DNA of 64,000 nucleotides from Trichuris trichiura (taxonomy: Eukaryota > Nematoda > Enoplea > Trichinellida > Trichuridae), in contig JBAJFE010000009.1 of the NCBI GenBank assembly GCA_037903355.1, forward strand, positions 1,240,001 to 1,304,000. Direction: 5' to 3'. Of the stretch, positions 1 through 64,000 are shown piece by piece; position 1 is the stretch's first letter, and each line of letters opens with the position of its first letter. The notes beneath the pieces were generated by a model. It saw only the letters and a program-made list of their open reading frames with translations. It did no database searches and was not told the origin of the DNA. A program made the translations under genes and the position numbers.

Positions 1-774
1 ATTCTTTTAAAGATTGTTTTGAGCAAAGCGAGCACGTTATGGTGATTAGACGACTTGGGAAACATTTTTTGCTCTGCATTTTGAGAACTACAGTTGATAA
101 CGAACAACGTTGAAGTAATCATATTGGTAATAAAATTTTTAATCTGTAAAACTAAGACTATGGGCTGTTTAGACTTTGTCGATGCGTATGCAATGTTACT
201 ACACATATAGTACTTGATTATTCTTTAGGTACTATCCTTTTTTGTGACAATAGTTTTAATGCTCTGAGTTCTAGAAGTAGTATTGCAGCGTGTAGGTATG
301 TAAGGCAGGTTAGTTTCGACAGAGCAAAAAGGAATCATGTGAGTAGTACTGTTGCCACTTCGGATTGAGTTGAAATGTTTTCCTCGTTTCTGTTTATCTT
401 CATAATTCCCCTCTTGAAATGTGGCTTAAATCATTTTATTTGTACACCCAAATCCAACGAAGCTATCGGGGCTCGTTGGAACTCTGTTTTCAAGCAAAGG
501 TTTCGAGTTTCATTTAAAACCGCCCCTCTTAGCGCCTTTCTTCGTCAGCGTTGAAAACGAAGTTCAGGTAAGTTTCGAAAGCTTTCCAGGTGTTGTCTAA
601 GTTTTAAATGCGCAAATAACTTTCCATGAAAAAAGGAAATGTGAGTTGAAGTGTTCTTTCAAATCGAGTTCGGTTTTTTCGTTTTCCTGCCTACCTCGCG
701 AAGGATTTCGCTGTTCTAGGTATCTGTTTCTTTGAAAGATTTGCAGGTTCAAATTAATCTTCTACTTGTGAAGC
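1..774. other. upstream region, no gene recognised
   Basis: I see no supported coding exon in this stretch. It ends at the start codon chosen for the WD40 gene and may hold its promoter and 5' leader. A pyrimidine-rich acceptor-like site just before 747 could be a leader splice site. This is only a possibility. Confidence 0.4.
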
Positions 775-3095
775 ATGGAAAATGAAAATAAATTGGAAAG
801 TTGGTTCAAAGCAAATCGGCTTTCGTTCGACCGAGTAAGCCGTTTTGGAATGAACTTCGGCTTATTGTTATTTGCGCTCCGAATTTAGCTTTTCATTCAG
901 CAACAATCGTTCGTTTGCTCGGATATACAATGGCTTCCCATGTACGAAGAGAGCGTCGAGTTTGTCCTTCCGAACCTATTTGGCAATTGCCATAGGTGAC
1001 GCCTTTACTTGTAGCCAAGAAGTTGAAATGAGTCAGCTACGTTTGATGGTTGGTTCCAAAGTGGAAGAATCGGATGGAAGCAGCATTGTAGATTACGAAG
1101 TTGCCGTGCCAAAAATCCAACTTCGTCCTGATTTTTCCGACATGAAGTTGAGCAAATATTTTTCCGAAAATACCTCGGCTGCCTTTACAAAACGCTTCAC
1201 AATTTTGCATAACGGAGACGTGAACCGGTGCCGTTATATGCCTCAATGCTCTGACGCCATTGCTACACAATCAAGCACGGGTATAGTCTACCTATTCGAC
1301 AAGAATCGGCTGCCTTCGCTTATCAGTGAGTTATTAAATTTCTTACTTATCAATTCTGTGCTTACATATGCAATTCATTTAAAAATTGAACATAATGAGC
1401 CGACAAGATTTTTTTAACGTATGAAATTAATTTTAACTTCTCCCCAGTAGTGGTTTGTACGTCTTTAATCCAAAAAGTAAATCCTAACCAGCGCTTAGAC
1501 AATTCATTAGCAAACGCAGTCATTACATTATCAATGAAAAAAAAGTTACCGATCCATTAGCAGAAATGCAAAACCACTGCATTTAAACCAGTAATGAAAT
1601 TCTTAAAAAAAGTTTACCTGCATTTTTGGGTATACTGTAGCGGCGATGATATCGATATGTTCTTGCTGACGTTTCACGCCGAACGTATAGCTTCTTCGCA
1701 GGGATGTGAAAATTTTTAGTTGTTTTTCCAAAGCGCTAATTAAAGTTGGCAAAACGTCAACGTGGATATGACGGCAAGAAACTTCTGGAAAGCTGTGCCA
1801 TCTATATTACTGCATGGTTGCCGCTCGACTTTATTCTTCATCGCCGGCAAAATCTTTAATTATGACTTACTAGCTTTGAAAAGAATACTTAACAAGGCCT
1901 ATGCTTTACATGTACCAATGAAGAACGGAAAAAATGCTTTTTTCTAAAATTGTAATCTTTCAACAGCCGTCTTCGACTCGCCAACTCCCAGTTTGCGTTT
2001 AAATGGTCAGGAGAAGGCGGGTTTTGGCCTTTCTTGGAATGTTTTACGAACTGGGGACTTGCTTTCCTCCAGTCAAAATGGTTGCATATACCATTGGAAT
2101 GTTACGGCTGTTAACCGAACGGAGAAAGGAGCAATGAACAGTATCCGCAGGTTTAAATGCCACATAGGTTCAGCTAACGATGTCGCTTGGAGCAACCATG
2201 TCGCTCAGCTTTTCGCCACGGTTGGCAGCGACCGTAAACTCTGTCTGTAAGTCAAATTGTTGCGTCCAACTTTTGGGACGTCCAATTGTTCGTTTGGTAA
2301 TTCAGCTGGGATTTTAACAATCCCGATCGTTCGAAGCCGGCAGTCAGTGTAGTATGCCATGATAAAGATGCTAACTGCGTTGCTTTCAATAAGCTCAATC
2401 CCGTTCTTCTTGCAACCGGATCTTCCGACAAAGTACTTGCTTTGAAAAGCTTTTTCTTCCGGCAAATCTCCTTATGACAACTTTAGACTGTTGCCATCTG
2501 GGACATTCGAAAAATGAAGGAAAAATTATCTTCAATAAGCACGCCGGATGGCCAAGTGACACGGGTCAGAAGAGCGAATGTTGGCCAGTTTGTTGCTCGA
2601 AGAGATTATTATTATTATTTCAGATCGAATGGTCTCCGCATAATGAATTGGTCTTTTCAACTGGTCATAGCGATGGTCACGTCAATATCTGGAATATCGG
2701 GTTCGTAAATAGCCTTTTGCTTTGCTTTTCCCGCTCAAAGGCATTTTCGCTTTTAAGGAAGCCGTTTTGTTCCGAAGCCAACGCGGGCGCCCATTTTCCA
2801 ACTCAGCTGATGGTGAGATACTGAGAGAAAAAATTACCAGCTAAATAAGGTCCTTATTTTTCGTAGTTCGCCTACGACGGTCACCAGGGTGAAGTGACCG
2901 GAATCAGCTGGCATCACAAACTTCCTTTCCTGATCGCTTCTACTAGCAACGATGAATATGTCCATATTTGGCAAATGGTACACTGTCGAGATTAACTCCT
3001 TATATAGCCTTTAATTGTTGTTCATTTTTCAGAGCCTCCTTGCTTACAAAGACGTTTTGCCGGGAAGTGAACTGCTAACCAATTTAAAAGGATGA
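775..3095 (+). CDS. RBBP4/RBBP7 (RbAp46/48, LIN-53/RBA-1)-like WD40 histone-binding protein
   Basis: Ten exons give a 401-residue protein: 775-834, 889-941, 1015-1325, 1967-2246, 2306-2432, 2487-2555, 2624-2700, 2758-2812, 2867-2977 and 3033-3095. All junctions are GT..AG and phase-consistent. RBBP4 is about 425 residues. Visible landmarks match the RBBP4/7 family in order: the N-terminal helix before the first blade (LESWFKANRLSFDRLF, aligning with the YKIWKKN..LYDLV helix), the DVNRCRYMPQ blade, LRLNGQEKAGFGLSWN, the WD blade ending IYHWNV, TGSSDKTVAIWDIR, IEWSPHNE and ISWHHKLPFLIASTSNDE. Family members bind histone H3/H4 and act in CAF-1, NuRD, PRC2 and HDAC complexes in the nucleus. Identity to the canonical proteins is modest, so this may be a diverged paralogue rather than the essential orthologue. 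The start is the first ATG in frame and restores the conserved N-terminal helix at the expected distance. The first two exons are the least certain part. Confidence 0.87.
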
Positions 3096-5055
3096 ACTAA
3101 GAGAAAAAAAAGTCTTGTAAGTACTTAGGTTGACCCATTCGCGAAAACTCGGCTGAGCAAAAGCGATATCATTCATAATTTTCGCATTTTGGCATCCGTA
3201 AAGCAGTGTACCGCCTATGAACCCATGTTAGGAGTCATTACGTAAATAAATCTCACCGTTCTTTATTTTAAAGACGAAGCTGTTTTGCATAAAAATCCAT
3301 TAAGCTTTCGGGATACTTCACATCCCATCCTCTACGTCTCTATCTAAGTCGTAATTTTGGCTCTCCCACATAAAGGAGGGCTCAGAAGTATCCCGAAGGC
3401 TTTGTCGATTTTCGTAAGCTATAAAGAGCTTATTCTGCGAAGTATTGTTAAGAACTACTTCTTGCAAATACGTAATTGCTAGATGTTACATCGGCGACCG
3501 TGAAAAGGAAGAAAACAAGCCAAAGCATTACGCATATTTTGCAGAGTCCAGTACTACGACGCCTCAAAGTCATGGTAATCTACAAGGCGGGAAATAAGGT
3601 TCCTCGAAAATGGACTGCCGCAGCTACTTGCGTATTGGACCCAATAACTATATTCCTTATATTATAAGCAGCTTGAAAAGGAAAACTTCGATCGACACAA
3701 ATCTTTTGCCGAACCGAAGATCGAATAATTGCTTAATCGAAAAGCAGGTAGTTTGACAGGTTTGGATAGTAGCTGCCCTGTTTATAGCACATGTCCATGT
3801 TAGAGAGTAACGGTGTGCAATGTATACCACAAAGACGCAAGCGCGCGCTTGAAGTGGTTTTCGCGGAGTGGTGCAAAAATAAAGATGACCAACCAAGGCG
3901 GAATGTGAAAACTTAATCTTTCGAATTTCTTACTTAAAAATGTCAACATTGTCTCCGCAGTTCGCTTCTGTCAATGTAGTGATATAAAAACTTTTGTCGC
4001 GCAGGTCAAAGTGATCTATGCTCGCCGGCTACAGTTGACGAAGTGTTGGCAAAATATTCGAGCTCGTCCGGGCGGCTTTGAAGAAAATTTTCTGATACGG
4101 ACTTTGGAAAATTCCCGCTCTATCTGCTCAGTGCAAATTTGCTAGGATAATATGTCTTGCGTAGACTATTTTTTTGCGGTTTGCTAAAGCGAATCCGCTT
4201 TGATAGGCTACGCATGTCCGCTTGGGATTTATGCAAATGACTCATGAAGTTCCGTTCGGTTTCAATTCGGGAAAAGCGCGTAAAGTCAACCGCGTTGAAT
4301 AGACTTGCAATTGTTTCTTTGATTCCGCGCTTGAGGATTTGTTTGATTTCTCAAAAGCTAACAAAGCCAGCTCGTCGCGCGTACGCAATTGAAAAGAACG
4401 TTAGAACGAGAAAATTTTGAAAACCTATTTCCGCAGCGTTCGAACTGGGACGTAAAACCTGTTTCCGTCGGTAAAACCTCATTAAAGTATCGAACCGCAT
4501 TTGATGCATTCGTTTGACGCTGCTGCTCCCGCCGGTGGATCAGAAGCAAGCTTGACGAAAGGCGCGTTAAGGGAAAGCAAGTTACCTGCATGAACTTGTT
4601 CGGTTGGCAACATTTGCTTTTGCTGCTAGCCAACGATTCTAAATTGCCGAGCTTTTTAAAATTCATTATTTCATATTTTTATAAACTTTTCCGTCCATGC
4701 CTCGCCGCTGTTTCGTTTAATAGGCTGCTTTTGACGATTCCGTTCGCTGCGACTTTGACTCGACTTTTCAGCTTTCAGCGTATAGGTTTTGGGAATAGCA
4801 AACGAAACGTGCAACAGCGTCGCTAAAGAAGGCCAGTCACGCAGATGTCGGCTAAAAGCGTTATGTTGACCCAGTGACATTGAACGTCGCTTCAGATGGT
4901 CGACATTATTTGCCTTATCAGCTAATGCATGCAAATGGCGTTCTTTGTTCTGCCAAAAGAATGGCGGTTGCTATACCCAATGGTTGCAAGCATAACTTTA
5001 TTATCCAATAGTCTATATGAGCATCTTTGCTGTTGATGCATAAAAAAAATTGACG
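3096..5055. other. intergenic, no gene recognised
   Basis: Several short open frames occur here, but none has splice-consistent extensions or recognisable domains. I see no RNA gene or long repeat. Confidence 0.4.
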
Positions 5056-6815
5056 ATGCATTGTTGGCAGTGTTACCTTTCACGAATACCACATATGTTC
5101 AAAGACTCATGTCTCACTCTCATCCTGACCCCGCTGGCATTTGCGGAGTTATTTATTTATTTGAATGTTCACTCGTTGGCTATGCGCGTGGCCGTCTGTC
5201 ACACATTCGTTGTTGCTCTTCTTGCAATCGGAAATGTTTGGAAAGAAACATACAGCGACCAGGTTAGTCATTTGTCAGTGAACATGGGAAAGTCGCAAGA
5301 AATAAGCGGAATAAGAATGATCTTAAACAGTTGTGACGCTGCAGACATACGCATCTATTCTCGTAGACTATTATTAACAATAGCATTTCCCCGTGTTGTC
5401 TCTCTGCACGCCGTGTATAACAATAGTTGGCCTGTATACCGGTTTTCCAGCTTTGTAAAGTGAAAGTGGACACCTGCCATATTTCAAAGCGCGGGAAAAG
5501 GCTTGATCGGAAGCAGCTGGCACCAGCAAGAATGATTGAATATACGTTAAAGACAAACCAGTTACACGAAAGACTTGTAATTCATTTTCAAGCGGATACC
5601 GCGTCTCACTTAAGTTTAAGCTGACTTATACTTCTGGTCTTATTTGTAAACGTACGTATAAGCGAAGGAAAGAATTTAATTTTTTTTAGCGACATACTTC
5701 GCTGTTCCGCTTGGTTTGCTTTTAACAACCAGAGTTGCGCAGGATTAATAATTATGTATGCTTTATTATTTATGAAATGTTTTGATAAATGTTTGCAAGT
5801 CAAAGGATAAAAGACCAGCAATGAAAGTACGGTACAATATATTAGTAGTACGCGTAATATCCGTAAAGTAATCCATTGAATAAATTCAAAGGAAAGTTAC
5901 AAAACCCGCGCGAAAAGTCTTGTACTAATATCGAATATGTAATCAATTAAAGACAGGATGAAAGATTTAGTGCACATACGCATTTCACTATTGTTTTTAT
6001 GAAATCCTCAATAGGACGCGTCACAATCGTTATTATGTTAATAATTTGCAAGCTCGCCATTTATGGAACGATCAGCAATTTGTGTATATTGGGAAATTAC
6101 GATTTCCGACGTTTTATGCTTTCATAGCTTTCGAAAATAAGGGTCAGTACGCTGTGGTTTTCAATGTCAATGATCTGCATGCTGGGATTTTGCGTGGTGA
6201 ACGTGATCCACTCGCTGCAGCTGTTCATCCATCGCCACCACTTCGATATCCATAGTCCACTCGTAATGCTGATTACAGGAACTGTTGATGTAGGCGTTAA
6301 AATGTTTGCAGCCGCTTTTTTAGGTTAGACAAAATTTCGTCGTTAAACTGTTTGCTTATTTCACAAAGGAGGCTTTTTTTTAGATTTCAGCTCAGCTACA
6401 TCAAAACGTATGCTTGTATGTCGATTCAGCTTTTACCTGTCGCCGAGTGCAACAGTGTTGACCATAGCAACGTTGAGACTAATGGATCATAAGCAGTTGG
6501 TAGCGTGGCTCGACCCGTTTGCCGCAATTTGTACCTGCGCCACCGTTGCCATTACTTCAACGTTGGCAAGTAAATTACCGAAACTCCGCCTAAATGTTAC
6601 CGTAAACAGTGATAAGAATATTTAGCGAAATAGACTTTTCACCCAACGTTTCCGCAAGTTTCCACTTTAGATTATCAATGATAAGTTTAATTGCCTATTT
6701 GCTTATCAAACTCAGCTTTGACAATGATTATCAGAACAAACAAGTGCATGTCAACATTGTTCACTTCTCTTTACGTTGCAACAAACGAGAATGGAACCGC
6801 TGGAAGACAGGAATC

Positions 6816-6893
<78 letters not shown>

Positions 6894-6987
6894 GGGGTCA
6901 CAAAACGGGTTGGTAATACTGAAAAGAATTTTAGAAGAAAAGAAAAAAATTAAAAAACACGTTAAGAAGAAAAGAATAATAATAATG

Positions 6988-7059
<72 letters not shown>

Positions 7060-8041
7060 GTTGTTGTTGTGCAGTTAAAAACGACCTTCATTAAAAATGT
7101 TTGATAGAACCAGTAAGCCAACCTAAATTTAGGAAAGCTAATATTTCATCAATTGTCTGTACAGTTAAAGAGAAGGTTGACTGATATTAATATTAATAGT
7201 TTATGCAATATTTTCAAAACTTGTTTTGAGTAACATAAACTTCAGTTTTTAATTCGAAGCTGTCTGATGTCGTTTAAGCACGCCATAGTGGTTGTTGAAT
7301 CTATCTTTGTCAATTACGCGTAAAAAAGCAACGCATTTTGATTCTACTAAATTTCGAGTTACATACGTCGTCGTGAGCTTTAGCAGCGTAATTTGACGCT
7401 GTGCTTTTTTCCTCTTTAACAAATAACTGTCGCCTGCAAATTATTCTTTATGAAAAATAGATGTTTCGGAAAAAGTAGTTCATTAATCATGGCAAGTAAA
7501 TGTCTAAAAATAATTTTCAGCAACCAACTATCTCACCGTGCTACTCATGGCCGTCCCAAAGCAGTTTGCGCTGGCTGAAATATGCAGTCAATTCGAAGCC
7601 AACGTAAGACAATTAATCGTTTGCATATTGAAGTATCTTGCGGCAGTTTCCGCAGGAAAATTTGCATCACGTGCGTGTCTGGGCGGATGGCAATCACATA
7701 CTGAACCTAAGTGCTCACGTACGCTTTCGCTGTTTCAAATCCTACGCCGAAAGGTTTGAATCCATAAAAGCATTCCTCACTGCCCACGGCGCTACAAGGG
7801 TATTTCTGCAACCTGAATTCGAGGTAAGGCTTTTTTTCAAAAATTCCAAACTCTACATTGCATTGTATTATTCAAATATTAGTAAATACGCAAAACGCTT
7901 AATTTCGAGTGCCAACGAGTACGCTGCTCTTAAATAATTCTATTCGAAGTTTAGAAGGACGAAGGAGCTCCCAATGGTGACTGTTTGTTCAGAGCGGACA
8001 AGTTTTTGCAACTGCACGATGGCAGACCAGTTGAAGCTTGA
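5056..8041 (+). CDS. divergent cation diffusion facilitator (ZnT1/SLC30-like), partial model
   Basis: Supported exons are 5056-5262, about 6142-6323, 6384-6569, 7521-7603, 7656-7823 and 7955-8041 (stop). The last four join in phase. The junction between the first and second does not, so an exon between 5263 and 6141 is probably missing from my model. The C-terminal part matches the ZnT1 family: membrane segment near LDPFAAICTCATVAI, then LLMAVPKQF, the cytoplasmic domain with HHVRVWADGNHILNLSAHV, and IKAFLTAHGATRVFLQPEFE. Upstream exons give hydrophobic segments where TM1-TM5 should lie. CDF proteins export zinc from the cytosol or load it into vesicles by proton antiport. The paired His/Asp residues that bind zinc in TM2 and TM5 of the family are mostly not visible (for example LAMRVAVCHTFVVAL replaces the ADxxHxxxD-type segment). 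The protein may therefore be a non-transporting partner subunit or a degenerate paralogue. The start could be the ATG at 5056 or the one at 5095. Confidence 0.65.
6817..6892. repeat. (AAT)n microsatellite
   Basis: About 25 uninterrupted AAT units lie inside the intron between the 6384-6569 and 7521-7603 exons of the CDF-like gene. About 95 bp downstream lies a complementary (ATT)n tract. Confidence 0.97.
6989..7070. repeat. (ATT)n microsatellite running into (GTT)n
   Basis: About 24 ATT units are followed by four GTT units. The tract is complementary to the (AAT)n tract at 6817-6892, so transcripts of this intron could fold into a hairpin with a loop of about 95 nt. Confidence 0.97.
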
Positions 8042-9562
8042 CTATCAATTGTCAACTTCGAAATTTGCAAGAATGCTTCTACCTCGATCGTTGCGTGCAA
8101 AAAGTGGCAAAGCAAAAGTAATCGTACTGCTTTCCCGTCTCAGATTCACCACGAACCTCACTGGATTAAAATCACCACGTCAATCTTTATATTCATCGCT
8201 CGAATAATTGTCTATTCCTGATAGATATCTCAGCAGAAAGACGATAAGTCTATATGAGAGTGAGTAGGTTATTTTTCTTTTTTAAAAGCTTTTCTTTTGT
8301 GTATATACCTATACATAAAGTATACTTATTTAAATATTTTATTTCGAATGGCTGTAACCCATTAAGGAACTTCATCCATAGGCTGAGCAACTTCAAGCTT
8401 TTATTACAGGTCAGCCGCAGCATTCGTAAGCAAAAATACGTTTTCTCGTACTGGGAGAGCAGGATTTCCCAGAATGAGCGTTTGTGTGATGGAAATAGAC
8501 CAGCTTTAAATTAAATAACCTGCGCATCATTATTGAATAAATTTAAAAATCAAAGTGTTAACTAGATATATTGCGTTGTTTTCAATGCGAAAGGCTTACA
8601 TGTACATTCTTAAGTCTGCTAGCTTCGCTTCGAACCTTCGCATCAGGAAAATAATAGGTTTGATAAGTAGTCACATTAGCTGTCGTCGCAAACCAATAGA
8701 GCAAAGAATGAGTAAACAAATAAAAAAGTGTTACGATTCAACACTAGCCATAGGCGTCTTCGCTTTGCGAGTAGATACCATCACCTTGAGGCTCCCAGCG
8801 CGACCTTTAAATGCAATTACGTCACACGAATCAATGAGTAAGCAATGCAAGTATAAAACATTACTATTAGCATTTCAGAAAAAGTGAATCACTATGGAAT
8901 ACAAAGAATTGTTCGCGTCTAAGCAAAAGCGTCACTTTAATTACGTAATCAAAAAGCCAACTTCGCGAATGATAATATGAAGAGATGGCTTCGGTTCGTC
9001 GGGAATAGCGCAGTGTAAAGTCTTAGTCTGCTGCTTAACTATTGGAGGCACATAAATAACATTAATGCTAATTTTATCACTGGAGTAACACAGCTCGTTG
9101 GTCAGTCAAAGAAGGTTTCATGGAAATAGCTAAAGCTCAATAATTTAAAAAAAACTGAACTTATAAAAATTTACATTATTCAATAGACACAGGCTTAGAA
9201 AAGCTCTTCAGTAATTTACAAGTCGTAGCTAGTAGTAATAGGAAGCTGCAGAGGCAGTTTAATCATAATAACTTATTCTCATGTTGATTTATTTGCGTAT
9301 TGATTCTGTTCTTTTCAATGCTGGCTTGCAGGCTCATAAAAGTGGCTTCCACTCAAAGGCGTTTAACAAGCATCGAAAGAACAAGATCGATACCGTAAAC
9401 ACGTCAACACGAGGAGAAATCTTTCTTCGAAAGCGTTTCCCACAAAGAATGCAAATACCAATCGCTGCGCAAGTTGCTAGTAATTCATATGCTTGATATG
9501 AAAAAAAATACGTTTGCTTTTGCTCTACAAAAACAATGTAGCCAAACATGCGCGGCAATAAT
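8042..9562. other. intergenic, no gene recognised
   Basis: I found no domain or splice-consistent exon chain. Open frames at 8254-8514 and 8555-8887 are AT-rich, with no features beyond what chance would give. Confidence 0.35.
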
Positions 9563-10188
9563 ATGCACTCGGAAGCAGACATACAAAAAAATAATAATAA
9601 TTCTGCGGCAAATATTCACTGCGAGGCTTGCCATGCTGCTACAATAAGCGCCTTCGATGGCGATCCGTAAGTCGTTTAGTTGCTACCTGAAAATCACATA
9701 TACGATACATGTCATTCTGTTCTCCCAGAACCTTGAAGAAGTCGGTCATTTTTTGCCAGCTGAGTCAGCGGTCGCTGTTGGCTGCACTATTGGCCTTTGG
9801 AGAAAGAGTGGCCGTTGCATCAGACTTTTCTGTTAGCACGTTGTCTTGCACAAGCGTATTGCGAAACGATGAAATTTCCAAGTAAGACTTAACTGCTCCT
9901 TTTCGCTTTAGCCTTTCTCCTCAGCTTCAACGTAGCTTTGCTTTTTTGTTCAATCGGGCAGCTGTTGGCCCGAGACTTAGCGGCTCCTTATTGCTCGTTT
10001 CCCCTTTGGCAAGTGGTTATTTGAAATCTGCCTTTTTGCGAGTTGATTCCTTCGTTTGGCTATTCAGCAATTGCATCCATAACTACGCTGTCCCTTGCAG
10101 GCGCTTGTCTAAGGTTGTGCTGCTGCACGTCGCTTTTCGACTTGTCAAACGGTATGGCATGGTGCCAACGCTAGTATCCTCCTTTTGA
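9563..10188 (+). CDS. candidate small gene, unknown function
   Basis: An ATG at 9563 opens a frame containing a Cys/His pair (HCEACH) and reaches a good donor (GATCC/gtaag) after 9666. An acceptor at 9728/9729 continues it in phase through 9729-9881 (LLAALLAFGERVAVASDFSV) to a donor after AA at 9881. Two acceptors could follow. One at 9911 makes a 30-bp intron and opens a frame to 10188; one at 9924 makes a 43-bp intron and a shorter frame. The phase match across two introns and the lack of stops are the only support. I do not recognise the protein. It lies between the CDF-like gene and abLIM on the same strand. Confidence 0.3.
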
Positions 10189-10407
10189 GTCGAATCGTTT
10201 TCCGCTGAAAGTATTTCATTGATATGACGCTTCTGTTGCCCCGATGCGTATAGCTGGCTTGAATCGGTTGTTTTCAATCAATTGCTTTTTCCCGTCAAAA
10301 TCATAAACGTTATATTTTTGAAGCCTCGTCTTTAGTTTCCTGCTTCTTCGAGTGACCACTTTATCGTTGTGTTGTCAAGGATACGAACACTGGTGTGATA
10401 TATTGCC

Positions 10408-13400
10408 ATGAGTGAATCAAAGGCTAAAAAAGACGAATCGCAGAAAGGGAAGAAAAGTTCAAAGAAGTCAATCGGTGGTCTTAAGCCTGGTAGGTCATCA
10501 GGCTTCAACTCTTCCCTTCCGGTCAGCAGTTGCAATTCTCAAGTGGCTCCCTTCGCGTTTTTGCACTTTTGCTCTTTGCGCAGCTGCCAAGGACTTCGTT
10601 AACGGCGAGGGTTGTTTCCCTGCCATGGTGCTGAGGGCATGCTCGCTTGTTGTCTTATCATTTTGACGAGTAGCGCCAGACTTGCTTGCCAGTCCCGGAT
10701 GTACCCCAAGAGGGCATATATCCTTTTCAATTAAAGGTTTCATCGTTTTTTCCCTTCCAGCTATGTCAGAAGTAATTTGGCGTATATTTTTCATTACACG
10801 TCCACGAAGTCTACCTCCAAGTCGATAGGCGTCAAAACTTTCTTCTTTTTTCCATCGTCTTTCCGCTATCCAACCAAATGTCTTCTTTTTCCGCTTGGAC
10901 TATGATTGATCGAACTCTTTAAACGCGTTGTCCTCAGTCAATGTTGTTTTTAATATTTACGACTTCGTATAGGCTCAAAAATTTTAATGATAACCAAAGT
11001 CTAGAAATAATTGGTATATATGTATATATATAAACTTCGAGCAACATTTCTTTGTCAAAATATGCTAATTATTTTGCGTATGTTTGTTCTTTTCAAGTTG
11101 AATTGTTTTGGAATTGATCCATTTACTTTCAGGAAAGGTACGGTGCGAAGGATGCAAGAAGAAATGCACCGGCGACATTCTGAAGACGGAGAACAAATAC
11201 TTCCACGTGAAGTGTTTCGTCTGCGCGGGTAACTATTGCACCGTTCTGTTTATCTTTACTTGCCACACACGCACAGTTGGCTCCTCGTCTTACCGGTTTG
11301 CTCTCATACTGTTATTATTTCATACAGGCATAGGCGAACTATGTAAACTGGGTTGTAAGCAAGCTAGCGCACTCTACGCTCGCTTCTTGTTAACCATACC
11401 CGGTTGTACAAAGTTAGATGCAAAACTGGTCCGCTGCGTATATGCTACGCACAGTGTCAGGGTGAATAACATCCAAGCTGCGCAGAGAGCGCTTTAAAGG
11501 CCGTATTTTAAACTTCGTCAGCCTTTTGAAGGCTAAGCACGTGAATATTGCTCTTTCCGCAATTTGTCAGTTTGAAAATTCAATTAACCAACTACCATAT
11601 GAGCCTTGACGGTCTCACTGTACTTCTAGTTTGAATATGGAAGTAGAACGACATTTGTTGCACGCGCCTTGGGCGATCGATTTGAAAGCTGTTGACTGCG
11701 CTTCCTTTTATGTAACAGTGACGCAACAATGTCCATGAAAGGCAAAATTATTTTCAGCGCGCCTGCAGGCGAGAAATTCTGCAAGAACTTCACCTTAGCT
11801 AACCTAAGCGCCTTTAGATAAGCTATAAAGTAACATGTAAAAGTAACGTATGCAACAACAACAACGCTATTGATTAGTTTAAATATAGCTTTCGTGTTCA
11901 GCTGTGACAGTCGCAAAAGTTGGAGGAATTAAGTAGGGCGGAAATGGCGACGAATGATTGCAATCCTTTAATGAGCTCTTGAAAGCGGACGGAAGCTTAG
12001 TATTTGATTTCTCTGTACGCATATATATGTACAAAGAGTACATTGTGTCAAATATTTATCGTAGCCTACTAAATGTCCTAAGTTGTAAAATGTTGGGGGC
12101 TATTGTGCCAACGACGAGTTCGTATAGCTTTTTCGAATAATTGAAAGGCGATTAAGATCTTGGCTCTGCCGCAATGGCTTTTTGTCCTTAGGGCAAAGCG
12201 TAGATGATCGTTTGACTTGTTTTTCCCGCTCGGCGATGACTTAAATAAGAAAGAAGCAAAGATTTATTTCCGCTCCGCAGGGAGCCATCAAAATTGATGC
12301 GAAATATAGTGGAGTAAAATTTTTTTGCCGTTGCGAACTCGTATGATGTTTATGGAACTTTGGCGGCGTATCGGTTGGTCACGTTTCTCTCAGCCGTTCC
12401 TTTTTGTCGCTCAATACGTCAAGGGTGGATCAATTCGCTTGGCGTACTGGCGGGTCTATACGTCAAAATGCGTTACTATTCTTAGCTTCCGTATCTTTTT
12501 TCAGCCCGGCAAAAGGGAGTGCATTTCCTCTTCTATTGATTAAGTTGCTTTCAAGCTCGCCTCCACTTCAAAACTACTTTATTAGCAGTTGGTTTTGTAG
12601 AGATTTAATATAGCCTATTCAGCAATAGACGTTTGACTATGCGCAACGTGTGATAACAGATGTTCTTGAGTTGCGATGCAGAAAAAACCTTAATTTTAAG
12701 CGACTGAAAAAGTTGAAATTGTTAACGCTGCAATGGCGGTGGCGGTTTCGCAAGAAAAAGTTTATTTTTTTTAAAAAATGGGCACCAGTCGAATGAAATT
12801 GTTGCAAATTCTCAACCTATGAACAGCGACTCTTCGCTGGTCGCATAAAAGCATTATCTGATGCTTAACAGTCCATATTTGGTAGTCTTACTTTTGTTGT
12901 TGTAACCTCATAAGGTTGCGCTTGCAAGTTGACGTAGTTGGAAGTAATTTTTAAATTTATTATTCAAATTAAAACTGCATTCCAGGGTAGAACGATGGGC
13001 TTTACGACTTTCCGAGGTCGCAGCGTCGATATTGAATTTTATTATGAGAATATTCCAAAATATGAAGCCCAACTTTCGGCTGGAATGATCATTGCTTAGC
13101 GTCGCATATAGACGCTGCAAGGAAAGCTCTATTAGTTGAGAATAGGGTTTTTTTTCAAAGTTGAGTCCTCGTCTTTTGGTTAAAAAATGCCGTAGCCTTT
13201 TGTTCTACGCGTTGGGAAGGTGTGTCGAATCGATAAGCCTTTCTAATAGGTAATTATGCTTGAAATCTTTCGCGAAAACACAATGTTCTGTGGCGAGCTC
13301 CAAAATTCATAATTTAAACGGGACAAGCGACATAAACTACAAAAACTATTTTCTGGGATAATTATTTTGACGCGTAAGTCTATCTTTTTTTAGCGAATAG

Positions 13401-16400
13401 TGCATTTTTTCCAAAGTAGCGATGAGAAGCGGTTTTGTTTTTACAGTATTCAGGAATTCAGGTTCCTTTTCGTCTGATAGCACCTGATAAAGGCTGGTCA
13501 GGTTTTTTTCGCGTAATTTTACTATCCGTCATTTCAAGCGCAATGCTTATTACTGGCGACGCTTAAATTTTTTTTTCGTCAGCTGTCCTTTGGTTTCCGA
13601 TCTTATCAAAGCTGAACGGTGCTGCGGCAGTTACGATAAGATCTCCTGCTTGATTACAGGATTTTTTTGTTGCCGATATGTAAGCTTTTATTCTTGAGAC
13701 GACGGTGGGCCCATTTTCCTTTCGTAACTTTGCTATATGGTTTTGGCAAATGCCGAACTCGCGCTGCTATAATCGGATCGCCAGCTGCTGCGGTATCTTG
13801 TACGAAAATCAGTCAGTTCGTTGGCTGATACGTGTGGAAAGACTATGCTTTTTTTTCTGTAATGCTCAATTGAACAGAATAGCTCGAAAGATAAGCGATT
13901 GGACATTTAACGACGTGATGTGATTGATACGATTTTATCAGTGATTCATTGAGCGTGTTAAAGTCTTGTTCTTTTTGTTTTTATGCAAAACAGTGTAGCT
14001 TTTTCCGGCCTGCAGCGAACTGAAAACAAGAATTGCGATCGCGCAGATTTCTGCAGGCAACGGTATCTATCGCATACACATTGATAAACTAACTAAGCGT
14101 TTCTTTTTTTACGCGTACTTCGTCGTTAAAAAGCCGTTTAGTTTTTGCGTATTCAAATCATGTCTTGCGAAGAGCAAGGTTGCTCCACTCCGTTGTGAGC
14201 CTTCTCTGTTGACTATAACCTTGAAAATAAGGCTCTCTTTCTAAGGGCCATTTCAACACTCCAATGCTTATAGGATAGTCACGATTCGTGATCAGCATGT
14301 GTTGTCAAATGTGGATGCTTTATTCGAAGGTTTCGTAGTTTAAACTTTTAAAATAATTGAAGCTTGTGCATTGCTCTTCTTTAACAGTGAGTTACGCTTC
14401 GTATAATTTATCGGAATTGTCCGAACTGCACTCAGTTTCACATTTTTGCCCTTAGCGAAGGAAGCTTTCTATTTTTCCAAGTTTTTCGTATTGTTACTAA
14501 CATAGGCACTTTCACTGTTCGCTAGACTGGCAGCATGTTAGTTTAAAGTACGAAAAGCGACTATAATTTAAACACGCAGCCCATTGCTTGTATATGCGGA
14601 TAAGTCGAAAAATATTCAACTATCCAACAACGGTGGTTGTTGCGTTGGTAAAGAAAAACTATGTTTCTCTTGTTTAAGGAATGTATAGCCATGCTTATTT
14701 TATTGCGATTTCTTATCCGTTGGTTAAGAGCTTGGATTCCAGTGGGTGCGTTAGTTTGACCTTTTTCTTAGCGGAACTTTGTAAGGTAGTTTACTGTAAG
14801 TTTTCGTCTTATTTTTAGAAATAAGCATGCCTTACTGAGAGGTAAGTGGCAAATGCAGCTTCAATTGTATTTAATTTCTTTTAAGTTCAGCCGCAGCGCA
14901 CATAGCGCTTTCGCATTTGTTCTTACTCAGAAGGCGTACATACTTAGGCGAACTGAGAAATATCCGTTCGTAGTACATAACGCGTTTCGTGTCCAACTTT
15001 TCAGTATTCATTGAGTTCTTAAGGTTAAACCCATTGCCACTGGTTGGAATTGTATAATGACCATATGCTTAAGCTCCGTTTGCGTGTCAAGTCCATAAGT
15101 AAATCAGTCGCGTCTCAAAATTCTTATCATTATTTTGAGACATGTCTAACGTTGTAATTTGCATATTTCTGCAGCATGCCACGAGCCGCTGAATCAGTCC
15201 GGCTTTTTCCTGGAAGGTGGCAACGTATACTGTCCGAAAGATTACCACTCCAGATTTGGCGTCCGATGCGGCCTTTGTAATCAGTTCATCGAAGGAGACG
15301 TAACCAACTTTTTGAACAAATCCTTTCATCCGAACTGCTTCAAATGCGATCGATGCAAGTGAGTGCATCCGCCCGAGCGGAAAAGGGAAGAATTTATTGG
15401 TTCGTTTTGCTTTTATTTTCTTTTTGCAGGCGAGTTATCCCGGCCGGCTCCGTAACTTGCACGGAAAAGGAAAACTTGTGTCAGGATTGCGCCGAGTTGC
15501 TAAAGTCACCAACGGACGGCCCATCAATGACGCAGGATTCCTTGGTTGTCCCTCACGATGGTTTGGACCTTACGGACTCCATGAGTTCGCCGGCAGGTAA
15601 AGGAATTATCCGTCAAATGGGCAATTACTTTTCTCATGTATGCGGATAGGGTGATAATGAGCTAATTTGCATATTTTAAATATTTAGCCCTCTACTTGCT
15701 TTTTTTTTTAGTTTGCGCAGCATGTGATCAATGCATAAGCAGCGGTCAAGTACTTCTCGCCTTGGATACCCAATGGCATACTTGGTGTTTCAAGTGCACC
15801 GTTTGTCATTGCGTGTTGCACGGCGAATACATGGAAAAGTATTTGCAATGCATTCTTCTTAATCGTTGGTCGGATCGCACTTTGCCGCTTGTAGAGATGG
15901 GTTACCGTACTGCGTTCGCGATTACGACTTGCAGTTTGGCATAAAGTGCCACGAATGCAATAAGTACATCAGCGGAAGGGTTCTTCAGGTTATCCACTGT
16001 CTGCTTTCCGTGTTTGTTTGCTTTATTGTTTGCTTTTAAGGCGGGAAACTTTCATTTCCATCCCAATTGCGCCCGGTGCAGTCGATGCGAAGCCCCATTC
16101 TTGGACGGTCAGGAAATGTACATGCACGGTAATAATAGGCGGGAATTTGACCATTTTGCGACTTATTGTTGCAATGTTGTAGGCAACGAAATCTGGCATC
16201 CATCTTGCAACGAAATTAGGGCTAACGATACTATGGTAGAATTCGTTGGTTGCTTTAGGCTTTTTATTTTTAAAAAATCATTGCAGCGCAGCGTAACCGC
16301 TCACGTCCATCGAACTAGTCCGCAGTTGCCGAAATATTCGGTCGACTTTGGTCGCCATCTGCTCTACATGTACTTGCTACCGGAACCCAATATGGGTTAT

Positions 16401-19297
16401 TTGAAGCAACCCGTTTCGCCCTACCCGCCGAGGACGCAACAATTTCATACTCCTCAAGGTAAATTGTTTTCACCTTTAATTAACGTATATATATATACAT
16501 ATAGCCTTTTTAGGTAATCAAGTGAAGATAAGGCGTTCCAGAATATCCATGCTAAAGACTGGTATGCAGAAGTTGGGTAAAAAAAGGGAATATTTCTAGA
16601 TTAACAAGTCAGAATTATTGCTCCCCTTAAGCTGAAGCTTTGGAAGAGTCGTCGCCTCGTCCACGGTCTCCCGCCATGAACAACGAGGAGCCGATCGAAT
16701 TGTCCCATTATCCCGGTGGCCACGCCCCGGCGCCAGGCGAATTAGCCCCTATAGAAAGAGACGATTTTCCCGCTCCACCGTATCCTTACGCAGTGGATGG
16801 TCAGTACGCTATTGCAAAGCTTATTTCCTAACTAGAGCTGTTTCAGAGTTCAAACGACGCCTCTCTTCAAATGAGCGCCTTGACGAGGAGGACGCAATGG
16901 ACAGCCATAGCGAATCCCGAATTTTGAAAGCCGAGCAGGAATTGAATAGAATCAAAGAAGAGTCGTCGCTAGCGAGAGTTTTTGTTCAAGAATTGGAAGT
17001 GAGCCTCAATGCTTTCCGCTTAAATGTTGCCGTTCTTTTTTCGTCGCGTGTAGCACGCCTACCGGTCTCGCATTGTCTTCAGCGCTGAGAGACCAGTCGA
17101 GCTCGTTGCGCGCGGGCAACTGGTCCGCAGCGCTTTGTCCATTGATTGGTCTGTCCAAAAAAGGGCGTCAATCACTGGGAACCAAGCGCCGTCCATTGCG
17201 ATTTTGGTTTGGCCATTGCGAAATGATTTAAAAAGCTGTTTTCGTTGTCGTCAATCCCAGTGATCCTGAAAGTTTGCAAGCGCTGTTTTCGCTATTTTCA
17301 AACATCCTGTGCAAAGTGGGTCATATTTGGGCAGCAAGAGCAATAGTGGGACAAGCGGCACTCCATTGGTCATTAACAATTAAAATTTACGGGCGTTGTA
17401 AATTGCGACACGTGACCGTTTGCGCGCGCGTCGGTAGAACGGTCCTGTTTTTGCGCGGTAACGTCGTCGCTGTCGCACCTTCGTCTATTTTCGGTTTTGT
17501 GAATTAAGGTAATCTTTGAAAACGTTGTAGCCTTTCGCTTGACGTGACGCCCGTCGGGCGCCCAACTTCAATTACACGTATTGTTCAACTGAACCTGAAC
17601 ATTACAGCACAACGTTAGCGTTACGTCCCGCCTTGCGCGGATAGAGGGTTTTGGGGCGATACGGCGACTTTGTAAAAAAAGAAAGGAAAAAACGTTTTGT
17701 TGGTTGTTCCACTGTTCTCTAGCCAGTTGCTTGTTCTGTTGCTTTTTTTCCTCGATTCAATTCAAGCGAGTGAGCGCGCGCTCTCTTGAAACTTGCTTCT
17801 TTTTTGTTGCTTTGCTTTTAGAATCTCACATTTTGTTATGTTTTTTTAGAATGAACTTAAAAAGTCAAAGGTGCCGCTGCACGTTGACCCGAGGTCGTCG
17901 TCTCGTACGCCGAGCGCAAACCGAATGCCGCACTTGAAGTGCCGCTATGATTCACCGATAAATGCATGTACGTGGCCGCTTTGACTGTGTTGTGTGTGTG
18001 TGAGGCCTGCTGAAAACATTGTTTGCAGCACCGTCACGCTATTTGAATCGTCCAAGACCTTGGCAATGGTGGGACAAGAACAAAGCCTTGACGGCCACTA
18101 TACCGTACGCGCAAAGTAAGTGCAATAAGGGCTTCCTTGCAGCGTAGAGATTATTAGCTTGACCAACCGGCGACAAAGGCGGTTGACTTTTCTTTTAACG
18201 ATTCATTGAAGCGCTAGTTGCTTGTTTATGTCCGAATTGCGGTGCGCAATGTTGGGCGCTTTATTGACGCAGCTTTTATTGGCCAAATCGGTTTGGCAAC
18301 CGATGGTCATAAAATGGCGGCACTAAAAAAAGTGCAAATATGAGCGTTGAATCCAAAGTGTTATATTCGATAGAAGACGCGCTGTGTTTGGCTTTCCTTG
18401 TCGCCTCATTTGCTCTCCCCTTAAAGCCCGCTCTCTCTCTCTCTTAGGCAGGCGCAGCTGTTCGTTTGAAGAATGCGCATTCATTGAGCTCTTTCAGGAA
18501 CGGGGTGCCTTGGATGGCTAATTTATCGTCGGCCCTACTGGCAGGCATCCAAAATGTGAATGCACGTGCTTGAACTTTTAATTTAAGCGTTTTCCGTCCA
18601 AGCAGTCAATTCTCCGCGATTTTTCTAAAGGCGGCAATTTCGTTTTTTGCCTATTTTCAGTTCCCAAGGCGGGATACGGTCTCAGCCCGAAAGCTGCCAC
18701 CATCCCTCATTCGAACGTTGGTGCACTCTTCGTAAGCGCTCCATTCCAACAGGCGACTAATTTGTTTACCTTTTTCCCTCGTTTTTTTACAGGATTTGCA
18801 TTGCAAAGAGATGAACGCCACGTTCAGTTCGGACATGTCCGATCGTAGGCTCACGGCGTCTCTTCGAAGCGTGCATAATTGATGACGGCTTTATTTCAGG
18901 GTCCTACATGATGACGTCAGCGTCTGGTTCATATGATCGTTATCAGCCGGCCTACGGATCGGGCGTTTTGCGTAGTTCGCTACCCGACATGAGCAAACCG
19001 CCCAAGGTGAGTTTTAAAAGCCACTTCCAACAGGGCACCCATAGCCTAGCCGGGCTAAATTGTAGATATATCATTACGACGAGATAGTGACAACGAACAA
19101 AAAATTGCCCGAAGATGTGGATCGATGCCACCTTGAGGTAGTAGTTTGGCCGATCAAAAGCCGGCGCTCATTTTTCTTTTAAGCGTCATCTGAGTCGCAA
19201 CGAGTTCGAAGGTCTTTTCCATATGACTCCAATAGAATTCTACAAGCTTCCAGAGTGGAAGCGAATCAATCTGAAGCGTCGAGCAAAATTGTTCTGA
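10408..19297 (+). CDS. unc-115: UNC-115/abLIM actin-binding LIM protein
   Basis: Nineteen exons close in frame to 688 residues: 10408-10489, 11133-11228, 15175-15358, 15430-15596, 15712-15838, 15895-15988, 16041-16128, 16183-16235, 16287-16458, 16514-16576, 16632-16799, 16847-16998, 17850-17967, 18029-18115, 18661-18731, 18793-18844, 18900-19006, 19066-19137 and 19184-19297. Order of parts: basic N-terminus; four LIM domains (residues about 32-88, 93-150, 178-236 and 240-297, with Cys/His zinc ligands such as HVKCFVCAACHEP and HWxxxCFKC-type spacings); a linker with IERDDFPAPPYPY; a coiled-coil-like stretch (AEQELNRIKEESSLARV); then the villin headpiece (628-688) ending YKLPEWKRINLKRRAKLF. 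Known relatives link Rac signalling to actin in growth cones and axon guidance. Four LIM domains follow the mammalian abLIM layout; C. elegans UNC-115 is usually described with three. The headpiece ends exactly at the stop, as in the family. The start at 10408 makes the exon 1/exon 2 junction in phase directly before LIM1. The gene is convergent with the ETS gene. Confidence 0.93.
11229..15174 (+). other. large intron 2 of the abLIM gene
   Basis: This is a 3.9-kb intron splitting LIM1 between its two zinc fingers. I see no coding exon or clear repeat in it. Its size contrasts with the roughly 50-100 bp introns between most downstream LIM exons, so it may hold regulatory sequence. Confidence 0.7.
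16999..17849 (+). other. intron 12 of the abLIM gene
   Basis: This 0.85-kb intron follows the coiled-coil exon. It holds a short inverted pair: TCAATCACTGGGA-type sequence near 17170, with its near reverse complement near 17255. I see no exon. Confidence 0.6.
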
Positions 19298-20164
19298 CCA
19301 GCCGGTCGATGGAACCATTGCCGCTACTAATACTACTATACTACTTTGCCGCTAGTCGTCGTCAGTGTGTTTGCTCTTTTTCAAGCCCAACTGCAAGTAT
19401 ATTCAAAATGGCCGAGTTTTGCAGATCGACACGAAACGCGGTTGGATCGCTCGCATCGACGCTGTCGCTTTTTGTTGTTCTCCTGTATAAGCAGCACGTC
19501 TATGGCCCCTTTTTAGAAGTTTTGTCACCCTTTCACCCCGCTCCTTAACCGTTGGCATTAGGCAGCTTAGTGCTTGGTTAACGCTGTCGCTCAGTTAGAC
19601 GAGACGAGAAGTAATAAATGAAAACGAACAAAACAGAAGAAAATGCCAAAGCTTAATAGAACGACACGACGGAGGAGGAAGCGCAGTAGTTATGCAAGTT
19701 ATTTTTTCTTCAAAACAGCTGGATAGAAAGAGGAGGGGAGCGGTTGGCCTCAAAAGTGAGCCTTTGGGAGACAGTACGAAGACAGAGAGAAGAGAAGTAC
19801 GTCAAAGGAAAGCGCTACTGGAAAGAAAAGAAGATCGATCCTACAGCAACATCATCATCGGCTTTCCGGACGAAGCGTTTGAAGACGGCCAAGGCGGAGG
19901 AGGAGGAGACAAGAGCGGCAGTCTTTGAAGAACATTGAAATTTCCGCAGCAACGCTTCGGTTGTTTGGTTGGAACTCTGCCGGCCCCCTCTCTATATGTT
20001 TAAGCGTTGTTGATATCTCACCAGGACACGACGAATCAACGAAATGTCGGCAAAAATTGGGAACGGGTAAATTTAGTAAAACCAAAGAAAGGTGGCGGTG
20101 CAGGCGCAAGCGCGCAACAAGAGCAAATCAAAACACTGCCAATGGATGGCGCCTGAGGATATGA

Positions 20165-23100
20165 CTACCGTAATTCAAGACACATTGAGTCGGGACTTTG
20201 CCATCGCTTTGCCTGCTGTTCACCGGCTCCTCCTGGGCCGGGCGATTGACCAACGGATACGTCAACTGCATCCATACATGCCCGTACACCACCGATTGAT
20301 TCAGCCGCGTCGTCGTCACAACCTCCTCCTCCTCCGCGTATACCCATCTGTTGGTGTACCTCTTCGGCAGTCATGCCTAGTAGTTGAGTCAAGTCGCAAA
20401 CAAACCGGTATACGTATCTCTTTCCAGCAGTTTTGTGAATTATATTCTTGTCGTAATAATAGCGTAGACCTCTGGACAACTTTTCGTAGTTCATCTGCAA
20501 CAATATGTAAAGATAGAGAGAGCCAAGAAGTCCCCCCTTAAGTCGCTGGTTTCTCCTTCTTTCTCTCGCTCACTCTGTTTCTCCTTTGCTCCTAACGAGC
20601 AGCCGTTTGCCTAATTGTCATGTCGCAGGGTCTGACTGAGGGCATAAATCTCACGGATGGATGGCGAGCGCTTTGGAACAATTGCGCAAGCGTTCAACTT
20701 TCCAAAGTACAACGCCAACGCGTAAGAAGCACGCGCGCTCTTCATCCTTCTCCGACGGAGAAGGAGAAGGAGAAGGATGAAGAGCAGAAAAAAGAAAGAA
20801 GGCAAATAATAAGGATGCCTTCGTTGTTCGCCTATTATACATATATAGTACAGTGCGTAAAATTTTTCAAACTTACCTTAGGCTTATTCTTGCGGACTCC
20901 CCAACGACGAGCCACCTCGTCCGGATCGATCAATTTGAATTCCCAACCGTCGCCTGTCCACGAGATGAAACTTTTGCATGATCGGCTCATGAGCAATTCA
21001 AGCAAAAACTGCCATAGTTGAATGGGACCAGAACCTAACGAAAAGTCAGACTTGTACTTTGCATTGGCAACAACGACGTTTTCGCCCCTACCGGAATAGC
21101 TGGTCAAGCTGAGCGGGCTAAGCGATGAAGTCTGTCGTTCAAAGTCGGACGGCGTAGCGCACGGACTAAGGTAAGTTGGTGGCATGCCAACTGGGTGCTG
21201 ATGATGATGATGCATAGCTACTAAGGCGGTTGGAGGTTCGGCTGTCGGATAGCCTCCACGCTGATAGGAGGCAGCCGACGAATTCCTTTGCGCTCCGGCA
21301 CTAGTTTGCAAAGCTGTGGCGCTTGCCGAGGAAGGCTGGCCTGAATTACAGTAGGCTGTAGCCGGCGGAGGTTGGTAATGGGCAGACGGTGATCTCGAAC
21401 AAGCTGCGGTCCAACAGTATTCAGGCAGAGTATGCAACGGCTGCAGGTTCGACTGAGGCGATACCTGAGCACCGGGAGCCGACGTTGGGGTAGCAGCTAC
21501 CATGGCGGGCATTGGTGGCACGGCCGGCGGCCGGAAGCAGAACACGCTTGCGTCGGTCATGTTTTTAGCTAAAAGAAAAAAACGCATCGTCCAATCAGCG
21601 GCTTCTTCCCTTAAAACATTTTCTCTACGGGAGATCGACAGCCGGCATGCAAACGCGTCATCATATTAGGTGGCATCCTTAATGATGCACGAACAAATCC
21701 ATCAGCGCCCAGCTGCCGGCAAGTCACCGTGGGTGCCATTCTTAACTGATCACATCAACACACAACAATGCAAACCAAAGATCAATTGTAGGAGAGCAGC
21801 GGCCGTCAAAAATGGGGAAACGCCAAAGTTAGAGAGAGAGCTCTTTGTTAGGCGGCAAGAGATGCACTGTAGGCTGATGGGTAAACAGACGAGCCAAGTT
21901 TGAAAGGGAGTGACAGAGAGAGAGAGAGAACGAGCGCGCTGGCGCGAGAGACACGGAGAGAGAGTATCAATGAAAGCGAACGAACTTGAAGAGACGAACG
22001 CCAGTAAGGGTGCAATCAGATCAAGCTGAAAGCGACCTCGTCGGCCGGTTATGGGCGACAACCAGCTTTCACGAAGCGCCGCCGCCGCTCCGGCATGCAC
22101 GCGCAAGGCGAAACGACGACCGACCAACAAGAGTTCAGCTTTTTGGACGACAAAGCGGAATAAATGGAAAGTTTTGAAAAAGAATGACCAAAAAAGGTTC
22201 CGCTCTGCTTCGCTCAGGACCAGCCGCTAACCAACCAGCCCTCGTGCTTGGCCCGATGGCTTCCAAATGAAGGTTGCCTATGTGTACTGCGCCTCTACAC
22301 GCCTAATAGGGGGCTGCCAAAGGAATCAAAGAACAAACGCGCTTAGTCTGCGCCCCCGCCCTTTGCTATTTTGCATATCTGGCCGGCATAATATGGGAAA
22401 CAAAACTTATCTCTCTCTCGGACAGACAACGCGCGCGTCACGTAGAGAGAGAGCGGTAGCAGCAGGGTGAAGAGCTTGCAATGACGGGCATGACCGAAGC
22501 GCGGAAGTGATCCTTTACCGACTCTTTTCACGCTTTGTGTTTGTCCGATCATTGTTGGCCGCCAAACTGGCTGTTTGCAAATGGCAAAAGCCAAAAAGAC
22601 AAAAATTTGCCAAGCGCTGATGGATCGCTGTTTGCCAGCGACGTGGCCCCAACCGGCCGGCTGCTGGTCTGCCCTTTTTTACAGTAAGATTTCAACTTAC
22701 TCTGTTGCATTGGTCCGGCGCTGCTGTCCGCTTGTCCATAGGCGCCCTGATTGGGTGACGCATGAATAATCGACTCGTTAATATATGCAGTGGCGATATG
22801 CAAATCGGATGACGAGTCGCTAACGCTCTGCGGATCGTCGTAAGACGATGCCGCTGGACTACCACCTTTGCCGTCGCATTCGTAGCCGCCTCCTCCTCCA
22901 GCGTCGTTTAGATAACATGTGCCACCTCCGAAGCGAAAGTAAGGCTCGTTGACGCAAAATGCATCCGGTTCCTTCAAAGAGTCCTTTTGCATTGTATCCA
23001 AGTGTTCCCAGAGAATATCGCCAACAAATGGAGGTGACCGATTCAAAAATTCCTCCCGCGTTAGCGAACACAACTCTCGTCCGTCAAGCGCGTAGTGTTC

Positions 23101-25580
23101 AATCACCACGCCGTTCAGGGAAAACTCCCGTATTGCCCAAAAAAGCCACTGTCGTACCTGGTGAGGCGACCAAAAAACGGGATCTGCAACGGAGATACAT
23201 AGGGGAAATGTTAGTAATGCGTCAGTGTTCTTACTTTTTGGAATGTTCAACTTTGCCCGTTCGGCGTCAAAGCTTGAATAGCTGGAGCGCAAGGCTTCGG
23301 ACAGTTTCTGGTTGGTACCCGGCGTTAGCGGAGGTAGCTGAGGCAGAGCGTCTGCAAGGCGGAGGCGGAGTTATTGGAATAGGCAAAAACTAGCCCTCAT
23401 CAACTATAAGACTATTGCCCTATGCTTTTTCGGTCCCCTCTTAGCGCAGGCGGCCAAAGGGGCATCGCCAGCCGGTCAACGCTAGGCGCCAGCCGGCTTA
23501 AGCAATCCTAGCTTTGCTACATGCCTACCGTACGTACTCTATGCGTAGTGCCAAATCTACGGTTTTAATTATCCTCCGCTGATGCAAACAACCAATGGAC
23601 AGCTAACCGGATGTTGGGCTTACAAACGATGTCGCGCCTGCCCGACACCCTAATCCTCCTTGTTAAGCATATTCAATGCGCGTAAAGGCACAATCTCGGC
23701 GGACAAGGCGAGCCGCCGCCGCCGCCATCGAGTCAGCGAAATTAGCCCCTGTCACTTTTTTTGCTCAAATTGCCCTCAAAGCAAACGACAGTTTTTCAAG
23801 TCTGGGCCCGGAAGCGGCCCGCCTTTGCTACGTCATGTGTCGTCCATGTGTGGAGACTGGTCTTGCGCCGCGCGTGACCTACCGATGTTGCGAACCAACG
23901 CTGCTAGTCTGCTCCTTGCCGCCACCATGGTCATCGCCTCCTCGCTAGAACGTCGCCGTAGAGTAAAAATGGACGTGAGGACAACGACGACGACAACGAC
24001 TACGCTCGGCCAATTGTGAATGAACGTACTCGAATGAATGACCAAGCGTGGCCTTGAATAGGCGCGCGCGTCCTCGGTTCATTCATGCTTCGTCGTTCGA
24101 CTGACCTGGTAGCGCCGCAAGCGAGGAACGGTTTGGCGCAGCTACAAAAAGACCCTACTCTGACACGCCTGCCTGACTTGGCACAAAGCTGCCACGAAGA
24201 TGGCCAATTGTGAAACATCGACCGTGCCGGCGATCGGAAGTCGAGGCCATTCTCACGGTTCGCATCCGCCCAAGGTGTCCCTTTCGAAGGAGGCCGTCAA
24301 GAGTATAAGCGGCTGAATTTGTTGAATGTTAGAAAGGGACGATAAGCCGCGGCAAGTATTTCCCATCCGCGGGCGTCCTATCGCTTTGGCTCGAATCAAC
24401 ACCTACGCCTGTTTACCGGCATCCCCACCAGCCGTCCATGACGCGCGACCATATCTGCCGCGACCGAGTAAACAAGTCGCGCGGAGAAAAACAAGTCACC
24501 CTATACAAGCATTGGTGGTTCCTTGTCGATTACCGATGGTCGGTCATCTTGGCAACTCAAGCAAAAGGAAGGAAATGCAAATATCCGTCCGACTTTTTTG
24601 CTCACCCTCTTCAACACGCCAACGCTTAAAACAAGGCCAAAGTAGGCCAAGCGGCAATTACCGTTGGGATCTATGATTGTAGCTGGTCGTGATGACCCTA
24701 ACGTACCTTCAAGTTCGCCTTCAATCCTTTTTCCGGGTCGTCGGCTGCCGGACGGAAGCGACGCTAAGGGCATGGCCTGCAATGGTCTTTTACTTTGACT
24801 AAGGTGGTCCGAAAGTTGATTGGTTTCCTTCCGGAAAAACCTTGGAGAAGTTTACGGATCAACTTCTCGGCTCATTGAGGGTCAACGGATAGTTGCACGT
24901 CAAGGCCACTTGACACGCCTACGAGCTGCGTGTCGCCGTCATGAGTCATCGAAAGGAGCAAGGGCTCAGCTCCAAACTCTCATTCAAGGACGCGCCAAGT
25001 ACCCGCGGGTGGCAAAGCGTGAGAATTTGTCTCTTTTCTTTCTTTCTTGCCGGCCGCAAAGGTTATCCAGTCGACGACTACACGCAGCGTCAGCGCACCG
25101 GAAGTGCAAAGTCCTACTTTTTACGCCAGCCAAATGCACTTTTTTTGCAAAGTCAAAAAGCGACGGCTTAAAGGTCTTCTTCACCTTTGCTGCCCCTTTG
25201 TGTTATTATTATTATCGAAATGCTAATGTTCAACAACGATAAGCAACGGGGTGTTCAAAACGGAGTGTATTATTCTCTGCTAAAGCGGCGGCAAGAAGGA
25301 ATACGTCTCTTTTTTTCCTTTTTTTTCTACCCGCGGCATAGTGTAGGCAAAGAAGTCTATGATACTTACGAGTGAAAATGATCCCGTTGTCATGCAGTTG
25401 CATAGGTCGGCGAAGGCGACTGGCCAGGCAACTTCCGCCGGAAGTGAGCGCTTCTTCCGGATTTAAGGCGTGGTGGTAGAAGTCGGCGCAGGAGACGAAA
25501 GAGGATGAGGCGCCATTGATATTTCGGTGCATTGAGCCGATTAGGGTCTGTTGGGCGCTGTTAACTCGTACGGCTGCCAT
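20165..25580 (-). CDS. ETS1/ETS2/Pointed-type transcription factor
   Basis: Five exons on the minus strand sum to 1833 nt (610 residues), all in phase: 25580-25370, 23351-23235, 23183-22701, 21568-20877 and 20494-20165. The first coding exons contain [16 protein letters not shown], then [17 protein letters not shown], which resembles the ETS1 segment before its Pointed domain (around Thr38 of human ETS1; here TPG rather than TP-S). The Pointed/SAM domain lies at about 110-175 ([19 protein letters not shown] ... [16 protein letters not shown]). A long low-complexity middle part is rich in Ala, Pro, Gln and His. The ETS domain (about 455-536) has [31 protein letters not shown] and, across the last intron, [20 protein letters not shown]. 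The GLRYYY helix reads GGA(A/T) in known members. ETS1/Pointed factors act downstream of Ras-MAPK. A 74-residue Gly/Asp-containing tail follows the ETS domain. The start is the ATG at 25580; an in-frame upstream ATG at 25643 would add 21 residues. The 5' exon is assigned from its donor and phase only. Confidence 0.9.
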
Positions 25581-28500
25581 GAGCCGGGCTGAAAAGAAAG
25601 TGACGTCTATACTAAGAGAGGCAGCAAAGAGAGACACAAGCAAGTCGAGAAGGCGAGAGAGAGAGAGAGGAGAGAATTGCGTACAGCTATTTGGTGGAAA
25701 AGTTTTAGGAGCGCCCGTCGCGTAGCGGCCACCGTGGATGCGGCACGAGCGTTTGCCAGCCGAAGTGAATGAATGAAACTGAACACCGAACTATCTGCTA
25801 CAACTGGTCGGCACAGCTGGCGTTCATTTATGGTTTCGAAACGCGTGGGCTGCAGTCAGCGAGGGACCGTCGCCGACGAACGGGGTCGGCGTAAAGGGGC
25901 GCCTGCGAGAGTGCCTTCGTCCGACTTCAGCGAACGTACATTCTCCCGTTCACCCAACGGACCGACTGCAACAGCTGCGCTTCTCTACTGGCCCTGTCAA
26001 ATTGTTTCATTCAGTCAAAGAGGTTGAATGAAAGACGGAGACAAGGAAAGAGAGAGAGAGAGAGAGCAACAGAGCAATAGAGAACGAGGGAGAGCCGATT
26101 TTTCTTGTTCATTCATGCATCGTCCATCAAAAAATGCCAAAAGCATTAACGCCACCCGGGGATATCAAAATGAAGAAATATTCAGAACCTGCTCGCTCGA
26201 CGGCCTCAAATGGGCCACCCCGATGAGGAGACGTATGGAGAAAACTGAGCTTCTACAATGAAACCGCCTAGGTGGAACAATGGACCACTTGTCGTATCGG
26301 CTAAGCCAACAATGGCGCTTGGTCAAATTTAGGCAGTGAGCCAGCAGAGAGGCAAGGCGTGAAAAAAAGCCAATGAGGTCAGTGTGGTCCCGCGATTGGG
26401 AAAGCACTGTTTGGTTCCGCTTGCTTGTTTTCGACCCAAAGTCAACGAATGCTGTTGGTCGGGTGAAGCGTACGAAAGCCGTATGCCATTGATAAAAATC
26501 AAGCTGGCCCGCCTATTTGGTTTTTACCCGCACAGCAGAGGGGTGGGCGCACGACTCATCCTTTCGTTCTTTCGCTGGTTCCGTACTGGGGACGATGAAC
26601 ACCAATTAATTAATAATTGGCCATTGGCGCTCAGTTCAACTGTTGCACCGCTGCCAGACGACATTAGCACAATCAGGCCGGTTGGCCAAATTAATGGGGG
26701 ATATGCTCACGCACTATGATGTATGGCGCCCTGCAGTTGCTTGAGGCTAAGTCGCAAACCCCAACGGGAGGCCAATTCCCTCCTTAGAACATTGGAGCTC
26801 AGTTGGCAGCAGTCCCTAAACGTAGCCGCGTAAAAAAGGTCGATATGCACTGTATATAATTGCTGAAAGCGCCATCTACGAAAGGTCGGCATGCTCAGCT
26901 TTGGAAGAAGGCTATGATAGGTATTATTTTTTCTTTGGCACCTGTGTTACGTATCAAATCTGATAAGCCGCGACGCGAAGCCAACTTCCCACGACTGCCG
27001 TGACAATAAGCTTTGCTAGACTTAGCCCACTGCCATCTTTAGCCGCGTTAGACCGTGAACCAAAAGCGCAACATACCTTGTGAGCGAACTTGCCGCATGT
27101 CCGCCTTTCCAACGTGCGCACATTTATGAAGAATGACAATTCAGAATCAGCTTTTCTACGAAGCGTTCAAATGATTGACTGATTCTTATTTCTCTAAGCC
27201 ACGGCATCGTCGCGGCTCATAAATTTGAAAAGCTGGAACTGAACGGCCTAAAAAAATGTTGCAACGCGCAGCGGCAAGGCGAACAAGGAAGAAATTGTAG
27301 ACAAAAAATTTGCATCAACCAAACTTTCAACGGCGTAGAATAGCAGCACTAGCACAAGACGAGAGATATATCACGTGATTTTTAATAATAATTTTTGTCG
27401 TCACCAAAACGACGTGTTGTTTTGGGCCGTTGCGAACAACGCCAAAGCGACTCTCCTTAGTTGATGATGATTCACCTCCTCAACACCACGGCTCGGAGAT
27501 AAACTTTTCGCTTCCTGGCGCCAACAAAATGGCTTTCATCAACTGACGTCCGGTCGTTAAACTGCGCTCTTTTACAGTAGTTAAGACCCAGCTGGCAATA
27601 GCGACATACTGTATGTTAAAGGGGAACGAAATTTCAAAGACCCACTTGCCCATATGCGACTGGCCAAAACGATCGGGGGATGCGCTAAGAGAGCAGCCGC
27701 CAACTTCGTGACTTCTAGTTACCTCAGCTGCTTCCTACGACGATCCGTTATCAGCTTATTAGCATATTAAGCTCAAAGGTTCATTTTTGAATGATAGCAT
27801 TAAAGCTGTCCTAAAATCTTTGTTATTCAGTTCGTAGATGAAAATCTGGCCGTGGAGTATTAAAATCGCGAGCAAACAAGCTTCATCAAAGCGTACGCCT
27901 AAGAAGCCGAAGGTAAGCGCTAAGAATAATGGGAAAGAAATAACAAAGATGAATAATGAGAAGGACTGGAAAAACACGTCTCCCGAAGCCTATTTAAAGT
28001 TTTCTTTTTTTGCCGCACCGCGTGAAATTAAGTAATTGTCATTGTAGAGCAAACTAAGAAGCACCCACGGTCAGGCGGTGAGCTAAATATTAACATTAAC
28101 TCTTGATCTTCGGAAAGTTTAGAAAAAACAATAAAAATAAGGCATGCCGTTAGAGAAATTCTTCGTTTAATGATTCGCCCACTCGTCTTTGTTCCCTAAA
28201 TAACAGCCAACAAATTTTAATAGCATTTTCGCATTATTCTACTAAGCGGCAGCTCGAAAGAAGAAAATGAATTAATTTACTTCATATGCGGACAACACAA
28301 AAATAAGTGGCAATAAAGGAGATGCAATCAAGATCAAAAGCCATGCCGAACAGGCTCTATCTATACTGCGGTGAATATATTAGAACGTTCAATTTTAAAT
28401 TTTATCTAAAACCACTCAGTAGTTATTGGCGTGCATTCAGAGACAGAAATAATAAACTCTTACGTAATTTGAGGGTTCTGTGTGCACCACATAACTTTGA

Positions 28501-31500
28501 AGAAAGGCTAAGCGAATTGCGAAGGACTGTTAGAGCAGTAATGGAAAGGTAATAAGGTATAAAGTTCTTTTTCTATTTTACTTTAGTATCATATTGCCAT
28601 TTTCCAGGGGATAAGCTATAAGACGTTTTATATTCCTTCAAAGCATGCCTCTTTTCTGACCATTAATTTTTAACGTACGACTTTATGATTTCATCGCCAG
28701 CGTAAGGACAGTATGACAGCTAATACTAAACAGCCCATACTGAGTGCTACGAGGAGTAAATCATCAGCTTTTCTCTCCAGATCCCTGCTTACAGCAATAC
28801 GCCACTTGCATCGACCAGCTGCTTCCGGTGAGATTACTAATATAAGCATGTTTAATATAGCTAAGCGAAAGTAAATACTAGCTCTGATTTTATAAGAAAG
28901 CCTTAGCCAACATGAACGTCATGCTATGTAATAAACAGCTTTGAATTCAGACGACAACATCCTACGCATGATAAAGTATTCGACATTTCTTCCTGACGCA
29001 TATACAGAGCAGACTTCGAAGCTATCTGTCTGCTGGAGGAAAAATCTGAACGTCTAACAATAACCTACAAACTACGCGCAGAGCAGTTTCGTGCGCCCCT
29101 TTTAGGGCGCTTAACTAAGCAACGGAAGCGTACCTTTCACTATAGGAAACAACCTTAGAAAGGTAATCTTCTTCCATGATCAGCGGAGCAACAACCCATT
29201 ATGATATGAGCGAACTAGCTGGCGTCATGCACAAGTTGGACTTACTGTTGCTCTGCAAACATTTGTAAACTACCGAATGGCATTGAAAAAACATGTCCCA
29301 TCTTTCAACAGGAAAACTGGAACCGCAGCCCGCCCGTAATACAAACTGTATTTAATCTTTGTTATGGTCATCTTTTGAGACTCATATTTGAATTAACGGA
29401 CTTGCAAGGCGCAATGCATTCATAATCACTCACTTTTTCAGGTCATTATTGATGGTACAGTCAAAATGTCCCCTGGTATTTCCGGTGCATTGTAAGGGCC
29501 GGAAGTTTCAGCGAACTTAAAATAACGTAACTTCATTTATGCACCTGTGTCAGGTCAAGCGGTTAAAACCTTATCCGTTTGTCCATAAGCTCAGGGGAGG
29601 GCAGCTCATTCTTATAGATATTTTACCATACAGACTACCTATGTTTTCGTCCTTACAAAGGCAGCAGATGATCATTCGAAACAGGTTCAATTGCGAAAGT
29701 TCTACGCGCCCACCTATGCTTGCATATATTGGCGCTCTTAGACCAGAGTTAGGCTAGACGTCAAATGGTCAAACTTCGTTTATTGTCTCCTGCTAACTTC
29801 TGTCCGCTGAGCTGAGCAGTTCGCGATTACTAGCTCTGCTTGGCAGCAAGAAAACTAAGACTTGTTGTTAAGCACGCTGAAATCCTAAAGCTATGCAAAT
29901 AAGAACAGAATAAAATAATATTTTCAAGTACAAAGGCAAAGCATGTTTTGCGAACGGATTGTAAGACTTACCAATTGAAAAGGAGCCAGTTGGCTAGCTG
30001 GGAACGCGTCGTTTCAAGACCACCTTACGGAATAAGCTCTCAGGGGTCGACTGGGACAACACGACCCGATTTTCTTCCTTTTGTCACCACTGAGAGATTC
30101 CGGAAATTGGCTTCCGTCCTCCAGCGGCTTATCGTCAACGTTGCGCCTGACAGTTCTGACCAACTTTTAACATTGCCCGGCGCCTATACCGGAAAAGCCT
30201 TGACCGCGATTCGTCCTAAGGGCCGGCGATGACTAGCCGTCTAATCACACGGTGGGTCGCTATACGTTAAGAAACCGCCGCTGACAAAAACGCGCCAAAT
30301 GCTCTTTTCTCAACCGGATGTGCCGTAACCAACGGGTCGTTTCACCAACCGCTGGCCCTTCCTAACGGCCAACGGTTAGATTAATAACAAAGCATTCGTT
30401 CATCATTCCGCGGTGTCGGCGGCGTCGGTCGTAATACCCAAAGCGTATTATAATGATACCATTTCGGTACGCCAAGAAAACACTGTGGGAAAGGTAACAG
30501 ACTGACGCGATCTCTGGAGACCTTCGGTAACCTCCAGCCAAGGAGCAAAGCCAACAATCAAAGGTCAACGTCCATCAACGTGAGCGGTGTGATAAAAAGT
30601 GTACCATTCAATGGCACCGTTTCTCAGCGCGTCATTATTCCCAAGAAAATTGCTTGACTGTAGGTCGTCTCAGTTCGGTTAGATCCCTAATGAGTTCAGC
30701 ATAGGTCATTTTTGCCTACTGAAGCTGTAACACATCAAAGACTTTTCGCATCGCGCCGATATTGGTATCTTAAACTTATTCAGTTCAAAAAATCGTCAGC
30801 TGTTATCATGTGGACAAAAGGGTTGACCGTATCTGTCGGTACAATAAAGCCATTTTCGATCTCCTTACTGTCGTCGCTACGTCTGTGCCTTCAGTCTAGA
30901 ATGTGCTGGTGAATGTTAGTTAATTTATTGACAAGCTTTAACTAAGATCTTATCTGCACACTGGAGAAATAAGGTGGAGTTTTCTTAGCACTAGAACAAC
31001 TTCTGCCGAATCAAAAACACTAATTCAAGCTGTACATACATAGCCTTGAGTGCGAATCAGCAAAATTCCGAAGCAGTATGGCGTATCATTGACATGAAGG
31101 TGCATCAGCAAAGCGCCGTATTGAAGGCGTATGGTTTTGGCAATCTGCATCCCATTAATAATATTAAATAATTCAGTCATTTAGTGAGTAAAGAAATACT
31201 TTTTCTTTTCACGGAATGAAAGTTAATAATGAACTATCCTGCGCTGCTAACTTTGAGTAACTTATCCATTTTAACATGGCAATAGCCAAGTCGCTAAGCG
31301 ACTTTATTTCCCCAGCCTAACAACAACGAGAATGAAGATGTGAAAAAATTCCAATCATACAATGTATACTCTAATTTTAGCACTTTCAACAATCCATCGC
31401 AGCTTCAATTGACTTAGCAATCACTGTATAGAATTTTTTTGTCTCAAAATTCCTTAAACTGAAAGAAAGTCGCCGTAGTGACATTTTCATTATTTCATGG

Positions 31501-31680
31501 ATATGCAAAAATCTTGCACACTGCTCAAAAAGCTAATAAATACATAAAGCATAAGCATTTAATTTTTCATTTGTAAAAAATTACTAATTAATGCTCACTT
31601 TGAGTTATAGGCCAAAAAGAATATTGTTAATAGCAAAAACTACACGTTTATTCTGTCATGAAGAGAATATCTAGAATTGA

Positions 31681-31800
31681 AGACCGCTGAAGACGGCTCA
31701 CGATTGACCCGAAAGCTCCGGAGAAATTAAAAATTTTAAAACGGGACCTACATTCCATATAAGAAAGAGTTTAAGACCTATTATTCACCGTAAAATTCTT
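31681..31800 (+). repeat. hammerhead-like repeat, copy 1
   Basis: CTGAAGA (31687-31693), then C, a stem-loop with GGCTC..GACCC (one mismatch), and GAAA at 31711-31714. It is followed by GCTCCGGAGAAATT and an ACGGGAC block near 31741. The same order of blocks occurs at 52690-52790. Confidence 0.5.
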
Positions 31801-32650
31801 AAGCCACTATTGTAAACAGCTGTATTAAGAATGCACGTTGTATATAGATTTTGTGCACGGCAAGTCCCTTTGCGGAAACAAAAATTTTTAACATCGGAGT
31901 TTTTGGGTTTTGGACTGCACCCGTCATCAGCAGACGGATTAGAGCATAAAAACAAGCGATTTTCGCCTAATTTGGACGCTGACGACTAGTGGAGGTCAAA
32001 AGCTGAAAGCTGCGACGCTAACAGTTTTCATTTCCATAATGGGACTTAGCGTAAATAAAAAACTTGTACATTACGAAGCTCTACTATGTCGTTACGAAGA
32101 GTTGCGTGCTCAAAGAATGCTTATTAATACTTCTAGCGCCCATAAATTAAACTGCAGAACAACAATGCTGTCCACGAGCTCATAGCGTTGGTTTTGAAAT
32201 TCCTTTAAAAAGCTGATTTCCCGTATGTCACGCAAGCTTTAAATCATACGCTGTTAGACTTCGAAGACTTTAAACTTTTGCTCAATTGATCGCTAAAACA
32301 GTGGATTTCTTTTATTACGGACGAACGATCCCTTTCGCCTGGTGAGCATATTTTCGTTACCGTAAGTTATAAATAAGACTTTCCTAAAGATAGGATTCCC
32401 TTCTTAACTAATAATTAACAATAAATCAGACTTACTAAGGTCCTGTCGGTTATGCGCTCAACGGTCTCAGAAATGCAGGTTCTTTTCTGTTAAGCACGCG
32501 ACCATTCTGTTTCACCTTTACTGGCGGGTGTGCCAGATATACTGATCTGCCCTTATCTGAGTCTAAGCCCAAATATAGGGTTTATGTAAACCTTCAGGCT
32601 TAGAAGAGAGTAGAAAAGCATAACCGGCAGAATTACAGTATGACAGTAGG

Positions 32651-32839
32651 GCTTCTTTTTATACGGATTTTGAGTCCCGTTGAAAAACTTTTATTACTAA
32701 AATCTCCGTAGTTTTCGGGTCCAAACGTCATACGTCAATTTAAGGCCGCTGATGACGGGTTGCGTTTGGACCCGAAAGCTACGGAGATTTTAGTAATAAA
32801 AGTTTTTCAAAGGGACACAAAATCCGTATAAAAAGAAGC
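32651..32839. mobile_element. long palindromic element with hammerhead-like core (copy 2)
   Basis: Arms of about 76 bp (32651-32727 and 32763-32839) are near-perfect reverse complements, starting GCTTCTTTTTATACGGATTT. The 35-bp centre and the inner right arm carry CTGATGA (32749-32755), C, GGGT..ACCC and GAAA (32774-32777). A direct copy of TGACAGTAGGGCT lies on each side (32641-32653 and 32886-32898), which could be a target-site duplication. I see no open frame inside. It could be a MITE-like element or the inverted terminal part of a Penelope-like retroelement. Confidence 0.65.
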
Positions 32840-33638
32840 AACCCAATGAAATTATACTGTCCCGTATGAAGAAACTATATCTTCATGACAGTAGGGCTGT
32901 TAAAAGATAAAAACTCACGAATATAGTAGCCTTGTTGACAAATGATACACTCTTGCTATGAGCGAAACAAGTGAAGATAAATACTACTGAATACGCTGAA
33001 GTAATAAATGGCAGTTCGAATAAAAGCAGGTGTGTTCAATGCAACAGACAAAAAGGGATATCCTGAACGAAGATACAACGTTTTCCTAGCAACAGAGCTT
33101 AGCAAAAGCTTTCCTGAAAGTTGTTTAACGTTTGACTTTTACAAATGGCTTCCTTTCGCCTTGATGGACAACAGGCGTGGTCCAACTTCGCCTTTGCCTT
33201 AGTAAACTTATTCGAAAAGCACGTTGCGACTTTTTATCGACGTATCCCGCGTGGAAAAAACAGTTATTCATGTTTTCCGCGTAAAATGCTCCTAAATTAC
33301 AGCTCCACTTACTTGCTTACTACGTGAGCGCTGCGGTGAACTTGTAGCAACCAGGCCGACCATATCGCATATACACTACACGCAATAGCGGGGATAAATG
33401 CAACCAAACCTGCCGACTGATTCATGCGGACAAAACTGGGCAACGCGTGCACTGTAGGCTGCGCTATATGCGCAATGAATCATTGCCAATCTAGCCAATG
33501 AATTCACAATATTACGCATCTCATATACTTGTAATTTATTATATATTTTTTTAAAGAAATGCCATTCAACAGTTTCGCTTAATTCAGTTTTTTTGGTGCG
33601 GCTGAAGTTCAGTTGTTTTAGAAAGGGAGCGAAGTGGT

Positions 33639-35767
33639 ATGGAGCACAAAAGTGACGAATATCAGAAAAAAACGAGGAAACCAAGTAACTTAAAGCGAAG
33701 AGCTACGCAATCGCAGCGAGCGATAAGAACCCAAGTTGCTGCGATTGCTTCTGTCTTTAGAAGAGCTCCAAAAAAGGTTATTAAAAAGGAAGCGGAAATC
33801 AAAGGTAATTTTTTCAGCTCACCTCCCGCGCAAACAAAGTGTTTTGATTTATACGCACTAGAAGTTGTTCTGAAACAGTCTGATCCGATCAGGCAAGCGG
33901 AATTCTTTCTTGGTAGACTACCTCGCGAAGAGGTTGACCTTTTGCTTAGCGAAAATGGTCAATACGCTGTTAGAGTGTCGGGAGCAAAAGAAGCACATCA
34001 CAGTGGTCTATGTTTGTCCGTCCGCTGGAATAATACGAATCTGCACATAATCATAATGATCAATGAGAAGGTAGGAACCGTTATTACCTTTTTTCAGAAT
34101 TCGTTGTTAACCCGCTGATGTTGTTCATGAAGTCAGCAGTCGCTTAATAAAAAATCGGCAGTTTTTCCTACTGGCAGCATCGCACATCGTGAGTCAGACT
34201 TCCGTTATGCAAATCACTTAGCCAAAATTAGTCAGCAGAAAAAGAGCTGCACCAAAAACTTTGCGAATAAAAAAGGTTTAAGCAATTTGCGCGTCATTAT
34301 GCTGACCATGATATTCGTCCGCATTAGGGACAGCTTAAAACAAATTTCCAATTCCGTTTTCGTAATTGCAGGGCAAATACTCTATCAATCGGAAAAAGAC
34401 CTTCGAGCACATCGATCAGCTTGTCAGGTACTACGTGACGGAGAAACAGATAGTGAGCCAAGAGTTGGGAGCCCTACTGATTAAGCCAGTATGCAGGCCA
34501 GACTGGATAATTAATGGAAACAAGTTAACCCAGGACAAAAAGCTTGGCGAGGTGACACTTCCATTTCGTAGCTTACATTGACAAGCGCGTTTGAAGTTTT
34601 ACCGAACATAGGGAAATTTTGGTGAAGTCTGGAGTGGTACCCTGCAAAGGGGCAATGACGTCATTGAAGTTGCTATCAAATTTCTTAAAAAAGATAAAGT
34701 TCCATCCAGTGAGGAGTTGTTGTTTTACAAGGAATGCAGAAGACTTCGAGCGCTAAACCACAGGCATGTTGTAAAGTTTTTGGGAGTTACCGCGTGCGAA
34801 GATTCTTTGAAACTAATCATGGAGCTATGCGACGGTTTGTACCTTACAATTTCTATCTCGATTGCTTCGCCTTGGCTACTAATCATGCCTCATTGAAGTA
34901 CAAAAGCATAGAGAGCTCAAAACGATTAAAAATCAGAGTCGGCATAAGATAAAATTTTTTAAATCCCTGGAAAGATCCTGAAAATCGCTTTAAGCCTTAA
35001 TGCTTGGAATTTAAGACGGACTATGCCACTACTTGCGCTCAAACGCCGGGAAAATAACTCTGACGGCCAAAGGGCGAATTCTTGTGCACATTGCTCGAGG
35101 GATGGAGTACTTAGCGAACGAAGGAATAATTCACAGGTAAAGATCGTAGGCCGAATAGCTTTGCCAATTAATCCTGCTTAATTCTATAACAGAGATCTGG
35201 CGGCAAGAAATTGCCTAATAAAGAGAGACATTCATAAAATATCCGACCTCGGTATGGCAAGGGAAGGGAACTTGTACAAGATGTCCAATAGACTAAAGCC
35301 AGTGCCAATAAAATGGACTGCACCGGACGCTTTAAGAACAGGTTTAAAAAGCTTCAGTTTTTGAAATTTCCATGTCGTTCGTACATTTCAGGAAGCTACT
35401 CGCAAGCCGCCGACGTGTGGTCGTATGGAGTCCTAATTTGGGAAGTAATGACGGACGGGAAAGCACCGTACGCCGATCTGCAAGAAAAATACGGACGGCG
35501 CTTCACGGTGCGATTGCTTGAACTTCTTGACGAAGGTTCATTCAATAGTCAGCTTTGATTAAGAGATAAATAAAGTTTTCAGGCTATCGTTTAACGCTTC
35601 CTTCAAACACGCCAAGCGAGATAAGTGCAATTATGGCAAGCTGCATGGAAAAGGACGCTGACAAGCGCAAAACATTTAAGGAAATACGAGAAGCTCTTGA
35701 GGGATTTCATGTCCAAAGGGGAGGTATTATTAGCTGGAGCGCTGACACAACTTCAAACAAAAGGTAA
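33639..35767 (+). CDS. short SH2-tyrosine kinase, Fer/SPE-8-like nematode type
   Basis: Seven exons close to 477 residues: 33639-34070, 34372-34551, 34612-34834, 35016-35136, 35193-35341, 35392-35535 and 35583-35767. The basic N-terminus (about residues 1-70) is rich in Lys/Arg. The SH2 domain has the phosphotyrosine-binding Arg in GQYAVRVSG. The catalytic domain starts KKLGEGNFGEVW and has VAIKFL (ATP Lys), an alpha-C Glu in [10 protein letters not shown], the catalytic loop HRDLAARN, activation-loop Tyr in GNLYKMS, and [12 protein letters not shown]. No F-BAR domain is present, unlike mammalian Fer/Fes, which fits the worm-expanded SH2-kinase family; several members act in sperm (SPE-8 group). 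Two signature motifs are altered: DFG reads DLG, and APE reads APD ([11 protein letters not shown]). The HRD Asp and Mg-binding Asp remain, so activity is plausible. Residues specific to a named orthologue are not visible. Confidence 0.92.
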
Positions 35768-37100
35768 CAACTTGAATTTGCCAAAAATGAACCTTACGAA
35801 GCTGTCTTTCGCATAGATAATAATAGTGAGTCTAAAACTAGACAAGCGCATTTGATTCTGTTCTTTTATTTCCAAAGCAAATGCTATTTTAAGTAAGGTC
35901 ATTGTTAGAAGTAGGATTTAGCATATATATTCACCGAAGATGCGTTTAGTCTCACTTGGCTCAGATTTCAAAGGCTATTGCTAACAGAATTAATAAACAT
36001 CAATTCCAGTAACATGCAGCTACTGGAAATGACTCGTATAGCTTTGACAGTCTGACTTAAACGTGCTTGTAAAAGAATAACGTTTTTGCATTGGACGCGT
36101 AATATTCGCGGAAGAAGTTTGCAATTGTGTTTTTTTAGTGCCAGCTCCCAGCAGACATGCAAAGCAACGTTGGCGGTGACGAAGAAATAGTATGGTAGCA
36201 CTGCAGCCAAACTAAGAGCAATAGCTTTGTCAAATAAAACATAAATGCTCTTGCGTACACGAAAATCACTTTCTTATACAGACGCCCCTCGCTTTAGACC
36301 AGTGAATGTGCTTGTATCCTGCCCCCACTCTATCTCATCCTTTATTAATCGCCGGCGGAACCTCAGGAAAAACGATTGTTAGAATTGAAAAGCTGACAAG
36401 AACGTTGCTTTATTGCTTGTCGCCATCATAGTTTGTTTAGCAAGGAAAGAAACTGATTCGAGATTTCTCTTATTATTGAAACTTTGGTTTGAATAAAGCG
36501 TTGTAAAAAATTCTAGGAAACAAAGCAATCGTCGAAATATTGGCGGAACTGCCTTTTTGAAAAGAAGCTAACTGAAGTATATACAATTTGCGTCGCTTAG
36601 CGGCGACCTAACGTTGCAAATAAAACATGTTAAAATATTCAAGCAAAACTTTTCCCAGGAATGCTTTATTTTGGGTTGGTAGTAATTCCATAAGTAGCTT
36701 TTAGGCGGCTTACGACTAAGCATTTGCTTAAGAACGTCATTGATTTTGATAGCCGCTGCTTTCTTTTGATTTGCCAGGACTTTTAACGATGTAATTTTGG
36801 GCTAGACTCCTGCGCATTTATGCATTCGTTGGAACGCAGCCTGTTTGGTTTTATTTCAAGTACCCACTGAAGTCCGTGAAGCAAAATTATCCTGTTGAAA
36901 AGTCGCTGGTTTCAGGGGATGTTACAAGTTTAGGCAGAAAAATTCTGAGGAGCAATTTTTAACTTGGAATTTTTCTCGTTGCAACGCCTCCGCACCAAAT
37001 GCTCCGTTATCGAAATAGCACGCTACCTGCACATTGTCTTCCTGCATTACTGTAAATCCTTCCATTGTCTCATATCGGTTGGTGATAACGTCTCTAGTTC

Positions 37101-37214
37101 GGACGAACTTGTTCGCGTGTGTAAAGCTTACGTATAGGCTTTATAAAGAACAAGCCATGCTAGGCTGGGCATGTTCGTGTGTGTATAGCTTAAGTATGAG
37201 CTGTATAAAGAACA
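37101..37214. repeat. imperfect tandem duplication, about 65-bp unit
   Basis: Two copies of a block beginning near TGTTCGYGTGTGTA and ending CTWTATAAAGAACA (about 37103-37148 and 37169-37214) lie head to tail with several substitutions. Confidence 0.6.
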
Positions 37215-38705
37215 TGTCTAAGTCTAGAAATCCGAGGAAGAGAGAAGGGATGGTAAGTCCATTTTTGTCTTTTTAAGATGCTAGACGTCAGTAGCCTTTA
37301 TCATCGTAGCAGACCGCCTTTAGGACCATTTTAACTTTATAGAGAGAGTCCTAGTCAGTGGTACAAGTTCTGTTGCCCTATAACAGTGCGCCGGGGCCCC
37401 ATTGGGACGCTGAGTATTTACGCGTTTGCCCGTTTTGTACGCTACACAAGTTTCCACATCGAAACTGCAATAATACCATTTAGGGTCCCCTCCTACTTTA
37501 GCTGTTAGTCGATGAGTAACCGTCCGCGATGCCAAAAAAGGCAGTCTTGGGGCTCCTGTCTGGTTCGCTGTCGTACCGTAAGCTTGCTAGCCATCCTGTT
37601 TTGCCTTTAGCCGAACCTAAGCCAAAATATGAGGCTTAGCTTAGGCTCATCATTATTGCCAATAAAGGCAAAATACAACGGTTGTACGCGCGGCGGAAAA
37701 GAACCATTTTTCAGACAGCGGGGGTGGCTAGTAGATAAGATCCTAATCTTGAAGTCGTCAACAATCTTTTGTCTGTATTCGTTTTTATCATGAGCTTATC
37801 TTATTCTGTTAAATAAAAGGTTGCTGACGAATTAGAGAAACGTCATAAAAAAGCAGTTGCAGCTATGCTTGAAAGCTCTGTTTCACTTTCCGCCTGGAGG
37901 GTGTCATGCAAACAGAGTTGATTGCCCAAGCATAGCTGCGCATCCACCCACGCTCGATTAACCGGAAGCGTATTTTGAATTAGGTTTGGGGTTGTTGATT
38001 TTGCAATGCAAGCCAACTACGTCGATTGCGCACCATCGGCGATCCGACTTCGCTGATAAGACCGCCAGTGCGATTTCATTCTAGCATTCGTTAGTCTTAT
38101 CGTTGCTGTTAAGCGCCCACCAGTCCTACAGCGACTGTGCAAAATCACCAACAGATGCAGGTTTCAATGACGTCACTGCAACACCCCCTTCTATTGGCTG
38201 CATGAGCGCACTTCGCATTTGCTTTGTCATCGTGCGATCCCTGGGTGACACCATGTTCCTTAGCTTCTCCGAACCCTGTTTTGCCTCGTTTCATGTTTCT
38301 AAGTCAATAAAGAGAATAGGGGTAGCGAAGACTAAAAGTGAATGTGCGCAGCGTACCCTCAAGTGAAGGTACAGAACGATTGGCAGAGAATTTCAAGCAG
38401 ATATCGGAATTGTCGAGACTGCTTCCTTGTCCCATCGAAGAGTCCCGAAAGATCCGGCATTAGCGTGGATTCTTTGCCAAGTAAAAAAGTGCCTTTCCAG
38501 TGCTAATTGGTATTAGCAAAATGTTAACAGGGGTACGACCGCGATATCATCGTAAACGAGCCCCCTTACCGTTAGCAATTCAGCTTTTAGCGGGATGCGC
38601 AAAAAGGTTGCTGATACTAATACGCTGACGTCGTTTTTTGTTGTTCATCTTTGCTCAACTTTACTTAACGCTTTTTAGTGTGCGGACTTCTCCTTCATGA
38701 CAAGG

Positions 38706-38760
38706 CTGAGAAAATGGCCTCCTCCATCCTCGTCATAGTTGGAGGAGGCCATTTTCTTAG
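38706..38760. repeat. short perfect hairpin
   Basis: The arms CTGAGAAAATGGCCTCCTCC (38706-38725) and its reverse complement (38741-38760, one terminal wobble) are separated by about 14 nt. This could form a strong RNA stem-loop. It is shorter than a usual microRNA precursor. Confidence 0.7.
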
Positions 38761-39370
38761 TCAGTTGCTCTTTGAGATTGAACAAGATAACAAAAGCGAA
38801 AGCAGGGCAGCAAACCAAATAGAAGATAATTTGAAAAGCGTCAGCTAGAACGGCGCCCCGCAAAAGAAGAAATTAAAAAGATAGAAAGAAGTTTAAAAGA
38901 CCAAGCCGACTAGAAGCCAAAAGAGTAAAAAAATGGCGTAGAAGATGATCAAGTAACGCCTGGAAGAAATAAGCGAAACAGAGAAAAAAGAACACATCGC
39001 CTGCTTTACTGTGCACGTTTGCCCATGATATGTACTGGCAGCTACGGTGGTAGCAGTCAAATTTCTTCAATAAACTGAATTGCGAAAATAAATTTTCTCG
39101 CACAAAGCGGCAATCTCTTAGCGGCAGCGTTTTTCGGTAAAGCGCCATTGAAGACGGTTTAGCATTGTTCGAAAGCATTAGAAAACGAAGGATATTTCAG
39201 TACTTTGAAAGATCAATATGAAGTTTGAAAATTGGAAATGGACGCATTTTAAAGGCTTTCCGGGACTAAAATGTTTTCGATTGGGCGCTAAGCAGCAAAA
39301 GCGTTTATCGTTCTCTGTGGAATGAGTATTTTGGAACTTTACTGCCCCCTTTTCGGTTGGCATTTTGAAA

Positions 39371-39462
39371 GTATTATTTATGTACCTGCATACACATATT
39401 GTACTGTAGGCACTAGGTATTATTTATGTACCTGCATACACATATTGTACTGTAGGCACTGG
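39371..39462. repeat. 46-bp exact tandem duplication
   Basis: Two head-to-tail copies (39371-39416 and 39417-39462) start GTATTATTTATGTACCTGCA. They differ at one base near the end, so the duplication is recent. Confidence 0.95.
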
Positions 39463-39996
39463 TGAATTGCATCCGTATTGTCACAAAAACTTGTTTATGC
39501 TGAAATTTCATGCTGCAGCTTCCTCACGTGTTTTTAAAACGCTTATTTTTCGTTGAAAGCGACTAGCATTAGTACAATTATTTTATTTTATAATACGCTA
39601 AAACGTCGTGAATTTTAAGTGAAGCTATCGCTTCTCAGCACGTTCTATTTGGCCGAGAGAACAAACACAAAAAATGGCTTTACACGAAGCACTAACGAGG
39701 AGAGAGACGTTGCGGAATATCTACCTCAAACCATCTCGAGAAGAGAAAAATGAAGTTGCGTGCTTTTGCATACAGAAAAAAATCAAAGGTGCATCAAATG
39801 TCGCTTGAACATTGGGCAGTGGAGAAAGTTACAGCCTCAGCTTAAGCTGATTGAAGAACATTTTCAGACTCCGTTTCAAATGTACCTGCTAACTCATCGA
39901 CCTACTGTATAAAGTTGGGTTTAGTCTGTGCGTTATCCTCTATGCGTCCACTTAGTTATTGATGTTTCGCTATGTTTGACTTGAAGACGCTTAAAA

Positions 39997-44602
<4,606 letters not shown>

Positions 44603-45253
44603 ACCGGTTTCCATTGGTCCCTTCGGGTCAAGATTCAAGCTCGACAATTGCTTTTTAATTCAAGATTGTCCAATAGAAAATTCTCTAACAAACTGTCCCA
44701 ATCGTTTCATCACTGTGTACAGCAGGACTTGCGAAAGTTTGAAGATTTTCAAGTCAATTTTTTGTAGGCGAGAATTTTACAATGATAAATAAATATTCCC
44801 TACGGGGTTCCATTCAAATATATTATTGTAGTGCACCTGTCAACTTACCTGGTTTTTAAATAACCTCTGAATGTACTTAGCGGCAGAGTAAATGTGCAAA
44901 AGACAGTTTCGATTTTGTAATAACTTCTAGTGCCTTCCGTAGTCGAATCAGATTAATGCAAATGTTTTGCAAATGCGCAATTCTTATGTCGACTGCCAAC
45001 ATTTCAATCTTTACATGTCTGAATTAGTTTGCATTTTTTTTAAAAAAATTTTTATTTCAATATGCTATAGGTGACCAAATAGCATTGAAAACTATTTTGG
45101 AAACGCCCGTACAAACTTTTCAGAGTACAATACCATCTGAATAGAAAGCATGAGCACTAAGAGCGAGAATGGCGGAGAAGTCTGTCCGTAAGGAATAACC
45201 AGCTGTATTAAATATGCTGACACGCGTTGGATATATGGGAGAGCGTTTTTGAA
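44603..45253. other. intergenic, 3' flanks of convergent genes
   Basis: I see nothing beyond the AT-rich 3' flanking sequence of the SEC14L gene (a polyadenylation-like AATAAA occurs near 44787) and of the secreted-protein gene on the other strand. Confidence 0.5.
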
Positions 45254-45838
45254 CTACCAGTTGTAGACTCGCCGGTTTGAGAGAAGCTGGCTTTCAAGAT
45301 AGCTCATATCGGTTTCAGGTGTTTCCACGGGTGCGAATACGTCATCTTCAACACTGAAAATTGTTGGCTCCCCATATTCGTCTATTTCTCTTGAGAGGGA
45401 CATTTCAATTGACCCGAATGCATGTCGCTTGTAACTAGCAATTCTTTCTCGACTGTCCACGGTGAGGGCTCCGAGACCGAAACGTGACTGAACCTCTTCG
45501 ACAGTATATGTTTCTTCTCTAGAAATGTACGACGGAGTCTGAAAAATGCTTGAAATTCTGGATGGCCGATGCAGCACTGGCTGTGGTGGTTGCTTTATTT
45601 CAGCTGGTGGTTTCAGGGGCGCTCTTTCCACGTCAAAAATGCTAATTACAGGCTCAAACTGATCCGCAACCTCTTTTGCGGGTATGATACCAACGCGTAC
45701 ATCGGGATCGAAGGAAACGCGTTTATCTGACTTTTCGCCCTGTGTTTTCTTTAAAATTGATTTTTCTGGGGCGCGGGATTCGCTGAGAGACAAACACCAT
45801 AAAACAAGTATTAAACGGAAGTGTGAGATGGTGAGCAT
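45254..45838 (-). CDS. small secreted protein with SILK and RVSF motifs
   Basis: A single open exon encodes 194 residues from the ATG at 45838; the upstream in-frame ATGs would hide the signal peptide. Residues 1-21 look like a signal peptide (LILVLWCLSLSES). The mature protein begins with KSILKK (residues 26-31) and KRVSFDPDVRVGIIP (39-53). SILK and RVxF are the two classic docking motifs for protein phosphatase 1. The rest is hydrophilic, has no cysteine and shows no recognisable fold; Glu and Ser are common. It shares the block KSILK..F.P.V.V.IIP.KE.AD with two proteins at 49716-50501 and 54968-55705, so it is the diverged single-copy member of a three-gene local family. A PP1-binding role outside the secreting cell is inference only; the motifs may be coincidental or used before secretion. 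Confidence 0.7.
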   Translation of the reverse strand: MLTISHFRLILVLWCLSLSESRAPEKSILKKTQGEKSDKRVSFDPDVRVGIIPAKEVADQFEPVISIFDVERAPLKPPAEIKQPPQPVLHRPSRISSIFQTPSYISREETYTVEEVQSRFGLGALTVDSRERIASYKRHAFGSIEMSLSREIDEYGEPTIFSVEDDVFAPVETPETDMSYLESQLLSNRRVYNW

Positions 45839-47571
45839 TCTGACAATCACGCTGCTGTTGTAGCTAATGAATGAAACCGAAGCACTTATAAATGACATAG
45901 CAGTCATATTGTTTGTACAACTGGGCAATGCCGCTGTTATTTCTACAATGAAAAGTATGTTTTACGCTGAACGCAATTTTTCCTCCGCCATCCTTACGAA
46001 AGTGGAAAAATGAGCGTTTGTTCGCAGTTGTAGCAACTAACCAAAAGAAAATGTATAAAGCGGCAAAAATCTGATGCTATGGATGCTTAATCAAACTGAG
46101 AAGCATTGATAGCGTTTATCCAAATATGGTTTGCTGAAACAACAGATCAGCAATTTCGAGGCCATGACTGAGGGGGCGGCAAGAGAACCGCAGCGAAAAA
46201 GAAGGGGCAGAGGGAAGAATCACGTGAGGGATCATGCAGCAGTCTGTGTTATCATTGTGCACGCATAAAGTTGCTATCCCATTGTGGTATCTGCCGGCTG
46301 AATAATGTCTCTATTTACGGGCGAGTTTTCTATTTTCCCATGATCTACGCATTGACTACACCAAACTATTGAGCCTATGACAGAGTACGCCAAGTCGACC
46401 AAGAAAATAGCATGAAAAATAACGAAGGCAGCTTTCATCCTGGGAAGATTGACTCGATGGATGCTGGTGAAATCAATGCTCTAAAAATATTGATGGTGAG
46501 GTTAAGCTTAAGAAATCCTGTAATACGTCACGAATTTTGAAGTCGAATTGTGTAAAACGTTTACCCGTTATCGTAGGACGAAGTCTACGTACAGATATCG
46601 TTTGTGATACATCTGTGCGTGTAAATCCTGCCTGCAAAACGCTTCGTGCGTAGTACTGATGGAATTTGGGCTGAACAAAGTGCAACAATTCAAATAATCT
46701 GATGTTGCCTTCTTCCTAACAAGCAAACATGTCAAAGCAATGTTTCAATTATTCTGAACGGCGCAAATAACTGTTACTGCTTAAGAAATTGAGTTCTCAT
46801 ACAATGTAAAAGATTCTCGCGCAGCGTCTTTAAATAACTAAGGCAAAAGTTGCTACTCTGAATCTCTCTAGTGTCAAAAGAGTTCACTTAGTCTGTATGG
46901 GGGTGTACTTATGTTTGAAGAAAAGTAGAAATGCAATGTACTGAGGCTTAGGCGTTAAAGGGCGTTGCCGCTGAGTGATATAAGAAATTTTATATAATAA
47001 TCGCATGCAGATCATTTGATCAAGAGAAAACTGGGAACCCCGTCGTTACGTTACGTATTTAATCATTTGATACGTGCTATACTATTATTTTCTGGGATTA
47101 ACACAGTTACCAAATACAAAAAGAGATGGATAAGTATTAACAGGACTACTTTTCGCGCGGCACTACAGTAACTTACATTTTTGACAAGTAGGCTGAGTTT
47201 GACTTGAAAGTCGTGATGATGAAAACATCCATACGTGAAAAGTGAGCTTCTATTAGCAGAATAAATTTAACTTTTGAAACTCCTCTCAACTATGTGGAAT
47301 GTTGAATATGACGTTGACACAAGAAGACAAAATTTCACGAGCTGTACTTTGTCAATATCGTTCTTACTTGATGCAGATGCAGTCATTTAACCACTAGTTT
47401 GTGCTGCAAAACTCACAACCATAATTTCAGCTGTTCGTTAAGCATTAGTTCTGTATGAACCTATTGATCACAATCTTGTAGTCCTATTAGTTTCCCGCCT
47501 TCTCTCTAGCTTCGAATTTTTAAATTGTTGGTAAGCCGTACGGCACGAGTCCTGTTAAGCTATTGCTATAT
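45839..47571. other. intergenic, no gene recognised
   Basis: No splice-consistent exon chain was found. The open frame at 46473-46688 (-) has no relative in the window. Confidence 0.4.
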
Positions 47572-48000
47572 CCTTTGCCGCTATACAAAAAAGTTAATGT
47601 ATAAAAAATCTCTGAAGCTTTTAGACTGCGCCTGACCTTTCGTCTGCCTGAAATAAATGCATCAGAGAGGGAAGAGAGTAGCAACGGAAATTTTAATGCA
47701 AGAAATTAATCACTCGCAATTTAAATTAAAAGACGTGCGGTAATCTAAGGAAACAATCTCACTTTTATTTCATGACTTTTTACAATGACTTCTAACCTGG
47801 AAGGAACGTTGATCCCATGGTATGTTTCCCTGTAGAAGCAAAGGATCAAGAGGTTGATGTGCGTGGGAAAACTAACGTCAAAAATCAAGGAGAGCCTTTG
47901 TATACGCGTCGAATCAGAGCACAATTCGTTCAAGATATTCTCTTTATTAGTGCGCTTCCGCGACCTCTGCAGCGTTGTATTATAACTCAGTAAAACATTG

Positions 48001-48330
48001 CTATTTAGGAGCATGCATAGTTTGCCAACTTGCAGTTATCGATCTGTTCATTATTCTTAGATTGAACTTTTCGTCTATGCCACTTGTAATCAAAAGTAGA
48101 AATTCTATTTTTCTTTTTTCATACTCTTTCCTTACGTATACTCTCAACTGGCTCGTTTCTAAAGAATAGTCATTAATTGTAAAGATTTCGGACGGATTTT
48201 GGTCCACCATAATAACGCATGATAATAGGACCGGATGTTTGTTAGGTTCAGGACATGCGATTTTAAAGGAAGGAAAAGGCGGGTTCACATTGAAAAAACC
48301 TACCCTTTGGAAATAGTTCTTATTCGACAG
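48001..48330 (-). CDS. conserved open frame in duplication copy A, unknown
   Basis: The minus-strand frame ends MNRSITASWQTM... at the same stop as its duplicate at 53252-53581. Between the two copies there is an in-frame 3-nt insertion (one Cys) and about 30 amino-acid differences in about 105 residues, while the frame stays open. Shared parts include RVYVRKEYEKRK and FNLRIMNRSITASWQTM. Upstream exons are not found. A 28-nt length difference just upstream breaks the longer frame, so this may be an exon or a decaying gene. Confidence 0.35.
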   Translation of the reverse strand: MSNKNYFQRVGFFNVNPPFPSFKIACPEPNKHPVLLSCVIMVDQNPSEIFTINDYSLETSQLRVYVRKEYEKRKIEFLLLITSGIDEKFNLRIMNRSITASWQTMHAPK

Positions 48331-49715
48331 AACAACAGGAATAGTCTTTATTCGACGCAAAATAAAACTAAAATCGAAAAACTGAACATCGTAAGTTGAA
48401 TAAATCTTCTTTTCTATTAGCCCGTGCTTACAGTAATGTAAAAATGAAGTTAGGTTCATTTAAAACCCATATCGACGTCAGTGATTTACAATGAGGTAAT
48501 AAACATCATTGAATAGTCTTTCTCAGTGTTGCACTCATCCGTCCTAAAAAATAACTTTAGATTTCTTCCTTTCGACACAGAGGGGATAGAACATATTCGC
48601 ATACACTTAGCCTTAGGGTTACGTGATAGCATTTCCTTCCCCTGTGACAGGCACGCTATGCCCAGTATCAGCGCCTTCCGACAGAAAAACACTAACTACT
48701 CAGTTTGGTTCTCCAAAGGAACTCCTGTGACAAATAATTTCTAATTACGGGATGCGTTCAATGAGATCCTTTTTTTGTTGCTCCTTGTTGACAACGCAGC
48801 GGACTTCGTTCGCTACTACCTACGTTTGCGAACACAACCAAAGCACGTTATAAACTAACTCATTAAAATGGCAGAAAGCGATACGAAATTTTTCGCACGC
48901 GCACGTCCTTTTAAGGGATCAACTTTCACCTGTTCTGTTTTGTAGCAGAACTGTATACCTGAGCGGAAAATAAATTAATCGCCAGGTCAGACCAATAACG
49001 AATCGCATTATGAAGATCAAAAAACTAATGTAACGTTCTGATGTACTTAATTTCACGTATGTGGTACTGTATGCGAATTCGACGCTTTTTTAATTATTAG
49101 AAGATCGCGAAAATACAAACGAAAGGGAATTTAACAAAATGATTAAATGTAAATAAAATTAAGTTGGAAGAACAAATTCAAATGTGTAGGCGCAATGAAA
49201 ACAAACAGCAGAAATAAAAGACTTCTGGTATATTTATATTTCTTTTATTGCCTAAGTAACGCGGAGCAGTTTCTCGTAATTTATTTCATGGATACGCGAC
49301 TCGCAAAATTTTTTTAAAGCTGTTCAAGTCATGACGGTTGGGATAACAAAAAGTAATTGTAGATGCGCATAGGCAGGTGAAACATTACTCGTTTACCACG
49401 GAGGCCTTGCAAGTCCTTAATAAAGCGCTGCAACTTGAGCATGCAATGAGCAATTCTTACCTCTACGTAGTTCACGCAATGCAACAATTTTAATCATATT
49501 TATCTATTGCTATCATTCTTTTTTGTTGCATATAATCAGAGGTTTAATTTTTCATAGTTTCTGAAAGTGCTAAATCGCTTTACTTGCGCGTGTTTTGAAG
49601 ACAAAGTCGAGTGCACGTAGACAAAATCAGTTGCGCAAGGCATAGAGTAGTCACATAACTAGTAATGCGCGCATAATTCATTCCGAGAAAGTGTTCTCGT
49701 CCAAAACAAATTCAC

Positions 49716-50501
49716 TCACGGCCTAACGTGAGCCCCATCTGACCGGCCGGCTGGTGGACGGGCAGAAGATTTTCCATTGCTTCGCTGAGTAGGTGGATAA
49801 AGATATCCCGCTCCAGATTTATCCGCTTGTCCTGCCATCTTTACATGCGCTTTTGGCTGATTTTTTTTACTTTCGAAAGTGCTTCCAAGATAAATTGAGC
49901 TACGCTTTCCATTCGTCGCATAAGGGATTTTCCCTACTGTTGTATTACGTGGCTTGCTTTCTAAATTACTTTTATTGGAGGTTACGGAATAATGACCTCG
50001 TTTGCCAGGTCGAAGTGACTCTAGCGACGAAAATAGTCGACGTATTCCTGTTTCTACGCTGCTTACAAATGACCATGTGGACTGTGTTCCATTCGATTGA
50101 TGACGCTGAACTTCCACAGATCGATAGCTTTTCTGTCTCACCTCATAACTTCCGGACTTAATGTGCAAATTAGTTGTTACATTAGTAGGCCCTGTTTGAG
50201 CAGAACTATTGCCTCGTTGTTTAGGTGGTCCCTTTTTGACAGGAGGCGCAGGTGATGAATGACGTCGACTTGGAATAGCTGGTGGTCGCAATCGAACTTC
50301 CCCTTTCGCAAGAATGCTTTCAAACGGTGCAACCAAATCTGCAGTTTCTTTCGGAGGTATGATTGCAACTTTCACTACAGGGTTAAATCTTATATTTTCT
50401 CCTTGAGCTTTCGTAAGACCAGGTGGTTTCAGAATTGATTTCGAGCGAGACGTATGCAAGAAAACAATGAAAAGCAATACAGTCACTTTAAATGCGCCCA
50501 T
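49716..50501 (-). CDS. small secreted protein, SILK family, copy A
   Basis: The single exon encodes 261 residues. The signal peptide (residues about 1-20, MGAFKVTVLLFIVFLHTSRS) is identical to that of the duplicate at 54968-55705. KSILK follows at 21-25. The RVSF of the relative at 45254-45838 aligns with NIRF here, then NPVVKVAIIPPKETAD. The mature region is basic, rich in Ser, Pro, Asn and Arg, and contains no cysteine, which suggests a disordered chain. It includes SSVETGIRRLFSSLESLRP, conserved between the copies. A TATA-like ATAATA lies about 65 bp upstream of the ATG on the coding strand, in sequence shared with the duplicate. Function is unknown. Confidence 0.75.
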   Translation of the reverse strand: MGAFKVTVLLFIVFLHTSRSKSILKPPGLTKAQGENIRFNPVVKVAIIPPKETADLVAPFESILAKGEVRLRPPAIPSRRHSSPAPPVKKGPPKQRGNSSAQTGPTNVTTNLHIKSGSYEVRQKSYRSVEVQRHQSNGTQSTWSFVSSVETGIRRLFSSLESLRPGKRGHYSVTSNKSNLESKPRNTTVGKIPYATNGKRSSIYLGSTFESKKNQPKAHVKMAGQADKSGAGYLYPPTQRSNGKSSARPPAGRSDGAHVRP

Positions 50502-51252
50502 CTTGAACGTGGGAACAGCAGCTCGTAAGAGTGGAGTAAGTCCAGTACGACGCTCTATTATAAGGCATAAGCCTCACAGCAGCCCACATGTCAAACATTT
50601 CGCTTTCCTTGCGCTTTCCTTGTTTTCTTTACTACTCAACAAAGGCTGAACAAAAAGGAAATTGCTGGCTATGTTGTCCTTTCTTCAATTAATTTCAGCC
50701 TAAGCAACAGACACCATTTTGATAAGCATTTAGCTGATGAGCATTGCATTGCTCCTAAAACTACGTAGTTGAAAACCGAGCGCTAAATCCATCAGCACAG
50801 CGCGCGTGTGCGTTTCGTAGCGTGCGAAACGCTGTTCATTCAGGAATAAGAATTCATTTATTAGCAATAGCGCCTTTAATTGCTTTTTACTCAACTTAAC
50901 AGCAGTGCTCTCACGTCAGCAAAAAATTATTAACTATAGCTTCAGCGCGTATTTGCTTTTAGTTTGTCCTGGCGTTGTTCATGTTATTTGAAATGTCGTA
51001 TAGGTGTCACGCGAATAGAACACGGCAATAGGAATGTTTACCTTTTGACGTCTCCATTACAAATGGAGAAGTCAAGCATACATTGTTCATTTATGAATCT
51101 AGCTCACTTAGTGAAGTAAATAAGTAACTTCATATTTTACTATATCATAGAATGCTTGTCATAAAAACAGGAACCGCGCGCGTCAGTTTTTTCTTAGGGT
51201 CTCTTCATCTCGTCAATCGTCACCTTTATTATAGCCACGTTGGCTACACAGT

Positions 51253-52636
51253 TTAATTATATAACATACTTTTAACATCTATTTTCTCTTCTGAGTTGGA
51301 GGCAGTTGGTAATGTAAGTTCCCATACGTAAAATTCAACACCTCTCCAGTGGTATCCTTGCCATTTCTGATCTTCCAGCAGTTTTTTTACATCAGTTAGG
51401 TTAGAAAGTTGTACAGGGCCAAGACGTGGGTGTCGAAACGTATATATCCCAGTAGTTGCTTTGCACATATCCTTTCCTGGGACTGCATAACCCATTGTTC
51501 CACTCCAGACGTAACCACGGTAATTTGCCGCAGTAATGGCAGTAGAGTCGATGGTGTATATGTTTTTCTTCTTTTTGTCATTTCTCGAAACCGCAATAGG
51601 CTGCATGAAAGGACACGCTGTGCTATTTGAAGCTTTGACAGCTCGTCCAGCTGGCCCTAGGTTGCTAACGCCTTTTGCTACTAAGGCACTGACCGCCTGC
51701 TGGTCTATTTCAAAAATGTTTCGATTTTCTTTCTTGTCATACAGTCGAATGAAGTCCGCCAGCTATGACGCTGAAAGTAATTTTAAGCATTCTTTACATA
51801 TTTTTTTATCCTCCATTTTTTACGCTGCTTCCATCATCGTTCATAAGCAACGTGTGAAAACTTTCATTTTTATCAAAATAGTTACTTACTGGGTGCCTGA
51901 CCGCATTCTTTGCCTTCTGGAGTAGTGGATGATGTAGTTATTGTTGTGTTAGTGGCATTAGTGGCAGCTGGAGTTGGATCAATGCTAAAAAAAATAACTG
52001 CAAATGCATCACGCGGTTTGAAACTTTAACTGCAGCTGAACTGCACCTCATTTTCGCGGCTGATATGACGTTTGCCCTTGCGTACTGACAAAAGTCAATC
52101 AATATATTATTTTTCAAATTCAGAAGTCTGCGGTTGTTCCGTGGAATTTCCATTAAGGTAAACTACGCTTAGCTTGAAATTTTGAAAGTTTGTTTTTCTC
52201 TTCTTTACTACATTTTATTTGCAAGCTCAGCTACGCCCTTGTTGGAAAGCGCCTACTTACTCTGATTGCCATAAAGCACCTCCAACCGTTGTACAATTCT
52301 CAGCAGGACTGCATGGCCTTAGCATTTTTCCTTTTCTGACTGGCGGGAATTCAGTGAACGAAGAAAGAATTGAATAGCAAGCGAAATGCTTACAGCACAG
52401 GTCGTCCCTGCACCTGGGAAACGCTGTACCGCAAACAGAACATACTGGCAAAGGTGGAGCGATCGTATGCGGACACATATTGGGAAGAGCTTTTCAATAT
52501 CAAAGTAGACGGGGCATATTCGATTAGAAGAAGGTCTTAACCTGTGTGGATAAGCACAGACGGTCAAATATTGTGCTGTATTGCCGCTGCATTCAGCTCT
52601 AGCGCATCCGATTAGACCGCCTTCGAACCAGAGAAA
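51253..52636 (-). pseudogene. truncated CAP/DUF5648-like gene, copy A
   Basis: This is the duplicate of exons 4-8 of the gene at 56533-58729. Exon 4 (52636-52542, with GCARAECSGN and YLTVCAYP) and the Cys-rich and Thr-rich exons are present. The homology stops just upstream at 52665, so exons 1-3 (signal peptide and most of the CAP domain) are missing. In the last exon, codon CAG of the duplicate is TAG here (51765-51763), which ends the frame before the C-terminal domain. The original stop is also lost, giving a 14-residue extension to 51253. Three independent lesions make this a pseudogene, although a rescued shorter product cannot be excluded. Confidence 0.8.
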
Positions 52637-52664
52637 CTTCAAGTTGACAAAATTTGTAATTTTT

Positions 52665-52822
52665 TTCTATTTCTGTGACACACACACATCACTGACCGCT
52701 GAAGACGGGTCGCGACAGACCCGAAAGCTCCGGAAAAATGTTTTACATTTATTGTACTTATGAACGGGACACTTCATCCGTAATAAAGACACAATATATA
52801 ATGCGCTGTACAATTGCGGTAG
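52665..52822 (+). repeat. duplication spacer with hammerhead-like repeat, copy 3
   Basis: These 158 bp separate the two 5.1-kb copies. They contain CTGAAGA (52699-52705), C, GGGTC..GACCC (perfect stem, 6-nt loop) and GAAA (52723-52726). GCTCCGG and an ACGGGAC..CATCCGTAAT block follow, as in copies 1 and 2. Confidence 0.55.
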
Positions 52823-53251
52823 CCTTTGCCGCTATACAGAAAAGTTTATTTGTATAAAATCTCTGAGGCTTTTATACTACGCTTGACCTTTCGTCTACCT
52901 GAAATAGATGCATCAGAGAGAAAAGAAAGTAGCAACGAGAGTTTCGATGTAAGAAATTAATCAATCGCAAGTTAAATTAAGAGGCGTGCAGTAATCCAAG
53001 GAAACAATCTGATTTTTATTTCTTGACTTTTTAGTCTGACTTTTAACCTGGAAGGAACGTAGATCCCACGGTATGTTTTCCTGTAGAAGCAAAGGATCAA
53101 GAGGTTGATGTGCGTGGGAAAACTAACGTCAAAAATCCAGGAGAACCTGTGTATACGCGTCGAATCAGAGCACAATTCGTTCAAGATATTCTCTTTGTTA
53201 GTGCGCTTGCGCGACCTCTGCAGCGTTCTATTATAACTCAGTAAAATACTG

Positions 53252-53581
53252 CTATTTACGAGCCTTCATAGTTTGCCAACTTGCAGTTATCGATCTGTTC
53301 ATTATTCTTAGATTGAACTTTTTGTCTATGCCTCTTGTAACCAAAAGTAGAAATTCTGTTTTTCTTTTTTCATACTCTTTCCTTACGTATACTCTCAACT
53401 CTTTCGTTTCTGAAGAGTGGTCTTTATTTGTAAAGATTTCAGGTGGACTTTGGTTTACAGTAACAACGCATGGTGATAGGACCGGCTGTTTATTAGGTTC
53501 AGGACAGCATGTGATTTTAAAAGAGGGAAAACGCTGGGTTACATTGAAGAAACCTACCCTTAGGAAATAGTTCTTATTCAA
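53252..53581 (-). CDS. conserved open frame in duplication copy B, unknown
   Basis: 109-residue frame, duplicate of 48001-48330. An acceptor-like site (TTTTTGAATTTTAG) lies about 20 bp upstream of the frame start on the coding strand, so it may be a terminal exon. It contains a CCPEPN segment with one extra Cys compared with copy A. No family recognised. Confidence 0.35.
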   Translation of the reverse strand: MNKNYFLRVGFFNVTQRFPSFKITCCPEPNKQPVLSPCVVTVNQSPPEIFTNKDHSSETKELRVYVRKEYEKRKTEFLLLVTRGIDKKFNLRIMNRSITASWQTMKARK

Positions 53582-54967
53582 CGCAAAATAAAACTAAAAT
53601 TCAAAAACTGAACTTAGTAATTCCTCTTTTCTATTAGCCCCGTGCTTACAGTAACCTAAAAATGAAGTTAGGTTCATTTAAAACCCATATCGACGTCACT
53701 GATTTACAGCGAGGTAATAGACATCATTGAATAGCCTTTCGCAGTGTTGCACTACTCCGTCTTAAAAAATGAGGTATGATTTCTTCCTTTCCACACAGAA
53801 GGGATAGACGATATTCCCATACATTTAGCCATAGGGTTACGTGCTAGCATTTCCCTCCTCTGTCACAGGCACGCTATGCCCAGTATCAATGCTTCCCGAT
53901 GGAAAAATACTAACTACTCAGTTTGGTTCTCCAAATGAACTCCCGTGGCAAATAATTTCCAATTACGGGACACGTTCAATGAGCTCATGAGTTGCTTGTC
54001 GACAACGCAGCGAACACTGCCCGCTGCCTAGGTTTAAGACCGTAACCAAAACGCGTTATAAATTAACTCGTTAAAATGGCAAAAAACGGGATGAAATTTT
54101 TCGCATGCGCACGTCCTTTTAAGGGATCAACTTTCACCTGTTCTGTTTTGTAGCAGAACTGTATAGCTGGGCGGAAAATAAATAAATCACCAGGTCAGGC
54201 CAACAACGAATCGCTTTATGAAGGTCAAAAAACTAATGTAACGTTCTGATGTACTTAATTTCACGTATGTGGTACTGTATGCGAATGTGAAGCTTTTTTA
54301 ATTATTAGAAGATCGCGAAAATACAAACGAAAGGGAATTTAACAAAATGATTAAATGTAAATAAAATTAAATTGGAAGAACAAATTCAAATGTGCAGGCG
54401 CAATGAAAACAAACAGCAGAAATAAAAGACTTCTGGTTTATTTATATTTGCTTTATTGCCTAAGTAACGCGGAGCAGTTTCTCGTAATTTATTTCATGGA
54501 TACGCGCCTCGCAAAATTTTTTTAAGCTGCTCAAATCATGACGATTGGGATAACAAAAAGTAATTGTGGATGCGCATAGGCAGGTGAAACATTTCTCGTT
54601 TACCACGGAGGCCTTGCAAGTCTTTAATAAAGCGCTGCAACTTGAGCATGCAATGAGCAATGCTTACCTCTACTTAGATCACGCAATGCAACAATTTTAA
54701 GCGTATTTATCAATTGCTATCATTGTTTTTTGTTGCATGTAATCCAAGGTTTAATTTTTTATAGTTTGTGAAAATGTTAAATCATTTTACTTGAGCGTGT
54801 CTTGAAGGCAAAGTCGAGTGCGCGTAGACAAAAACTGTGCGCAGGGCTTCGAGTGGTCACATAACTAGTAAAGCGCACTTAATTCATTCCGAGAAAGTGT
54901 TGTCGTCCAAAACAAATTCGCTCACGGCCTACCGTTAATCCGAACTGACCGGCTGGCTGGCGGGCGG

Positions 54968-55705
54968 TTAAAATCTTCCATTGTATCGCTGAGTAGGTGG
55001 ATAAAGATATCTCGATCCAGATTTGTCCATTTGTCCTAGCGTCATTACTTGAGCACTTGGCTTATTATTTTTACTTTCGAAAGTGCTTCCAAGATAAATT
55101 GAACTATGCCTTCCACTCGGCTGATAAGAGATTGTCCCTTCTGTCGAAAAACGTGGCTTGCTTTCTAAGTTACTTTTAATGGAGCTTACGGAATAACGAT
55201 CGCGTTTGCGAGGTCGAAGTGACTCTACCGACGAAAATAGTCGACGTATTCCTGTTTCTACGCTGCTTACAAATGACCGTGTGGGCTGCCTTCCATACGA
55301 CTGATGACGCTGAACTTCCCAAGATCGATAGTTTCTCTGTCCCACCTCGTATCTTTCGAACTTATGGTACAAATTACTTGTTACATTAGTAGGCCTTGTT
55401 TCAGCAGTACCATTGCCAGGTTGCCTATGTTGTCCCTCTGTGGAAGCATTCCCTGGCGACAAATGACCAGGACTTGGAGTAGCTGGTGGTCGCAATGAAA
55501 TTTTCTCTTCTGCAAGGATGCTTTCAGTTGGCGCAAACATATGTGCATTTTCTCTCGAAGGTATGATTGCAACATCCACTACAGGGTTAAATTTTATATT
55601 TTCTGCTTGAGATTTCGAAAGACCAGGTGGTTTCAGAATTGATTTCGAACGAGACGTATGCAAGAAGACAATGAAAAGCAATACAGTCACTTTAAATGCG
55701 CCCAT
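54968..55705 (-). CDS. small secreted protein, SILK family, copy B
   Basis: The single exon encodes 245 residues. The signal peptide and KSILKPPGL are identical to copy A (49716-50501). In the next 60 residues about one position in three differs (for example KVAIIPPKETAD against DVAIIPSRENAH), although the 140 bp directly upstream of the ATG differ at only about three sites. The C-terminus is shorter than in copy A, because copy A reads 16 residues further. No cysteines and no recognised domain. Shared blocks include SFVSSVETGIRRLFSS and SSIYLGSTFESK. Confidence 0.75.
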   Translation of the reverse strand: MGAFKVTVLLFIVFLHTSRSKSILKPPGLSKSQAENIKFNPVVDVAIIPSRENAHMFAPTESILAEEKISLRPPATPSPGHLSPGNASTEGQHRQPGNGTAETRPTNVTSNLYHKFERYEVGQRNYRSWEVQRHQSYGRQPTRSFVSSVETGIRRLFSSVESLRPRKRDRYSVSSIKSNLESKPRFSTEGTISYQPSGRHSSIYLGSTFESKNNKPSAQVMTLGQMDKSGSRYLYPPTQRYNGRF

Positions 55706-56532
55706 TTTGAACGTGGGAACAGCAGCTCGTAGGAGTGGAGTAAGTCCAGTACGACGCTCTATTATAAGGCAGAAGCCTCACAGCAGCCCACATGTCAAAC
55801 ATTTCGCTTTCCTTACGCTTTCCTTGTTTTCTTTACTACTCAACAAAGGCTGAACAAAAGGAAACTAATGGTTGTATTGTTCTTGTTTCAATTAGTTTCT
55901 GCCTAAGCAACTGATACGGTTGTGATAAGCATTTAGCTGATGAGCATTGCATCGCGCCTCAAATTACATTGTTGAAAACCGAATGCTATATCCATTAGCA
56001 TAGCACGCGAAACGTTGCATGGGCGCTGCGTAGCCGACGAAACGCTGCTCATTCAGGAATTACGATTCATTTATTTAGCTATAGCGCGTTTCCTTGCTTT
56101 TTACTCAACTTCACAGCAGTGCTCTCGCGTCACCAGAAAACTATCAGCTATGGCTTCAGCGCGTATTTGTTTTTCGTCTGTCCTGGCGTTGTTCATGTTA
56201 TTTGAAAGGTCGTATGGTTGTCACGTAAATGGAACAGGACAATAGGAATGTTTACCGCTTGACGTCTCCATTACAAATGGAAAAGTCAAGCATATATTGT
56301 TCATTTATGAATCTAGCTCACCTAGTGAAAGAAATAAGTAATTTTATATTTCATTTAAATCATAGAATGCCTGTCATAACAACAGGAACCGCGAACATCG
56401 TATTTTCTGAGGGTTTCTTCATCTCGTCAATCGCCGTCTTTGTTATAGCCATACCGGCCATGCAATTCAATTATATAACATACTTTTAACATCTATTCTC
56501 TCTTCTGAGTTGGGGGCAGTAGGTAATGTATG

Positions 56533-58729
56533 TTACCATACGTAAAATTCAACACCTCTCCAGTGGTAACCTTGCCATTTCTGATCTTCAAGCAGTTTTT
56601 TTACATCTGTTAGGTTAGAAAGCTGTACAAAGCCAAGACATGGGTGTCGAAACGTATATATCCCAGTAGTTGCTTTGCACATATCCTTTCCTGGGACTGC
56701 ATAACCCATTGTTCCACTCCGGACATAACCATGGTAATTTGCTGCCGTAATGGCAGTAGAGTCGATGGTGTATATGTTTTTCTTCCTTTTGTCATTTCTC
56801 AAAACCACAATAGGCTGCATGAAAGGACACGCTGTGCTATTTAAAGCTTTGGCAACTCGTCCAGCTGGCCCTAGGTTGCTAACGCCCTTTGCAACTAAGG
56901 CACTGACCACCTGCTGCTCTATTTCAAAAATGTTTCGATTTTCTTTCTTGTCATACAGTCGAATGAAGTCCGCCAGCTGTGACGCTGAAAGTAATTTTGA
57001 GCGTTCTTTACATATTTTTTTATCCTCCATTTTCTACGCTGCTTCCATCATCGTTCATAAGCAACGTGTGAAAACTTTCATTTTTATCAAAATATTTACT
57101 TACTGGGTACCTGACCGCATTCTTTACTTTCTGGAGTAGTGGGTGATGTAGTTATTGTTGTGTTAGTGGCAACAGTAGTTGGATCAATGCCTAAAAAATA
57201 ACTGCAAATGCGTCACGCGGTTTAAAACTTTAACTGCAGCTGAATTGCTTCTCATTTTCGCGAGTGATATGACGTCTGCCCTTGCGTACTGACAAAAGTC
57301 AATCGATATATTATTTTTCAAATTCTAAAACCTGCGGTTGTTCTGCAATAATTTCCATTAAGGTAAACTACGCTGAGCTTAAAATTTTGAAAGTTTTTTT
57401 TTCTTTTCCTTACTACATTTTACTTGCAAGCTCAGCTACGCCCTTGTTGGAAAGCGCTTACTCCGGTTGTGATAAAGCATCTCCAACTGTTGTACAATTC
57501 TCAGCAGGACTGCATTGTCTTAGCATTTTTCTTTTTCTGACTGGCGGGAATTCAGTAAATGAAGAAAGAATTGAATAGCAGGCAAAATGCTTACAGCACA
57601 AGTCGTCCCTGCACCTGGGAAACGCTGTACGGCAAAGAGAACATACTGGCAAAGGTGGAGCGATCGTATGCGGACGCATATTGGGAAGAGCTCTTCAATA
57701 TCAAAGTAGACGGGGCATATTCGATTAGAAGAAGGTCTTAACCTGTGTGGATAAGCACAGACGGTCAAATATTGTGTTGTATTGCCGCCGCACTCAGATC
57801 TGGCGCATCCGATTTGGCCGCCTTCGAACCAGAGGAACTTTAAGTTGACAAAATTTGTAATTTTTCCTGCCATACATTAATGGTCATCATGGCAATTTAC
57901 CTGAAGCGTATGACTGCAAGTGGACGTTAAATTTAGGTTACAAGTATTCGTCAAGTAATCGTAGGCGTTGGCGTAAACTTCCCAAACTTCTTGAAGTACG
58001 TTCGTAGGAGACAATTGGGCAGTCGACGAATGCATCATATATCCCAAAGTGTCAGTCGTCGGTGTCTCAGTTTTGCATGTTTCTGCAATGGCGCTTGCTT
58101 TGTTTGCTAAATCGTCGCTCCAACCAGTCTAAAACAAAACTGTACGCTAATCTGGCCTTTGGTCATTCTTTATAAGCTTTTTTTAAAAGCAATTTTGCCA
58201 GCAGAAATTATACAGCGAAAATTAGAACCTGTTAATCATTTAGGATCAATATTAACGAACCATCTACGTTTTCACTACGCTCGAAGAGATCGTTTAACCT
58301 TATTTCAGCATCACCACGTGAAATAATGAATTCTTTACTTCGCATTCCATGTTTTGGGATTGAGGTCTTCGTCTAATCGAATTGTGATCAGCCAGAAGCG
58401 TAGCCCTGTCGATCTCGGACAGTTGGATAACTACAATTAGTATTGTTTTAAATTTTTTGTCTTTTCCCTCTTTATTAATATACCCATCAGTCTGACTCAT
58501 CAGGAAAGGATATAAGCAGATACGGATATTTGATTCGATTTGCAAATAGAACTATTATTGCAAAGAAAAGGTAGCAAACTGTTAATTTAAAAAAGTTGTT
58601 AGACGTGCTTATATAACCTTATCATAAAAATGCATTTGCCCAATACCCGTAAATGTTCATACCTCTTCCATGTATCACAGTGGCAAAATGCCCATAGTAG
58701 ATAGCTGCTAACAGTCCTACAAGAATCAT
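56533..58729 (-). CDS. secreted CAP/SCP protein fused to a DUF5648-like domain
   Basis: Eight exons on the minus strand: 58729-58663, 58430-58339, 58128-57901, 57837-57743, 57692-57595, 57540-57462, 57190-57104 and 57033-56533. Exon 1 is a signal peptide (MILVGLLAAIYYGHFATV). Exons 2-5 form a CAP domain: LLADHNSIRR, WSDDLANKASAIAETC, EVWEVYANAYDY, then GCARSECGGN and YLTVCAYP (CAP1/CAP2-like signatures). Exons 5-6 hold a Cys-rich hinge (CSLCRTAFPRCRDDLC). Exon 7 is a Thr-rich linker. Exon 8 (167 codons) starts with a helical part, then repeats of the type YTID..GYV..GTMGYAV and GIYTF..GY.WRGVEFYVW, which from memory resemble DUF5648. CAP proteins are abundant secreted products of parasitic worms (venom-allergen-like). 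Exons 1-6 join in phase, and so do 7-8. The 6/7 junction is one base out, because the acceptor leaves an extra G compared with copy A. So the gene is broken, spliced unusually, or carries a sequence error here. Confidence 0.75.
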
Positions 58730-59693
58730 CTTGCAAAACAAGCGATTATTGTTTACCTTTGAATAGTCTTATATCATATTAACGGCACTGTTGACAATAA
58801 GGCGATGCTGTGTAGCTATAGCGCTTATCCTCAGTTAGCTATTCGTAAACCATCATTTATGGCAACATGATAACAGTAATTTAAGTATCCCATTATAATC
58901 AGTGGTAGATTTGTTTATTTGATCTTTCTCTTCTGCTGATACCTGCAGACATTTTTTTCAAATTCCCGCCAAAATTGCTTCGTGAATAGCCTGTGAATTT
59001 AGATATAAGGCTTACGTCGCGCCTTGAGGTATTCTTTTTCTGCGTCGAACACACCTACATCAAGCAACCGCGCAAGGGGTGCAAACCTTTGTAAGATTTT
59101 GCACAGCTTCTTGTACAGGCGACTGAGTTTTTTACTGGGTTCGTTTCTTTCGTGTGATCAAGTCTTCATGACCAATCGCATCTCTTCTTCAGCATCTGCA
59201 TGCTAAAATAGTTGAAGACGGTAGCTTTAGCGCGAAATTTTAAAATTCACAAAATTTGAAATTTCGAAACGGTTGACTTACATAGAAAGAAATAAACAGT
59301 AGGACGTACTATATTTACGGTGACATCGCTTTAACGATATGGACAAGAGTAATAATAACAATATGGTATTCAAAGTTTACCGTGTAAGAGGTTGAAAGAG
59401 CTTGGGGAAAACTTTGAACATTACGTAATTAGTATTGTTTTCGTATCCTTACGCGGTTATCAACATAAATATAAGTTACGAAATCGTATACGTCCGTTAC
59501 AAGATGTCCAGTCATCAGAACGCACAGGCGTGTTTAATCATCTAAAATGCACCGTAAAATGTTAAAGAAAAATGCATAAGTACAGGGAAAGAATTATTTT
59601 AGTATTTGTGGTAATCATATTTAAAGTATTGTTGAACTATAGGTATTATTATACCATGATCAGTCTTGGCCCGCAAGCGCTTCTACGTCAAAG

Positions 59694-59916
59694 TTACCGT
59701 ATTTCACGGCCTATAAGAACACACCTCTACCTAAGTAATGGGTAGTAATGATTGGCCCAGTTAATCACTTAGTGAGTCTAATTGAGGTAGAAGAATTGCT
59801 GTTCAGCTCATAGGACTAATAAGTAGAATGTGAGCCTAGGAAGTACCAACTGGGCCAATTCTTACCACCCATTACTTAGGTAGAGGGGTGTTCTTATAGG
59901 CCGTGAAATACGGTAA
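59694..59916. mobile_element. palindromic MITE-like element
   Basis: Arms of 69 bp (59694-59762 and 59848-59916) are near-perfect reverse complements, outer ends TTACCGTATTTCACGGCCTA. An 85-bp loop has no CTGANGA..GAAA core, so it appears to belong to a different family from the other palindromes. No open frame. Confidence 0.7.
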
Positions 59917-60225
59917 ATCATTATCATATGAAATTACACCGTGTATGTTTTTTTGTTTTCTTGCTTTATATATTTTTTTAGACGTAAAGCAATGCAGCTT
60001 CTAAAGATGCAGGCCAAAGCTTGTAAGCCGCATAAGAGCTTTCATTTTTGATCAGAACGGTTTTGTATAGCTTAGCATACTTGCCTTACAAAGTGCTCTT
60101 TAGTTCATAGGGATAACTTGAGTTCTTTTGTTAGCAGCGATTTTCGAACTTTAATAACTCCATAATGATTTTTTTCAAATGAATAAATATTCTTGTTAAC
60201 TGGGTGTTTTGTAAAGGGCTGTATT

Positions 60226-60532
60226 TTCATGGTTGTAAGGTCTTCTACGGCTTTTCCCGTTTTTCGTTGTGCTGTTATCTGTAATTAAACTAAAACAACT
60301 GCTCTACCAACGGATGGATGAGCCGTTATTAAGAAAATCTCCACCACCTCACTGACGACGGAACTGGAGCTTTCCGAAAGCTTTGAACACTAAAAAGTTG
60401 AGTGCGTTGATATCTGTACATTTTCTTAATAACGGCTCATCCATCCGTTGGTAGAGCAATTGTTTTAGTTTAATTACAGATAACAGCACAACGAAAAACG
60501 GGAAAAGCCGTAGAAGACCTTACAACCATGAA
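60226..60532. mobile_element. long palindromic element with hammerhead-like core (copy 4)
   Basis: Arms of about 112 bp (60226-60338 and 60420-60532) are almost perfect reverse complements. The loop carries CTGACGA (60352-60358), C, GGAA..TTCC and GAAA (60376-60379). Both arms contain the block CTCATCCATCCGTTGGTAG or its complement, which recurs beside copy 5 at 63802-63820. The near identity of the arms suggests recent formation or gene conversion. Confidence 0.7.
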
Positions 60533-62477
60533 TAAATATTAGTACAACCAATGCAAAAACTTACTTGTCTTTCTTCAGGGTTTAAAGGACAAACAATAAT
60601 AATAATAATAATCAATACACCTGAAAACTTTTATATTTGATTATGATTTATTAATAGGGAATGCTGCATGCCAGTAGAACATCTGCTGTTATTCAGCATT
60701 CATCAGTTTCAGCAAAGTTGCAAATATATGAAGAAAACAACGAATAGCAAGCTGCTGTTACTCGGTCAACGTTTTCCTTAATGAGCTCAATCGCTGAAAT
60801 CACGTTGCACTTTGTATGGCAACCAATAAGTCCTACAATCCTATGAATCAGCTTTCAAATGGAAACAGCGTCTCTATGCCTAGTTGATAAGCTTTTAATT
60901 ATTTTGAAATAAGCGTCGATTGTTGACGAAAACAGACTCCGAAGGAAGTGGCTGTCCAGAGTCCACGTGACTTAACTGAATGTTAGCACAGGACGTCTAG
61001 GACTTAAGCAATGTTTTCAAGCTAATGATAAACCAACAAGCTGAATTCCCTCAGCTGCAAATCGGTCAATCACTGAAACGTTTCGATGCGCTTAGGGTGG
61101 TACTACCACAAATTGTCACGTGGCAGAACAACGTAGTACTTTTATTAGAGTTGACAGCAAAGGAAAGATAACCTTCAAAGTGAACAGATTTCTAAATCGC
61201 CTTGAAGCTTTTGAATTCGTATTCCTCATTCTTGTTTACACTGACTAAACTTACAAGAACAGCGTTAGGTTTGCCATTTCGCTGTCTGCAAAGCTATACG
61301 TGCCTGCAATTAAATTATTATTATTGAGACCACGTGAAGTTGCTGACGGAAAAAGCATAAATGCTGATTATTGTTAATTCTTCGAAATTCCAAGCAGTAT
61401 GCGTTGTAACTGAACGAACTGCTAATCGCTAGTGGCGTTTACTGTTGGCAGCTTCCTTTGGTCTCGCTTTCCGATGCTCCATATGTCAACACAAACAGGA
61501 TTGCATTTCTGATGGATGAACGCTTCCCGAAAGAGCACAAAGGTTCTGCATTGTCAGGACGAACGTCCATAAAAAGCTGAGAGGTCTGAAAAACTATAGG
61601 CTTAATAAGGTAAAAGCGAATTATGTTGGATAAAGTGCGTATCAAGTGTCATCAGCTTGTCAATCACTTTGTCGGACAAAAGGAAAGGTGCAACTTAGCC
61701 TGCCAACATTTTCAGTATGGTAGTATCCTTTAGCAGCAGCGTTCCAACATCATGGAATTGCAATTCCTATTTTCCGGGTTTTGTAAGGAATAGAATTTTA
61801 ATGTGCAATAGTTTATTTCGCTTTTCGATAGAACATTGGCATAGAACTAATTTTATGTTTAATGCAAAAAATCATTTAGGCTTGCTGGGCGCTGCCTTTG
61901 AAAATCCTGAAACCAAAAAATGGAGAATCACGAAACCTTGCTGCCTTTCTTTTGTTCCTAACAGATAGTGTAAAATATAAGCAGTACCTGCAAATCATTC
62001 TTCTCCATTTTTAAGGAGAAGCAGGATAAACCAATCACGTTTGGTTTTTCGGGATTCTTCAATAGGCCTCTCACCGTGGTGTAATCTTTCTGGCTAATTA
62101 AAAATTATTTATGTTTAATTTTGCACGCATAAAACGGCTGAATACTATAACTAGAGCTGCTATTTAAAAAACGCCAAACGACTTAGCCGCCACTAAGAGT
62201 TCGCAAACATTGTTAATTCAAGTTTCATAATCGTAAATTATGAAATGTAAGCCATACATTAATGAACTCAAAAATTGTTCCAACTGCTTTATTAATTTCT
62301 GTTCATTTCTGCCACCTCAGTTTTACCTCTGCTGTAGACATTCGAGCTTAAATAATTGCATACGAAATAAGAAAAGCCCAAACTTTAAAACCAAATAAAC
62401 AGCATACTAGCAGGCAATAAAGGGAGGTAGGATGGTTTTATTTTGCCTAACCTTCATTTCCTTAAAGTAAAAACGGT

Positions 62478-62938
62478 TTAAGGCCAAATATAGAAGCTTG
62501 TTCCGCGCCAGCTATAACCCCTCCATAGTTGATTAGCCATGAGATTTCTCACATCGGACTGGTCTGTCAGTTGAACAAATCCCAGGATATCATTATAGAA
62601 AGTATACACTGGAACTGTCGCTCCGCAAGTACCGTTGTGGTGAACCGCGAAGCCAACAGTATGACCTTTAGTATAACCATTGGAAGTCGCCCAGTGTTCA
62701 TCCAAATGACCAATTGCGTAGAAGTTGGTAGTCGGCGGTAATTGCCTTGAATACATTGTGATTGGTTGCAGCGCGTGACATTGGGAGGTGTTCGTTGCAG
62801 TTGGAACTTTCCCAATATTACCAAGAATTTTTGCACCAAAAAGGCGAACCTGCTCATCAATCTTTGTCATTGACGTTTCCAGTATGTTCTTGTGTAGGTG
62901 ATCGATGTAAAGTCTTGTGAGGTTTACCAGAGCAGCAG
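62478..62938 (-). CDS. DUF5648-like domain exon of a third family member
   Basis: The terminal exon starts after an acceptor (CATTTAG at 62939) and ends with YSWRGTSFYIWP and a stop at the same place as the C-terminal exon of the gene at 56533-58729. It aligns throughout: LTRLYIDH..KNILE with IRLYDKKENRNIFE, LGNIGKV, the Cys before LQPI, HTVGFAVHHNGTCGATVPVY and GFVQLTDQSDVRNLM. Similarity is clear but low, so this is an older duplicate. Upstream exons were not found in the remaining kilobase, although a GC-richer stretch on the minus strand near 63360-63450 might contain one. Whether it has a CAP domain is unknown. Confidence 0.7.
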
Positions 62939-63735
62939 CTAAATGTAATTGAATTTTAAACAGATTTTCAAGGTATTTAAAACATATGCCATCATTTATT
63001 GGTTCATTGCCTAGAGAAAAGCTGAAGCGAAAATTTATCAGCCTTTCTACATTGCATTCAACAACATTCTGCTATTCATAAAAATTATGCTGTTCTAAGC
63101 TTCTGGTCAATCCATTGCATTCATGCAAAACACCTACTGCATGCGTGCATATGCCGGTGGAACGTTAGTGGACGTATCTGCTTTTGACTCCCAAAATGTA
63201 AGACACCGCGGAATGGCATGCATCTTGTACGTAAAAAAATTTCGCCCAGCGGGATAAGTCATTTTTGGAATCTATCTCACTACATGCAGAAAAGGAGCGC
63301 AGGAGCAGCTTTCATGCTAAGTTGATTCCTACCCGCCACCAACGTATCAGTGGGTAAAGCAGTATGCAATCATGTATTTCCTTAGTGAACGAGATCATAC
63401 CAGGAACGTTAGGATCTTGTGCAGGTCCCGTTGTCAATCTGCCTATAAAAGTTTGGGTGTTAAAATTTAAAAAGGAAAAAAATAGACTCCAATAAGTTTA
63501 ACCACGTTTTTCTGGGTAAAAGACAAGCAAAAAGTAGGGTTTTTAGCTGCATTTTGACGTAACGATTTCTGCTATAAAGGTCTGAAGGGGTTACAAGGAA
63601 GTCAGTTCAAAGATCCTTGTATATAGTGGATATTCCACTTTCATATTGTTTAGAGTGAATGACTTATTAATAGAAGACATTTGTGTCGCACTGGTTTTCC
63701 ATAAAGTTGAGTATTTGCTAGATGAATTGTTTGAT

Positions 63736-63939
63736 AGTAGATCTTCAGATTCACGGGTTTTGCCTGTTGGGTGTATCTGTAAGTAAACTTCAAAATGCCC
63801 TACCAACGGATGGATGAGCAAATTGTTAGAGAAATTACAGAACAAATCGAATACCGTACGTTTCGGAACTGCTCGTGTTCCGTCGTCAGCAGTGTTGGGG
63901 ACCCAACAGGCCAAACCCGTGAATCTGAAGATCTACTAT
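63736..63939 (-). mobile_element. palindromic element with hammerhead-like core (copy 5)
   Basis: Arms of about 37 bp (63736-63772 and 63901-63937) share AGTAGATCTTCAGATTCACG and its complement. On the minus strand the centre carries CTGACGA (63889-63883), C, GGAA..TTCC and GAAAC (63864-63860). CTCATCCATCCGTTGGTAG follows, in the same relative order as copy 4. No open frame. Confidence 0.65.
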
Positions 63940-64000
63940 GAAACTATTCAAGCCTGTTAAAAGACATCCTGTTTTTCGAAACATGAATTGTTTGTTAGGA

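Follow-up and report, generated by a model that had tools for sequence, protein, structure and literature searches.

Trichuris trichiura Penelope-like elements carry probable minimal hammerheads of type I with an extra core base in their 3' regions

Analysis of a 64,000-nucleotide stretch of Trichuris trichiura DNA (the window) and comparison with the 72.7-Mb genome led us to conclude that a set of short dispersed sites are very probably minimal type-I hammerhead ribozyme (HHR) motifs, which carry one inserted core base and lie in the 3' part (pseudo-LTR) of Penelope-like elements (PLEs). The hammerhead and Penelope assignment had been a guess in a preliminary description of this DNA, and is now supported by the placement of stem I, of a palindrome and of a predicted cleavage site, by covariation and by the association with reverse transcriptase (RT).

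Hammerhead cores in the window

Re-scanning of the window for the motif confirmed the five sites of the preliminary description with respect to position, strand and variable base (A, T or C). CTGANGAC starts at 31687, 32749, 52699 and 60352 on the plus strand and at 63889 on the minus strand, N being A, T, A, C and C, respectively. Stem II reads GGGTT/GACCC at 32749, GGGTC/GACCC at 52699, GGAA/TTCC at 60352 and GGAAC/GTTCC at 63889, while the mismatch in the stem at 31687 is C-C. As CTGANGAC was present 15 times in the window, compared with a mean of 4.6 and a largest count of 10 in 100 shuffles, the 8-mer alone was not counted as evidence. The full minimal HHR architecture, defined as CTGANGA, 0-2 bases, stem II of at least four pairs, GAAA, NNT, H and stem I of at least three pairs, was found at four window sites, whereas two of 300 dinucleotide shuffles contained one site and the remaining 298 none; 31687 falls outside this set because of its stem II mismatch.

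Stem I and the predicted cleavage site, both left unplaced in the preliminary description, could now be assigned, stem I pairing as CCG/CGG, ACTG/CGGT or TCA/TGA and a predicted U-H cleavage site being present (Table 1), but stem III could be placed only as a reduced palindrome, AGCT or ACGT. In the broad sense the sites resemble a hammerhead in that stem II separates a CUGANGA strand from a GAA strand and stems I and II covary; A15.1-U16.1 and H17 are present and the palindrome is kept, with an intramolecular stem III of one pair. The Rfam hammerhead hit that had been proposed as a check, and whose lack had been listed among the refuting outcomes, was not obtained: none of the Rfam families scored above its gathering threshold anywhere in the window, and a permissive scan (E up to 5, positions 28000-64000) returned no hammerhead model. 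This speaks mildly against a canonical hammerhead, and a motif of ~40 nt devoid of helix III is in our judgement a poor target for the Rfam hammerhead models.

Based on their matches to PLE 3' ends, the window copies are 5'-truncated PLE ends. The copies at 31687, 32749 and 52699 match the B/B' end, 60352 the C end and 63889 the A end, types A and C having a further stretch of ~45-70 nt beyond the core in common (77-83% identity). As at least three PLE 3' ends are represented, the single dispersed repeat family originally proposed had to be abandoned. RT was not detected at the window copies, and a search for exact TSDs of 7-14 nt at five places in the window, one of them with a guessed boundary, was negative.

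Table 1. Candidate hammerhead motifs and PLE ends in the window (caret, predicted cleavage position)
Feature	Position	Strand	Details
Type-B HHR core, decayed	31684..31721	+	CCG/CGG, CTGAAGA, extra C, GGCTC/GACCC (one mismatch), GAA, AGCT, C17; predicted cleavage 31718/31719
Type-B HHR copy, decayed	31898..31930	-	CTGATGAC, stem GGGT/ACCC, GAAA lost; sixth copy in window
Type-B' HHR	32746..32784	+	CCG CTGATGA C GGGTTGCGTTTGGACCC GAA AGCT A^CGG; predicted cleavage 32781/32782
Type-B HHR	52696..52733	+	CCG CTGAAGA C GGGTCGCGACAGACCC GAA AGCT C^CGG; predicted cleavage 52730/52731
Type-C HHR	60349..60386	+	TCA CTGACGA C GGAACTGGAGCTTTCC GAA AGCT T^TGA; predicted cleavage 60383/60384
Type-A HHR	63853..63893	-	ACTG CTGACGA C GGAACACGAGCAGTTCC GAA ACGT A^CGGT; predicted cleavage 63857/63856 on minus strand
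5'-truncated PLE 3' end (B'), palindrome	32650..32882	.	arms 32651-32737 and 32753-32839, 92% complementary; 71% identical to L056 piece
Single PLE 3' end (type B)	52678..52791	+	88% identical to L039; between two 5.2-kb tandem units
Head-to-head pair, 5'-truncated type-C PLE ends	60226..60533	.	arms 60226-60343 and 60415-60532, 97% complementary
Head-to-head type-A PLE ends	63723..63950	.	long minus copy 63901-63734, short plus copy 63903-63945; 94-95% identical to 3' end of RT-bearing L048

Genome-wide covariation and linkage to Penelope-type reverse transcriptase

The pattern matched the T. trichiura genome 5,283 times and its reversed control 91 times, an excess of ~5,190 sites that corresponds to 4.6 in every 64 kb; with its five sites, the window is therefore average. 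Residue 17 was H in the 5,283 matches (control 91) and G in 147 (control 11). The tetranucleotide in the place of stem III varies as a palindrome, being AGCT in 38, ACGT in 28 and another sequence in six of 72 copies.

Stems I and II covary around the core. In 12 distinct sequences, corresponding to 13 representatives picked by the analyst, 96.9% of 96 cells were paired and 15 cells were altered on both sides, a level reached by none of 500 shuffles, and sliding the partner by 1-3 columns left only 11.5-65.2% paired. In the same set neither the pairs changed on both sides (four; 66 of 500 shuffles as high) nor the further pair types (seven; shuffle mean 7.9) exceeded the shuffles. With an unbiased pattern, the 69 distinct stem-loops among the first 100 matches listed formed 302 of 345 pairs, compared with a mean of 247 and a maximum of 268 in 2000 shuffles; pair 1 was formed in just 27 of 65 divergent copies. 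Further genomic copies with covarying stems, whose absence the preliminary description had named as refuting, are thus present. Among the matches listed, close neighbours were predominantly oriented head-to-head, in 13 of 15 cases within 500 bp and in 19 of 27 within 3.5 kb.

Penelope-type RT near longer copies, the other check that had been suggested, was likewise found. The type-A HHR-tail segment lies downstream of the RT and in sense in 28 of 30 PLE RT loci, 27 of which contain the HHR itself; upstream of the RT, matches were antisense in 13 cases and sense in eight. The direct tie to RT comprises many loci for type A, only the broken copy L039 for type B and none for type C. RVT_1 was detected in 12/12 aligned relatives and GIY-YIG in 4/12, the latter being below threshold in L040 and L046, in both of which its motif is readable by eye. 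The elements have the characteristics of PLEs, i.e. a Penelope-type RT with C-terminal GIY-YIG, direct or inverted pseudo-LTRs and 5' truncation, and copies with open RT frames occur in the genome; a type-I motif without a proper helix III in such end regions corresponds to a minimal PLE hammerhead. The closest protein relatives of the PLE RT are Trichuris RTs. A search with the PLE-RT alignment gave no confirmed relatives in prokaryote genomes and IMG/VR, and a profile search of solved structures returned nine distant RT chains. None of 72 viral stretches matching the core pattern had the full architecture, and these were treated as chance matches. Inspection of the N-terminal 60 residues in 120 related proteins gave no clear sign of a ribozyme-encoded start peptide.

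The extra core base and a proposed mechanism

One extra base, mostly C, was present after A9 and before stem II in 2,774 copies and absent from one, so that the constant extra C recorded earlier as an oddity is real and nearly constant. Among 100 sites listed, 80 have a stem of at least four pairs, and the longest stem was obtained with one intervening base in 78 of these, with two in two and with none in no case. Stem II hence does not directly abut A9 as in a canonical core, and since the extra base occurs in practically all copies counted, we filed the motifs as a hammerhead variant rather than as canonical hammerheads. Natural hammerheads in which one or two bases intervene at this place are known (PMC10085705; PMC3705267). 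In the hammerhead of a chrysanthemum viroid, an extra A here moderately slows trans-cleavage, while the reaction is severely impaired by C or G (PMC3705267), and the whipworm motifs could consequently be nearly inactive. Computation agreed with the earlier suggestion that the C may pair with the G of GAAA: a C10-G12 pair was favoured by 2.0 kcal/mol in 7/7 motifs tried, and U at the same place was not favoured. No open hammerhead core was obtained in MFE folds of window pieces (five monomer, five dimer), types A, B and B' adopting an extended stem II and the type-C piece at 60352 folding quite otherwise.

Each motif consists, in order, of stem I (3-4 bp), CUGANGA, the additional base, which is C in most cases, a stem II of 4-6 bp, GAA, the self-complementary AGCU or ACGU, H17, the predicted cleavage site and the return strand of stem I. 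From these features we infer the following course of cleavage, dimerisation, clamping and insertion. Because a stable stem III would need more than the single A15.1-U16.1 pair, two RNAs, or two tandem copies within one RNA, would pair in trans through AGCU/AGCU and stem I and thereby create a double hammerhead. This would cut PLE transcripts at a fixed point upstream of the element 3' end, at a distance ranging from ~60 nt in type B to ~125 nt in type A. Pairing of the extra C with G12 would lengthen stem II by one pair and hide a core base, and a lone RNA should thus be held back as long as it is assisted neither by dimerisation nor by the PLE protein. Spreading would occur as 5'-truncated 3' ends, often head-to-head, as would be expected if both strands of a cut target prime reverse transcription; the head-to-head bias of close neighbours is a genomic footprint in agreement with the two-strand cutting and extension by a PLE enzyme in vitro.

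A tentative and rather doubtful extension is that the core insertion acts as a built-in lock, C10-G12 imposing an inactive ground state that is opened only by palindrome dimerisation or PLE protein binding, in which case the motif would be a putative autoinhibited ribozyme. If true, it would sense copy number or RNP assembly and would represent a natural autoinhibited hammerhead maintained in thousands of copies from several stem families. The ~5,190 sites and the PLE copies with open RT frames, together with a near-constant insertion expected from the viroid work to cripple cleavage, offer a direct test of such restraint and release.

Comparison with known hammerheads and alternative readings

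Minimal PLE hammerheads were reportedly described by Cervera and De la Pena in 2014 and by Lunse, Weinberg and Breaker in 2017. As minimal dimer-type PLE HHRs have already been published, the class is known, and the extra base after A9 is the distinctive point. The whipworm motifs share with the minimal PLE HHRs without helix III, as outlined in two reviews (PMC6155905; PMC7761336), the type-I core, the near-absent stem III, the location in PLE end regions, the thousands of dispersed copies and the proposed action as dimers, but differ from what these reviews convey in that practically every copy counted has an additional base, mostly C, separating A9 from stem II. A HHR with stems I and II is also found in the pseudo-LTR of a GIY-YIG PLE of the anole, the Poseidon element PAc, in which the HHR precedes the insertion end as it does here; this HHR cleaves only with its protein, a PLE protein cuts and extends both DNA strands, and HHR mutants of the anole element had no effect on insertion in vitro (PMC11167929). 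In contrast to PAc, in which the ORF starts at stem II, the HHRs examined here follow the ORF, the motif beginning 69 nt past the stop codon of the Penelope-type RT in L046. In chrysanthemum chlorotic mottle viroid, the plus-strand hammerhead likewise has one extra base between A9 and G10.1 (PMC3705267), which is however an A, and there loop-loop contacts are important for activity and C is strongly detrimental. Type-I HHRs of amphibians (axolotl HHR_Amex1, newt) resemble ours in a helix III of one base pair and a palindromic tetraloop, and their dimers cleave better, but they belong to retrozyme or satellite repeats and form loop-loop contacts, and the cited passages of PMC7229834 do not mention an extra base.

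We consider it unlikely that the sites are near-dead or relic hammerheads, largely silenced by the extra C, in which the fold is kept for another role, e.g. PLE protein binding or placement of the reverse-transcription start. The strong effect of C in the viroid ribozyme (PMC3705267), its possible pairing with G12 and the independence of anole PLE insertion from HHR cleavage in vitro (PMC11167929) would all agree with such a relic; yet PLE ends with largely dissimilar flanks have retained the core, the palindrome and H17 (5,283 H versus 147 G), and a role that calls for nothing but a hairpin would require neither U-H nor CUGANGA. Non-autonomous retrozymes, i.e. small circular RNAs with a type-I HHR moved in trans, would likewise yield short HHR-bearing repeats without an ORF and also use a weak palindromic helix III (PMC7229834), but the short copies in the window correspond to PLE 3' ends and a tandem-repeat scan found no array at them, which makes this origin very improbable.

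Close inverted pairs among many copies could suggest a terminal inverted repeat or a foldback/MITE of a DNA transposon, with the palindrome as transposase site. This reading of the inverted pairs was dropped once RT ORFs appeared and has hardly any probability left, given that the long copies examined carry Penelope-type RT rather than transposase, that the motif occupies the 3' end in sense orientation and that single or directly repeated copies exist besides inverted pairs. Scarcely credible, too, is a microRNA precursor at 32667-32823, where MIR7807 was matched with E = 3.7e-8 in the permissive Rfam scan: the score of 52.3 bits is below the gathering score (90), and the hairpin is a palindromic PLE end from a very common family, the 32650..32882 palindrome giving rise to the sub-threshold matches to both MIR7807 and mir-255.

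Aside from the minimal hammerheads with H17, a group of HHR-like copies has G17. Two pieces of this group were examined and contained no ORF of at least 100 aa, and several of its copies occur as direct pairs 6.5-7.7 kb apart.

Hammerhead architecture and stem II pairing

All five sites with the CTGANGA-C-stem-loop-stem-GAAA core were recovered at the places reported in the preliminary description, and their assignment to the hammerhead class was borne out. The rest of a hammerhead ribozyme (HHR) was readable downstream of GAAA. In these window sites, GAA is followed on its 3' side by AGCT (ACGT at 63889) and then by H (C, A or T), the base before the predicted cleavage, after which the return strand of stem I supplies 3-4 bases complementary to those directly 5' of CTGA. 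A scan of the window for the full architecture returned four sites, 31687 being missed through a stem mismatch, and 2 of 300 dinucleotide shuffles contained it, at one site each.

Genome-wide, a pattern that left the stem and the extra base unconstrained and required SST after GAAA and H at position 17 matched 5,283 sites (2620 + 2663) of the 72.7-Mb assembly, in which the window is G000:C40:1240001-1304000, against 91 for the same pattern reversed. Imposition of a GGRWC/GWYCC stem II gave 2,774 sites, the type-B form with CCG preceding the core 1,518 and the ACGT form 353, each with a reversed control of 0.

Covariation was analysed in 12 distinct sequences from 13 representatives, chosen by us from the window and other loci. 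Of 96 cells, 96.9% were paired and 15 were altered on both sides (shuffled mean 5.1; 0/500 shuffles as high); a one-column shift of the partner lowered pairing to 65.2% or 39.6%. Neither the number of pairs changed on both sides (4, reached by 66/500 shuffles) nor that of further pair types (7 versus a shuffled mean of 7.9) stood out in this set. In 69 distinct stem-loops, drawn from 100 sites that were the first among the matches listed, 302/345 pairs were formed (maximum of 2000 shuffles, 268); the types observed include GC, AT and CG at pair 3, and at pair 4 TA, AT, CG and GC. Divergent copies with more than four differences from eight family stems (65, from 100 among the matches listed, by a pattern admitting none with G at 10.1) formed pairs 2-5 in 181/260 cases (shuffle mean 138, maximum 160 of 2000) and pair 1 in just 27/65.

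Association with a Penelope-like element

A 672-aa open frame at locus L040 contains the reverse transcriptase (RT) domain RVT_1 and, by eye, a GIY-YIG motif; as a query it gave at least 69 genome matches, fragments counted, from which 30 RT loci were built. In 28 of these a type-A HHR-tail segment lies in sense 3' of the RT, 27 being scored downstream and one (L061) 'inside', with a further RT fragment 3' of the segment; the ribozyme itself is present in 27 of the 28, L053 carrying the tail alone. L052 and L066 are without the segment after the RT, and upstream of the RT the 30 loci show 13 antisense and 8 sense matches to it. At L046, where a 775-aa frame runs to 3702, the ribozyme begins at 3771. 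The closest protein relatives of a 653-aa RT piece from this locus are from Trichuris muris (54% identity), with one T. suis fragment among the best (80% identity across 47% of the query), and on this ground the host is taken to be a whipworm. GIY-YIG scored above threshold in 4/12 aligned relatives and below it in L046 itself. Most type-A matches end ~158 nt past the first C of CTGA, a boundary obtained with a query that itself spans just 160 nt; a longer query put the ends of the window copies at +156 and +162. A type-B motif lies in sense 3' of a broken RT piece at L039, no direct tie of type C to an RT was found in the loci examined, and the window itself showed no RT fragment at E 1e-3. 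The arrangement corresponds to the Penelope layout described for Adineta vaga, where head-to-head is the commonest inverted arrangement (PMC3846280).

Among the first 100 type-B matches listed, neighbours within 500 bp were (-)(+), i.e. head-to-head with 3' ends pointing outward, in 13/15 cases (one (+)(+), one (+)(-)), and within 3.5 kb in 19/27 (3 (+)(+), 3 (-)(-), 2 (+)(-)). In three of five stretches examined across head-to-head pairs, ~3 kb separates the ends. Head-to-head arrangement has been explained earlier by self-priming (PMC3846280); an excess of it is also the trace expected of priming off both strands of a cut target, and the protein of PAc, the anole Poseidon Penelope-like element (PLE), is described as cutting and extending both strands (PMC11167929). 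No exact target-site duplication of 7-14 nt was found at five window places tried. The PLE end at 52678-52791 sits between two tandem units; on either side, at most ~25 nt separate it from the last base that matches.

A near-constant base ahead of stem II

The extra C noted previously as constant proved to be near-fixed between CTGANGA and stem II. With stem II fixed, one base preceded the stem in 2,774 copies and none in 1. Without this bias, 80 of 100 sites among the matches listed had a stem II of at least 4 pairs, and in the longest-stem register the number of extra bases (x) was 1 in 78, 2 in 2 and 0 in none; the base was C in 73 of the 78 and T in 5, where T may be a decayed CpG. In the window and the examined loci, the latter selected through matches to motif, DNA or RT, x was 1 in 71 of 72 stem-bearing sites (92 relaxed sites minus 20 without a stem), with C in 67, G in 3 and A in 1. 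The canonical GA-G...C-GAAA pattern occurred at 38 genome sites (control 1); among the 18 with at least 4 stem pairs, 15 had x = 1, the extra base being G, 2 had x = 2 and 1 had x = 0.

The suggested pairing of this C with the G of GAAA was energetically favoured in nearest-neighbour computations, the C10-G12 pair stabilising stem II by 2.0 kcal/mol in 7/7 motifs tried; with U the extended stem was not favoured, and A or G are unable to pair. Pairing with C10 would deprive the core of G12. The monomer would thus be restrained while the pair holds, and might be opened in trans in a double hammerhead formed by AGCU/AGCU or ACGU/ACGU plus stem I. For short pieces, the dimer is predicted to exceed two monomers in stability by 4-12 kcal/mol; an open double hammerhead was, however, seen in 0/5 MFE dimers, and the modelled energies thus favour this opening weakly. 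Alternatively, the PLE protein could open the pair, on the model of the anole element, whose HHR is described as cleaving only in the presence of protein (PMC11167929).

The insertion in itself has precedent, since the chrysanthemum viroid plus hammerhead carries an extra A here, with moderately slower trans-cleavage (PMC3705267, on De la Pena and Flores 2001), and one- or two-base insertions beside CUGANGA are present in known alignments (PMC10085705). At the same viroid position, C and G were majorly detrimental and U gave 3-4 fold faster cleavage (PMC3705267). Whereas the viroid base is A, whipworm PLE HHRs have mostly C in this place, and the surprise is its near-fixation as C rather than the insertion.

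The system itself is known. Work by Cervera and De la Pena in 2014 and by Lunse et al. in 2017 reportedly treats minimal HHRs of PLEs. Such HHRs are described as lacking helix III, numbering thousands of copies and possibly acting as dimers (PMC6155905; PMC7761336). Within the listings and passages searched, which cover a minority of subscription papers, neither a whipworm PLE HHR nor an extra base in PLE HHRs was reported. The near-constant core insertion makes the whipworm HHRs a variant and is worth bench testing.

Other features of the window and genome

HHR-like copies with G at position 17 form a family of which several occur as direct pairs, 6.5-7.7 kb apart; no ORF of at least 100 aa was present in the examined pieces of one such pair (L146 and L147). 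The sequence CTGACGAGGGTCRCCGTCGAAAGGTT occurs four times among the canonical-pattern sites, with a predicted stem II of at most 3 pairs.

Coordinates of features (window positions unless prefixed G000)
Feature	Position	Strand	Remark
Decayed sixth HHR copy	31930	-	type B
Open frame	33606-34118	+	SH2 match under threshold (E 8e-4, 19.8 bits, cut-off 21)
(AAT)n and (TTA)n microsatellites	6817-6892 and 6989-7059		~100 bp apart
Exact tandem duplication	39371-39460		period 46
Two tandem units	47562-57865		~5.2 kb, matched blocks 77-94% alike
G17 HHR-like pair L146 / L147	G000:C2:647248-649948 and 653921-654621		458-bp direct match, 96% identical
CTGACGAGGGTCRCCGTCGAAAGGTT repeat	G000:C1:2128276, C1:2686729, C20:419683, C39:365868		

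The palindromic PLE end at 32667-32823 is matched by Rfam MIR7807 (E 3.7e-8, under the gathering score) and mir-255, two miRNA families that may be transposon-derived. An inverted repeat at 59694-59916 has 69-nt arms, 94% complementary, and no match to the PLE ends used. G+C is 0.47-0.52 at 16001-28000 versus 0.38-0.42 in the rest of the window, and this stretch also holds several of the window's longer open frames.
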